A stretch of DNA of 64,000 bases from Onthophagus taurus. Taxonomy: Eukaryota > Arthropoda > Insecta > Coleoptera > Scarabaeidae. Location: contig NC_091972.1 in NCBI RefSeq assembly GCF_036711975.1, positions 38,817,001 to 38,881,000 on the forward strand, given 5' to 3'. Positions 1-64,000 of this stretch are shown in pieces. Numbering within the stretch: the first letter of the stretch is position 1; every line of letters starts with the position of its first letter. The notes below the pieces were generated by a model. The model was not told the origin of the DNA. It saw nothing but the letters and a program-made list of their open reading frames with translations, and ran no database searches. The position numbers were made by a program, and so were the translations under genes.

Positions 1-1049
1 CTTGAGAAGTTTCCAAAAAACGTCGATTTTAATGTTCTTCTGCAGATTTCGTCACAAATTAACTATGTCCAATGTGATAATAACTTGTCCTTCCTTAAAG
101 ATAGTTTCGAAGCTGAAACATCTCTTTCGAGCAAAGGGAATCTGCCATAATCAGACAATTAGAAGGTTATAGTAACAAGATTCTCATATCCACCATGATT
201 AAAAAGGAGGCAAACTGTTGATGATCATACGAGAATAATTTTATGTAAAATTGTTAAAACATTGAGCAAGTTCCTACAAAGAATTTATTTTTGAAAAATT
301 TAATGTTGGAAATATGGATATATCATATCATTTCATGTCAACTCATCTCCCATTTCGGGTGAGTCTGATCTTGGGGTGATCAAAACAAGAAATGAACACT
401 AATGGCTACTTTGGAAACGTGTGCTATCCGCTTACATTGTGACAATCATTGGTTAAGCTGAAAATTTGCAAGGGCAAGATATTATCGCTGTATCCCATTT
501 CCAAGAACCTTCTCTAGGAATTAAGCGAGAGTATACACAAGAATGGATTCGGTGAAGTCGAGAGAAACAGTTTTAGCTAATGATGAACTACTAATATGTG
601 TGCTAGATATAGGAAATAAATTGAGGCGAACTAACAATAAGGTGACTACCGAGGTTGATGAATTAATTGATTGCTTGGACGAGAATAAGCGGATGGTGAA
701 ACATTATTGAAGAATTTGGCCGATGAATAAGATTACTCAACTAGCGTATAAAGAAAGAATGTGGAACCATGCAAAAAGGAAGCAGCAGCAAAATTGGTGA
801 TAAGACTCTGGCAGAAAGATTAGTGAGGTTACTGTATGATCTTAAGCGATGCTACACGGTCCCTAAGAGTCAAGTAGGAAATCGTTCTTACTTTCACCGC
901 TTGATGCATCGCCAACAAAACCAATGTGACGGATTACAAATGGAGTAGACACTGTTAACAATACATTAAATATTGCTTGTAGAAAACTAACAGATTTGCT
1001 GACAGAATGCCACATACTGCTAATAATAATAATGTATTGTCTTCAGAAG
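1..1049. other. No recognisable gene
   Basis: I see no conserved protein, RNA gene or clear repeat here. Reading frames are short and frequently stopped. It is probably decayed intergenic DNA. Confidence 0.4.
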
Positions 1050-1077
1050 ATTACAATAGTACAAAAAAGAACACCAT

Positions 1078-1990
1078 TATCCATAACTAATCTAAATCCT
1101 ACCCCTTTCCTCAACCTCTCCCTGTCTCCTTGCTGCCACCACCTCCCCCATCCATCTCCTTCCCTTCGCCCTCTCTCCCAACACCTATCTCCAATCGATC
1201 ACCTCCTCTCTCAACTCACTACATTCCACCAGCAGATGGTGTAGAGACTCCCAGCCGTCTCCACACAGCCTGCACATCCTCTCCTCATCTTCCATCCAAT
1301 ATCTGTTGACCCTTTCTCCATTCCCACACCTAAACCTGGCTACCAACCTCTTCCCCTCCTCACCCCCTCTGTCATCAGGTACTTTGGTAGCCCCTCTACC
1401 ACAATTTCATTATATTTTGGATTGTACCTGCTTTCCCTTATCGCAGTCCTTCTCTCTTGCATTCCCACATCCCTCTCCCTGCTCTCCAGTTGTTTACACA
1501 TCTCAATCCTCTCTTTTCCTGTTCACTTCTTCCGTTGAATACCCAACCCTTCGGCAGTATTCCTCCCTTTCTCGCTGCCCATAACGCCCCTTACTTGCCT
1601 CAATCTGTCTGTAGCACTCCCCCAAGATTTTACAATGCCATCTATCTTAATCCCTCTCTTCAAAACGCACCGCTCGCTTACCCGTCTCTACCTTCACCTT
1701 ATCTAGCTTCATTTCGTCCTTGACTATATATTCCGGAGTCTCCCTAGCCAATCCCAACACCCACCTCCAGTACCTGGTCTGCACATCCTCTAAGAGCCTT
1801 TGCTCCTTCCATCCCCATATCTCCACCCCATAAATCATTACGCTTTTTATCAAACTCTCAAATATTAATTTCCTTTTTGCCATAAATCTTCTCATCCCAT
1901 CCCCAAACCTGTCCCATAACCTTATTCACCCTCTCAGCCAAAATTTCATAATATGTCCTCCCTCCTTGTTGTTCTCTTTAAATCTGTACC
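1078..1990 (-). mobile_element. 3' fragment of a non-LTR retrotransposon (RT C-terminus)
   Basis: On the minus strand, interrupted frames read like the C-terminal part of an insect LINE polyprotein. The longest open stretch, 1895 to 1647, contains MIYGVEIWGWKE followed by RYWRWVLGLARETPEYIV, the usual thumb-region pattern after the reverse transcriptase palm. Further downstream (about 1330 to 1180) another frame gives CRLCGDGWESLHHLLVEC, the Cys/His tail motif common in these ORF2 proteins. Stops and frameshifts separate the pieces and the catalytic palm is absent, so this is a dead, 5'-truncated copy. The pyrimidine richness of the plus strand is the complement of this coding sequence. Confidence 0.75.
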
Positions 1991-2029
1991 CCAAGATGTG
2001 TACTCCGTCACTTCCACATACTGATAATA

Positions 2030-2590
2030 TAAGATTAAATACGGCCTAGGGAATACTACCTATTGCTTATAAATGACTAGTTACTACACTACCAATGGAA
2101 GACTAGATCTTCCTTATAGATACTGCTGGCAGAAAACTATATGCTGCTAATATAAGCGTATATACTCCGTGCAGAACACTACTTATTGCTTGCAGGAGAC
2201 CAATTACTAATAAAACACTAACTATTGGAAAGCTAGATCTTTCTTATAGATACTGCTGCCACAAGACTAGATAGTACTAATATAAGAGTAAATACTGCTT
2301 GCAGAACACTATCCAATGGAGGACTAGATTTTTTTAATAGATACTGCTGGCAGAACACTAGATATTGCTAATGGAACACCAAACACTGCTAATAGAAGAC
2401 CACAAACAACTTGAAGAAGTAGATTAAATAGCACCAGAAGATTAAATACTGCTTGCAGGAGGCTACATAGTAGCAATTAAAAACTATATCCTCCTTACAG
2501 AACAGTTAACACTGCTAGCAAAGGACTTGATGCCAGTTAACAATTAACAGCATTAGAAGATAACAATTAGCAGTATAAATGCAATTAAAT
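2030..2590. repeat. Degenerate tandem repeat
   Basis: Phrases such as agatactgctggcagaa, ggaagactagatctt and taatataag recur several times with small changes (for example near 2095, 2232 and 2315). This suggests an old, eroded tandem array with a unit of roughly 80-140 bp. No coding potential was seen. Confidence 0.5.
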
Positions 2591-2876
2591 AACTACCAAA
2601 TCTTTGCAATAATTTGATTTTCTATCGAGTTTACAGAAAATCATGTTTAAAAGACGACAATAACTGGATCTCGTCATATACCTGATTCAAGACGTCATAA
2701 CCTGTCATTGTTATAACCATGCTTACCATCGTGTGAGTTGTTTTCAAGGTCGGTGAGAACTAACTTTGTTAGAAATAGTAGGAATTCCGTGAAGTTATGC
2801 TAAACTCCAGTAATTTCCAGAAGTATTGAGCTATCCACATTGAGGAGAAGCTTCGTAGTAGTAGAAGTAATTTGTA

Positions 2877-3080
2877 TACAGGATGGTTCTCAACCTATAG
2901 GCATAAACATATCCCTATCTATCCATCTTCCATGAAACACATTATCTAGATGTCGCTGATTATATCAGATATATAGGAAACTAAAACACTTTTACTACAA
3001 ATTTTTTCATCTGTTAGCTATTATTTGCCCTGAAGAATAAATCCCTCAGTTTATGCGTATAAGTTGAGAATCACCTTGTA
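2877..3080. mobile_element. MITE, about 204 bp, TACAGGATGGTTCTC ends
   Basis: The left end reads TACAGGATGGTTCTCAAC and the right end is its near-perfect inverse, about 32 bp each side. The interior is AT-rich and non-coding. A longer relative lies at 10513-11019 in the opposite orientation, sharing both ends and interior segments such as the tract around the phrase cttccatgaaacacatta. Confidence 0.7.
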
Positions 3081-3234
3081 TTTACAGCCTTAATTCCATT
3101 TCGTTTTACTTTGGGTTACATTTTAATTTGAAAGAACCGTCTCTGTACTTGTCCATCGTTATCTTCTAGGATAGGATTTCAGACCACACCTTAGAGTACT
3201 ACCCACAGTATTCAAGGTGTTATATATTTTTTTT

Positions 3235-4458
3235 TATACAGAATGTTTCATGGGGAATGGTACATACGTTATTTTAAGCAGAAAAGTTCCTAAAAACATG
3301 TGCTCAATTCTCAAAGGTATCTGAGATACAGTCAGTTAAAGCATAAACTGATTTATTTAAATGTGTACATAAAATATCGAAATTCGGACTTTAAAGGAAG
3401 GGTTCGAATATCCGACTCGATGCACTTGGCTGATCTTTTGAAGATATCACGCACTGATCTGCGTAATTTATCCTGATGTGCCTTGATTCGTGCAGCACTG
3501 GCCGTAATACGAGCGATTAGTTCATCACGCCTGTTTACTTTTACTTGATAAACATCGCTTTTCAGTCATCTCCACATTCCGTAATCTAACGGATTAAGAC
3601 CGAGCTTTGGTTCCGCAAAGGTTTGGTTCAGGTATTGCGTCACTTGACGGCCGTAGTGTGCAGGGCCCCATCATGCTGGAAGAACATATTGGCTCTGGTA
3701 GCCAAAGGAATATCTTCTAACAGTATTGGAAGCTTATTGCGAAAGAACTCAAGGTATCTGTCCGTTGTTAGACGCTCGGGTAGTACGAAAGGCCCAATTA
3801 AGTTATTGTCAATCATTCCACACCATACATTCACAGAGAATTTTACCTGAAAATTTGTTTCAACACTGGCATGCGGATTATCCTCAGACCAACGGTGATC
3901 ATTTCGACTGTTATTGATTCCATTACGGGTGAAAGTGGCTGCATCGGTAAAACGTATCACAACTATCTCCTGGAAAAGTTTGCTGGTTCAAGGTGTTGTA
4001 CTGGTTGAACATGGAATGGATACAAGCCATGAGTACGCAATGTTCTCCATACTTTTACATGAGGAACACCAAGACGAGCAAGAAGTACTGGTAAATGGAC
4101 TGCGTTCTACCAACTGAAGAATTTGTTCAGCTTCATTCATAGTTTGCACACCTGCACGTTGAGAATGATGTGCAAGCAATCTGTTGAACGTTCGAGTAAA
4201 TGCTCTTCAATCTGGTAGCACTCGGTTAGGAATCATATCAGCATATTCTGAGTCATGAGTCAATATGTGTGGCATTATCAATAACTTAGTTGACACGTCA
4301 ACCAAATAATGTTAAATGTCAAACGTTGATAAATGACTGTTTCACAACAGACGTGCGTGATATCAATTTATGCATTAACTGGCTGTATCTCAGTCACCTT
4401 TGAGAATTGAAACATGCTTTTAGGAACTTTTCTGATTCCTCATGAAACACTCTGTATA
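3235..4458 (-). mobile_element. Mariner-like (IS630/Tc1 superfamily) DNA transposon, decayed
   Basis: About 95 bp terminal inverted repeats (3235 to about 3355, and about 4362 to 4458) begin TATACAGA and are flanked by TA. Minus-strand frames give a DUF4817/HTH plus DDE_3-type transposase. Near 4250-4190 there are traces of SEYADM and IPNRVLPD with a stop. Near 4150-3965 a shifted frame gives VWRTLRTHGLYPFH, and an open frame from 3960 to 3640 holds FTRNGINNSRNDHRW, FSVNVWCGMID and FFQHDGA, covering the first and second catalytic-Asp regions. Frameshifts, stops and a deletion in the N-terminal domain show that it is inactive. Confidence 0.85.
3640..3960 (-). pseudogene. Transposase catalytic-domain remnant (DDE_3 type)
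   Basis: A 106-codon open stretch inside the element at 3235-4458. It starts in the region upstream of the first catalytic Asp and ends shortly after FFQHDGALH, where the second Asp lies. The sequence closely follows the insect mariner-like family that has an N-terminal DUF4817 domain. The N-terminal half of the protein is in other frames upstream, and the third acidic residue region is lost downstream, so this is a fragment rather than a gene. Confidence 0.8.
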
Positions 4459-4882
4459 AAGGGACAACCAACAAGCGATGCTACTAGTTTTCATGGAGAT
4501 AATGTATATTCTATGGGATAAAGAGCATTGTCTGCTTAATGAATCGGTATCACGCAATCTTTGATGAATTCTGTCAAAAATACGATGTGAAGGAACCTGG
4601 CGATTTTGATAAGCTTCAGCATAAAATCTTTGCGCTTCGGAGGCAACCCCATTAGCACGACCATACATGAAATGTATGTCAGTTAATTCTGCGTTAGAGT
4701 AAACAACCATAGCAAATGAAAACTTATGCAGTAATAACAGTCGAACAGTCAATGTTTATTTCACAATGATAAGAAAACCGTTAATTTGCGGATCCATGTT
4801 TATTAAGACTTTTTTGTTTATTTTGGTCCATACTATTACATCTTAAAATGTTTTACATTGTTTTTTTAACACCCTGTATATA
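4459..4882 (-). mobile_element. N-terminal (DUF4817) fragment of a second mariner-like element
   Basis: The minus-strand frame starting at 4752 gives YSNAELTDIHFMYG and VPSHRIFDRIHQRLRDT, the N-terminal helical domain of a related but different transposase. After about 4530 the frame is non-homologous. The outer end near 4865-4882 reads TATACAGGGTGTTA on the minus strand, a mariner-like terminus. The remaining part of this copy is missing at the junction with the element at 3235-4458. Confidence 0.7.
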
Positions 4883-6740
4883 CCAAAGTGTCTCCTGCAG
4901 TTGCTTTTGCAGTCTGCCGCCTGTCACGGAATTGTACTTTAAGTTGACTTTAAACCTCAGCATATACGATTAACGTGATGTTAATCGAACATTAATTGAG
5001 AAATAGCGTCACTTAACTGTAATACGGGTTTTTAAACCTTAACTGTCGTCATTTTGATTTTGTAGATTTTGTCGTCAGGTTTCGACGGTTATTTCAAAAT
5101 AAAAAGTTTAGTCAATTACAAAATTGTTATTATAACATTTTATTTAAAAACAGCTGTTTCATTAAGATAAACTTTATCATAGGTATGAAGGGTAAGCGAA
5201 TTTGAAATGATAATTTATCAAATCGATCGAAAGTAATGACTTTTAATTAAGTACATCTTATTACAAAATTCGATAAGAATAAAAACGTACGTAAGTAGAT
5301 AAAATCGTTAAGTAAATCCCAATTTTCGATTAAAAATGTATTTTTTAAAAAACACAAGGTGTAAATGATAAAACAACTTTTATTTTTGATTGCGTATCAA
5401 TTCGTTTATTGCAAATATTGTGTTGTTCGAGGTCAATATGTTACATTTGACACTAAATTAAACAAAAAATAAATAAAACAAAAATTGATTTAACACATAG
5501 TAATCAAATAGTTTTGATTACGAAATTTGAAATAATGTGGGCAAAATATTGCGTAATAACACGAAATAAAGATATATACAGTAACAAAAAAATAATTAAA
5601 ACAAGTAACATTCAAGCAATTCAACTAAACAAGTACACTTTCTCTTGTTGGAAAAACTTTTACTCACTCAAGTTGACACAAAAAAAATGGAACAGATTTT
5701 TGAAATAATCACGTTTTAAATATTAAAAAAAAACAATGACAACAATCATGTTTTCTTTTTTTCGATACTAATTGTTTTAAAAACAAAATTAACAATCACA
5801 ACAATTAACTAAGTACTTAAAACAAAAAAAGAGACTACTTTGTTTACAAATGATAAACAGACAAAATGGCATCCCACAGAATACTTGATAGTGATTCCAT
5901 TTATACAGGGTGTTTAAAAACATTAAATATAATTGTATTAATAAATTAATTCCAACAAATAAATAGTTTTATATCACATTAATGTCACTATTTAACATAA
6001 CGGATGCGAACGAGCAAATTCAAGGGGGAGCTTAACTATAATAAACAAGGGGGGTCAGAACAGAAACAGAATAAAAACAGAACAAAAACAGATAGATAGA
6101 GAGAACGTGTTAATTTCGCCAATTTACCTCGATTCCGTACGTTGGCGATCCGTTCTTTTAATTGCTGCTATATAACCGCACTGAATATGGTAGTCCTATG
6201 ACTTTTCGAGCACATTTTCGCTTGAAATTAAGTGTCTTTTCTTTTTTTGCAGACAATGCAACTCGAAAGTTGACCAACGCGCTCCGTTAGGGTTGCAAGC
6301 TCGTTTGAAACTAGTCAGCTGTTTGACTTCAGAGAGGTTAGCCTTGGAACTTGGGAGGAGAAATTTTGAGTGGGGATGGGCTTTTTATTAAGCGCCAAAT
6401 TTAAAAAAATCAATGAAGTTTTAAAGCACATTCAAATTTTTTTTAAATCCACTTAATATTTGATTAAATATTATTTAAAAAGCCTCTAATTCAAAACAAT
6501 GAAATTATTATAACATTAAAATATCTTTTAATTTCTATCTAACAAGTATGTGAAATGAACATCATTTACTTTTATTTAAAATTTCTTTATTTAAACTTTA
6601 TAATAGGTCTAAATTTATTTTAATACCTTTATTAACACAAAATTAAAAATAATTCTTAATTTTTACGTTATTACACAACAAAAATTCATAATCCCCACAA
6701 TATCACAAATAACAAGTATACAAAACAACCAACATAACCT
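4883..6740. other. AT-rich intergenic DNA with an isolated TACAGGGTGTTT end
   Basis: There is no supported gene. Near 5904-5925 the sequence TATACAGGGTGTTTAAAAAC resembles the end of a mariner-like element, but I could not pair it with an inverse copy. The rest is AT-rich and may hold regulatory DNA for the Tma7 gene to the right. Confidence 0.4.
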
Positions 6741-6855
6741 ATAATATTTGTCACATTTTAACTGTCAAATTTTATTGCTTGAAATCTCCAAAAAAGCTCA
6801 CCGATTCTAATCGGTAAAACATCGAATTTCTCTATATACATTTCCAGTAAATCAC

Positions 6856-6939
6856 GTAAGTAACGATTATTCTTTTTAGAATATAATTTGTGTCCATAAT
6901 ACGTTGATAGGTTATGTTAGCATAAGTATGTTTTTTTAG
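6856..6939 (+). other. Probable 5' UTR intron of Tma7
   Basis: A consensus donor (CAC|GTAAGT) at 6856 and an acceptor after a T-run (TTTTTTTAG) ending at 6939 define an 84 bp intron. It ends 3 bp before the Tma7 start codon. The upstream exon (about 6780-6855) would be non-coding. Confidence 0.65.
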
Positions 6940-7137
<198 letters not shown>

Positions 7138-7520
7138 CCTAAAGAAGAAATTGGGGTGCTTGCTGATGTTTTTTTTATTGCGTGATGTATATTACAGTTT
7201 TTTTTCTCAATTTTTAAAATAGAAATCATTTGAATAAGGTAATGATTATTGTTATTTCTTTTAACCATTTCCTTATATAATTATTTCTCCTTAATTTAAA
7301 TTAATTAGTTTATTATTACAGATGGATTGTAAGAAAAGGATGAAAACTTAAAATGAATTTATTTATTCATACTTTTTAAATTGACTTGAGTTTTAAATTA
7401 ATATTGTTTTATAGTTTTCATTAATTACAATGGATTAATTTAATTTTCTTCTTTAGATCTTCAAAGTTATTAGTATAATGAGAAGGTACATCGTTTTGCT
7501 GAAACAAAACTCTGAGATGG
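7138..7520. other. Tma7 3' flank, AT-rich
   Basis: This holds the probable 3' UTR and flank of Tma7, with T-runs and no recognisable gene. Confidence 0.4.
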
Positions 7521-7539
7521 CTATTAGAACTAGAATGTT

Positions 7540-7760
7540 CCTGGTTCTAGGTCTAGTTTTAGTTGTTATTCAGTGCTAGATTGTTGTATATTTTTGTTGA
7601 ACTAACACTAGGCTTAGAACTAGAAAGTTTGAAGTTTAGCTGTGGGACTTCAGCCTATGCTAAACCCAAATGTTTCTAGTTCTAGGTCTAGTGTTAGTGT
7701 TAGCTCTAGTTTTAGTTGTTATTCGGCGCTAGATTGTTGTATATTTTTATTCAACCAAAA
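7540..7760. repeat. Degenerate NNTAGT hexamer tract, duplicated
   Basis: Two related blocks (about 7540-7600 and 7670-7745) are built from variants of gttagt, tctagt and tttagt. They are followed by the shared phrase gctagattgttgtatat. Similar tracts occur at 24228-24265, 46455-46505 and 58270-58395. Confidence 0.6.
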
Positions 7761-8770
7761 GTAGAACTAATTACTAAAGAATGCAATAGTTGTCAGAATT
7801 TGCTGTTCGAATTTCTATGCTTTAAAATTATTCATTCATTCAACAGTTTAAAGTGCAAATTAAAAATTATTCATATAATGGACTTTTGGCTATAATACAC
7901 TATAGCCGAAAGTCTACTATACTTCCTTTCCCATATTAATCTGTTATATTGAGGGTTTACTATAATTCAAATTGAAGAAAACTCAACTTTATTTGATTAT
8001 CTACTATTTTGATCTACTACATGTTAATCTTTTGGGGATATTAAGCGCATAAAAACGTTTTGAAATGGGATACTCAACTCCTTATGGACTATTTTTATTT
8101 GATAAAGTTGGTTTTGGCGATCATGAAGGTGTTCTATGCACTACTTCCTTATTATTAGCGGTAGGAGACATACCTAGTTGTAATATTAATTGATCTACAG
8201 GTGTATTTAATGAAATTAGCTTTGTTGTAACTATATCTGCTATTCAGATTCGAACAAAATGGTTGATCAATAATTTTACCCTATTAATTAACAATGCTAA
8301 TTTATCAGAGACGTCTATTAAAAAATCGCACATTCCCTATTACCCGAAATATCTGCAAAGATGCTATATTTGAGATATTTATGCGCTTATATTCTGTAGG
8401 AGCATATGTTGTACAATGGACCATTTTTATTTCTACAACTAATATTTCAAAATTCATCAGTTATTAATCAAATCTCTTGGTTTAAATCGATTCTGTAATG
8501 CTTGAACTGATAAAATTTCATAGTCGCAATCGCAAAATACTTCATTTTACGGGTAAAAAATTCTTCAAAAGAAAAAATGTGAATTGATCCAAGGTACAAT
8601 ACAGGTTGTACCTTGAACCAACGTTGAATATACCTTGGACCAGTTAGTAACTAAATCTAATTTTATTTATCTACATTATTATTAACAATAATAAATAGAT
8701 AATAAAATGTGACAAGTACCTACCATTATCAAAAGGATAGAAATAAACTTTGAAAATATTTCATAGATAT
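7761..8770. other. Intergenic, with short palindromes
   Basis: No gene was seen. Hairpins are present at 7882-7915 (gacttttggctata and its inverse) and near 8590-8615 (aaggtacaa...ttgtacctt). They may be relics of small inverted-repeat elements. Confidence 0.4.
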
Positions 8771-8774
8771 ATTT

Positions 8775-9530
8775 TTAATTAAAAAACATCGACAGCAGGT
8801 GTGGGAAGACGAAACAGTATACTATTACTGTCAACAAAAGAAACGTCTTTATCGCTGAGAATAAAATTTCGAGCTGCTTTTGTGCCAACTATTTTTTTGT
8901 AAAATTATACGTTGAAGATGTTCTTGTGCACATCGTGCACAATTTTCTGTTGGTCAAGCGGCTGTAAAACACCAATTTGCTAAGACGACACTACTTCGTC
9001 ACTTGAAAAGTCGTCAATTAATAGGTCGCATACCCTCATCAATTTTATTAACTATTCTGGAAACAAAATGTTTTTTCGTCTTTTTCATCATCATCTGATG
9101 AAGACTGACAGCTGAATATTTTCGTAATATTCGTCTCACTACTTTCTTTCTTGTTTCTCTTTAAACCGTTCTTAAATTTTACTGCTTCTCTAGCAATTTT
9201 TCTTTTTACATTTTGTTTAACATTTTTTCTTCTGTTTAACTTCGTTTAACATCATTTCTAGTTTCACGAAAACCAGTTTCTGGCTTATTGTTGGATATCG
9301 AGATAGAAACCCGCGAACCTATTCCCTACCAACTTTTCTTTCTTTAATCCACGAATCTGGTATAACTTTTTTATTTGCAACACCGATTTCATATGCTAAT
9401 TTTTGTAATTCTTGTATCGGGATAGCATAATGTAAATCAGCAGCTGTTGTTACATAATTTACTAACAGATGTTTCTCTGTTTCAGAGAAAATTCGCTTGT
9501 TTGTTATAAAACAAATCCATACTCGAATCT
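8775..9530 (-). mobile_element. Pogo/Tigger-like transposase relic (CENP-B-type HTH)
   Basis: The minus strand from about 9500 to 9245 reads IFSETEKHLLVNYV, then LHYAIPIQELQKLAYEIGVAN, then DSWIKERKVGRE, a stop, and VRGFLSRYPTISQK. This is the pattern of a CENP-B/pogo DNA-binding domain, including the position where a Trp codon would be expected and TAG is found. Frames between 9130 and 8775 (for example SDDDEKDEK) may be the C-terminal tail. The DDE catalytic domain is missing, so this is an internally deleted relic. Confidence 0.65.
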
Positions 9531-10368
9531 CTCAGAAAGTATGGTGTAGCATTTCAAGGTTTGGACTTGCTTCGTATTTTTTTGAATGATCAGTCTATAA
9601 CGGTATATTGTTATCTAGATATTTTGTAGAATTTAGTTATAGACAATTTTTATAACGTCTTATTGCTTTCAATAAGATGCATCACTGCATTATTCCTTAT
9701 TTATTCGACATTACCTAGATAAAACTTTTGATAGACATTGGATTGGAAAAGGGCATAGAGCTTTACCTTGATTATCACGGTCGTGAGACTCGACTCTGTG
9801 ATTTCTGGGTATGGGGAATAGTAAAAGAACGCGCACTCCAAGACTTATTGCACTGAAAGAAATAGATTGTACGAATCGTATTATAGAAAAAATATTATAC
9901 ATGCAGCAATTCATTGTATTATATTCATTATATTTATTGTACTGAATACAATCTCGTCTCGCTGTCACTTTTCGTAGTAAAGTATTATACCTTATAGTAT
10001 ATTTTTAGTGCATAGTACAATCCATTTCTCTCAGTGTGACATTAATAACCTAAAACAATGTATAACAGCGATTGTTTGCTTTATTTGCGGAAATGTGTGA
10101 ATGAAGTATGGTTTGAATGGTAAAAAAACTTAGCACATACATTAAGAACCAATCAAATTGTTATCCCAATTGGTAATTGGGATAACAATTAGGAAAATTT
10201 TTCTTCATAATTTTTCTTAATACTTGTGAATTAATATCACTCCATTCAGCATTATGAAAAGTATGACCAATGTTACACATTCGGCTCGCTGTTTTCTTTT
10301 TCTCTTCAGATTCAGGATTAATGGCGTGGTCATCATGAAGGTGAATCCCGTTTTTCTTTATTCTTTGT
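9531..10368. other. Intergenic, one strong hairpin
   Basis: No gene is supported. A near-perfect palindrome lies at about 10158-10186 (gttatcccaatt, a 3-base loop, and its inverse). Confidence 0.4.
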
Positions 10369-10450
10369 ATACAGAGTGATTCTGTGCCTATACGCATAAA
10401 CTGAGAGATTTAAGTATTCCTCAGGACAAATAATGACGAAGAATTCAGAA
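10369..10450. mobile_element. Truncated copy of the TACAGGATGGTTCTC MITE family
   Basis: The sequence begins TACAGAGTGATTCTG and continues CTATACGCATAAACTGAGAG plus the subterminal tract found in the copies at 2877 and 10513. It breaks off near 10450 and has no right end. Confidence 0.55.
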
Positions 10451-10512
10451 ATATTTCATAACGAAGCCAGATATGAGTTAGTAAGTTATTAGAAAGTATA
10501 GATACAATAATA

Positions 10513-11019
10513 TACAGGATGATTCTCAACCTATACGCATAAACTTAGGGATTTTCTCCTCATGGCAAATAATGACTAATAGATGAAAAAAATTGTAGTA
10601 AAAGTTTTTTAGTTTCCTAGATATCCGATATAATCCGCGACATCTACATAATGTGTTTCCTGGAAGATGGATAGGTCAAGATTGATTTATACCTTTCGGG
10701 TCACTTAAAAAGCATAGTGTTAATACGAGGAAGTTAATACTGAGGAAATATTGCAAAATCAGATACATGCTGCTGCTCAGACAATCCGCCAACACCGTGG
10801 TTTAGGCTACAGTAGTGGGAAATCGTGGATTCGGGCAGCCTAATTGATAGAAAATATGGGAAATAACTTCGAACACTTGCTGTGATGTTATTTTAAAATG
10901 TTCTATGTATTCTTGATTTGAAATTAAATATCACAGGTATCTATGAAACAGAAAATCTTTATTCGTCATGAGGAGTAAATCCTCAAGTTTATGCGTATAG
11001 GTTGAGAATCACCCTGTAT
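10513..11019. mobile_element. Long MITE, about 507 bp, same family as 2877-3080
   Basis: The ends TACAGGATGATTCTCAACC and GGTTGAGAATCACCCTGTA form an inverted repeat of about 33 bp. Both ends carry the CTATACGCATAAAC block. Extra interior sequence near 10680-10960 is absent from the 204 bp copy, suggesting that the shorter one is a deletion derivative. Confidence 0.75.
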
Positions 11020-11246
11020 ATGATACTAATATTTTCCCAGCATGCTGATGTCTTGTTTCCTTCCCTTCACTAGAATACATTCTGCGGTCAACTGCGTTTT
11101 ACTTTTCTCATGTTTCCAACATACTGTCACCTGAGAATTATTTTGCACCAAGAACCTTACGTCCCTTACGCAAGGTACTAATTTGGATCTAAAAGTTAGC
11201 AAATCGTTTTTTTTCGTGGTTGTGACTAAAAGCTGTCTAATTCATG
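11020..11246. other. Intergenic, nothing recognised
   Basis: No coding or repeat signature was recognised in this stretch. Confidence 0.35.
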
Positions 11247-11396
11247 TTAACACTTTATCGACCGCTAGCGATTCAACGGGATACGCACATCCGACTGGCT
11301 CGGCATGACTATATAAAAGCCGATTAATAGGCGATCGGTCGGTAAGCATCGACAACAAAAAGCCGATTAATAGGCTAGCGGTTGATAAAGTGTTAA
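11247..11396. mobile_element. 150 bp TTAA-flanked MITE
   Basis: TTAACACTTTATCGACCGC at the left matches the inverse of GCGGTTGATAAAGTGTTAA at the right. TTAA at both outer ends is the target duplication typical of piggyBac-type elements. Inside, the phrase aaaagccgattaatagg occurs twice in direct orientation. Confidence 0.6.
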
Positions 11397-12759
11397 GATA
11401 TTATTAATGGTAAAAATAACGGTATGAAAAGTTTGCTACAACTAAACTATATTTTAATGTTTATAGAATGGACATGGTTTAACATTTCATATCAAAAATT
11501 CTTTATTGTTATTACTTATTATATAGTAAATTAATAATAATAGGTATGTAATAATAATATGTACACTTTTTATATTTTTAATATTTGTCTTTTACATCCA
11601 ACGATGGCATTTTTGAAATGCATTTTAAATTTTAATAAAGTAGTCTATATTCAAGGGTCTATATTAACATCACTATTGGGTCTATCGCGTTGATTTCGGT
11701 TACATCCAGTTTCATTCAGTGCTAATTTTTAGTTTTTTTTAGAAGACTATGCACGGCACCTTCTCCTTGGACATCAAAATGTCGAAGAATTTTTGCTGTA
11801 TCCATTCTATTTGTGGATGATTTTTGATGAAATACTGCAGTACAAGCGAAAATGCTATTTATAGTCTGGGAAATACAAGAATCAGATCAAATGACCAGTT
11901 TTTTTAATTTCGGTAAATCTAAAATCCACAATTTTCAGTAAACTCTGTAGTAAGCTCTGCCGGATATCATTTCATGCCAAACAGCATTATTGGTTGTTTA
12001 TTACTCTTTTTTCACTAAATATTACTAAGACACAATCATTATTTCATACTGACAGAAAAGATCAGTAACTGATTGAAACTATTAATTTAAATTAAGTTCT
12101 ATGAAACGTGGTTGTATGTTTTGATATCATTTGCTGATCCTTCTACTCTTCTACGTCTGCGTAAACCATTTCTAGCACCTAGACCAGTATCATTTTTAAG
12201 CTTTTTGAATCTAATCCCCATGATTTCTTAAATACGACCACACATTCAAATTTTTTATGTCTTTCTTCATCAATGGGCTCATCATCACATACTGCTTCGA
12301 AGTCCTAGGAGTTACCGTCAACTAAGTATTGATCATTGTTCTTCACCTTCTCTCGATGGATCTAAGTATTCATCTATGCATTGTCTACTCCCCTGTTGGT
12401 TAGTCATTGTGGATCTGAATCACGTCTACATTCACCTTAATTTGCTACAACTTCTTTTAACGGTTTCAATCATTGCCTTAGCCAGATTGCTTCCCTTACC
12501 CATATTGGAATCGAAGTTTTTGTGTAGAATAAGATTGTTGGGCAGATTGTAGATACTGTGTTTTTTGAAGAACTGCTTCAATAGATCTTATGTGCTTCTT
12601 AACAATACTGTCCTCAATGTCACACGAGTTCCTGATTTACTTGTTCCGTTCTATGTCTTTTAAAATATAGCCATTTATGGCTCTTATAGTTCTCATTACA
12701 GTAGTCTTTTGAAAGCTTTTTCGTAGTGACATTTTCCGCTCATGTTTCTATAGCGTATG
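11397..12759. other. Intergenic, possible decayed coding traces
   Basis: No family could be assigned. Minus-strand fragments such as EAVCDDEPIDEERHKKF (near 12310-12240) hint at an old coding relic, but stops are frequent. Confidence 0.3.
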
Positions 12760-13848
12760 CCCAGTAAACAAATTTGCGTTTCAGAAACATTTCTAATACA
12801 TATTATTGAAACATGAAATGTTTCTTCGACATATTTCTGAACCATAGTTGAAACGTGTCTGAAACTGCTAATCCGGCCCTTTTTATGTTTCATTGAAACG
12901 TTTCTATTGAAACGTTTCTGCAACATACAGGTGACAATTACGGTACATTACTTAAATGTTTCATTAACGGGTTTGAATTATTTCTGAAATGTAAATACGT
13001 TTACCAATCTACGAAAATGTGTAATAGTATATTGAAAAACAAGTTTCGTAAGACACGTTTGAAATGCACGAATTCAAGCTGAAAAACGAGTGGCGAAGCC
13101 ACGAGCTTGAAAATAGAAATTTGAATTGACAATTAGAAACTGTCAAAACACAAAATGTATTCACCTGACAAAAATGTTTGATGTACACCTCCCAAAATAA
13201 GAGAAATTGCTCATAGTTCAATGTCCTCATCATTGTGGACCTTGTATTCGATGCTAAGAACGCGTTTAAACATCCATAGACAAACATTGTCACATTGACA
13301 ACTAGAAAAATTAACGACCCAATGTCACCAACTTGAACTGGTTCCATAAAATGTTACTAAAATCTCATTACAGCATCGGATGCTGTAAGGAGTCTCATTA
13401 CAGCACCCGTTTGAGTACTGTTATAGCTTTCATTACCGTCGTGAATTACAAAAAATTCTTTACATAGGTCTCTTTCTTTTTAATAGTGTTCACTAGCTGT
13501 ATTTTCATTAACTAAACCTAGTGGTGATATATAAAAAAACTTGTGCCATTCTAAACCAATATTCGAACGAATCGAACTGAGAACAGAACAAAACACACAA
13601 TTGAACAAGACGTGACAAGACGCTGAACGCGTCAGCGCGATGAAGATATTCCAGTTATGTTTCAGACACATTTGTAAAGAAATGTTTCAAATGAAATGTT
13701 TCTGCTGCATATTTTGGTGATATTTCATAAATATTCCTACTGAAATGTATTTGATACATATCTTTAGATACGTTTCGTAAAAATAAGTTCTAAAATGTTT
13801 CATTTAATTCACTGTACGTTAAAATTGAAATGTTTCTTGTTTACTGGG
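12760..13848. mobile_element. 1.09 kb element with CCCAGTAAACAA ends and subterminal repeats
   Basis: CCCAGTAAACAA at the left and its exact inverse TTGTTTACTGGG at the right bound this interval. Next to both ends are many copies of GAAACATTTC-like motifs in both orientations, a pattern seen in non-autonomous DNA transposons where the transposase binds subterminal repeats. The interior contains minus-strand open stretches (13347-13009 and 13671-13480) without recognisable homology. The superfamily cannot be decided from the ends alone. Confidence 0.6.
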
Positions 13849-14365
13849 TGTTGAAATGATGTTTTGCGAAATGTTTGATATCTTACGAAGCTATCAAACA
13901 TGCTCGTATTAAATAATAACCTCTGGGATGCTAATCTTAATTTTTTGTTGATCACTCGACTTTTTATGCCATTGTTTAAATATCCATTAAGCTTAAAAAT
14001 CTGCGTATTAGTTTATGTCCAATTGAGAAGCTGCAGCAAGAAGAGGGGAGGTCCATTTATTTGAGATTTTTCCCTATTTTCTTGCTACATAGGATCAACT
14101 CCTTTTTATCGGTGGGACAAGAAAAAGGCAGCACCAAGGGCAATCCCTTTCTTCCCCCTATACGATATCGCGTATTGTAACTAGTTAGAGGTTATGTTTT
14201 GTTTGTTTATATTATAAAAAAATAATGAGTAACGAGGAATTTGGTTATATCTTTGGGTTCATCCCACGACCATTAAAGTAGATGGTGTAGATGTGAATTC
14301 AAATATTGAATGGGAATAAAAAGAAAGTAGAAAATGATGTAATGACATAATGATAAATACTTCTC
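13849..14365. other. Intergenic between relics and gene F
   Basis: Nothing is recognised beyond AT-rich sequence. The poly(A) region of gene F begins at the right edge. Confidence 0.35.
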
Positions 14366-14371
14366 TTTAAT
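14366..14371 (-). terminator. Candidate poly(A) signal of gene F (ATTAAA)
   Basis: On the minus strand, ATTAAA occurs about 60 bp after the gene F stop codon. It is a common variant of AATAAA and no better signal is nearer. Confidence 0.4.
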
Positions 14372-14429
14372 ATTAAAAACATTTAAAACTTAGTACAAAA
14401 TACAACTTTATCTTAAAATATTAAATTCA

Positions 14430-15518
14430 TTACATTCCACCATAATTATTACAAAAATCCGGACACCTTGAAGTATCAAATTGGGATTCATAACATCCCG
14501 AACAAGGATATTGGGGCACCCCGCATCCAAAATAAGGCCAATTTCGTCCAAACGCGCACATCGGACGTTGTTGGGCCGAATAAAACACTTCATTTTGGCA
14601 TCCTGAATTTATCCCTTCGTCGCATACTTCTTCCACGTACGGATGTATTACTTGATTTGATTGACAAACATTATTACAAACCCTTTGAGTTTGATAAAAA
14701 CAGTTTATGTAAGGTATTCTTTGTTGTGGCACGCATTGTCTTGGGGTTGCTATTGTACAACAAGGTGTTGAATCTGGTTGAGGGAAAGGAATCTGATAAG
14801 GTATCGAGTAAGGAAAAGAATTGGGATAAGAATTAGGATAAGGATTGGGCGTATTAGGCGTAATATCCGGTTGATTTATAGTTTGTATAAATCTCTGATA
14901 ATCACCACCATAATAAGTTCCATGATTACCACGTTGCGATGTTAGCACTGTAATGTTATTAAAAGATGTTGTGTTAACATCGACGGGGATATGAATTTCA
15001 TTCGTGTTGTTGATTTCATTATAAACTTCTAAAATCGTTTTGATGTGAGTTGTGGTGTTTTGCGAACTAGATTGATGTCCGGATTTTCCATCTACTTTAT
15101 CTTCGCATGATTTTCTACAACTTCTCCTACAATCGCTGTTTGAACATGCGGAATGGCATGTTCTATAACAACAATAGTGAGTTTGGCAGGTTTGTTGGGT
15201 GTGGCAACAACTGTTACAGTTGTCACTACAACCACTATTAGAACATTGATTGCAGTCACAATTATCGCAGTTTGAAGAACAGCAATTATTACACGTTTCG
15301 GAACATCCACCATAAGAACATTCCTCACATTCGCATTGACTACAATCGTTAGAACAATCCGTGTCTCTTTTTTGCCTTTTAACACAATCAATGTATGTCG
15401 TATAATCCGAAGGGTCGCATGCTTCTTTTAAGTTAGTTTTAGATTCTGTACAATCTAAATTATTTAATCTCCACGCGATTATCGGTGTTAATAGGAGCGT
15501 TAAGTAAATGTACTTCAT
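14430..15518 (-). CDS. Gene F: secreted Cys-rich protein with CC/WPY module
   Basis: This is an intact 362-residue frame in one coding exon. Residues 1-15 form a signal peptide (KYIYLTLLLTPIIA core). Residues 33-51 hold YTTYIDCVKRQKR, ending in an R-x-K-R furin-type site. Residues 55-138 are extremely Cys-rich (CxxC, CC and CRRSCRKSC patterns). An Asn motif follows (INNTNEIHIPVDVNTT, about 169-184), then a Pro/Tyr/Ser linker. The next module is CCTIATPRQCVP...CFYQTQRVCNNVC (253-285), with C-x5-WPY-x2-C at 321-332. The order matches gene G, and the last module also occurs in gene D. The acceptor TTCAG directly precedes ATG, which supports this start. The protein is probably secreted and disulfide-rich; the function is unknown. 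Confidence 0.88.
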   Translation of the reverse strand: MKYIYLTLLLTPIIAWRLNNLDCTESKTNLKEACDPSDYTTYIDCVKRQKRDTDCSNDCSQCECEECSYGGCSETCNNCCSSNCDNCDCNQCSNSGCSDNCNSCCHTQQTCQTHYCCYRTCHSACSNSDCRRSCRKSCEDKVDGKSGHQSSSQNTTTHIKTILEVYNEINNTNEIHIPVDVNTTSFNNITVLTSQRGNHGTYYGGDYQRFIQTINQPDITPNTPNPYPNSYPNSFPYSIPYQIPFPQPDSTPCCTIATPRQCVPQQRIPYINCFYQTQRVCNNVCQSNQVIHPYVEEVCDEGINSGCQNEVFYSAQQRPMCAFGRNWPYFGCGVPQYPCSGCYESQFDTSRCPDFCNNYGGM

Positions 15519-15570
15519 CTGAATTGAAACGAAAATTAAAATAATTGATGATTAAGATTTTATTTCTTAC
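15519..15570 (-). other. 5' UTR intron of gene F (52 bp)
   Basis: The minus strand shows donor GACG|GTAAGA and acceptor TTTCAATTCAG joined directly to ATG. The 5' exon is about 15571-15598. Confidence 0.75.
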
Positions 15571-15595
15571 CGTCAGGTTAAACTACACAAAATAA

Positions 15596-15632
15596 ACTGA
15601 AACACTTAGATAATTCAATCTACAATATATAT
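15596..15632 (-). promoter_or_regulatory. Core promoter of gene F
   Basis: A TATATAT box (15626-15632) lies about 30 bp upstream of a TCAGT initiator (15596-15600, read on the minus strand). This spacing fits an arthropod TATA/Inr promoter and gives a very short 5' exon. Confidence 0.65.
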
Positions 15633-15639
15633 GCGATAC

Positions 15640-16050
15640 GTTTAAAAAAATCATAATCTTCGCGAATGCACCAACCTTGATGCGGAATTTTATTTTACTC
15701 GCTCCAATTAAGTCGGCTAAGAAAACATATCATTCGGAAAATGTACCTGATAAGAAGTTGTAGGGAATTTAGAAAAATCGTTGGTTGCGTTTGTGGTTTA
15801 CTTTCGTGATCTTATTTGACTCATTTAATCCTAAAAAAAATAAATAAATAAAAATTAAGTGAATAAGACAAAAATGAATAAATTAAATTTTAAATAAAAT
15901 TTATTATTTTATTCATTAAATAATTAATGGCAGCATTAAATCTATAAAATTTGACCGATTTTCTTCCGAAAAAATCTTTCATATCTAATCGACACTGTGC
16001 GGCGTTGTATGAAATCACTTATTCGTTTAAATTTAGAAATTAGGTTAATA
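15640..16050. other. Intergenic between gene F promoter and gene A end
   Basis: AT-rich sequence with no gene recognised. It probably contains upstream regulatory DNA of gene F. Confidence 0.35.
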
Positions 16051-16052
16051 AT

Positions 16053-16058
16053 TTTATT
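16053..16058 (-). terminator. Candidate poly(A) signal for gene A (AATAAA)
   Basis: On the minus strand AATAAA occurs about 55 bp after the stop codon of the last gene A module exon. This supports that exon being terminal. Confidence 0.55.
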
Positions 16059-16113
16059 GAAATTGAATTGATTAATTGTGAAGAATTTATGTTGTCGTTT
16101 CATTCTGTACTTT

Positions 16114-19100
16114 TTATGTTGCTCCTAACAAAGGATATTGGCAAAATTGTTGACATGGCATCGGATGGCGGCAATTGTTGCAATCTATAGAGTTATAAAA
16201 CATAATTAGAAAAATTCATTTAAAGTAAGGGGTTCTTATGGTTTACTTACAGACACTGCAAGTTTTTGCACAAGACATGTGTTGTTGGCACCCACTGCAA
16301 ACTAAGAATAATAAAATTTATTATGTTTTAATTTCTGGCGATTATTTTGAAACTTGAAACGATCTTTACTGACTTTTTAACAGTAAATTCATTTAAATTT
16401 ACTGTTGCAAATAGTATTTGAAATTAATTTGAAAAGTTTTAAAGACTCGACGAAATTGTAATCTAAAAAGAAGATCCTGATCATAATATAAGGTCTGATA
16501 CATCGACTAGCTATGAAATATTAATGCAAAAACCATGATATGGATTATAAACATTAGCTCTTTAAGGCCCACTTTTACCATCCTCCTGATAAACTATCTA
16601 GAGGTTACGTAGTTGCCATGGTTACGGTGGTTTTAAGCATTCTCATTGGCTAAGGCTCGTTACTATCATCTTCTGGTTAAGCTATCTAAGGGATTATTAC
16701 CACGGTTACGGCTATTTTGTGCGCTCTGATTGGGTAGTAGATGGGTTTATCTATAAGATAAATTTAACTAAAAGATGGTAGTAATGGACCTAAGAGTTGG
16801 ATTTATCTATGGGATAAATTTATCAAGAGGTGGTAAAAGTGGGCTTAAGTAATTTTGCTTGAAAGATAAGTAGGTTACCGGAATATATATGAACATAGAC
16901 GAATGCAATCTAACGAACCACAAATATTTGTTATATTTTCAACCTACCAGGATATTGATGAGTCCATAAGGCCATTTAGTCTAGACAATATCAGTTTTAC
17001 AAGACATGTATGGACTAAAAACAATATTACAATAATTAAAGATGGTAGCTACATTGTAGAACACTAGTGAGTTACACACTTACATACAAACTAACGTCAG
17101 CTCCAAATATGAAAAAACAAGCGACATGAACTGTGATCATCTTCACAGATATCCAGTCCCTCAGTTATTCTACTACAAAACTTCTTTGGTAGAATATCAA
17201 TTAATCACTCAAAGCCAATGGTAGTAGAATGGTCATCCGGTACAAAATCAAAAATAAAGCTGTGTATCATCAGCGTACAAGTAATAAGAACAATAGCTTA
17301 ACTTTTGAAACAGGTCATTGATGTAAGGTGTAAGTAAAATTGGCTCCATGTTAGAGGCAGTTATGTAACTATTAAGAGAACAACTAGTCCGAGAACCATT
17401 TTTTTTCTGTCAAGTAACCATATAGACAGCGTTCATTTCAGAGACTTGCTTTTCCAATATGAATGTCATCAAGATACAGTGATATGATATCTGCTGAACC
17501 ACTTACCCGAGTGAACATGCTCTAAGGAGGTACTTCCAAGGAAACTAGATCAGAAAGTATGTAATGGAAGCCACCATAGTTGCCTCAAGGTTTATCATTG
17601 GAGGAAGCTTTGCAGTTAAACACATAGCATAGGGTTCGCAATTGATAACACCTGGTAAAGGCAGCGAATTGTTGAGTGGTATTAACTTAGCAAACTGTAC
17701 TTATCATTCAGGTGAGCCTACTTATTTGCCAACCGACAACCAGACGGTGTCGGATCTGCTGGCCTTCTGAATAACATATATAATATAAGACCACATCAAG
17801 AAAGTAATGAAGCAACATTTTAGTAAAAACTATGCTGATTTGGACAAGTTTAGACTAATGCTAGAAAACCTAATTTGTTTAAATGTAAGATGATCTTGAG
17901 GCTTAACCCCAAAATCTTATAGCACAAAATCGAGCAGCTGCAAAGGAGGCTACTCCTGTAGCAAAAGAACAGTCTCCTTTATTTCGTTTTTATTAGAATT
18001 TTGTAGCTCATTGTTGAAGTACGTGGCAATTTAGCCACTCATCTTTAAAAAAATATTGAAAGGTAAAGTTTTGGCATCGTGTTGAATATTAAATAAACGG
18101 CTTGACGAATCAGAATTCTAGTTTGCAAAGTACCTACATGTGTACTGAATAAGTCGTTCAAATTTGAAAAGAATTAGTTCGATAGATTTCGAGATATTGA
18201 TATGATAAAAAAAAGAAGAAAAGCAAGAAGCAGAACATGGTATAAATCCAGAAACGCCACAGTCAAAAGAAAATTTAACCGAATGGGCAATTAAACCAGA
18301 ACTTACCAGAATTTAATCATAGATGCTTCGAAAAATATCTTAATGGTTAAAGTCCGGAAGCAGGTAGAGACTAGATATGCAAATAAAAACATTCATCATG
18401 TTGATATACTTGTTTAATGCTTGCTTGAGATTGAAGCTTGTCTCGCAATGTTTTAAGATTACCCAGATAATTATGCTTAAAAAACTTGACAATCGCCGAT
18501 TTGCAAAATGCATCTATTTCGTTGTTTCCTGCCATTTCCAAATGATTTGAAAGATTACTGTTAATAACTCATCAACATATCAGATTTCCAGATTGGATTT
18601 TGTAATCGCCATTCTACAATAGATAACGTGATACTCGTAAATAAAGTATTTGAAGAGCAAAAATACTGTTTCAAAGACGTTTGACATGATGTGACACCAG
18701 AGACTTGTCTACAACAAACTACTGGAATCATATTTTTCTGAAAGACAGTTTGAAGTGTTACATGATGGGGTAAAGTTAACATTCAAACCAACCTTGGCTA
18801 GAGTTTCACTCCAATATCTACTGTTTATTGCAGATATTCCTATTTCAAATTGATAACATCGTTGCTATGGTAAAAGTTTCAACTCAAATGGACTCAGCTG
18901 GAAATCGGTCCATGCCTATTTTGTGATAACCTGTGTTTCTTGGATTTCTCGAGCAGATTGTATAAAATATCTCGATTTTAATGGCAGATTGAACTGGACG
19001 CATGATGTTAGACAAAAAGCTAAGCAGATTAGACTCAAAAGTAGACATATATTAGCCGGTAGATGCTTCCAACTTGATCTGCGATCAAAAAGACTAGTTT

Positions 19101-22100
19101 ATCGGTCTATAATTAAGTCTAATTAATTGATCATTCAAGTAGCCAAACAATTTCTTAGACTGATTACCATTGCTTATCGTTACATTGCGAACTGCATGAT
19201 TACCTCAAACCCAAATAGGTCTACGAAGAGATCCAAAATATCACAGCGACACACGTAAAAAACCTGATGCGATATTCCAACGTTGAAGTCATTCAGCTCA
19301 TGGGCAATATCAAAGAACTCAGAAGATCGAAGGAAACTAAACTTAATCAACTTTTATAGTGTCAGGATTAAATTTAGTTTAAATTTATAAAAGGATTTCA
19401 AAAATTTCATCCACGATTTGTTATAAGGCTAATCGCAGTTAGACAGAACCCGAATTATGTCTTATTCTCCTTCTACTCTTCATGAAGTTCAACGATGGCT
19501 TTTTGGTTGATTAAAGTCAAGTTCTTGTTGTGTTCCATGCAGGAATCACCTCGAACAGTAAACAAAACTTTCACACAATGCAATCTTATTTTTGTTTGAG
19601 GATGTAAATGTTAAAGAAGTAGTTATAAATAAATAAATAAGCGTTATTGCATGTAGAGAACATTTTCCATAGATGGATAGGACAGCTTTGTTTACGTTTG
19701 TTGTTTTCTCTGAGACAAAAAATATAAATAGGTTCTATCATCTTTCTTGCCACTGACGTGAGATGTTTGAGAACGCTGTATACAAGTGGGCTGTGTTAGA
19801 TAAATACTGCAACATCTGTTCCTGGTTGCCAAGAGATTGATATCATCATCAGCACGACTCTATGTTTCTATGGTGACGATTTTCATTCAAATTGTTCTTC
19901 TTTGCGGTAGCCATATTGGCTTGATCTACGCATTCTGTTCTGTCAGCATTTCTTGTGTCAACCAGTTATCTTTCAATGTTTTTAGAGGTCCCCACCATCC
20001 TTTTGGTTTCCGCTATCTCTGTTCGCACCTTCACAGCATATATCATTATCCATACTTTGGTCCTGGTAGATATGCAGTTGTTTCTCCAGATCTTAGTGAT
20101 TCTTAGTACTATTTTGAGTGATTTGTTGACCTGTTTTTTACATTTTTCTTGGATTTTCTATAAGACGGGCTTATGCCCAAATAAATGTAGTCTGTTAATT
20201 GTCTTATCATGTTTCCTATCATGTTGTCCTATCATCTAACTTTAAACTCGGCATCATATTGCGTTAATATTTCTAAATGTTTTTCCCATTCATCATATAG
20301 TCACATCTGTAAACGTATTATGGAGTTACCAGCTGTCTGAGCTTCTAAAGTGTACAGGTTTTGCAAATAGAACTTCTGGCATTGGCTTTGTAACCGACCA
20401 AAATATAAAATATGTATAAAATATAAAAATATTTGCATTTGCACATGCAAGAACATGTGTGCCACAAATCAAGAGGTTTATGTCAGCAAACAACTTAAAG
20501 AATTCTTTGAAATTCAAATTCATCAAAATCTTACGAGCCACTGCCATTCGTCTTCTTTGAAGTAGATTACAACATTATTATTTCAGCCATCCTTAAAAGA
20601 TTTTAATAGATAACTTTTATAATCTGAATTTTATGGAACACCTGTATATATAACATCTTTTTTTTTTAGTTTCTTTTCTTACATTTTAAAGGTTCAAAAA
20701 TCTTTTTGTAAGTACTTACTCGTTCCTAAATGTTGTTGACAATTCGAAAAACATTGAGTATTTGGTTGGCAACGTTGACACACTAAATAAAAAATAAAAC
20801 TTAATTCCTTTTAATACACACCTTTCAATACTTACATGAGTTGTAATGTGCATTGCACGATGAAGCACAAGGAAGGTGACCACCACAATTTTGGCACACT
20901 AACAATTAAAAATCTTTTTATAATTATTAAAAAATTATTTTTATTTCACTTACTTGTGTTCATAAAATGAGAACAAGTTTGGTGACACGGCATATGAAAT
21001 TGGCACTTTGGGCAAACTATAAATAAAAAAAATTTAGACTTCTAAAAAATTATCGTGTTCGTTTATCTTACCAACTTCAAAGTGTGGTCTGCAATTTTGG
21101 AAACATGCCAAGTGATTTTGATGGCAATTTTGGCAAGCTGAAATGAAACGATATCAGTTTGATGTGGTAAATTATTCATTATATTACTTACATGGTATTA
21201 TTACTGGATATGGAACTGGTACTTGAACAGGAATGTGAACCGGGTTGTTAACAACTTGAATCTCCTTAAATGGTACGGGAACCGGAGTCAATTTATCGAC
21301 AACGATCGGTACACTAACAACGTTTTCAATATAATGGGGTACTGGAACTGGAACTCCAACCGGTTTTTCAACAACCGTTGGTACTTGCACTGGTACGTGC
21401 TGGGTTATGTATTCCGTGTGTTTAACAGGATAAGGCATTGGAATTGGTTTATCAATATACGTTGGAACATTTACTAATATATACTTGTAGTGAGTTTGAT
21501 TAAATGGTATGTAATAAGGAATTGGTCTATCAACTGGTACTTGTACTGGGTATACTATAGGCCTATCTACGGGTGATAATACAGGTACGTATTGGGTGTT
21601 ATTAATGAAATACGGCACTGGTTTTACAATTGGTACTTCTACTATTTTCTCAATAATTTTAGTTTCATTAGATGGAACCGGAACGTATACTTTTTTCTCT
21701 ACAACTTTTTCCACTTCAACTAGTACTGGTCTATCAATATAATACGGAACTCGAATTATTTGTACGTTAGTACCATTAGGTCCTTCATTAATTTGTGAAG
21801 ATTTGCGATCTGCTACAGAATGTACTAATATATTATTTTCGTTAATAGTTGTTACATTAATAGGGTTATGCAAAGTATTGTTTTGGTTAATTTCGTTTGA
21901 AATTGTAACTGTAAGATTCGATTGGTTTGGCACAGATTTCTTGTCATTAACGATAACCGTTTTTTGTGTAGAATCAATTAATTCAGTTTCGGATTCCGTT
22001 TTATTACTGGAACAAATGATGTCTTCACAGTTGCAGTTGTTGCAGCGGTTACAACACGGTGGGTTTTCATAACAACAGGTTTCAATTGAACAACTCGAAC

Positions 22101-22176
22101 AACATCTCCTATTACAATGTGCGAAAGTTAGGGATATAATTGGAAGAAGGAGTAAAAAGGTTATTAGATATCTCAT
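16114..22176 (-). CDS. Gene A: secreted Cys-rich/Val-Pro-repeat protein with Cys-module microexons
   Basis: Proposed exons on the minus strand are 22176-21192, 21137-21072, 21016-20954, 20898-20836, 20782-20720, 16301-16251 and 16184-16114. They give 453 residues. Residues 1-19 are a signal peptide, and 20-55 are Cys-dense (CCSSC, CCNRCNNCNC). NNTLHNPINVTTINENNI lies near 99-116, and 142-328 are Val-Pro repeats (VPVDRPIPYYIP, VQVPTVVEKP). Six small exons each add one module of the type C-x2-C-x5/6-C-x3-C. All coding introns are phase 1 with GT/AG borders, and every junction restores a codon. The first five exons are close together. The last two lie 4.4 kb away and could instead be remnants of a neighbour, but phase, module type and the ending shared with gene B favour one gene. 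The function is unknown. Confidence 0.75.
16562..16848. mobile_element. TTAA-flanked MITE inside the gene A intron
   Basis: TTAAGGCCCACTTTTACCA at the left matches the inverse of the right end, GGTAAAAGTGGGCTTAA, over about 28 bp including GATAAA. TTAA at each end suggests a piggyBac-type target. The interior has weaker internal copies of the end (for example near 16770-16795). Confidence 0.65.
17050..17420 (-). mobile_element. LINE reverse transcriptase fragment (YADD)
   Basis: On the minus strand near 17345-17240, the frames read PYINDLFQKLSYCSYYLYADDTQLYF. This contains the Y-A-D-D catalytic motif and the preceding YIND pattern of CR1/L2/jockey-type RTs. Stops follow. It lies within the long gene A intron. 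Confidence 0.7.
18950..19370 (+). mobile_element. Jockey-type LINE C-terminal fragment
   Basis: The plus-strand frame 18923-19126 reads KYLDFNGRLNWTHDVRQKAKQIRLK, then DLRSKRLVYRSIIK. This is the connection region after the RT palm in jockey-like ORF2. Shifted frames to about 19350 give EEIQNITATHVKNLMRYSN, the typical C-terminus. It is a dead fragment. Confidence 0.7.
19800..20240. repeat. Dispersed repeat shared with 59400-59870
   Basis: The phrase ggtagatatgcagttgttt and flanking text recur at about 59730, with looser similarity over several hundred bases. It is probably a decayed transposon. No conserved protein was recognised in its open stretches. Confidence 0.45.
20720..21137 (-). repeat. 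Array of four Cys-module exons in gene A
   Basis: Exons of 66, 63, 63 and 63 bp are separated by introns of about 53-56 bp. Each exon starts with two bases, encodes one module (for example CPKCQFHMPCHQTC or CQNCGGHLPCASSC) and ends one base into the next codon. Such symmetric exons can be added or lost without disturbing the frame. Confidence 0.8.
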
Positions 22177-22237
22177 CTAAATTGAAAATAAAAATTTTTT
22201 TTAATAAAAAAAGTAATTAATTAATTCTAAATCTTAC
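22177..22237 (-). other. 5' UTR intron of gene A (61 bp)
   Basis: Donor GCAAG|GTAAGA and acceptor TTTTCAATTTAG flank this interval, and the acceptor abuts ATG. The same arrangement is seen in F, E and B. Confidence 0.75.
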
Positions 22238-22244
22238 CTTGCGA

Positions 22245-22410
22245 AAACGATGAACTCTAAATTCAATTAATCCAAGTTCATACTGTCTAAGATCAGTTTA
22301 CTACTGACCAATCTTTTTAAAAATTTCTAAACTTAAGCTTTCTCCCACATTCTTTCCGAAATAAAAATAGTTTCTTTTTTCAAGCCAAATCTCCCACATT
22401 TATAATAAAT
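22245..22410 (-). promoter_or_regulatory. Gene A upstream block shared with gene E
   Basis: On the minus strand a TATAAATG box (22404-22397) is followed by GGAGATTTGGC, AATGTGGGAGAAAGC, TTTTTAAAAAGATTGGTCAG and ACTGATCTTAGAC. The same words occur in the same order upstream of gene E (27775-27640), and the distance from TATA to ATG is nearly equal in both (about 225 bp). Confidence 0.65.
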
Positions 22411-22439
22411 TTGTTGGTAATATATACTTTTTTTTTCTG

Positions 22440-22940
22440 TAATTCCAATTTGTTACACAACAAATATGTTTAATTTGAAGGTCGTGTTGAAATATTATTA
22501 AACTAGTTAAATCTACGTTTCGGTGAAATTACATAACCTTTTTTACGTTTATTTTCACATTTTTGCTAGTTACGAAAAAATATGCGCGAATACTTGCATG
22601 TATCATGGTTGATGTGAGAGACATCAAACATGATGTTTAGGTATGTGATGAGCAAGATCTTGAGGGAGACAAAGACAGTCACTGACAAATACCGTGGATT
22701 AGGTTAAGAGATGTCAGTGAAGACGCAAAGGAAAGCCATAATGATATTGAGGTAAACCTAGTATACATAGATATCAAAGACGATGTTTAGGATCATCCAA
22801 TACTGCGATAACAGATGATGACTACAATCTTGAAATATATCACAATAATGTGGAGAGATATCATAGACAATTACGACGAAGGTAAGGATCTATGTTGATG
22901 AATATCACTGAAGACATTGAAGGATACTGCTACAACGTTT
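22440..22940. repeat. Left part of a degenerate GATGTT-rich repeat field
   Basis: From about 22600 the sequence consists of eroded phrases like gatgtttagg, atatcaaagacgatg and gagagatg. It continues after the Penelope-like insertion at 24250. Confidence 0.5.
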
Positions 22941-24245
22941 ACAACGTGCCAGATCTGGTGGAGTATTGCTTATCGTCGACGTATTTCAGCTGGAAAGGAG
23001 AATGTTACGAGCAGTTCGAAGGGACAGCCATGGTATCTCCACTATCACCAGTTATAGCTAATTTCTACATGGAATTATTCGAAGAGGACGCTTTGAAGAA
23101 GAGCCAGTGGAAACCAAAACTATGGCTCCAATATGTGGATGACACGTTTGTGATATGGCAACATGGTCAAAAACGGCTCCAAGAGCTCTTGGATCACTTG
23201 AACTCTCAACACCCTATGATTAAGTTCACCATGGAAACAGAAACTGCCAAAAAATTACCTTTCCTAGATGTGTTGGTCACCAGGACGACAAATGGAGATA
23301 TAGAACTTGGTGTATACCGAAAGAAGACCCATACCAACAGGTATTTACAGGCATGTTCATATCATCATCCCCAACAGAAGAGGTCCGTGATCCGTACATT
23401 ATTTCAGCGAGCAGCGAGACTATGTGAAGGAGAGAACTTGAAGAAGGAGCAACGCTTTCTACGAGGCGTGCTGCAGAAGAATGGATACACTTCGAGGGAC
23501 ATCAACCAGGTCATCAAGCAGCGAAATCAGAAAGAGGACACGGTAAGTACAAAACTACTTGGATTTACCTGTCTTCCCTATGTTTCAGGTGTAACGGAAC
23601 GAATTGCTAGGCACCTCAAGAAGAACGACATCGTAGTGCGGTACGGCACGGTTAGCAAAATTCGGAACACACTCCCGATAGCCAAGGACAAACTAACTCC
23701 ATTAAAAGGAGCGGTGGTCTACCGACTATCGTGTAGTTGTGGGAAGGTTTATATTGGCCAAACTGGACGCAATGTCGAGTGCTGCATCAATGAGCATTAG
23801 AGGGATGTAAGGCTGAAGAAGATCCAGCAGTCGGCGGTTGCGGAACATTGCCATACAAAGGGACACCGAATAGACTTCGCACAAACAAAGGTGCTGGCTA
23901 GGGACAACAGATACTACCAAAGACTGACAAAAGAAGCCATGGAGATCCACCGACATAAAAATAACGTCAACAGAGAGGATGGCTGGGAGCTTAGCAGAAC
24001 ATGGAAGATTGTGGTGAACACGAAGACCTCTTCCCGCCTCACACCGGACGCAACGCAATTAGTTAATAATTAGCTTATAATTAGCGTTAACTGATTATTA
24101 ATTAGTTTTTCCGACTTATATATAGTTACCGATTTTTGATCACGTCACTTCGAACCAGTTTCTGAAGAAGGTTGCAACATGGCATCCGAAACGTCAAACC
24201 TTTTATTAAAAGACGCACGGCAAAACCCAAAAGTTTCTAGTGTTA
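22892..24245 (+). mobile_element. 5'-truncated Penelope-like element (RT plus GIY-YIG)
   Basis: One plus-strand frame from about 22940 to 24073 is interrupted only by a TAG at 23798. It starts mid-RT with VEYCLSSTYFSWKGECYEQ and EGTAMVSPLSPVIANFYMELF, followed by WLQYVDDTFVIW (catalytic YVDD) and KLPFLDVLVTRT. At about 23710-24060 it has the GIY-YIG endonuclease: VVYRLSCSCGKVYIGQTGR, then AEHCHTKGHRIDF and EAMEIHRH. The usual GTAMGSPLSP has G replaced by V. The RT N-terminus is missing. A 3' region (24075-24230) precedes a hexamer tract. Confidence 0.9.
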
Positions 24246-24265
24246 GTTCTAATTTTAGTTTAAGC
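24228..24265 (+). repeat. NNTAGT hexamer tract at the 3' end of the Penelope-like element
   Basis: tctagtgttagttctaat and tttagt variants directly follow the element. The same type of tract borders the 5' side of the second Penelope-like copy near 46455. Confidence 0.5.
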
Positions 24266-26230
24266 TAGGATAGTATTGATGAGTATTAAGGATTATGTTA
24301 AGAGATCTTAGGAATAACGCATACTGATACCGTATTGATGTTGAGTAAAACTTGCTATGATGTAGGAGGATACCAAAAACGATATGGTGATATAGATGAT
24401 AAGGAAGATCTTAAGGTAGGTACAGTGTTGACAAGTGTCACGGATTATGATAATCGTTATCAAGGATAATGCGGAAGAATGTGATACAGACGCCGAGAAA
24501 AATGTTTAAAACAATGTTAAAAGATGTAGAAGGATGTTGAGAAAATCTAACGATAATACAGAAAGATATCAAAAACGATGCTTAAAGTTTAGCGATATCG
24601 AGGACTATGAGGAATGTCTTAATTAAGAGAGAACAGTGTTAAGAGATGCAGAGGACGATATTGAGAAGTATAGGTGATGTTGAGGAAGGATTAAACTACA
24701 TTGGACGAAATTGTTGAAAGTTATCAAGGGTAATATTAATAGATGATGAATGACGCCGGAATAATATTGTAAAGGGATGACGTAGACCATGTTAAAAAAC
24801 CGGTAATGGAGGAAGATATCAAGAACGGTGCTAGGACGTTTCAGTAATAATGTTGAAAGATGCCAGGGACAAAGTTAAGACATATAACGGATGTTGTCAA
24901 CATCAAAGTCGATGTTTAGCTATATCGAAGACGATGTTGATAGATGCAAAGGAAAATCTTAAGGGAGACCGTAAGGAAACCCAAGGACAATGTTAAGAGG
25001 TGTCGTCAGTGCCGTTGAGGAAGGCTAAAGTCGACATTAAAGGATATTAGGGATGACGTTCAAACATATTGGTAATATTAGTAGATGATGGGGAAGATGT
25101 TTCAATGTTGATAAATGTCAGGGATGATGTTATGAGATGCCAGGAAAAAATGGAATGAAGTAGGTAAGAGAATATCAACGACGATGCTGAAGAATCTCAG
25201 TATTGATATTGAGATATCTCAAGAATGATATTAAGAAATGTTAAAGATGATGTTTTATGATATCAAAAACGATATTGATAAATATTTAAGAAGATATTAT
25301 TTGAAGCTAGTGTTGATATATTTCAGGATCGGTATTAACAAATTCCTCAGATAATGCTAAGAAAGAATTTGAGGATTTGAGTTACAATATTAATAGATGT
25401 CAGTGATTATGTTGAGAGATGTTAGGCAAAAAAATGAAAAGGAGGCCCTAAACGATATTAAGGAAGACTAGTAATGATGTAAAAGAATTACGTACCACAT
25501 TAAGGGATGGTAGAGGATATCAAGGACCATGCTTGCAGAAATGAGGGTTAATATGAGAGATATAGATCTTGCCATAATAACGCTGATGAAGACCTATGAT
25601 GAGAGATGAAGGGATGTCAGGGATAATGCTTAGAGATACCGTAGTGATGTTATGCAATATCTGCTATGAAGTGGGAGGATACCAAGGACGATGCGTGCTA
25701 ATATGAGAGATGATATATACCATAAATGATTTTTAGGATTATCGAAGACTATGATGATAAATGATAAGGCAGATGTTGAGTGGGACAGAATAGTTTTGTG
25801 AGATACCTAGGACGACATTGAGAGAAGTCGCAGACACCATCGAAGGAGATAAGGGAAGATATTGATGAAAATTAGGGTAGATGTTGAATGATATCAGGGG
25901 TAATGTTTATAAATCAAGGAAAAGATATTGCTGGAAGTTAGAACAATCGTGAGAGATTTGTGATACTATTAATTGATGTAATAATGTAGAAGAATAATAG
26001 GAATATCTGAGATGATGATACAAAGGCGATGTTGATATATGGATGGGAAGATCAAAGAGAAATTTGATAAAAGAAGAGTGTAGAAGAAGGCTAAGGTGAG
26101 ATAGCCTGGCGTGGTATGTTCGAAAGAATTGGATTAAGAAAGAAGCAATAAAGGGCGACAAGACAGATTACGATGTATAGAGACTGTTGAACTAGTCTTA
26201 CAAAACGATTAGTTAAAAGTTGAAAATAAT
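24250..26230. repeat. Degenerate GATGTT-rich repeat field
   Basis: Almost 2 kb consists of variations on gatgttgag, gagatgtcaggga, atatcaaggacgatg and aatgttaagaga, on the plus strand throughout. No clean period can be read by eye. It looks like an old minisatellite that has lost register. No gene was seen. Confidence 0.55.
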
Positions 26231-27264
26231 GTTAAGGATCCTTTTATTTCATATGATATTTATTATTTATTGCCAACGATGAGGTTGAAGTTATATGAAA
26301 AGCAGTTTGCTGATGAAAAGCAATGTTTGATCCACACTAGCGGAACATAGTACGGAGTTGAGAATAGGAATAGGATCGAAGGAGATTATTGTTGCTTAGA
26401 GACGTAATAATACAAAATAATAAATATACACGATCACAAAGAAAGCCGAAGAGGAAGCCAATTCAAGTAACGGAAGATAACAGAGTCACTTATACCTTAT
26501 TGATAAAATATGTTTATGCAGTTATAGATGGTAAAATGATTTTCATGGGATACTTGTTAGGAACAAGTTAAGTAAGGTGGGAAGTAAACTTTGAATAGTG
26601 TTGCGAAGCGTGTGATTAATGTGGAAGGATAATATGTTTTGCTTTAATACTGGATTGTAGAGTAGAAAATGAAAAATGTCTCATAAATGCTTCTCAGCGA
26701 CAAAGATGCCTATATTTGTAAATTATTATTTGAGACTTGTATATCTTTCCTTTTCGACTTGGGTAGGAATGATTTCGCATTCAAATGGCTGGGGATGGTA
26801 GCTCCAAGGCGGGATGGATTCTCTTTGATGGAGAACAAATGGGTCTAAGAAACCTGCACGCATAAACGGATACGAACTAATCCCAGTACACGCTTAAAAC
26901 TAGTATAAATGTATGTGTGTGTAGACACATAGTAAGAAGTGGTGTCAAAAAAGTAACAAGAGAAATCGATGAAGGAAACTACTGTACACGACTGTATTTG
27001 AACAGCAACTTTAGTAAACATAGGAAAATAAAATTAAAGTATTCTCATTATACAAATATATTTATTTATTTTTAATTTGTTCTTACTTTTAATTTAAGTA
27101 TTACAACATATTTTAACACCAACATTCATTCCAATAACATAATTAAGTAAAATTTACTTTGTTAAAGTATTTAAAACTTGTTGGATTATAAACTTTGTAT
27201 AAGCAGAAACTTTAGAAATTCTTCATATTGTTGGGTTGCGAAAATCTTAACATATATTGGATTT

Positions 27265-27549
27265 TCACTCACTTTTAGGGCAAGTGCAGGCACAAACGCA
27301 TGGTGCAGGTACAGGACAGGGTGTTGACAGAGGACACGGTGTAGGTTGTGGACACGGTATAGGTACAGGTACCTCGACACGAATAGGCTGTGGCTCAAAA
27401 ATAGGACATCGTGGACGTATAGAATATGGTACAGGGATATTTTCAGTTTTATCCTCGTCGGGTTTAGTCGGAAACACAGTTGTACTATTTATTCCAATTA
27501 TATTGTATATAATTATGAAAACAAATAAAAATATAATTGAATATTTCAT
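27265..27549 (-). CDS. Gene E: small secreted Pro/Cys protein
   Basis: This frame of 94 residues starts at 27549, where a splice acceptor (TTATCCAG) abuts ATG as in its relatives. Residues 1-20 form a signal peptide (KYSIIFLFVFIIIYNIIGI). The rest is PTKPDEDKTE and then Pro-rich sequence with regular Cys: VPVPIPCPQPTPCPL, TPCPVPAPCVCACTC. It lacks the long Cys block and the Asn motif of A and B but shares their Val-Pro style and gene A's promoter. The end is uncertain. The frame stops soon after CPK, but AAAA|GTGAGT at 27273 is a good phase-1 donor, so one more exon may exist. Confidence 0.7.
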   Translation of the reverse strand: MKYSIIFLFVFIIIYNIIGINSTTVFPTKPDEDKTENIPVPYSIRPRCPIFEPQPIRVEVPVPIPCPQPTPCPLSTPCPVPAPCVCACTCPKSE

Positions 27550-27611
27550 CTGGATAAAAAAAAAACGTTTTATTAACTTAAAATCAAAATCCCATTTATT
27601 GAAAATCCTAC
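27550..27611 (-). other. 5' UTR intron of gene E (62 bp)
   Basis: Minus-strand donor AAAAAG|GTAGGA and acceptor TTTTTATCCAG directly before the start codon. A longer in-frame reading upstream of this ATG would run through intron and promoter and is not believed. Confidence 0.7.
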
Positions 27612-27634
27612 CTTTTTGGAATATTAACAACCAC

Positions 27635-27775
27635 AACGCAATTTCGTATAGTCTAAGATCAGTGACGTTCTGATCATCCTTTTTAAAACATTCAACACCC
27701 ACGCTTTTCCCCACATTGTACACAAAATAAATATAATTTTCTTATTGATGCCAAATACCTCCGATATTTATACTT
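27635..27775 (-). promoter_or_regulatory. Gene E upstream block shared with gene A
   Basis: On the minus strand the order is TATAAATATC (27772-27763), GGAGGTATTTGGC, AATGTGGGGAAAAGC, TTTTAAAAAGGATGATCAG and ACTGATCTTAGAC. It corresponds closely to the gene A block at 22245-22410. Confidence 0.65.
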
Positions 27776-27830
27776 TATTCAAATGTAAATATATATTTGA
27801 AACACCATTAATGTATATATTAGTATAATG

Positions 27831-28440
27831 TTTACAATGAAAGTAGTTCGATTAAGAACCGCTGGACGATGTTGCTGTGAAGACAGAAGACCTGGCATAG
27901 AATTCAGTAGCATCTATGTGTTAAAATTAAATTATCAAAATTCGAAGGTAATGATGTGTGCTGAAAATTTCCATAGAATGGGAGAAAATGTGACGTTGTA
28001 AGAACGTTATAAAAAACTATATAAAATTATATGAGAATGATTGAAAGGCTAAGCCACACTTTGATTAAGATTTCTATATTAGTTGCAGATAAATTTGTTG
28101 ATGAGTGATTTGTAGGTTGTGCATAGAAGGAAAGGGAAAACAATGATATAACCAGGATAACTGTAGAAGTAGATCTGTACATGGAATAATGCAAAGGTTT
28201 ATGATGATATTGCGAGAGGGTTAAGATGATCTAATTAACACCACATTCATACAATATTGTGCAGCTTATATTGAAGCGATTCAGCTGCAAGCAATCTTGG
28301 CTTAACTTGCAGCCGATATATTATGACTCCATCTAATCAAGTCGATGTCTGGATCTGAGCTTATTTGACTCCATCTAATCCAACCATCGGTCGTCAATTG
28401 GGGTCGACTCTTTACTATTTCTTACTTCTTCTTCATATTG
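27831..28440. other. Intergenic
   Basis: No gene was recognised. A phrase near 28262-28300 (gcttatattgaagcg) recurs near 29389, suggesting related decayed repeats on both sides of the LINE relic. Confidence 0.35.
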
Positions 28441-28449
28441 GCTCGTCTT

Positions 28450-29235
28450 ATAACAAAATTTGACGATCCAATTACTCCAGACCAATCCTTACAAATCTTT
28501 TTCCTGCTGTTTTACCTTCTGTAATCAATCTAAGGAGGTGTTATATTCTTGTGTTGTAACACACGTAGTTCAGCTAACTTTCTTTGACTGTATTCAAAAG
28601 CTCCATATTTTTACACTGCACTTCCACGTAGGTTATACTCTGTCCATGAAATTTTTGAAATTTGGTGATGAAGGAACATTTTGAGTGTCCAGCTTTCTGA
28701 CCAATATGCGAACACCGGATAGTTTAAATATTTACAAGTAAAGACTTTTTTGCATTTCTTGCATGTTCTATTCTAGTTGCTACTTCGTTTTTGGGATCGC
28801 AATTAATTTATCACCCAGATATTTATATGAGGGTACTTGATCTATAGGGATGTCATTTATAAGGAGAGGCGTTTCTGAGAAGATCATTAGCATTGTCTTC
28901 GAGGTGCTTATTGATGTCTTACAGTTGGCTCCGTATCTGCGAGTCGGTCATACTCTTGGCAAAAACTATCGTGTTGTCTGCGTAACGGAGATTTTTCACG
29001 TTGACGCCGTTCTTCAAAATCTTCAAGATCGCTATCTATTCCGATGTGTCACCATCCACTCAAATGTTCGTGGTTTGACTCCAATACACATAGTCAAATC
29101 GCGTCAACTCCCACATATCGAAGGATCTCTGCACGGTTTGATGTTGTATTTTGCAGGTCTTCAATCTCCTCACAGCGTTCTTGTAGCCATCTATAATAGC
29201 TTTGTATTTATTATGATCTTTATTTTTCTGTAATC
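28450..29235 (-). mobile_element. LINE reverse transcriptase relic (YADN)
   Basis: On the minus strand near 29010-28960, LRYADNTIVFAKSMTDSQ is the RT catalytic motif with the second Asp changed to Asn. Upstream frames give YKAIIDGYKNAVRRLKTCK-like text, and downstream frames give fragments of the thumb. Stops are frequent, so it is a dead copy. Confidence 0.65.
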
Positions 29236-29449
29236 TTCATTGGTCCATAACTTGTAGAATTTCACATCCAAGTAATATGAGCAGTTTATGTTAGAATACC
29301 ATCTAATCAAGCTGAGGTTGCTTGCGACCGAGGTTGAATAGCGTGGTGAATTGATATCACATCCATGCTGTGTTGAGTAGCTTATATTGAAGCGCCTCAG
29401 GTGCAGCGAATTTAATAATAATAGACTTTATCAGAATTTTCACAAAATA

Positions 29450-31620
29450 ACAATATAAATTTAACTGGTTGGGAAGGGCGAAGTTAAGACAATCGTCTTC
29501 TCTTCCACTCAACCCTGCCATAAAAATAAACTAAAATATAACAAAAAACAAAAGAAAATGAATAAATACAAAACAAAACTAAACGAGATACAAATAAAAC
29601 TAATAATACTAGTGCACCAATGAAAAATAAAACGAAAAAAAAGATTTTTAAAGATTGTAATACAATTGCATAAAAAGCAAAACCAAATCATCGCATTCCA
29701 CGTGTCCCACCTGTATCTGATCACATTGTTCTCCATATAAAAATTTTTTGATCTTTGTTTGAAGCGACGGCAAGCTCAACATTTTCAATGATTGGGGTAA
29801 GCTATTATAAAATTTAGGTAAGTTGTAAGAGAATAATCTCTCAAATAATGTAGTAACATGTAGCGGTGGTGTGACAATACCCTTGCTTCCAACCTTTAAG
29901 CTATATCAGTGCGGAATGTAATCTTATCATACAAATAAGATAGACATTTAAGCAACAGTAACTTATGATAAAGTGAAACCATATGGTATATGTGACGGTT
30001 AAACATATTCAGCCACTCAAGAGCGATCAACCTGTGTGAGACGTGGCATTCTCGTCGAAGCCCGAAAATCATTCGGAGACATAAATTCCTTATTGATGTT
30101 TTTGAGTTCAGACAACTATGATATACTGTATCACAAAAGCTAAAATGACTCAGCACTAAGGAATCGCAAACCATAACCTTTGTGCTGCGATTTAAAATAT
30201 TCCTCATGCTATATATGAGCTTCAAAGCAGCAAATGAAGTTTTTGTTTTGTCCAGGATGTGCTTTTCGAACCTAAGATTCGAGTCGAGCTGTAATCCTAA
30301 ATTTCTAGCACACTCCCTAACACCAATAAATTTACCACCAATATTGATTTTAAAATTTTCTGCAAGAGAGTCTCGTGCACCCCGCCTTCCAAAGAGCATA
30401 ACCACTGTTTCATTTGAATTTACCCGTAACGAGTGTTTAGTGGATACATCTATCAGATTATTTATGTCCTCACTCAATTTAACTTGAGCAGTGGCCATGT
30501 CCATAGGCCAGAACGATACATAGATTTGGGAATCGTCCGCATAAAAATGTGACTGAATATTTCAAAACTGTCGAAACATTAGAAGTGTAGATACAAAACA
30601 GTAGAGGCCCCAAGATAGAACCCTGTAGCACTCCTGACTTCAAGCCTCGCAGTTCAGATCTCCGATCACCCAATTTAACCGCTTGTTGTCTGTCTGACAC
30701 ATAACTATCAATCATGCTCATAGAAGAATCATTGAACCCAATGAAGGATAAGATAGCTGATAACATCCTATGATTGACAGTATCAAAGGCCCTACTGTAG
30801 TGTAGCATAACTAATCAGTAAGCCTATTTTGATCCGTCGCAAACAATTTTGTCATCAACTATATGCGTTAATGCTGTATCGCAACTGTAATTAGCACGAA
30901 ATCCAGACTGTATTCTAGGCAGAATATTAAGTTTATCGAGAAATGCCTGAATTTGATTATTTATAATTTTTTCTAATTCTTTAGACAAAACAGGGAAAAT
31001 ACTATTGGTCGCAGGTCCGAAAATGTCATAGGATTTTTAATCTTTGGCAAAGGTGTTACTAAAGATTTCTTCCAACACTTTGGAAAGATTGACCTCGATA
31101 AGCATATATTAATAATATGTGTGACGTAAGGAATGATGAAAGGACAGCAGTAATGTACCATCCCAACCGAGAGTTCATCATATCCCACACTGCCAGACTT
31201 GATATTTAACAAATAGCTCGCTACAATATGCTCCGAGACAAGCACAAAAGCAAACAATTCATTAAAGGTAGACTTTTTCGTGGTGTATAGGCCTGAATTA
31301 AGTCTGGATCAGTGATCATTGGGTTTTCCGCAGCTTGTAAAAAATTGTCATTAATATCTTCAAAGTCATTCAAATGTTGTGAAAGTACCTGCTCTTTTGA
31401 TTTGGTAACATTCAGATGCCGTAGTGATTTCCAGAGAACCCTGGAACTTTATTTTTAAAAGATGATTTATATTCATTAAGTGCTAGTTCGGTTTTAGACT
31501 TTTTATATTTGCTGTAAAGACCATCTCTAAGCCTAATCATGTCTCTAAGCAGGTCTCTAATCAGCCATTTGAATTCGAGGTCGTTTGCGGCAGAAAGTGG
31601 TTACAGGTGGTTCCTACGTG
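29450..31620 (-). mobile_element. Non-LTR retrotransposon relic, nearly whole RT
   Basis: Read from right to left on the minus strand: SGSVGYDELS, then FPKCWKKSLVTPLPKIKNP and FSDLRPI (31257-30973). Next is YSRAFDTVNHRMLSAIL with GVLQGSILGPLLFCIYTSN (30808-30610). Last come the C-terminal frames with LGLQLDSNLRFEKHI and VMVCDSLVLSHFSFCDTVY (30504-29896). The order matches a jockey/CR1-type ORF2. The YADD region is lost in a frameshift near 30540. No RNase H domain was seen. Confidence 0.8.
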
Positions 31621-31654
31621 GTAAAGGCGATGAAGATATTATTGATAAATATCA

Positions 31655-32570
31655 CACTGGCGGAAATCAGTACGAAGTTGTTTGAATTAAATGCAGTTTT
31701 TTGAAATGATTCAAAACCGATGACTCGATAATACCCTTTGCTTAGAGTGGTGTGATTGTTAAGGGGAGTAGCAAAACGGGGGTTGTGTAATGGAAAACAG
31801 ATTACTTATGGACTATCGCGAAAGCCTAAGAGGAAGTCAATTCTTGGGATGAGAGAAAGCAGAGTCCCATATAGCTTATTGATGAAGTGGGTACTTGGAT
31901 CTAGCTGAAGACGACAAAATCATTTTTATGGGATATTTGGAATATATAGGGAACAAGATAAGTTATGATGGGAAGTAAACTTTGAATAGTAGTACAAAGT
32001 GAGAGTGGGCAAAGCGCTTTACACTCTAAACGGTTAGAAATTCTTACTGTATAGTTTGAGGTGGAACAATAACTTAGGTAAAAATAAGGAAATTAAAACA
32101 TTCTCATTTTACAAATATATTTATTTCTTTTTAATTTGTTCTTACTTTCAATTTCCATTTTTAGTATTACAACATATTAACACAACAATTCATTCCAATA
32201 AAATAATAAATAATTTTAGCAACTAAAATGGTATGGACATCTACGCTGAATGAATAAAGAGAGAATCGGAGGTGGTGGGTCTTTAATATGACAGAGTATA
32301 TGTACAGGAACCGGTACATAAACATTTTTAACCTCGTCGGGTTTAGTTGGAAACACTTGTACTATTAATTCCAATCATGTTGTATATAATTATGAAAACG
32401 AATAAAAATATAATTGAATATTTCATCATTTCCCCCACATTATACGCAAAATAAAAATAATTTCCTTATTGTTGCCAAATATCTTCGATATTTACAAAGA
32501 TTTTATTCAAATTTAAATTTACATATTATATTTAAAAAATTTTATTTTCTACAAAAGAACGGTTTAGAAC
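31655..32570. repeat. Segmental duplication, copy 2 (contains pseudogene E')
   Basis: This is a direct, shortened copy of 26325-27830. It holds a dead copy of gene E and a foreign insert of about 42 bp at 32227-32268 that matches the LINE fragment at 34079-34120. Confidence 0.7.
32270..32426 (-). pseudogene. Pseudogene E', decayed copy of gene E
   Basis: The minus strand from 32426 begins with the same signal peptide as gene E (MKYSIIFLFVFIIIYN) and INST. A small deletion then shifts the frame, giving a stop where gene E reads TVFPTKPDE. The Pro/Cys tail is replaced by unrelated sequence. The 5' UTR exon end and intron are also missing: the promoter-like TGTGGGG block joins almost directly to ATG. 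Sequence resembling the gene E TATA region remains near 32488-32500. Confidence 0.75.
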
Positions 32571-32755
32571 ATCCACACACTACAATATTTGCGGATATTA
32601 TTTAGGTTAGCTTCAGTTCAACGTTCCAAATTGCTTATCTTCCTTACATCTCGTACATACATATTGACTCAAGTATTATTTAGAGTTGAACATTAGGTAC
32701 ACAGCAATTCTAAAAAGCGAATTTCTTGCATGTTTCGTAATGGGAAGGTAAATAT
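32571..32755. other. Short gap before gene C
   Basis: Nothing is recognised here. It is the 3' flank of gene C, whose poly(A) signal overlaps the stop codon. Confidence 0.35.
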
Positions 32756-32760
32756 TTTAT

Positions 32761-33478
32761 TTAACACTTTAACAAACCCCCTTCACACGCTAAAAAGAAA
32801 GACAGTTCTAAATAATCTTATAAATTTTTTATAAATAATTACTTACGTGATTGAATTCGAGGTTTTTGTGGGTTTTGTTGGATATTTGTTGGATGTGTTA
32901 AATGATATCGCTGAGGTGGTATGTAATAATAATAATTGAAAGGAATTTGATTATTTCGATAATATAAGTTTGGATTTTCAAATTTTGGAGTTAAATTAGT
33001 TTTTGTTTGATTTTTGGTTTCGTTTTTATTAAAATTTTCAGTTTTAGGTTGAAGAATTTTTTCGTTTATTGTTATATCATCATTGATTTCAGCACTTGCA
33101 ATAATTTTAATATTATTTATACTTGTACTAAAAATCCTAACGGGATTTTCAATTTTTTGTGCATTCCTCAAGGTATTATTTATCTTAATAGAGACGTCAA
33201 CATTTCCTTCAAACGATTGTGTTAAATTTCCTTTATATGGATACGATATGTTTTCTTTTTTGCATTCTTGTACCCAACACTTCTCTTGGCATTCTTTCGT
33301 TAAACATTTTATTTTGCACATTCTCAAACAGTCATCATCTTGTCCAACACACCAATTTATTATAATAGAAAAACACCACAATTTTATTATTCTTAAAAAA
33401 ATTATCTGTATGAAATTAATACAAAGAAGTAATTTATTAATTAAAAAAATTGAATATTGATTCATTTTTTACCTTCAT
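32761..33478 (-). CDS. Gene C: secreted Cys/Asn-rich protein
   Basis: Proposed exons on the minus strand are 33478-33473, 33405-32847 and 32789-32761, giving 197 residues. The tiny first exon codes only Met-Lys. After the first splice (ATGAAG|GTAAAA, acceptor CATACAG) the protein continues IIFLRIIKLWCFSIIINWC, a clear signal peptide, which is why this start is preferred to the unspliced ATG at 33465. Residues 28-50 have six Cys (CLRMCKIKC, CQEKCWVQEC). Residues 77-102 have INNT, NPVRIF and SINNIKI, the cluster's Asn/Ile motif. The tail is Tyr/Pro/Gln-rich. The final phase-1 exon adds PCEGGLLKC. The poly(A) signal AATAAA overlaps the stop codon region (32756-32761), so the 3' UTR would be very short. 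Confidence 0.75.
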
Positions 33479-33479
33479 C

Positions 33480-33880
33480 TCGAAGAAATCTCGAACGAAT
33501 CTGAACGAAACTGATCGTTACTAATTTCAAATAATTTCGTTTTAAAACTTGGGTTATACAAAATGTATACAAATGTGCGCGTTGTATATTTAAAGTGAGA
33601 ATGTAGTTTATATTTCCAAAAAATCAGGGTTACTATTATACAGAATGTTAAAGAAACTATTTTTAGAGGAAAATTAATAATTTTTAAGGTTTTTCGTCGA
33701 AATTAGAAATCGAAAATAGTTTCATTTTAATGGTAAGATTTATTACAAATTAAATCCATACTCATAAGATAGCAACGAATGTGTCTGGGATTAATGTATA
33801 AAATGATTAAACGGATTAATGTAAGGAAATAAAATGTTATATAGATGCAAAGTACCTTAGCTTCGAAGTTTCTTAGTTTC
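33480..33880. other. Gene C promoter region and flank
   Basis: On the minus strand a TTTTAAAA element lies about 30 bp upstream of a TCAGTTTCG initiator-like site, about 40 bp before the gene C start. Beyond that the sequence is AT-rich with no gene. Confidence 0.4.
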
Positions 33881-34265
33881 GAAGATGAATAAAAATTTCC
33901 TTGTCCAGACCATGCAAAATTCCATTTCTATTAAAGATTTGGAGATGCTAGCAGCAGAGATGATGTTTTGGAGAAGATACCGCGGCATAGCCACGCTGGA
34001 CCGAGTTGAAAATGAGGAAATAAGAGGAAGAATGACGGCACAAAGCTCAATAGTAGACACTATAAATGAAAAGCTACTAAAATGGTATGGACATCTACAC
34101 CGAATGAGTAAAGAGAGAATCCTACTTAAGGTTTGGAACTGGGTGCCAGGAAAATGTATCCAGGATATCAATGTGGAGATGAAGAGGAGAGAACTGGGTG
34201 ATTATGATTAGAATGATAACGACCGCTGGCGAATGGGATGCAAGAAATGGCAATAAAAAAAAGCT
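33881..34265 (+). mobile_element. LINE C-terminal fragment
   Basis: The plus-strand frame at 33885-34211 reads MLAAEMMFWRRYRGIATLDRVENEEIR, then INEKLLKWYGHLHRMSKERI. This is the common C-terminal region of endonuclease/RT retrotransposons (the WxGHxxRM pattern). A short copy of the GHLHRMSKER stretch is also found at 32227-32268 inside the pseudogene block. Confidence 0.75.
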
Positions 34266-34610
34266 GGAAACACTCGTCAAATAGACTAGAACTTGGAGAT
34301 GTGTTTAAAAAAACTCCGAAGATTTCGACCCCTTACATAAACAGTTTCAATCTATAACATGATTCTGTTGTGGACAAGAAACTTCGAAAAAGATATCTAT
34401 TGTCAATAAAGGATATAGCACAACAAAAAACTATCAGAAAGAGTGGGACTGTCGAGAGATAAATCTCTTTGAATATCTCGCGTTTGGACAACTGGTACAA
34501 TGCAGGCGATGTCTCTCTCCGATTAGTATTCTTTTCAAGCTATAATCAGCTGTGGTTATGCAATATCATAGCATGGCATATCAATAGTATAGAAACGTGG
34601 GTTTTCGACA

Positions 34611-34866
34611 AGGTTTAGAGAACATAAGGTTACCTCATTCCCTATGCCTCTGTAGTATCGATTATTACCCCGCAAATTGACGTCACTGGTTCGATACAGT
34701 CAGAATAAAAGATAGCCTATACGTGCCTATACTGTGGTACAGTCTATATAAAATATTTAAACCTCGCATCGTGTTGTGTTGTTCATAGAACCAGCTACGT
34801 CACTGACCCACCTTGCCTCTCAGAGGAGGAGAATCGGTATTGGGTAACCTTATGTTCTATAGACCT
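34611..34866. mobile_element. 256 bp MITE with AGGTTTAGAGAACATAAGG ends
   Basis: GAACATAAGGTTACC (34619-34633) is the exact inverse of GGTAACCTTATGTTC (34843-34857), within longer imperfect ends. The phrase tgggttttcga occurs just outside both ends and may be a target duplication. A TGACGTCA octamer lies inside at about 34679. Confidence 0.6.
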
Positions 34867-34874
34867 TGGGTTTT

Positions 34875-35835
34875 CGATAGGAAGTTGCACTTCAGCACCT
34901 CCTGATGACGTCATCCGCTCAATGTAAAAGTATAGGGAGCGGTGCCAACCAAAGTTTGGGGGAAAAAAAATTTGGTTAGTTCCACTGGCGCGATTTTTTC
35001 TACTTACTTTTTTTAAAAATCGCCAGATATTTAGTTATTAAATTATTTACTATTAATATCAACCAAATTTATTTCTTTTGAAAAATAAAACTGTACTTAA
35101 TCTCCAATATATTTTTTATTGTTGACTCTACCGGTTTCGGCTTAAGCCATCAGCAGGAGTCTATAAGGATTATGAAAAATCATAAAATACAAACAAATAC
35201 AATCAAAATTAAAAGCTATTTTACCTTGTCAAATATAGATTAGGAATTTCATTCGGTATTAAATTTGAAGATTTATGTTGTTTTCCAATTTTAAACGGGC
35301 TCGTATATTTTATGTTAACTAATTTGTAATTAAATGTCTGATTAAGAATATATATAAATGAAACAACCATACCAGAAAAGTCGAAAAGTAGCGGTCAGAG
35401 AATTACGTTGTATTGAGAACATTTGGGTTATGTTTAACAGCGCATGCGTAGCGAAATATTAATTTGTGTAAGACAAATTAAAATTTAAATTATCTCAAAA
35501 AACACTCAACTTACAAAAATCAATCAAACGAAAAAGAGGAGGAGCACATCTCTTCGGAGGAGGAGAATATACATTCCAATATCTCCTCGAAATTTCAAAA
35601 AACTGTCTGTGAAACACTTTACAGGAGGCGGTATGGAGAGTATGTGGGGTGGGAGAGTGGAAGGTAGGTGTGAAGGACCCTATGTATTGCGAAAACAAGA
35701 CACACCAAAGAATTGTAATCGTCGTGTGCATAGGGGTAAATTTTTTTCCCCTAAACTTTGGTTGGCTCTCCTCCCTATACATTTACATTGAGCGGATGAC
35801 GTCATCGGGAGGTGCTGAGCTGCAACTTCCTATCG
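34875..35835. mobile_element. 961 bp inverted-repeat element with TGACGTCA in both ends
   Basis: CGATAGGAAGTTGCA and about 95 following bases at the left match the inverse of the right end, ending CTTCCTATCG. The palindrome TGACGTCA occurs at 34906-34913 and 35797-35804, the same position in each arm. The interior has the phrase accggtttcggcttaagcc, common in insect repeats, and no supported gene. Confidence 0.7.
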
Positions 35836-36239
35836 AGAAGTACTCATATCTGCCGCGTCATGGTCAACAACACCGGTGTGTAACTTGTAATCCAGAGCAA
35901 TTCAGATTTCGTCCACAAGTATGTTGTATAGATTATACAGTAGGTGCATACACTCAGATTGTAAGGTTGGTTAATAAATGCCATTAGGTAGCAAACTTTT
36001 ACGTTTCTGATCATACGCGAACTTACAGATACTTGAATGAGTCATAGTTGTTTTTTAGATAGAGGTCTATCTCGTGAGGAGTAAGAGTTGGGAGTCCAGG
36101 GTTGAATTAGATCTGGTGGCATTGATGCCGTACATCTTCGGTTATTGCGACTTTTGTACTCCAAACAAAAGGTATACCAGAAAACAAGATATCACTTAAA
36201 CTGCAGTTAAAAAGTAAATGCCAATTGGTGAGTGAACGT
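35836..36239. other. Intergenic
   Basis: No feature is recognised between the inverted-repeat element and the Tc1-like relic. Confidence 0.35.
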
Positions 36240-36785
36240 TGTTTCTTCGATTGTTAACTCATTGTCTGACTTTGAAAGAGAGCGAATTGTTGGCCTGCAC
36301 GAGGCAGGTTTTCCGTTTCGTGAAATTGGTTGAAGATTGAATCGAAACCTTACAACAGTGCTTCGAGCATGGACTGCGTGGTCTGAACAACATAAATAAA
36401 ATCGTCGTCCTGGATACGGACGTCCTCGAGCGACTAACGAACGTGAAGATCTCATCTTAGACAAATGAGTCTTACAGACAGATTTCGTTCTTCGGCTGCA
36501 ATTGGTGTTGAACGCCCTGACATCATGTTTCAGCAGGGTAACGCCCAACCTCATATCGCCCACATCTGTCAGAACTTCCTAGATAAAGAAGGAGTAGAAA
36601 TTCTCCCCTGGCCTGCTCGCTCGAGCATGTGTGAGATATGATGGGTCGCTATATAAGGCGTTTACCACAAGCAGTAAACACCTTCGGATGTGATTCCACA
36701 AGATACCATTGATCATCTCATTCAGAACATGCCTCGCAGAGTTAGACAGTGTATAAACAATCATGGAGATGTAACATTTTATTGA
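36240..36785 (+). mobile_element. Tc1-like transposase relic
   Basis: Plus-strand frames give DFERERIVGLHEAGFPFREIG, then RRPGYGRPRATNEREDLIL, the paired HTH of Tc1-type transposases (36265-36460). The middle is deleted. The last part has IMFQQGNAQPHIAH (second Asp replaced by Asn), EVILPWPARS-like text, and IPQDTIDHLIQNMPRRV near 36700-36750. Stops and the deletion show that it is dead. Confidence 0.75.
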
Positions 36786-37320
36786 CATAAATTGTTGGTA
36801 TTTTTTTTCAATTGATATGATTTACTACTGAAATAAATACAAATTACTTGTAAAAATTTCAGCTTTGTAATTCAGCTCTTTCGAGGTGTTGCAATTTTTT
36901 TGGCACATAGTTTATAAATGTGCATAGTGACAGTATCATGATCACTGATGCAGTTAATCTCACTTACGAGAACCAGTCATGTAAATAGACTGCGAGATGA
37001 AGTTACATGAATAATCTGAAAGGTAACCTTACGATTATATACGTGATATGCCAAATAATGCGGATAAAAATAAAATGAAATCACGAGCACGTTTTGGTGA
37101 TACATCGGTTGTAAGTGTAAGGACTAATTGCTGAAAAAAGGGAAAATGCGCAAAATCAAAGTTACATCGAATCGACAGTACGATTTTGATGACAGTAATA
37201 TTTATTGTGATTGTAGTTGTGGGATTTAAAAGGAAACGTTTCGAGATTGGGTTGTCTGTGATGCTCTCAGATTAAATCAGAAAAGCTGACCAGTTTTGTG
37301 TCACTAATTTCGGCTCATTC
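36786..37320. other. Intergenic
   Basis: AT-rich sequence after the Tc1-like relic. No gene or clear repeat was recognised. Confidence 0.35.
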
Positions 37321-37329
37321 CATTATTTT

Positions 37330-39470
37330 CTTCTTCTTTGCATTTTGCCTTGTACCTTACAGCATCGGGTCCTCGATCCTCTTTACTTCCTCGACGTTCC
37401 TTTCCCTCTGCTGAATCGCATTGATAATGCTGTCCATCCAACTTCATTCAACCTCATCTTTAGGTCTTCTTTTTCGTTGTCAATTAGTTTGTGAGTCTTC
37501 ATTATTTTACTTTTCTTTGCATTTATTTCCATTCCTGCATTTTGTACATTGATATTCTATTTGTTGACTGTGGCTTACAACTTCCTGACTCTGTCCGCCA
37601 GTAATGCTATGTCATTTGCATATAGAAGACTTTGGAGGCTTATCTCTTCACCTCAACTCAACCCAACCCAACCTCTTCCATTTTTCAATGTGCGAGTTTT
37701 AGGTTCAGTGTCGTATCTTTACTTTAATTTAAAATTTGGTTCATTACCATAATAAACAGGGGATGGTTAAGGGAGTTTTTCTGTTTGCTTCCTTTTTCCC
37801 TATTGAAACTTTTATACTCCATCTCCTTTATTCTGACTATTCCTGTTGTTCTTTTGTACAACGCTCTTGTAACTGTGATCAACTTGCCAGTTATTTGAGC
37901 CGCCAAATATTCTTGTTTGGTATACCATCAAACGCTGCACTCAAATCTAAGAATGCCAGGTATATATGTTATGGTTCTTCTAATCTCTTCTCTGCTTTTG
38001 CTCTAATTGTATGTATGTGAATATGTGATCTTGCGTTTATCTATTTTTCCGTAATGTCGCTTGTTCCTCCTGCAGGTCTTTATCTGTGTAACGTCTAATC
38101 CTTGTCTCGATTATCTTCGAGTATAACTTCTGTATGCATGATGACAGGCTGATGGCCCTATAGTTATCACAATCTGATAATACTGTTATAATGATATTTT
38201 CCTCCCAATCTCTAGGTATGACTTCTCCATCCCATTCTTGCTGGCATATTCTTTGGATCCATTCCCCCATTTGTCTCCCTCCGTACTTTATTATTATTAT
38301 TGCTGCCGGGCTGAGGAGGGCGGCCCCTCTCGTTACCGCGACCTATAAGATCTATTGTAACTTTAGCCCTCCAAAGGTTTAGGGCAAATGTAGGTCCTTA
38401 ATGAACCTTAGTATTGTCCTGAGGTCTTGAACCTTTATGTCGGTAGGTAACAGGGGAGTTTTACCGAAGACGTTGTGCCTTAGACGGCCTCTGGCGACGC
38501 AATTGCACAGTATATGTTCAGCAGTTTCTGACTCGTCGTTGCATAGTCGACAAGTTTGATCCTCAGCTTGTCCAATGTGGAATAGGTGGTATTTTAGGGG
38601 CACATGGCTGGTTAGGTAGCCTGAGAGCGTTCTTAGATCCTCTTTGCTGAGGCATAAAACCTCTTTGGTTTTGTTTTGCGACGGAGTTATCATACTCTTC
38701 GCTTGTCTGTGACCTGGAAGTTCTTTCCAGCGTAAGGCTATCTTTGAAGCCTCCCAGTTGTTGATTATTTGTTTTAGGTGGCTTTTTTGTAGTCCACATC
38801 CAGGTTGGGGTCCAATGAAGGGCGTGTTTGCTGCCTCTTTGGCCAGCTTGTCGGCCTTCTCATTGCCCTCAATGTTGCTGTGATCTGGAACCCACCATAG
38901 GGTAACATCATTGCCCCTAGCGAGTTCTCTCAGGTTGTTGGTGCACTCTCTGATCAGTGCGGAGCCACACGTGTAGGCCTGAATTGCCTTTAAGGCGGCC
39001 CGACTGTCTGTGAAAATGTTTATAGATGCACCTTTTGGTCCCTTCTGTAGGTTCAAAGCGGTGCAGAAGTTTATAGCAAGAACTTCTGCTTGGAAAATTG
39101 TTAAGTCCGAGCTGAGGGGCAATTTGATGTGGCTATTTGGTCCACTGATGCCCATGCCTACTCCAGATCTTACTGTCTTTGAAGCATCGGTGTACCAGGC
39201 TAGGGCTCCTCTTTTCTCCCTCCGTACTTGATCATCTCTGGGCTGTCTTCATTCCATCCTTTAAGCTTTTTCTAAGATTATTGCTTGTTCTTTCATTTCC
39301 ATTTTGCCATATTTTCTTCTTAGATATTTAATTGTCGTCCAGAAGTCTTTCTTATTGTTTGTGTTGTCTTCAAACTTTCCTTCTATTACTACTTCCTGTG
39401 CTTCGTTCCTCTTGTTTATGTAACTCTGTCTATTTTCTTTCTTTTTTTTCTTTGAGTCATTTTTCATCCC
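37330..39470 (-). mobile_element. LINE relic, interrupted by a younger LINE
   Basis: On the minus strand the order is KKENRQSYINKRNEAQ with FWTTIKYLRRKYG (39467-39261), an insertion (38289-39214), then WIQRICQQEWDGEVIPRDW with DCDNYRAISLSSCIQKLYSKI (38270-38037). Near 37640-37590 comes LLYANDIALLADRVRKL, where the YADD motif has Asn for Asp. The order fits an ORF2 polymerase of the type whose motif 1 reads NYRxISL. There are several stops and frameshifts. Confidence 0.75.
38289..39214 (-). mobile_element. 5'-truncated LINE with RNase H, 15 bp target duplication
   Basis: The element lies in the minus orientation and ends in a TAA-type tail (plus strand ttattattatt at 38289). Both flanks carry tctccctccgtactt (38274-38288 and 39215-39229), an exact 15 bp target duplication. 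Its open frame (39214 to 38379) is an RNase H domain: WYTDAS is in the copy at 42460, and here the frame has FQAEVLAINF, INIFTDSRAALKA and HSNIEGNEKADKLAKEA, with WVPDH in place of the usual WVPGH. It ends in CRLCNDESETAEHILCNC. The same family is at 41154-43116. The clade is probably LOA/R1/I-like. Confidence 0.9.
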
Positions 39471-40100
39471 TGTTATGTTGCGTTAACAATTCATTGATTC
39501 CATGCAAGTAGTCAATTTTTCTCCGTTCTGTTCCATTCTTTTCTACTATCCTATTTAGTACCTCTAATTCTTAAAGTAACTTTATTAAAAACTTGAAAAT
39601 GAAATAAATGAAATAAATAAATAAAATGATAAATCCAGAAGAATGTTTCTTTGTATTAACCGACGAGGTGTTTATTTTTAATTTTAAAATAAACATAAAA
39701 TATTTTTAGTATTTTCAAAAACTTCCTAGTCAACCTTGATTCCTCGACATAAACGATGTATTATAAACCGAAAACTATTAATAGATCGAAGAACATTGAC
39801 CCAAATGAAATTTGGAAAAGATTCAAAACTTCATATTAATATTTTGTTTTAATTGCGTTAACATAAATAAGAAAATCATATTTAATTAAAGTAATTTGAT
39901 ATCTTGAGTAGCAATCGAAATATTTAATATGCAAACATTATTGTCGAAATTTTTTTCTTTACACACTTCAGTAAATAAAATCGTATTCCTTTACACACGT
40001 AATATATCTAGATCATAAAAATGTGAAACGATAAACGTGTTTAAATTAGGTATGTATATTTGCCCGAACAGACGAAGGAAACGCCAAATATATTTTTCTC
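39471..40100. other. Intergenic upstream of gene D
   Basis: AT-rich with no supported gene. It probably holds the gene D promoter near 40114 (TTAAATAAG) and upstream control DNA. Confidence 0.4.
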
Positions 40101-40160
40101 GTGATTAGTTACTTTTAAATAAGCAGAATAACAGTTTGTTATAATATCACTCATAATCAA

Positions 40161-40223
40161 GTGAGTACTTGTTATAATTTATAATAAATAAATTATTATT
40201 TTAATTAATTTTTATTTTTGTAG
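40161..40223 (+). other. 5' UTR intron of gene D (63 bp)
   Basis: Donor ATCAA|GTGAGT at 40161 and acceptor TTTTTGTAG ending at 40223, 2 bp before the start codon. It corresponds to the 5' UTR introns of the minus-strand cluster genes. Confidence 0.65.
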
Positions 40224-40225
40224 TA

Positions 40226-40954
40226 ATGGCATCATCATTTCTTTATTATTTTTTATTTTTTCTTATTGAAGTTGTGTCATCGACGAAAAATTCGTCAGCT
40301 ATTATTCGTATAATCAACGATCAAGTAAATATAAATACGTTAGATTTATCGAATGGAAAACTAACAACAAACGGAAGAGTAATTGAAGTTTGTTGTGAAA
40401 TTTTATCACCAAAATGTGAATCGATATTTGATCCGTATCTTCGATTTTCTTGCACGTATTCTAAAGAAACTAAATGCGGAGACGTTTGTCTTGAAAACAA
40501 ACAGAACGAGAAAAAAAAATTAGGATTACCTACAATGAAAAAACAAAAATCAAAAATTAAACTTCCTAAAAATATAACAACGATTCATCAAAACGGTACT
40601 AATAATAATATTGAATTAAAAACGCTTAATACAGATTATAATAAAACAATTTTGAATTATAAACATTCACCTATAAACGTTTTAAGAATTAATTGTATGT
40701 GCGTGTACGTAAATTATTGGCCGTACATTTTTTGCAATTACAACAATCGTATAATGTCGAATTATTATTCCTATTGTAATTATTACTATTATTATCAGAA
40801 TACAATGAAAATTTGTCCTCTGGTATGCGAAAATAATAATTATCATAATTACAATTATTATAATAATCAACTTCCGTGCAACGATTTTTATTCTTGTTAT
40901 AATTATTATGCATTATTTGGGAATAGATTTGGAAATGTGCCATTAAGAAAATGA
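40226..40954 (+). CDS. Gene D: secreted Tyr/Asn-rich protein with CC/WPY module
   Basis: This intact 242-residue protein is on the opposite strand to its relatives. Residues 1-19 are a signal peptide (SSFLYYFLFFLIEVVSS). Residues 56-88 read CCEILSPKCESI, then DPYLRFSCTYSKETKCGDVC, matching the CC...SP..C...P[FY]..C...C..C module of F (253-285) and G (239-271). C-x5-WPY-x2-C follows at 159-170, also as in F and G. The N-terminal Cys-dense block is missing. A basic linker (KKQKSKIKLPK) and an Asn-rich segment separate the two modules. The C-terminus is rich in Tyr, Asn and scattered Cys. AATAAA occurs at 40993 and 41006. The function is unknown. Confidence 0.85.
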   Translation: MASSFLYYFLFFLIEVVSSTKNSSAIIRIINDQVNINTLDLSNGKLTTNGRVIEVCCEILSPKCESIFDPYLRFSCTYSKETKCGDVCLENKQNEKKKLGLPTMKKQKSKIKLPKNITTIHQNGTNNNIELKTLNTDYNKTILNYKHSPINVLRINCMCVYVNYWPYIFCNYNNRIMSNYYSYCNYYYYYQNTMKICPLVCENNNYHNYNYYNNQLPCNDFYSCYNYYALFGNRFGNVPLRK

Positions 40955-40992
40955 TGTAATTTAAGTTTGTAACATATTTAAACATTTTTATT

Positions 40993-41011
40993 AATAAAGC
41001 CTAGTAATAAA
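40993..41011 (+). terminator. Poly(A) signals of gene D
   Basis: Two AATAAA hexamers at 40993-40998 and 41006-41011, about 40-55 bp after the stop codon. Confidence 0.65.
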
Positions 41012-41153
41012 GAGTTCTTAAATAGATCAAGATCATTGTATAATCCTATCATAACCTCCGTGATATTACATACCTGGTAATTAGTGGTTAGGTATACGTT
41101 ATAAAGAAAACAACACTCCTCAAAATAATCTTTTACAGAGGTAACCCCATGGC

Positions 41154-43116
41154 ATGGTGGTCTTCATACCTAAAGGTGGTACGCGGACCCCAAGGCATAC
41201 AGACCAATTAGCCTAACTTCATTTCTCCTCAAAGGGATAGAAAAGGTAATCGATCAATACCTTAGGAATGGAGTGCTTGTCACTAATCCACACCACCCTA
41301 GCCAACATGCTTACCAAAAAGCAAAATTAACAATTACCGCTCTCCATGCTTTGACCAGCACTTTAGAGGAGGCAATTGCAATCAAAGAGATAGCCCTATG
41401 TGCTTTCATAGACATAGAGGGTACGTTTGATAACACCTCATATGAATCCATAGAGAAGGCTCTAAACATAAAAGACATACATCCGTCGACAATCAAGTGG
41501 TGTATAGCCATGTTGAAAAGTCGGCAGATCACAGCCAGTCTGGGAGGCGAGTCGCTGACTATAAAGGTGCTAAGAGGATGTCCCCAAGGGGGAGTGCTAT
41601 CACCTCTATTATGGTGCCTGGTAGTTGATGACTTGATGAGCACCTTAACTAAAAACGGATTTAAGATACAAGGGTATGCTGATGACGTAATAATCACAAT
41701 CCGAGGTAAATATGATTCAATCATAACTCAGCTAATGCAGAAAGCCCTACTACTCACCAGTACTTGGTGTAGAAGCAATGGGCTCAGCATCGATCCCAAT
41801 AAAATCGATATAGTCCCTTTCACTCGGAAAAGGAAGCTACAAATAAACGCACCCTCCATTGAAAGCAGAACTATTAACCTCAAAACAGAAACTAAACACC
41901 TAGGGGTAATACTTGACAGTAAACTAAACTGGAACTCACACTTAGATAAGGTGAGGAAAAAGGCCAACCAGATCTGCCGCAGGCTCCTAAGAAGGAACCG
42001 GGATCTCAAACCACAAATGGCTCATTGAGCCTACGTAGCAATAATCAGACCCATTGTCGCCTACGCCTCATTATTTTGGTGGCCAAAAACAAAACATAAG
42101 ACAGCACAACAACAGCTGGCACAAATCCAGCGGTTAGCATGTCTTAACATAATGGGTGCAATGAGATCCTGTCGACGGCTGCTTTGGAAGCCCTACTCGG
42201 TCTCACACCGCTCCATTTATATATACAAAAGGAGGCAGCCTTAAGTGCCTTATCACTAAAAACAGTTTCTTCACTCAAGTTGATGCAGGGTAACCTCAGA
42301 GGACACCTCGAGATCCTCAAGGACCCATGTCTAAATCACCTGATTGAAATTAAAACGGACCTCATACCGACATAATACAATTTCAACCAACTGTATAAGG
42401 TCATATTTAGAAGCAGGGATGATTGGACGAAGGGAGGGCCTCAACTAAAAAGAGGAACCCTAGCCTGGTACACTGATGCTTCAAAGACAGTAAGATCTGG
42501 AGTAGGCATGGGCTACAGTGGACCAAATAGCCACATTAAATTGCCCCTCCAGGTCATAGCAACATTGAGGGCAATGAGAAGGCCGACAAGCTGGCCAAAG
42601 AGGCAGCAAACACGCCCTTCATTGGACCCCAACCTGGTTGTGGACTACAAAAAAGCCACCTAAAACAAATAATCAACAAGTGAGAGGTTTCAAAGATTGC
42701 CTTACGCTGGAAAGAACTTCCAGGTCACAGACAAGCGAAGAGTATGATAACTCCGTCGCAAAACAAAACCAAAGAGGTTTTATGCCTCAACAAAGGGGAT
42801 CTCAGAACGCTCTCAGGCTACCTGACCGGCCATGCGCCCCTAAAATACCACCTCTTCCACATTGGACAAGCTGAGGATCAAACTTGTCGACTATGCAACG
42901 ACGAGTCAGAAACAGCTGAACATATACTGTGCAATTGAGTCGCCAGAGGCCGTCTAAGACACAACATCTTCGGTAAAACTGTAAGATAAAGGTTCAAGAC
43001 CTCAGGACAATACTAAGGTTCATCAAGGACCTACATTTGCCCTAAACCTTTAGAGGACTAAAGTTACAATAGATCTTATAGGTCGCGGTAACGAGAAGCA
43101 ATAATAACAATAATAA
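41154..43116 (+). mobile_element. LOA/R1/I-like LINE copy, 12 bp target duplication
   Basis: taaccccatggc occurs at both borders (41142-41153 and 43117-43128). Inside, plus-strand frames give FIPKGG-like and PISLTSF-like traces, then one frame (41273-42028) with HAYQKAKLTITALHAL, FIDIEGTFDN, LRGCPQGGVLSPLLWCLVVDD and GYADDVIITI (YADD). Next is the RNase H start (AWYTDASKTVRSG), a deletion of the middle of RNase H near 42548, and the CRLCNDESETAEHILCN tail. It ends in an AAT/AAC-rich tail. Stops and the deletion make it inactive. It belongs to the same family as 38289-39214. Confidence 0.88.
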
Positions 43117-43345
43117 TAACCCCATGGCTGTTCCTTCGCATTGCTCGTAGAACTACTCCACTAGTCCTGCGACATACTTGGGCAAATCCTCCGGGATGAG
43201 TTTCTGGCGAAGACCATCCACGGCATTTTTAACTAGTACTCTGGTGAATAGAGACTCCACGTCGAAACTTAGCAGAATATCCTGAGGGTTTAGCTTTAAA
43301 CTTCTGATTGATTCTACAAAATGTGTGGAATCTCTGACATAATAT

Positions 43346-45867
43346 TGAATCGATTGTAAGACGTTTCAAAGACAGAGTTTTGTATCCTGTCTCCAAGTGA
43401 CTGGTTTTTAAAAACAGCTTATGTGGGTGATGTTTGGAAACCTTAATTTCCATAACGTTCGTCCATTTCATGGTTTCTCCGGAATCTGTAGTTTTTATGT
43501 TCAAAATTCGAAGTTCTTTGGATAACTATAAGAAGTCTTTGTATTGTAGAGCAAAAACGTCGTAGGGATTCTGCCTGTGTGCTAGTTTAAATACGGGAAT
43601 AAGTTGTGAGGGTACAAAAAGATCTTTATCGCATTGGAAATTGCGCTGTGAGCAGAATCTCCTTCGCTTTGCCCATGGAAGGATTCGAAAAATCTCAAAG
43701 ATATATCTTCAATATTCTTAGAGTGTCGAACAGTATGTAAAAGCATAGCAGCCATTATAGTGTTCTTGTTTTGATCGCTGCATCCGTCAGAAAATAATGA
43801 GGCGTGTTTCACCCCTCGAAAGTCATAAGCTTGTAAAGCGCTGTACAACTATGTTGTAATTTCTGATGAGCCTCTCTTACTTTCGGTTTCGTGCCAACAA
43901 TAACATGAACATGCTTTGCTTGAAATATTGTAAAAGGTAAAGTTATGCACTGCCAACCACCTTTTATAACACAATTGTTACAATTATTGTTTATAACACC
44001 TTTGAATTTGGTAAGTAAATTATTTGCTGTAAATCAAAAGACGCATAGAGAAAAGTGTTATCTTCAGTAGCTCTCGGTTTACACTGGTCTTTCAACTTTC
44101 TGACAGCAGTTTTTTCCAAATTGTGCCTTTGAAATTTTTCTTCTAATTTAGTTTTCACACTAGGTTCACCCGTTTTGTACGTCAAACAAAGTGAACATTG
44201 ATCTTTCTAGGGAGTATAAAATGATAAATTCTGAGTTTTAAAGACCCTTTGATAAGTAGAAAAGCTTGTTTTAAGATTACCTTCAGGCACAGACTGCAAG
44301 TACATATAGTACATTTTCGAAATAGAAAGTTCTGGATGTAAATATTCCCTAGTAGCTGCTTCTACAGTAGTGGGACTCCATTCTAGGAAACATGTTAATG
44401 TGTCGCAAAACATCAAAACGAATCAGTTGATCCATTGCAATAACGCTTTCAGATTTCCGTCCACCTCTTTTATCCATTTCAACAATTCGTCTACTTTCTC
44501 TAATTCTGTTTGCACTGTCCGTTCTGAAATATCCAAAGTATTCAAAAAAAACTTCTTGTAGATAGGAACACGAGTTTGGTTTATAAGGAAATAATATTTA
44601 ATAGTCTTTTTTCTACTTTGTGTCAGTAACTTACGTATTTCTCACAATAAATTCTTGTTTTCGATTTATGTCTGGCAGTTTATAATACCCAGTAAACAAT
44701 TCAAGTCTTTGCGCCTCTTCTATTGTTGAACAAAACCTTCCCAACTTCTTGCAAATGGTGCTGTTACATCTTGATTTCATTCTCCTACAAGGTACAAGTT
44801 TCTCTTCCTTCACCGTTGAGTACTCCTTACCTAAATTTCTTAAAGTCTTTGCATTTTTTTGTTTATTAAAATATACTTTCTTTGGGATCTGTCCTTCTCT
44901 TTCAACCTCCTCTACTGCATGTTGCTCCGGGTTATGATCAAGTTTAGTAATTTTTTCAATTTTACTTTTTTTTGCTCTTTTTATGTGACTGTCACAATTG
45001 GGATTTGTCATGAAATTGGCGTGACACAGTAATCTCAGACAACGAAAACAAGAAGTAAATACCTCTTCTTTGCAGTCTTTTGCCTCACATCCTAGAGAAT
45101 AAGCTGGACCCGCATCTGAATCGTAGCCGTGACCAAATTGAGTAGGTTTTTGCTATGCTTGTTCCCACTCCTTTGATATTTGTTGTGCTTGTTCCTGTGC
45201 TGCCGATTCTTGATCTTTGGTTCTTGCTCTGTTGGTCTATGCTCTCGTTGTTCCCGCTTCTCTAATTCCTGCTGTGCTGATTCCACCGATTGAGGATCTA
45301 CTGCACTGAAATACCGGGTGCATTCTTAATTTAATTTTCCCCATGGTTGGTAGCATTTGGGTCCCCACATGGATTAACTACCCTGGATTCTAACTGAGTA
45401 AAGCATCGTCCTCAGGGAAGTCACTCGCGTCAACGTAATCTGTATCAATCACTTTGCCACTATACCATTACTTGTTGTAAAACATTTTTACTTTGGTTCC
45501 TTTTTTAAGGCAACCACGAAACATCAATTTTTTCGATGCAACAACATTTTTTGAGCCGTCTTTCCACAAAACTAAGACATCCATTTTGGATAAACTCACA
45601 CCACCGAGAATAAGCATACACTACCAGACTCCACATGAAATTACTTGTCTGAACTTGCATAGTGTAAATACGTCAGTAAGCCCTAAGGAATCTTTTTTTG
45701 CCAGTTTGTGAAACAGCTCAGTTCGAGAACCAATACCACTGCGAATTTACGTACGCAGCTTTTTGAGAAGAAAATTTATGCCTACAGAAGTGTACCTATA
45801 GTCTTATCTAACAAATCGATTCTTTTGAGATACGTCAGTTTGTGATATTAACGCCGATATGACTCTG
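43346..45867 (-). mobile_element. DUF7869-type DNA element (transposase-like) inserted in the Penelope-like element
   Basis: Minus-strand pieces in order are GREGQIPKKVYFNKQ-like text, then CRRMKSRCNSTICKKLG and RLELFTGYYKLPDINRKQEFI (45011-44631). Then REYLHPELSISKMYYMYLQ (44416-44207), CKPRATEDNTFLYASFDLQQ (44185-43991), and HASLFSDGCSDQNKNTIMAAML with FHGQSEGDSAHSAIS (43848-43582). Last is MKWTNVMEIKVSKHHPHKLF (43500-43360). This is the order of a widespread insect protein family with a conserved D in SDGC-x-xQNKN. Frames are broken by stops. I could not define matching terminal repeats. Confidence 0.65.
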
Positions 45868-46454
45868 TTTTACCTGTAAAAAGAGACAGAATCGTGGCAA
45901 GGTGTTTTTCTAGCTGACAAGTGGGAGAATTTATGGCACTGACAATAGGGCGTAGTGGGAACCCTAGTTTTATGAATTTTGGGTAATCCATATATCCTTG
46001 GTAGTACTAGAGCCTGTACGAATAAGTTTTTCTGTTCTGCTGGGGTTCCTGTGGATTTTGTCTATCTTCTCGGTTGAGTCCTTTTTATCTTCTTATAGGT
46101 AGCTGGGTCCGAAAAGCTCATGATCTTGTCGTCGTATTCCTTTTTGTCCATAACCACGGTCGCATGTCTGTTTTTTCCCTTATCGTTCGTAGTGCTCTTC
46201 TTTCGTTCACTGTTATGTTTGATTTTGGTGGCTTTGCTGTTTTACGTCTTGACGAATTTCTTCTACTTTCACTGAAGGTATTCTGCGAATAGCCGCTTCC
46301 ACTTCACATATAATTTCTTCTTTGGGGACCCTCTTTGTAGCGACTGTATAATTTAAGCCTTTTGCGAGTACTTTAGTTTCCTTCACTGTTAATGAGACGC
46401 TTGATCGGTTGATGATGACTGTTTCGATTGGCAAATCGTTGTTTTTCTTCTACG

Positions 46455-46505
46455 AATTCAGTTAGTTTTAGTGATAGTGCTAGTGTTAGTTCTAGTTTTA
46501 GTTTA
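46455..46505 (+). repeat. NNTAGT hexamer tract next to a Penelope-like element
   Basis: gttagt, tttagt, gatagt, gctagt, gttagt, tctagt and tttagt follow in register. It lies just outside the 5' side of the Penelope-like copy. Confidence 0.6.
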
Positions 46506-46549
46506 ACTTTTAAGTATCTTAAAGAGTTTACTGTAGCTTTAATTTCGTA

Positions 46550-47600
46550 TGCAAATTTTTTTTGAAACTTGAAATTGAAAAATAAATCTCAAACGGATTT
46601 TTATCAAAATTTGTAGGCATTATTTAAAACATTCCTTTTGTTGTAAGTTTATTCAGGGCTATTTTACAGTATAACTTACGATTAGTATATGGCGTTTTAA
46701 AGAGTGGACTTTAAGCTTTAGTAAATTACCTAGTAAACTTCAAAAATGAAGCTGAGGTGTTTCTTTGACATCAAACAATTTTTATTATAATTTATGGGAT
46801 TTTGGTTAAAACATGACGTTAGTTGTAACTTTACTGCGGACGATTTGACCGTGCTTTAAGCTTTAATTTAGTACTGAAATTATTTCTGAAACTTGAAAAA
46901 TAAAGCTCAAATGATTTCTTGAAACAAACAGATTATTATCAAAATTTGTAAGTTTTTTCAGAATGTTTTTAAAATGTGACTCAAGATTGATATATGGTGT
47001 CTACAGTTTTGCTGCTGTAAATAACATTGAGACTCTCAAATATCTTTTATTATATTTTTCAGAGATGTTTTTACTTGGCGTCTAACTTCAGAGCTTGCGG
47101 GCAGATACTTTCTACTCTCGTTATTTCCGCAGAATTTAATATGTCAGACCTTAATACCTTGTTAAATAATAATATGTCAATATATCGGTCTATAAATATA
47201 TCACTAGGTATGAAAAGTATTCATTTTATTTTTTTGTAAGTGCCAGCTTTTGGATCTTCGTAGCATCGCAAAACCAACTTCAGTTTAAACAGCTTTGTCT
47301 CTGATCCATAACTATAAATGCAGAAATTACTTTGAATTGTATAATTTCCAGGATTTTTGCTTGGATTTTGAATATTGTAGATTTATACAAAATTCTGCTT
47401 ACTGCTCGATTGGAAAGTCTTAGACCAATGCACTGGACTCTAAAATTCTTGAAGCTACTGAAGGCTACTTTGAAATGGCTGGTGTCCAAGTCGGTCCAAC
47501 ATTCTCCTGTGAGGATTGGCAGTGGGTGCGGTAATACAAGAATAGTATTGAAATGCCGATATAGAAGATAGATATACGACTAAATCTACAGACTTTCATT
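46550..47600. repeat. Degenerate repeat region
   Basis: Phrases such as tgaaacttgaaaaataaa, tcaaaatttgtaag and ggacttt/gtgctttaagcttta recur at 46565, 46680, 46850 and 46890. This indicates an old, imprecise duplication or tandem structure. There is no supported gene. Confidence 0.4.
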
Positions 47601-47629
47601 AATTTTTAGGAGAGGTGGCTAAGTCTCCA

Positions 47630-47905
47630 GAATGTTACTTTACTTGTGAAGTTACGAAATTCTTCCAATTTTCATATTTTCGAATATTTCTCTACATTGA
47701 TGCATCTGAGAGCAAAAGTGTTAGATAGCAGTGTGTAAAGGGTAAAATTTGCTACAACTTTTGTTCAAAAAGTTTTTCTGTATCATGCTGGGAATTTAGA
47801 TTTTTTCTATTAGCAACTTGCGAAACTACGAATTCTTCTAATTTTCATACTTTTGAGTATTTCTTGATTGTGTTCATGCATCTGAGAGCAAAAGAAAAGA
47901 GAGAT
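47630..47905 (+). repeat. Outlying piece of the 174 bp satellite
   Basis: One and a half units match the array at 55617-57985 in the same orientation, including gatgcatctgagagcaaaag at about 47698 and 47876. Confidence 0.8.
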
Positions 47906-48590
47906 AAGATCAACCAATAAAACCCATTAACTAGTAACTATATAGGCAGTAATTTCGGCTGTTGAGAGTGAACTCAAACATGATAAATGGAATGATTCAT
48001 GAAGCGACCATCGGACAACACAGAAATCATATCACTGTAGAAAATAAACTTGGTATAAGAGTAAAAAACGAAGTATGAGCGACCTCAGTTAATGAGGTAA
48101 ACTTGGTATATTTTGCACCTGAAACTGATTGAATGGTGGGAAGCTTTTCTTTGGGCGGTTTATCTTGTTTCTCAGAGTGAGACTTTTTCTCCTACACCCT
48201 AACTTTAGAATATGCCTCGAATTTTTGGGAATACATGTGGCGAGTTATCTACAACCAGAAGTTATTTTGATATTTGCAGTTTTTATAGAAACTTTGAAAT
48301 CATACAGCGAATTGGAGCAAGTTCATAACGACTGTTACACCATCAACTTTATTATTTTCTTTTCGAACATTCGCATATTTGTGATGATGTGGTAAAGTAT
48401 GTATAATTTCTCCTTCACCAAATTGAGTAGTACTTACTGATGGCACTTTGAAAGCATGATCATTTATGCCAGTGTTAAGTGTTTTAGAGATGAATGATTT
48501 TGCCTAGTTACTTAGTTATTAATAAAAAACCAAGGTAAAGAACCATAAAGGTAAATTTTAATGTTAAAGGGAAAAAAAAGTTATTTTAGT
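47906..48590. other. Intergenic downstream of gene B
   Basis: No gene or repeat was recognised with confidence. Confidence 0.35.
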
Positions 48591-48597
48591 AATTATA

Positions 48598-48603
48598 TTT
48601 ATT
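48598..48603 (-). terminator. Poly(A) signal of gene B
   Basis: Minus-strand AATAAA about 47 bp after the stop codon in the last gene B exon. Confidence 0.6.
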
Positions 48604-48649
48604 TTTAATCTGTTTACAAAAACAATCTTTGTTTATAAACGCGTTGAAT

Positions 48650-49700
48650 TCATCTTGTCTGAAATAAATTATGTCGGCATTGGTGGTAACATGGCATCCA
48701 TGGTTGACATGTGTTGGAACAAACTGCAACAGATCAAAAAATTAATATACCAAATAAATAATTTTAAGAAATAGATTAAAACTTACAGTTTTGACAACCA
48801 TTAAAACATGGCATCCTATGGTGGCAATTAAAACAATCTGCAAGAAATATTTTTATTATGAATAAACAAAATTATAAATAATATCCAATTAAACTTACTA
48901 TTTGGAAGATGAACATATACAGGGTATGGTCGTATTTGTGGAACTGGATATGGGTGAGGTACTGGAACGGGTTGCGGGAGTGGATGAGGAACTGGAATCG
49001 GTTGAGGAACTGGAACCGGTTGCGGAACTGGGACCGGTTGAGGTACAGGATGAGGAACCGGAATCGGTTGAGGAACTGGAACTGGTTGAGGTACTGGATG
49101 AGGAAATGGAATTGGTTGCGGAACAGGACGGTCTACAGGAACAAAATGATGAATCGGAATAGGATATGGTCTAGGATGTGGTACAGGAATAGGTAAGGGA
49201 TGAGGAACAGGAACGGGTACTTTTTCTCGAACGGGATAAGGTACATACACAGGATGAGGTTGTGGTACCGGAATAGGTTTATTAATATATACAGGATGAG
49301 GAATATAAACAGGTTCAGGAACAGGAACGGGAACAACTAAACGTTCAGATTTTCCACCATTCTTGGTAGAACTAGATGGATGTAATTTTATGTTATTTTT
49401 ATTAATGGTTGTAACATTAATGGGATTTTCAATGGTGTTATTAACAGTAACAATATTATCAAGGGTCAATCGAAGATTGGAATTGGATGATGATGTCGAA
49501 TCGGAATTGATTATAACTGTATTATTTTTAATTGCTTCTTTGTTACAATCATCACCACAATTTGACTCTTCACATTCACAATCACAATCCGAACATCTTT
49601 GTATACATCTTGAACAATTGTTACTACATCCGCCACAGTTTCCATGTCCCCATGCCAAATATGTCAGTGATAGTAACAGAATTAATATTGAGATCCTCAT
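48650..49700 (-). CDS. Gene B: secreted Cys-rich/Pro-repeat protein with two Cys-module exons
   Basis: Proposed exons on the minus strand are 49700-48899, 48837-48787 and 48723-48650, giving 308 residues. Residues 1-18 are a signal peptide, and 22-52 are Cys-dense (CGGCSNNCSRC, CSDCDCECEE). NNTIENPINVTTINKNNI (87-104) is nearly identical to gene A. From 122 to 267 it is almost wholly a Pro/Val/His/Gln repeat with units like PVPQPIPVPHP. Two phase-1 exons then code CFNCHHRMPCFNGC and CSNTCQPWMPCYHQC. The 51 bp second exon has the same length as the penultimate exon of gene A. An acceptor (TTAACAG) abuts ATG, and AATAAA follows the stop. An unspliced reading would instead run into intron sequence after LPN. 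The function is unknown. Confidence 0.85.
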
Positions 49701-49749
49701 CTGTTAATAAATTAAATTAATTTTGTTTTTTTAATTAAAATCATCTTAC
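49701..49749 (-). other. 5' UTR intron of gene B (49 bp)
   Basis: Donor AATAAG|GTAAGA and acceptor TTATTAACAG immediately before ATG on the minus strand. Confidence 0.75.
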
Positions 49750-49775
49750 CTTATTGCACCTACTTAGAACTCAAC

Positions 49776-49814
49776 ACACGAGTTGTTAAGAAGTTTTTTT
49801 CGGTAGCTTTTATA
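49776..49814 (-). promoter_or_regulatory. Core promoter of gene B
   Basis: TATAAAAG (49814-49807) is a strong TATA box. The start site would lie about 30 bp downstream near 49780, leaving a 5' exon of about 30 bases. Confidence 0.65.
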
Positions 49815-49819
49815 CTTTT

Positions 49820-50079
49820 CGTTCGTTTACGAATATAAAAATAAGTTGAAAGAGACCTTCGGGTGTGGTTTGTTAATCCACAGTTTTTTCAGCACGATCC
49901 AAGGTTACATAAACTAAATTAATCAGATCGTTTACTTAAGAAACTGTTTAGATGTTTTAAAATAAAAATTAGGCAATAAGATTAACGACCAATTCTAACG
50001 AAAAATAAAAATAGAAAGATGAATGAAAAGTAAATAATGAAAACGAAGACTAAACTTAATTAATTAAAATTTCAAATTA
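49820..50079. other. Upstream region of gene B
   Basis: AT-rich sequence between the gene B promoter and the satellite. No gene was seen. Confidence 0.35.
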
Positions 50080-53000
50080 TGTTTAAAATGTCATAATAGT
50101 GAAATATATGAAAGCGAAGAAATAATTACACGTGTACTAAAACTAGAATAAATTTGCTTTAAACCGCTTCCAATCTCATTTTGATATCTCAATTCGTTTT
50201 GGAGATACGACGTTTTATTTAAAGAGTGTTTAGTTAACATGCACACAAAACGAGGTTGATTAAAAATTTGATATCTACGATGTTTACGGAAATTAAGAAA
50301 TACATTAAGGAGCGTTAAATCTAGAATAAATTTGCTTTAAAATGTTTTTTAGTTCGTGCCGATATCTCAATTATTTTTTGAGATAGGGTTTTTTCTACAT
50401 TAAAGTTTTTCGATATTATCTCAACACTATTATACATGCAAATTGTATTCAAAGCATCATAACAACGAAATTTATGAAAGCGAAGAAATAATCAATGGCT
50501 CACTAAAACTGGAATAAATTTGCTTTAAAACGCTTCCAATCTCATTTTGATATCTCAATTCGTTTTGGAGATACGACGTTTTATTTAAACAGTGTTTAGT
50601 TAACATGCACGCAAAATGAAGTTGATTAAAAATTTGGTATCTACGATGTTTACGGAAATTAAGAAATACATTAAGGAGCGTTATATCTAGAATAAATTTG
50701 CTTTAAAATGTTTTTTAGTTCGAGCCGATATCTCAATTACTTTTTGAGATAGGGTTTTTTCTACATTAAAGCTTTTCGATATTATCTCAACACTATTATA
50801 CATGCAAATTGTATTCAAAGCATCATAACAACGAAATTTGTGAAAGCGAAGAAATAATCAATGGCTCACTAAAATTTTAATAAATTTGCTTTAAAACGCT
50901 TCCAATCTCATTTTGATATCTCAATTCGTTTTGGAGATACGACGGTTTATTTAAACAATGTTTAGTTAACATGCACACAAAACGAGGTTGATTAAAAATT
51001 TCATATCTACGATCTTTCCGGAAATTAAGAAATACATTAAAGAGCATTAAATCTAGAATAAATTTGCTTTAAAATGTTTTTTAGTTCGTGCCGATATCTC
51101 AATTACTTTTTGAGATAGGTTTTTTTCTACATTAAACTTTTTCGATATTATCTCAACACTATTATACATGCAAATTGTATTCAAAGCATCATAACAACGA
51201 AATTTGTGAAAGCGAAGAAATAATCAATGGCTCACTAAAATTGGAATAAATTTGCTTTAAAACGCTTCCAATCTCATTTTGATATCTCAATTCATTTTGG
51301 AGATACGACGTTTTATTCACACAGTGTTTAGTTAATATGCACACAAAGTAAGGTTGATTAAAAATTTCGTATCTACGATCTTTACGGAAATTAAGAAATA
51401 CATTAAGGAGTATTAAATCTAGAATAAATTTGCTTTACAATGTTTTTTAGTTAGTGCCGATATCTAAATTACTTTTTGAGATAGGATTTTTTCTACATAA
51501 AACTTTTTCGATATTATCTCAATCACTATTATACATGCAAATTGTGTTCAAAGCATCATAACAACGAAACTTATAAAAGCGAAGAAATAATCAAAGGCTC
51601 ACTTAAACTAGAATAAATTTGCTTTAAAACGCTTCCAACCTCATTTTGATATCTCAATTTGTTTTGGAGATACGACGTTTTCTTTACATAGTGTTTAGTT
51701 AACGTTCACACAAAGTGAGGTTGATTAAAAATTTCATAACTACCACGTTTAAGGAAATTAAGAAATACATTAAGGAGCATTAAATCTAGAATAAATTTGC
51801 TTTAAAATGTTTTTTAGTTCGTGCCGATATCTCAATTACTTTTTGACATACGTTTTTTCTACATTAAAGTTTTTCGATATTATCTCAACACTATTATACA
51901 TGCAAATGGTATTCAAAGCATCATAACAACGAAATTTATGAAAGCGAAGAAATAATCAATGGCTCACTAAAACTAGATTAAATTTGCTTTAAAACGCTTC
52001 CAACCTCATTTTGATATCTCAATTTGTTTTGGAGATACGACGTTTTCTTTACATAGTGTTTAGTTAACGTTCACACAAAATGAGGTTGATTAAAAATTTC
52101 ATAACTACGATTTTTACGGAAATTAAGAAATACATGATGGAGTATTAAATTTAGAATAAATTTCCTTTAAAATGTTTTTTAGTTCGTGCTGATATCTCAA
52201 TTACTTTCTGAGATAGGATTTATTTCTACATTAAACTTTTTCGATATTATCTCAATCACTGTTATACATGCAAATTGTGTTCAAAGCATCATAACAACAA
52301 AACTTATAAAAGCGAAGAAATAATCATCGGCTCACTAAAACTAGATTAAATTTGCTTTAAAACACTTTAAATCTCATTTCGATATCTCAATTCGTTTTGG
52401 AGATTCAACATTTTATTTACACAGTGTTGAGTTGACGTTCACACAAAACGAGGTTGATTAAAGATTTCATATCTACGATGTTTACGGAAATTAAGAAATA
52501 CATTAAGGAGCGTTAAATCTGTAATAAATTTACTTTAAAATGTTTTGTAGTTCGTGGTGATATCTCAATTACTTTTTGAGATAGGATTTTTTCTACATTA
52601 AACTTTTTCGATACTATCTCAATCACTATTATACATATAAATTGTGTTCAAAGCATCATAACAACGAAACTTATAAAAGCGAAGAAATAATCAAAGGCTC
52701 ACTTAAACTAGATTAAATTTGCTTTAAAACGCTTCCAATCTCATTTTGATATCTCAATTCATTGTGGAGATACGACGTTTTATTTACACAGTGTTTAGTT
52801 AACGTTCACACAAAATGAGGTTGATTAAAAATTTCATAACTACCACGTTTAAGGAAATTAAGAAATACATTAAGTAGCATTAAATCTAGAATAAATTTGG
52901 TTTAAGATGTCGTTTAGTTCGTCCTGATATCTCAATTACTTTCTGAGATAGGATTTTTTCTATATTAAACTTTTTCGATATTATCTCAATTACTGCTATA

Positions 53001-53110
53001 GATGCAAATTGTGTCCAAAGCATCATAACAACGCAACTTATGAAAGCGAAGAAATAATCAAAGGCTCACTAAAAGTAGGTTAAATTTGCTTTAAAAAGCT
53101 TTAAATCTTA
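50080..53110. repeat. Tandem array, about 366 bp unit, 8 copies, dimeric inside
   Basis: The word gcgaagaaataat recurs at 50114, 50480, 50846, 51212, 51579, 51944, 52312, 52679 and 53046, a spacing of 365-368 bp. Each unit contains two related halves of about 183 bp, each with agaataaatttgcttta followed by gatatctcaatt and gagata. The array is non-coding and lies between genes B and G. Confidence 0.92.
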
Positions 53111-53149
53111 TTCTGATATTTTAATTAATTTTAGCGATTTAATGCGTTT

Positions 53150-53895
53150 ATTTTGAGCCTTTTTAGTTATCCCAGGGATGCTTTTAATCGACTAGAACCA
53201 ATTTGATTTATACCAATCAGCTTTTTCTATATGCCAAAGTTTTAAAATTTTCTGCAAAATGTCCCTATTAAATGTTATTACCTGTTTTTGTTTTTATTAA
53301 TTAATCTGAAGCTATTTTTAACACATTACTACCATTTGGACATAAACCAACAAGCTTTTTCTTTTTTTTTGTGACAGCTTTGAAACAGTTTTAAAACACA
53401 TCAAAATCTTTTTTTTAAATTCTTTCATCCTTTTTATGTATCCTAGGGTTGTTATTAATCGATTAGTACCATTTTGACAGTCACCAACAAGTGTTTTCTT
53501 GTTCTTTACATTTTTGAAACGTTTTCTAAAAATGTCAAAATCAATTTCTTCATTTCTCTCATCAACTTTAAGTATTCCTGGGATGTTATTAAGCGATTTG
53601 TACCATTTTGACACACACCAACAAGTATTTGCTAATTTCTAGTATTGTTTAAACACTTTCCAAAAATATGTAAATCAATTTTTTAATTCCTTCATCATTT
53701 TTCAGTATCCCATGAATGTTATTAACCGATTAGTAGCATTTTGGCACACACCAACAAGTATTTTCTTGTTCCTAATATTCTTTAAACACTTTCCAAAATC
53801 ATCAAAATCAACTTTTTAATTCCCTCATCATTTTTAAGTATCCCAGGAATGTCATTAACCGATTAATACCATTTTGACATACACCAATCATTTAA
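53150..53895. repeat. Tandem array, about 133 bp unit, 5 copies
   Basis: Variants of tatcccaggaatgttattaa with accattttgacacacaccaa recur near 53169, 53438, 53572, 53705 and 53837. The first spacing is double, so one unit has diverged. It directly follows the 366 bp array. Confidence 0.8.
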
Positions 53896-54084
53896 AAACA
53901 TAAAAATATTAGTGCAATCAATTTATTAAGTAAAAGTAACAATAACATTCCGTTTAAAGAAAAACATAATAAAATGATAATTAATCTAAATTAATTTTAT
54001 ATGTACGTATTATATTAAAAGAAGAAAATGATAATGTTGTCGAAAAAATTATAAGAAATTTATATTTATAAAAAGCTTTTGTAT
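53896..54084. other. 3' flank of gene G
   Basis: AT-rich; no clear AATAAA was seen close to the gene G stop. Confidence 0.35.
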
Positions 54085-55462
54085 TTATACACTTTCGTTG
54101 GGTTTAGTTTTAACTTCAACTCGAACAAGTTCCGGCGCAACTGGTTCATTATTCAATTGATTAATTTCAATCGGTATCGTTTCAGAGATATAATTCTCTT
54201 GGGAAGTACCCACAACTCCTTTATTACCAAATAAATTCTCATAATTAGTTCCATCGACATCTCTCGAAACGCTATAAAAATTCTCCAACCCATAAGATAA
54301 TGGGTTGTACTGATTAAAATTATAACCGAAGTTTTGGTATGGGGCAAATTGATTGGGGTATTGTCCATAAGGATACGAACCATATGATTGACCAAGTGAT
54401 TGAGGAAACGGACCAACATTATACGAATTATCCATACTTTGTATATTACAACTAACGTAGGGCCAAACATCCAAATAAGTACATCTTGGTTGTGGTTGTG
54501 GTATATAAATAATTTGATTATGACAGTTTGGTGGTCCAGATGGATTTTCATCGCAGATTTGATGGGTTTGGGTATGCATTATTTTCGCTTGACAAATATT
54601 TCCGCAAACCTAAACAAATACAAATTGATTATAAAAGTTAATTGTTATTTAAAATGTTTCTATTTACCTGCTGCCTGTAATGGAAACACTTCATAAAGGG
54701 AAATTCAACTTGTGGTACACATTGTCTTGGACTAATTACTTGACAACAATTATTTTTCTCTTCTGTGGTGTTCTCATCATTTTTATTAATTTCGGTTGAA
54801 TCTTCAACATTTTCTTTAATATCTTCATTATTCTTCTCATCAGTTATTTCATCAACGTTTTCATCTATTTTTATATCACCATTTTTATCGATTTTTGAAT
54901 CATCATAAGCCTCAACAAAACCTTGATCATTTTGAATCAAATCAGCTTTATCCAAAGTAATATTATTAATATTTTTTGTTTCAATCTTAATGGGAAGATC
55001 CAAAATATTCGTATTATTAATTTTATTATGTAAATTAATAACCGTTGTAATATTCGGAGTTAACACAATACCTTCTTGAACCACCTTCTTCTTCTCATTT
55101 ACATTATCCTGACAAGATTTTCTACAAGTTCTTCTACAATCTCCAGAACTACATTTCGAGTGACACTTTTTGTAACAACAATACGAAGTTTCGCATGTAT
55201 CGAAAGAAATCTCACAACAATTATTACACATTTCGCTGCATTCGTTTTTCTCGCAATACGAGCAGTTACATTCGTTGCAGGGTTCCGAATTGCAAACTGA
55301 ACGTTTCATTCTTTTTTTTGTTTGTAAACATTCTATGTAAGCATGATATTCTGTTTCCGGGCAAAGCTCTTCCGGATGCTCTTCGATTAAACAACCTTCG
55401 GAGTTTACGTAAACGATACAAATTGTTTGTAATAGAAGTAGATAAATTATATGATGACGCAT
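54085..55462 (-). CDS. Gene G: secreted Cys-rich protein with CC/WPY module, paralogue of F
   Basis: Coding exons on the minus strand are 55462-54668 and 54609-54085, with a 58 bp intron (CAGCAG|GTAAAT, acceptor TTGTTTAG), giving 439 residues. The splice rebuilds HYRQQ-VCGNIC, aligning with FYQTQRVCNNVC of gene F. Residues 1-20 are a signal peptide. YHAYIECLQTKKRMKR (39-54) ends in an R-x-K-R site. A Cys block follows (57-117, ending CRRTCRKSCQDN), then INNTNILDLPIKIETKNINN (148-167). Next is an acidic Asp/Glu/Asn-rich stretch absent from F, the CC module (239-271) and C-x5-WPY-x2-C (308-319). The C-terminal part is Gly/Tyr/Pro/Asn-rich. An acceptor (TTTTTAG) abuts ATG, so an upstream non-coding exon is expected. 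Confidence 0.88.
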
Positions 55463-55616
55463 CTAAAAATAAAAATTAAATAATAAGTTAATTTAAATTA
55501 ATATTGCTCCAAGCCATAATTTTTAATCAATAACAATAGTAAAATTTTGCTCAGTACTGTGTTTTAAAAATAAGATGTGACTTAGTGTCAACCGCAATGA
55601 CTAGAAATTGTTACAC

Positions 55617-57985
55617 TAAGATGCATCTGAGGGCAAAAGTGTTAGAGAGCAATGTGTAAAGGGTAAAATTTGCTACAACTTTTGTTCTAAAACTTTTTCT
55701 GTATCATGCTCGGAATATCGTTTTTTCTTCATTAGACAATAATTGTGTAACTACGATTTCTTTTAATTTTCATATTTTCGAATATTTCTCTACATTGATG
55801 CATCTGAGAGCAAAAGTGCTAAAAAGCAATAGGTAAAGTGTAAAATTTGCTACAACTCTTGTTCTGACAGTTTTTCTGTATCATGCTCGGAATACCGCTT
55901 TTTCCATTAACCCATTGTGAAACTACGAATTCTTCTAATTTTCATATTTTCGAATATTTCTCTACATTGATGCATCTGAGAGCAAAAGTGTTAGATAGCA
56001 GTGTGTAAAGTGTAAAATTTGCTACAACTTTTGTTCTAAAAGTTTTTCTGTATCAAGCTCGGAATACCGTTTTCTTGTCCATTAGCAACTTGTGAAGTTA
56101 CGAAATTCTTCCAATTTTCATATTTTCGAATATTTCTCTACACTGATGCATCTGAGAGCAAAAGTGTTAGAAAGCAGTGTGTAAAGTGTAAAATTTGCTA
56201 CAACTTTTGTTCTAAAAGTATTTCTGTATCAAGCTCGGAATACCGTTTTCTTTCCATTAGCAACTTGGGAAATTACGAAATTCTTCCAATTTTCATATTT
56301 TTGAATATTTCTCTGCATTGATGCATCTGAGAGCAAAAGTGTTAGATAGCAGTGTGTAAAGTGTAAAATTTGCTACAACTTTTGTTCAAAAAGTTTCTCT
56401 GTATCAAGCTCGGAATATCGTTTTTTTCCATTAGACAATTATGAAACTACGATTTCTTTTAATTTTCATATTTTCGAATATTTCTCTACATTGATGCATC
56501 TGAGAGCAAAAGTGCTACAAAGCAATATGTAAAGTGTAAAATTTGCTACAACTCTTGTTCTGACAGTTTTTCTGTATCATGCTCGGAATACCGTTTTTTT
56601 CCATTAACCCATTGTGAAACTACGAATTCTTGTAATTTTCATATTTTCGAATATTTCTCTACATTGATGCATCTGAGAGCAAAAGTGTTAGAGAGCAATG
56701 TGCAAAGTGTAAAATTTGCTACAACTTTTGTTCAAAATGTTTTTCTGTATCAAGCTCGGAATACCGTTTTTTTTCCATTAGCAACTTGGGAAATTACGAA
56801 ATTCTTCCAATTTTCATATTTTCGAATATTTCTCTACATTGATGCATCTGAGAGCAAAAGTGTTAGATAGCAGTGTGTAAAGTGTAAAATTTGCTACAAC
56901 TCGTGTTCTAAAAGTTTTTCTGTATCCTGCTCGGAATACCGTTTTTTTCCATTAACCCATTGTAAAACTACGAATTCTTGTAATTCTTATATTTTCGATT
57001 ATTTCTCTACATTGATGCATCTGAGAGTAAAAGTGTTACAGAGCAATGTGCGAAGTGTAAAATTTGCTACAACTTTTGTTCAAAATGTTTTTCTGTATCA
57101 AGCTCGGAATACCGTTTTCTTTCCATTAGCATCTTGGGAAATTACGAAATTCTTCCAATTTTTAATATTTTCGAATATTTCTCTATATTGATGCATCTGA
57201 GAGCAAAGGTGTTAGATAGCAGTGTGTAAAGGGTAAAATTTGCTACATCTTTTGTTCTAAACGTTTTTCTGTATCAACCTCGGAATACCATTTTTCTTCC
57301 ATTAGCAACTTGTGAAATTACAAATTCATCCAATTTTCATATTTTCGAATATTTCTCTACATCAGCGGTTCTCAAACTTATATCCTTGCGTACCACTAAG
57401 GCTATTTTAAAAATCAGGTAAGTACCACTGAACAAAAAAAAAACAATAATGATAATCCAAATATAAACTGTTTTGCGTACCACTTGAGAACTTCTCGCGT
57501 ACCATCAGTGGTACGCGTACCATAGTTTGAGAACCACTGCTCTACATTGATGCATCTGAGAGCAAAAGTGCTAGAAAGCAATATGTAAAGTGTAAAATTT
57601 GCTACAACTTTTGTTCTGACAGTTTTTCTGTATCATGCTCGGAATACCGTTTTTTTTTTCCATTAACCCATTGTGAAACTACGAATTCTTCTAATTTTCA
57701 TATTTTTGAATATTTCTCTACATTGATGCATTAGAGAGGAAAAGTATTAGAGGGCAATGTGCAAAGTATAAAATTTGCTACAACTTTTGTTCTAATAGTT
57801 TTTCTGTACCATACTCAGCATACGGTTTTTTTCCATTAGCAACTTGTGATATTACGAATTATTCCAATTTTCATATTTTCGAATGTTTCTCTTCATTAAC
57901 GCATCTAAGAGCAAAAGTGTCAGAGAGCAATGTGTGAAGGATAAAATTTGCTACAACTTTTGTTCTAAAAGTTTTTTTCTTTCGA
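55617..57985 (+). repeat. Tandem array, about 174 bp unit, 13-14 copies
   Basis: gatgcatctgagagcaaaag recurs near 55797, 55969, 56145, 56320, 56493, 56666, 56841 and onward, spaced 172-176 bp. Other unit landmarks are aaatttgctacaactt and ttttcatattttcgaat. It begins about 150 bp upstream of the gene G start codon and is interrupted by a hAT-like MITE at 57363. Confidence 0.93.
57363..57539. mobile_element. 177 bp hAT-like MITE inside the satellite
   Basis: CAGCGGTTCTCAAACT at the left and AGTTTGAGAACCACTG at the right form a classic hAT-type inverted repeat. The 8 bp target duplication ctctacat is exact (57355-57362 and 57540-57547). Removing the element restores a normal satellite unit. 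Confidence 0.92.
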
Positions 57986-58265
57986 TTCGTTCCCGGTTCC
58001 AGACGGTTCCCGGTCCAGTACGAGTTCCAGAAATTGAAAGAACTTGCCGGAAAAACGTTTCCACCGATAAACTGTTCTTACCTTACACAAGAAATTATGT
58101 CGAAAAGCAACTGGTGTACAAAATAAGGTTTACCAAATCCGCTAAGGATAATACTTTTGTTGCAACAAATCTTCATTGGATTTATATTTGTATGAAGAGT
58201 CTTCAATGGAATTGGGTTTACAGGATATGCTACCAGTAAGCACTTTAAATTACATGGGTCATTAT
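57986..58265. other. Unidentified non-satellite segment
   Basis: A plus-strand open stretch (to 58239) is fused to satellite at its left end. The text includes TVPGPVRVPEIERTC, but I recognise no family. It may be a fragment of a mobile element. Confidence 0.3.
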
Positions 58266-58269
58266 TTTA

Positions 58270-58395
58270 ACTCCTAGCTACCACTACAACTGTTTTAGTT
58301 CTAGTGATAACTCTAAATCTACAACTAATACAGTCCAATGTTTAGTGTTAGTCGCTAGACCTAGAACTGTGTTAGTTCTATCACTAGAACTAAGA
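58270..58395. repeat. NNTAGT-type tract with inverted parts
   Basis: ttttagttctagtgataact and, in the opposite sense, ctagacctagaactgtg and cactagaactaag. It belongs to the hexamer family at 7540, 24228 and 46455. Confidence 0.5.
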
Positions 58396-59395
58396 CAAAA
58401 AGAGACTGGCAAAATTGATTCTCACTTCCTTGTAAATTTGCGATGTAAAGTAGAGGATTAATCTTTCACTTGTCTGATTTTCGGTATTGGAATTTTCGGA
58501 ATTTTGCATAATTCACTATCGCTTAGTTCTGTAAGTGCTTCTAAGTTACATAAAAAAAGTAGTCAGCGTCTCTGTTGTAGCAACAACAATGTTAACTATG
58601 GAACTATCAATCTGACTTATGATCCATGAGAATAAAATGGGTCGTGCATCTAGCTTTGTCGAACTAATAAAATATTCTGCAGTATTGTCTCTTTCACTAC
58701 TGCTACTGCAACCGAGGTACTACTATTGGGGTTAGTTTTGTTCCTTTTGTTAATGATGTCTTCTAAATACGATGTTGTACTAAGTATGTAACTAAATATG
58801 TTACAATAATTTTCATACTATGGGATCAAAGAAGTTGCACGGAAATTTGGAAGGAATGCGGCGAGACGGAAGATGTAATAAGATGAATGCGCGCACGCAG
58901 AACTCATTAACGTTTTACGTCAAGGATTTCCAGAAATTGCAGACCAGCATCCAAAACACCATCAGGACAACCTCCAAAAGGATGGAAATGTAGCTGGTCG
59001 TTTGCATTACAAGAAATGCAAAACAGAATGGGTAGAACAAACCTCTATGGCTTTCCCAAAGAAGAAGAAGTCATACTTATAACCCATGATATAGTTAAAA
59101 GAATTGAAGGTATGATTCTAAACAACTTCAATTTGGGGGAAATTTCTAATTGCTCGTAGGGAGCTTGGTCGTTGTTTACCTGGTTGCTATATGACTCTGT
59201 TACAAGCGAATTTTTTATAAAAATTCTGCTTGCTGAAAAGAATGCAATGCAAGTTCGATACTTTCACCCTTTTTTACACTTATCACATTAAGTGCTTAAC
59301 GTTTCTTTGTCAGAATATGTAGGGTTTATACACGAAAATTGCTACCCCTTCGTAAACTTTCTCACTATAGTTCACGATTTGGTTTGACTCTATAT
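58396..59395. other. Intergenic
   Basis: No supported gene or defined repeat was recognised here. Confidence 0.3.
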
Positions 59396-59399
59396 GTCG

Positions 59400-59870
59400 C
59401 CACGGCAGATGATTTACCGTTTTTGCTAGTTCTGAGTGGGGTTGTGTGCTTAATGGAGTTGTTCGAATGTTCGCAACCTTTAATACCTGCAATATATGCA
59501 ATATATCCTTGGCTTCAATATTATTTTGTTCCAAACGGCCTCGTTTCTCACATCACATCTTCTGTTTCGCATTCCTCCAGAATTTCCTTGTGTCATCTCT
59601 GGTCCCATGGCGAGTTTCGAGTGATTACTTTTAAAATCGCTTTCTCTCTCTAGTTTCTGCTATGTCTGCCGGCGCCTCCGTAGTATCTGTCATTATTGGC
59701 AGGCTTTGTATGTCCTCACTTTGGTCTCGGTAGATATGCAGTTGTTTTTCCAGATGGTCGATCTTAGTACTCTAGTTCAAGTATCTCCATGTTGATTTTG
59801 CCGCATGTATTCTAAAAGCCTGCGTTAGCTCATAACCTATGTCTGCAATCAATGTATTCGTCTTGTTTCC
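59400..59870. repeat. Dispersed repeat shared with 19800-20240
   Basis: ctttggtctcggtagatatgcagttgtttttccag at about 59718 corresponds to a closely similar phrase at 20056. This is probably another decayed copy of the same element. Confidence 0.45.
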
Positions 59871-60266
59871 ACGTCACCACGTTCTATACCAGGTCTTCTA
59901 GGCGCATGCGGTAGATTATCAAGGTAATAAACAAAGATATCAATGTTGCCACTTAAAGTTTCGCGTCCTTCTTGCTCTTTCTCGTTTTCGTCTTGATGAT
60001 TCAATGTACAGATAAAGAGATATTTCTAACTTTCATTTTTGCCCTTCCAAGACATCTTCCATTTCTATCAAAGAGCACCAGGTATCTTTTAACGTTTAAC
60101 TCATCGAATAGTAGGTTTTGAAGACAGCATCAAAGGTAGCCTCTTTTTATACCTACTTACTCATTTCTAATATAGTTGTTTTTTTCTAATAAATTTTCAG
60201 ACGTATTTTGCGTTTTTTATGAAATACAAGTTTGCCCAAAACAAATAATTCGAAATTATTGGTGTA

Positions 60267-61671
60267 CAGGGTGGTTCAAATTCGATGTCCGAATAGGCTA
60301 ACTCGAAAACTATAAGAGTTAGAAGAAAAGTAGCTTACATGTCATGATCTCGTTTTTCGAGAAACTGCTAATGCCGAAAACCTCATACCGCTATCGTCTT
60401 TTGTTTTTCCGCTAGAAGCCAAAATTGAAAATATCGTAAAACCCGCAAATCTAATTATCTTGGTTATTATTATAGGTGGAGTATTATAACTAAGGCATTA
60501 TATAGACACTTTTTTACAGAGAATTTGATGACGTAGTCAAAAAAATTTTGTCGGGTTTAGATTTTGAGATATTATCACAATTTTCGTTTTTTTAAATGGA
60601 AACAAGCACTGATTATTCGCTTAATAAATTCGTTATTTTTTTCTGATTACAAAAATATAGGGTTTGACAGGCCTATTTCTTATTGTTTTAGAATAAAACT
60701 AAAAATAAACTTTTCTTTTAGTGCCGTCGAAGGAATTAAATTTACAGTTTCCTGTAAATTACGGTTCTATAACTAAAAATTAAAAAAACATATTTCTGAT
60801 ATTTGAAACAAATATATTTGTGGAACTGTTTAATTTATATATGTTTTACACAAAAGTTGGAATAGATTGCATTATTTCACATTTTTTATTACGATTTAAT
60901 ATTATTTTTAAATGACTTAATAAATTATCGATAGATGGCGCTGATATGTTTTTATTTAAATTCAAATAAACATAGCAACATTTGTTTGTATTCGAAAATT
61001 TTCTGAAGTGTCACTTTAAAAATCGTGTTTTTAAGATCAATTACGAAAATTTGAAAAGTTTGACATGTTAGAATGTTACATATTAAAAAATTATTTGTTT
61101 TTAAATACTAGAAGTTATCTTCGTATTTAATTGTTAACTTTTTAGATTTTACCTACCGCCCCATAACTTACAGGAAACTGTAAATTTAATTTCCTCGACG
61201 ACACTAGATGGAAATTTTATAAAAAAAGTTTATTTTTAGCTTTATTCTAAAACAATAAGAAATAGACCTGTCGAACCCTATATTTTTGTAATCAGAAAAA
61301 AATAACGAATTTAATAAGCTAATAATCAGTGGTTGTTTCCATTTAAAAAAACGAAAATTCTCATTATATCTCAAAATCTAAAACCGAAAATTTTTTTTTG
61401 ATTATGTCATGAAATTCTCTGTAAAAAAGTGTCCATATAATGTCGTAGTTATAATACTCCACCTATAATAATAACCAAGATAATTGCACTTATTGGTTTT
61501 ACGATATTTTCAATTTTGCCCTCTAGGGGAAAAACAAAAGACGATAGCGCTATGAGGTTTTCGGCATTAGCAGTTTCTCGAAAAACGAGATCATGACATG
61601 TCAGCTACTTTTTTTCTAACTCTTATAGTTTTCGAGTTAGCCTATTCGGACATCGAATTTGAACCACCCTG
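60267..61671. mobile_element. 1.4 kb near-palindromic element, TA-flanked
   Basis: CAGGGTGGTTCAAATTCGA at 60267 is mirrored by the inverse ending CCACCCTG at 61671, with TA on each side. The arms match along about 500 bp (for example ctaactcgaaaactataag against its inverse near 61620-61640, and cctgtaaatt near 60750 against 61175). They leave a central spacer of about 400 bp. There is no open transposase frame. It looks like a foldback-type non-autonomous element with a mariner-like tip. Confidence 0.85.
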
Positions 61672-61674
61672 TAC

Positions 61675-62195
61675 ATAATTAAAAAACCAATAAAATGAGT
61701 TCAAACTTAACACATCTAGGTATTATAACACCCAGATATATTTATTTTTATAGAAACAAGATGGCCGAAAACAAAACACAAACAAATTGCGCCATCTATG
61801 CTTTTAGACATGAATTTTATAACATATATAGGATGTGATATATCAAATTGGGTTAAAATATTCTGATTATTACGAAAATGTTAGATAAATATGAAAATTA
61901 TTGATTTTCTTTTCGCCATATTTATTTGCAATTATATTTTTTATAAATATAGAGTGTGATGTTTCAAGTTAAGTTAGAATTTTGTGATCTTTACAAAAAT
62001 CTTAATCTTTTTGATATTTTTAAAAAATTTAAAACGCACTCGATTTTAATCCACATTTTATTATAAACTCATCAAAATTTAAGAAAATAAATAAGTTTTG
62101 GCATGGGGCCTTTTCTTAAAAGCCGACTGCGATGACTAATAAGAAAAACAATTAATTTGATATCTATGACCTAAATAGATAATAAATAGTAAGAA
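61675..62195. other. AT-rich, no gene recognised
   Basis: Nothing supported. It lies between the palindrome and the orphan first exon at 62202. Confidence 0.35.
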
Positions 62196-62201
62196 GCATA
62201 C

Positions 62202-62293
62202 CTTGTTTTATTTTAGATCCGTGTCTAATTCGAATAGGTTTCGTGCACCTGTAAACTAACGATCGTTGTTCTTATTAGTTACTACGACCGGAA
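62202..62293 (-). other. Orphan non-coding first exon, possibly of gene G
   Basis: On the minus strand a start region (TCATTCC near 62293) is followed by about 90 bases without a useful ATG. It ends in AAAACAAG|GTATGC, a good donor. The next minus-strand coding exon with an unpaired acceptor at its start codon is gene G at 55462, 6.7 kb away. The exon could also belong to a gene that was lost. Confidence 0.5.
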
Positions 62294-62310
62294 TGAAACG
62301 AACAATGGCT

Positions 62311-62316
62311 TATATA
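62311..62316 (-). promoter_or_regulatory. TATA box of the orphan first exon
   Basis: TCTATATAAGCC on the minus strand, about 20-25 bp upstream of the initiator-like TCATTCC. Confidence 0.6.
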
Positions 62317-62319
62317 GAA

Positions 62320-62880
62320 ACACCCATTCATTCGTATCTTGGTATTATCGTTTTTTGCTTGGTTCTCACTAAATACAAGGTCATGATTTAAGAAGGGATG
62401 AATTGTTTGAAACGTTTTTACGTGTTATTTTATTTACCTTGATTTTGTTATTTTTTTTCGGCAGATAAGATGCCCTTCAATGATTTTATAAAGCATACAA
62501 AAAAATCTTACAAAACCAGGAAAATACATTGTGAAATTAACGAATCCTAATAAGAATTATAAGAAAAATGTTCAGATTCACATTGTATCAATGAGGTAAT
62601 TATGTTATCGCTATATTTAAATAAAAGCTATTTACTATTCTTTTTCGGTTTGTTTAAACGGAAAAGTGATAAGATTCTTCTAAAAAACTTTCGCGAAATT
62701 TGTTTTATTACATTTATTTTTTTATAAACATCAGTCGTTTAAAAATACATCATTCCTTAGGTGTTATATTACATAATAAAGTAATGAATTACTCAAACTC
62801 AAAACAACATTTTATAAATTAACTCAAATGATTAAGCTTGCTAAGAAAACTTATATGTTAAAAAAATATATTAATGTAGT
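62320..62880. other. Intergenic between orphan exon and gene H
   Basis: AT-rich; no gene was recognised. Confidence 0.35.
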
Positions 62881-62889
62881 ATTTTTATT

Positions 62890-63544
62890 TTAGTCTATTT
62901 TATTATCTTCCTCCTCTTCAGCTGAAACGTCATCTTCAGCTTCATTTTTTTCAGTATTTTCTGAAAATTAATATTTAATTATAATCTATTAATTATTTAA
63001 TAAGTTATTTTACCATTTGCTCCACGTTTATTATGAATATTATTATTAGCAAATAAAGGCAATTCTATAAAAAGAAAAGTCATGTTATAAAACTCATTTC
63101 TAAATTTGCTTTTATTACCTGGAATTGGAAGTCCTGAAAAAGGAGGTTGTGGTGGCCAGAATGCTAAAAAAAATAAATTAATTTCTAAATTTTTATTTTA
63201 ATGATAAACTTACGGTACGGGGCTGAATACGGTGCAGGATACGGTGCTGGATATGGTGGTGAATATGGTGGATATGGTACTGGTGGAAACGATGGATATG
63301 AACCTGAAAAATAAATAAATTATTCTTAATTAATTATTAATTTCGTGTATTGAATAGAAGAGATTAATTTATCTAACAATAAGATATTTACCGTATTGAT
63401 TTATTGGGATATGTGGTGGAATAAATGATGATGGTATATCATTAATATCTAAAAAATGAAAGTAATTAATTGGATTTTTTTTTATTAAATTAATATGAAA
63501 AATCTTACTAATTCCATCTTGGATGATATTAATAGGTAAACTTC
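62890..63544 (-). CDS. Gene H: Pro/Tyr-rich protein made of phase-1 microexons (partial, 5' end unresolved)
   Basis: Six exons on the minus strand, 63544-63509, 63448-63392, 63303-63214, 63163-63119, 63064-63014 and 62960-62890, are 36, 57, 90, 45, 51 and 71 bp. Five GT/AG introns of about 49-60 bp separate them. All are phase 1 and join in one frame. The joined text starts SLPINIIQDGI, has PSSFIPPHIPINQYG and then PY/AP repeats (PPYPAPYPAPYSAPY). It goes on with FWPPQPPFSGLPIPE and ends in an acidic tail (AEDDVSAEEEEDNKID). AATAAA abuts the stop codon. No signal-peptide exon was found up to 64000, so the start is probably beyond the window or in an unseen exon. The architecture resembles A and B, but the sequence has no Cys modules. 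Confidence 0.7.
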
Positions 63545-63559
63545 CTGAAATAAATAAAA

Positions 63560-64000
63560 TCAATTAATTTATATTATCTCTACATATTTTTAATAATGTT
63601 ATGAAATAATATTTTCCTAAAATTGTAAAAGTTTGATCACCACCATTCATAATTTCCATTTTTCCGTCAACAAGGCATATACAGTAAAAAGCTTTGCTAC
63701 TTTGCTAATTCAACAACAAGCAGTTGGTAGGCAAACTCATGTTTTGTAAATTTTTACTTAAAAAATAAAGAAAGGAGTCAAGCAGTATCTAAAAATAAAA
63801 CTGCCAAAGAGCAAAATAGAGATTGAAGCGTCTATTTACGAAAGAAAGTTAAACTTAGCACCTATAAATATGGGAATCAAAATCAGTATTATCGGAACAG
63901 CAAAACCAAAGACTGCAAAACCGTGGTGACCAAAGACTTAAATAAAATACAATATCTTGTCTCCGCAGATTGAAAATAATGTTGACAATAGAAACCGATA
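63560..64000. other. Right edge, nothing resolved
   Basis: This probably lies in or upstream of gene H. A minus-strand ATG near 63661 opens a short frame but does not join gene H in phase. No other feature is supported. Confidence 0.3.

Follow-up and report, generated by a model that had tools for sequence, protein, structure and literature searches.

Schistosome micro-exon genes encode secreted proteins from short symmetric exons, and chorion genes are clustered. One review describes a subset of chorion proteins as Cys-rich and notes hydrophobic regions in them in which Pro, Ala, Val or Leu abounds (PMC13409908). Small exons also characterize the bicycle genes of aphids, whose internal exons start with "codon position 2, exon phase 2" and whose proteins in many, not all, cases have two CYC motifs, according to the sections of the source used here (PMC9168663).

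The cluster described here lies in the beetle Onthophagus taurus, the species to which the telomere repeat also points, in a window of 64,000 nucleotides (the whole stretch of DNA analysed; coordinates are window positions on the minus strand unless stated). The best explanation, to which we give a probability of roughly 55%, is a modular family with single-phase tail exons, encoding putative extracellular building blocks that would set into a matrix. At the level of sequence, these clustered Cys/Pro-rich genes have in common a core of hydrophobic N-terminus, Cys head, Asn-Ile motif and predicted start-codon intron, and differ in the rest.

Members of the cluster

The cluster of secreted-looking Cys/Pro-rich genes is confirmed and is bigger than the first-pass annotation had proposed. 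Seven genes have open frames within the window (C, A, H, F, D, B and G). The window also contains one frameshifted copy of H and the 3′ part of an eighth gene, J, whose start at 69637 in window numbering lies outside it. Taken with the seven, the six final J exons (62890-63544) and the frameshifted H copy (32219-32426) correspond to the "eight or nine genes" first reported. Two further genes, I and K, lie to the right of the window, so that the cluster extends ∼27 kb past it, and two distant motif relatives, L25 and L26, are found elsewhere in the genome. N-termini and signal peptides were assessed from hydrophobicity only.

Gene C is a single coding exon (14430..15518) of 362 aa with 42 Cys, laid out as hydrophobic N-terminus, KRxKR site, six-Cys segment, Asn-Ile motif, and CC and WPY modules. 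Gene G is split into exon 1 (54668..55462), with a hydrophobic N-terminus, KRxKR site, six-Cys segment, motif and the start of the CC module, and exon 2 (54085..54609), with the remaining CC module, a WPY module, a Tyr-rich end and the stop. Gene D (40226..40954) lies on the opposite, plus strand and has CC and WPY modules and a motif that is not significant; neither C nor D has a micro-exon tail. In gene F, the predicted start, ATGAAG (33473..33478), precedes an intron, a core exon (32847..33405) with a six-Cys segment, the motif and a Tyr/Asn stretch that ends one base into a codon, and a terminal micro-exon (32761..32789). A match to D occurs at C7, 36.669 Mb (E 0.014), with one internal stop and no Cys micro-exon pattern there. 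Further homology matches are weak (E 0.29 or worse); 301 bases at a match on C3 contain no Cys head in six frames, and no open gene was found at a match at 60.4 kb. In the first 10 kb of four small contigs, nothing was recognised as mitochondrial DNA.

The first coding exon of gene A (21192..22176) contains a hydrophobic N-terminus, Cys-rich head, motif and Val-Pro spacer, and ends at GTAAGT, one base into a codon. That of gene B (48899..49700), which also ends one base into a codon, combines a hydrophobic N-terminus, Cys head and motif with Pro/His/Val repeats. Pro-rich matches of B lie at 1.1-1.9 kb. Gene H is a short Cys/Pro-rich gene with an A-like leader and no motif, and the donor of its first coding exon (27273..27549) sits one base into a codon; no exon was found downstream of this donor. 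The upstream DNA of H (27639..27772) is homologous to that of A (22273..22404), aligning over 134 columns at 72% (E 2e-16). The frameshifted second copy of H (32219..32426) gives tblastn matches in two frames.

The Asn-Ile motif domain

The Asn-Ile motif is a common domain and not a product of chance. It was located in all five genes first reported to carry it, each time on the minus strand: C (14934-15059), A (21805-21927), F (33088-33210), B (49365-49487) and G (54941-55063). The near-identical string reported for A and B is present, as NNTLHNPINVTTIN and NNTIENPINVTTIN. The Cys-dense segment said to precede the motif is likewise seen after a hydrophobic N-terminus in all five, in F only under the splice model.

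The first-pass annotation had named a lack of profile similarity among these five proteins as the result that would count against it. Profiles were built with each protein held out and scored against 3600 shuffled family proteins; scores stood well above the shuffles, at 43.7 bits in C, 47.9 in A, 46.5 in B, 36.0 in F and 53.8 in G, with best shuffles of 13.8-16.7 bits in these five runs. Nine motif genes in all (C, G, I, J, A, B, F, L25 and L26) scored 34-68 bits, where the best of the 3600 shuffles reached at most 16.7. With HMMER composition correction on, C, A, B, F and G remained at 27.9-37.5 bits against a best decoy of 10.7. Gene K scored 18.9 bits, which none of 3600 shuffles matched, and its corrected score was matched by 7 of 2628 decoys. 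D and H did not stand out from the shuffles with held-out profiles, though both sit inside the cluster.

Within the motif, the NPINVTTIN block has been kept through synonymous change: over 13 codons, A and B differ by 6 synonymous changes and 1 replacement, A and L25 by 8 and 0, and B and L25 by 8 and 1. The nine motifs also contain 25 N-glycosylation sequons, compared to a shuffle mean of 15.9, and 7 of 2000 shuffles reached 25.

Predicted start-codon introns and single-phase tail exons

The introns overlooked in the first-pass annotation change the picture of the C-terminal regions once splice models are applied. A predicted intron at the start codon is a common trait of the motif family: an acceptor-like AG stands directly before the ATG in 8 of the 10 cluster genes (C, A, B, G, H, J, I and K), compared with 544 of the 7629 ATGs that this DNA contains. 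The exceptions are D, with AG 2 nt before the ATG, and F, with its intron after ATGAAG. In the distant genes, L26 has the intron after ATG and L25 has AG 14 nt before it.

At the other end of the proteins, the predicted tail exons of seven genes all begin with the second base of a codon (6/6 in A, 2/2 in B, 8/8 in J, and one each in F, I, K and L25). In A, a 66-nt micro-exon of the form CxxC..CxxxC (21072..21137) is followed by three of 63 nt (20954..21016, 20836..20898 and 20720..20782), a fifth of 51 nt past a 4.4 kb intron (16251..16301) and a terminal exon with the stop (16114..16184). B has one 51-nt micro-exon (48787..48837) and a terminal micro-exon with the stop (48650..48723). The J exons within the window are exon 5 (63509..63544), exon 6 (63392..63448), exon 7 with Pro-Tyr repeats (63214..63303), exon 8 (63119..63163), exon 9 (63014..63064) and a terminal exon with an acidic end and stop (62890..62960). 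The first-pass annotation ended at 63544, the base at which a J micro-exon begins.

A search pattern for Cys micro-exons, modelled on the exons of A, gave 8 matches in the window, while 18 of 20 shuffles gave 0 and two gave 1. Over 214 kb there were 12 matches, the 8 real ones and 4 others, of which two lie in a trypsin-inhibitor-like gene, one at 69019 on the plus strand and one inside an exon of I; one match of the pattern was found in the head of L26. As a phase control, candidates were counted in phases 0, 1 and 2: the J 3′ region gave 7, 9 and 3 on the minus strand and 1, 0 and 0 on the plus strand, the A region gave 2, 4 and 3 and 1, 0 and 1, and the B region gave none in any phase. The strand is therefore clear, but phase 1 is not the sole open phase; it was chosen because the frame of the preceding exon continues and a stop is reached.

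Micro-exon 5 of A is probably joined to the gene across its long intron, because the phase fits and B has a matching exon, and the J exons are likewise predicted to be joined across the 4.8 kb intron before exon 5. These introns leave room for a different model, in which the family itself stands and the distant exons of A (16.1-16.3 kb) and J (62.9-63.5 kb) are parts of separate genes. At 18513, inside the long intron of A, there is a 57-aa ORF whose hydrophobic start follows an AG, and the J intron outside the window was scanned for Cys-rich ORFs, or ORFs of more than 90 aa with AG before the ATG, a scan that a short first exon could escape. We consider this division unlikely: phase and frame fit up to a stop, the penultimate exons of A and B are both 51 nt with the same module type, and the ORF at 18513 contains neither the motif nor a Cys head.

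The C-terminal halves had been said to differ completely, an impression that arose because single ORFs were read through splice sites. Cys micro-exons are common to A and B, and CC and WPY modules to C, G, J and D, so the halves are not wholly different. The idea of a local family of secreted-looking proteins with a small common core and a variable remainder holds up; the motif as the sole common part does not, as overlapping subsets also share the start-codon intron, the spaced six-Cys segment, CC, WPY and Cys micro-exon tails.

Further shared modules

The spacing C-x3-C-x3-C-x4-C-x3-C-x3/4-C occurs in 6 of 12 proteins (C, G, J, I, F and L25) and in 6 of 12000 shuffled versions of these six sequences, from which the spacing itself had been derived. 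Module borders were set by eye, and two tests were applied. In the first, composition-corrected HMMER scores of whole proteins were −29.9 (I) and −31.7 (L25) for CC; −0.7 (D) and −29.1 (I) for WPY; −22.4 (I), −19.7 (L25) and 7.7 (F, 1/2913) for the six-Cys segment; and −1.1 (C), −5.8 (J) and 2.7 (I) for the pro-segment. In the second, best-domain scores without composition correction were compared with 3600 shuffles of the same composition. CC in I (19.0, 1/3600), WPY in D (14.3, 0) and the six-Cys segment in L25 (20.0, 0/3600), I (29.2, 0) and F (15.1, 1) passed or nearly passed, as did the pro-segment in I (16.4, 0) and, marginally, in C (11.5, 1/3600). CC in L25 (23/3600), WPY in I (629/3600) and the weak pro-segment of J (126/3600) failed. 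The six-Cys segment of G was modelled as two helices (block pLDDT 68-79); the overall quality of this model is low (mean pLDDT 50.5, pTM 0.32), and it assigns no structure to the motif.

The first-pass annotation recognised no named family, and Pfam searches with 8 + 3 queries (K, I and L26 left out) agree, with nothing above cut-off and one sub-threshold match, to GTP cyclohydrolase II (E 0.066). A PDB search with C and the motif profile returned no match, and one with the A tail returned five insignificant matches (E 0.22 to 0.68). A literature search found no paper on the motif family, which does not show that none exists.

Proposed function and evolution

Most likely, these genes form a disulfide-linked extracellular matrix or secretion family, a function that we infer; the Pfam and PDB queries gave no match supporting a matrix role. 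The Cys head would fold as a disulfide-rich helical unit, the motif would serve as a glycosylated linker and the Pro-rich stretch as an extended spacer. Cys tail modules may then form further disulfide bonds between chains, and the protein mixture would set as a matrix, coat or glue. Before assembly, a furin-type protease may remove a short N-terminal pro-segment at the KRxKR site of C, G, I, J and K. Since the tail exons are all in one phase, they could undergo duplication, loss or exchange with the reading frame kept intact.

A more specific version of the matrix model is tentative. It proposes a cassette system, in which a fixed head exon with its start-codon intron, sometimes with common upstream DNA, is followed by a single-phase acceptor zone where tail exons can be duplicated, swapped or lost. 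One gland or follicle could then secrete a co-expressed set of matrix proteins that have their anchoring head in common and differ in the mechanical tail (Val-Pro, Tyr-rich or Cys-clasp).

The proteins could instead be secreted defence or immune proteins, a fast-diversifying Cys-rich cluster that binds microbes in dung or on the body surface and is processed at KRxKR like many peptide precursors. KRxKR is followed by Cys within three residues in C, G, I, J and K, ahead of the Cys-rich part in four of them, and neighbours are strongly diverged, with dN of 0.48-0.65 in the six pairs among C, G, I and J (140-152 codons); because dS has a value in one of these pairs (2.75) and is undefined in the other five, we make no claim about dN/dS. 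We regard a defence role as improbable, as the proteins are mostly large (197 aa in F to 489 aa in J; the first exon of H is predicted to encode ∼92-94 aa), with long Pro, Tyr or Asn stretches, and a Pfam match above cut-off is absent in the 8 + 3 queries. Somewhat less probable again is that they are reproductive secretions, acting in seminal fluid or egg-coat recognition, whose diversification would be driven by sexual conflict and not by mechanical demands: reproductive proteins often come in secreted clusters that diverge fast, but no sequence feature here indicates such a role. That the genes are unrelated and similar only as a by-product of Asn/Cys/Pro-rich composition is very unlikely, for although the bias is strong (Cys 5.1-11.6%, Pro up to 21.3%) and HMMER composition correction makes several short-module scores negative, not one of 3600 shuffles with matched composition attains the motif score of any of the nine motif genes, these keep 22.9-45.2 bits under correction, and intron position and phase are independent of composition. 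For the motif genes, the shuffles also rule out a low-complexity artefact, weak single assignments (L25 CC, I WPY and J pro-segment) apart.

Comparison with known systems

TIL-domain protease inhibitors (PF01826) are likewise Cys-rich and secreted, and a TIL-domain gene that matches the TIL model lies ∼23 kb from gene C. The family members scanned do not match this model (K, I and L26 left out). Some insect chorion and vitelline proteins are similarly Cys-rich with Pro/Val-rich regions, as far as the cited parts of the review describe them (PMC13409908); for the beetle family, Pfam returned no above-cut-off match to a chorion or vitelline model (8 + 3 queries).

The bicycle genes, in the sections of the paper cited, are likewise lineage-specific, highly diverged and presumed secreted, with many small internal exons nearly all in one phase (PMC9168663). 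The beetle tail exons start at the second base of a codon, which agrees with the bicycle phase if that source, in the part cited, counts from 1 and not from 0. Bicycle genes average ∼17 exons in the same account (PMC9168663), whereas the beetle head is one long exon and the largest model has 10 coding exons. The CYC motif was found in 0 of 12 beetle family proteins, and the bicycle genes belong to a different insect order, the beetle not being a gall maker. The schistosome micro-exon genes come from a different phylum, and the likeness is one of general description. Should the beetle proteins prove to form a coat, glue or eggshell, the family would show a similar design in a non-parasitic setting, and would be a tractable model for how new structural proteins originate through tail-exon change on a conserved head.

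Gene cluster and its neighbourhood

The genes for secreted-looking Cys/Pro-rich proteins lie on the minus strand at 14.4-15.5 kb (C), 16.1-22.2 kb (A), 27.3-27.5 kb (H), 32.8-33.5 kb (F), 48.7-49.7 kb (B) and 54.1-55.5 kb (G), and on the plus strand at 40.2-41.0 kb (D), with a frameshifted copy of H at 32219-32426. In window numbering, the cluster continues with J (62.9-69.6 kb, minus strand), which starts beyond the window, and then, outside the window, with I (about 83-84.6 kb, minus strand) and K (from 90.8 kb, plus strand). The TMA7 gene claimed in the first-pass annotation was confirmed around 6967 on the plus strand (Pfam E = 2e-28). About 23 kb from gene C, at about -8.8 to -8.2 kb in window numbering, lies part of a gene that encodes three trypsin-inhibitor-like domains (locus L018, Pfam TIL E = 1e-28). 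Retroelement pieces occur at 22886-23797 (reverse transcriptase, under the Pfam cut-off), 38382-39248 (RNase H) and 41174-42025 (reverse transcriptase).

Upstream DNA is common to A and H (134 columns, 72%, E = 2e-16), the next best pairs reaching 34.6 bits when the self-match of G is left out. A tandem array of 173/348-bp units at 55620-57976 ends about 160 bp before the start codon of G, so that the upstream region of this gene is partly array; a second array, at 50101-53126 between B and G, has a 366-bp unit in 8.3 copies with 91% matches.

In the one beetle genome searched (290,825,966 bases, 33 contigs), two motif-bearing relatives lie apart from the cluster. The motif region of L25 (C7, 7.138 Mb) is 48% identical to that of B (E = 3e-10), while L26 (C1, 10.544 Mb) was found at E = 0.02 in a single-sequence search. 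Genome searches with motif-bearing queries returned no additional convincing member, and because they rate only the top candidates, the member count is a lower bound. The chromosome ends of this genome carry TTGGG repeats; O. taurus is listed among the species with this telomere repeat in a beetle telomere paper (PMC8233369), and the repeat is reported from further insects too (PMC12564400).

The Asn-Ile motif

The motif strings listed in the first-pass annotation are present in the window. With motif borders set by eye and each scored protein left out of its own profile, nine genes (C, G, I, J, A, B, F, L25 and L26) scored 34.3-67.5 bits, while the top score of 3600 shuffled family proteins was 13.8-16.7 bits, varying by run. 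A lack of profile similarity, which that annotation named as a refutation, was not observed: all nine held-out scores lie above the shuffles. With composition correction, the nine genes scored 22.9-45.2 bits against 10.7 for the best decoy. Since G, I and J are closely related, F (36.0 bits) and L26 (34.3 bits) are the harder tests. The score of K, 18.9 bits, was reached by none of 3600 shuffles and, with composition correction, by 7 of 2628 decoys; D and H lack the motif in the held-out profile test.

The nine motifs contain 25 N-glycosylation sequons (shuffle mean 15.9; at least 25 in 7 of 2000 shuffles). Within the 13-codon NPINVTTIN block, the differences between A, B and L25 are nearly all synonymous, a pattern that favours protein-level selection over recent gene conversion.

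Shared modules and protein structure

Other modules were scored in the same way. The six-Cys segment reached 20-50 bits in C, G, J, I and L25 and 15.1 in F; the CC module 32-51 bits in C, G, J, K and D, 19.0 in I and 9.3 in L25; the WPY module 17-27 bits in C, G and J, 14.3 in D and 0.6 in I; and the pro-segment with KRxKR 16-23 bits in G, I and K, 11.5 in C and 2.6 in J, corrected scores being worse for several modules. L25 is important because it unites three features in one gene: the A/B motif wording, Pro-Val-type repeats and the six-Cys segment seen in the C/G group.

Pfam gave nothing above cut-off among the scanned family proteins, and PDB searches with C and with the motif profile found no match. 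When the head of G was modelled with AlphaFold2 (input of five window sequences; mean pLDDT 50.5), the six-Cys segment came out as two helices (block pLDDT 68-79) and the motif was left without assigned structure. Hydrophobic N-termini, a Cys content of 5-12%, Pro-rich spacers and repeated Cys tails suggest disulfide-linked extracellular proteins. Possible settings, none preferred, are the eggshell, a gland secretion and the lining of the brood chamber.

Exon organization

An acceptor-like AG stands immediately 5′ of the ATG in 8 of 10 cluster genes; across this 214 kb of DNA as a whole, the same holds for 544 of 7629 ATGs. The AG is 2 nt off the ATG in D and 14 nt upstream of it in L25, and the start intron is placed after ATGAAG in F and after ATG in L26. 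The first coding exon of A, B, H, I, K and L25 stops after one base of a codon, as does the core exon of F. Of the seven genes with a tail, four (A, B, F and L25) have a Cys codon directly after the split codon.

The tail of A has six exons (66, 63, 63, 63 and 51 nt plus a terminal one) and that of B two (51 nt plus a terminal one), each with four Cys spaced about CxxC..CxxxC, or CxxxC..CxxxC in the last exon of B. J has eight tail exons, and its open frame gives a protein of 489 aa; a single tail exon is present in F, I, K and L25, and C and D are without such a tail. We infer that the exons of A are joined across a 4.4 kb intron and those of J across a 4.8 kb intron. The long intron of A contains a reverse-transcriptase-like stretch, spotted by eye, and a 57-aa ORF (18513, minus strand) that begins with hydrophobic residues and is preceded by AG. 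The single intron of G lies within the CC module (54610-54667), where J also has one (68869-68924, window numbering) and C has none; a hand count puts the two roughly seven bases apart, and they differ in phase.

Comparison with known systems

Among the designs found, the nearest is the aphid bicycle family, diverged putative effector genes with many small exons, almost all of one phase, described as beginning at codon position 2 (PMC9168663). The first base of each beetle tail exon is the second of its codon, and the phases may agree, depending on how that paper counts. In contrast to bicycle genes, CYC occurs in none of 12 beetle proteins and the head is a single long exon. Bicycle membership was not assigned. 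The beetle genes are filed as a diversified family of uncharacterised, secreted-looking proteins whose tail exons share one phase.
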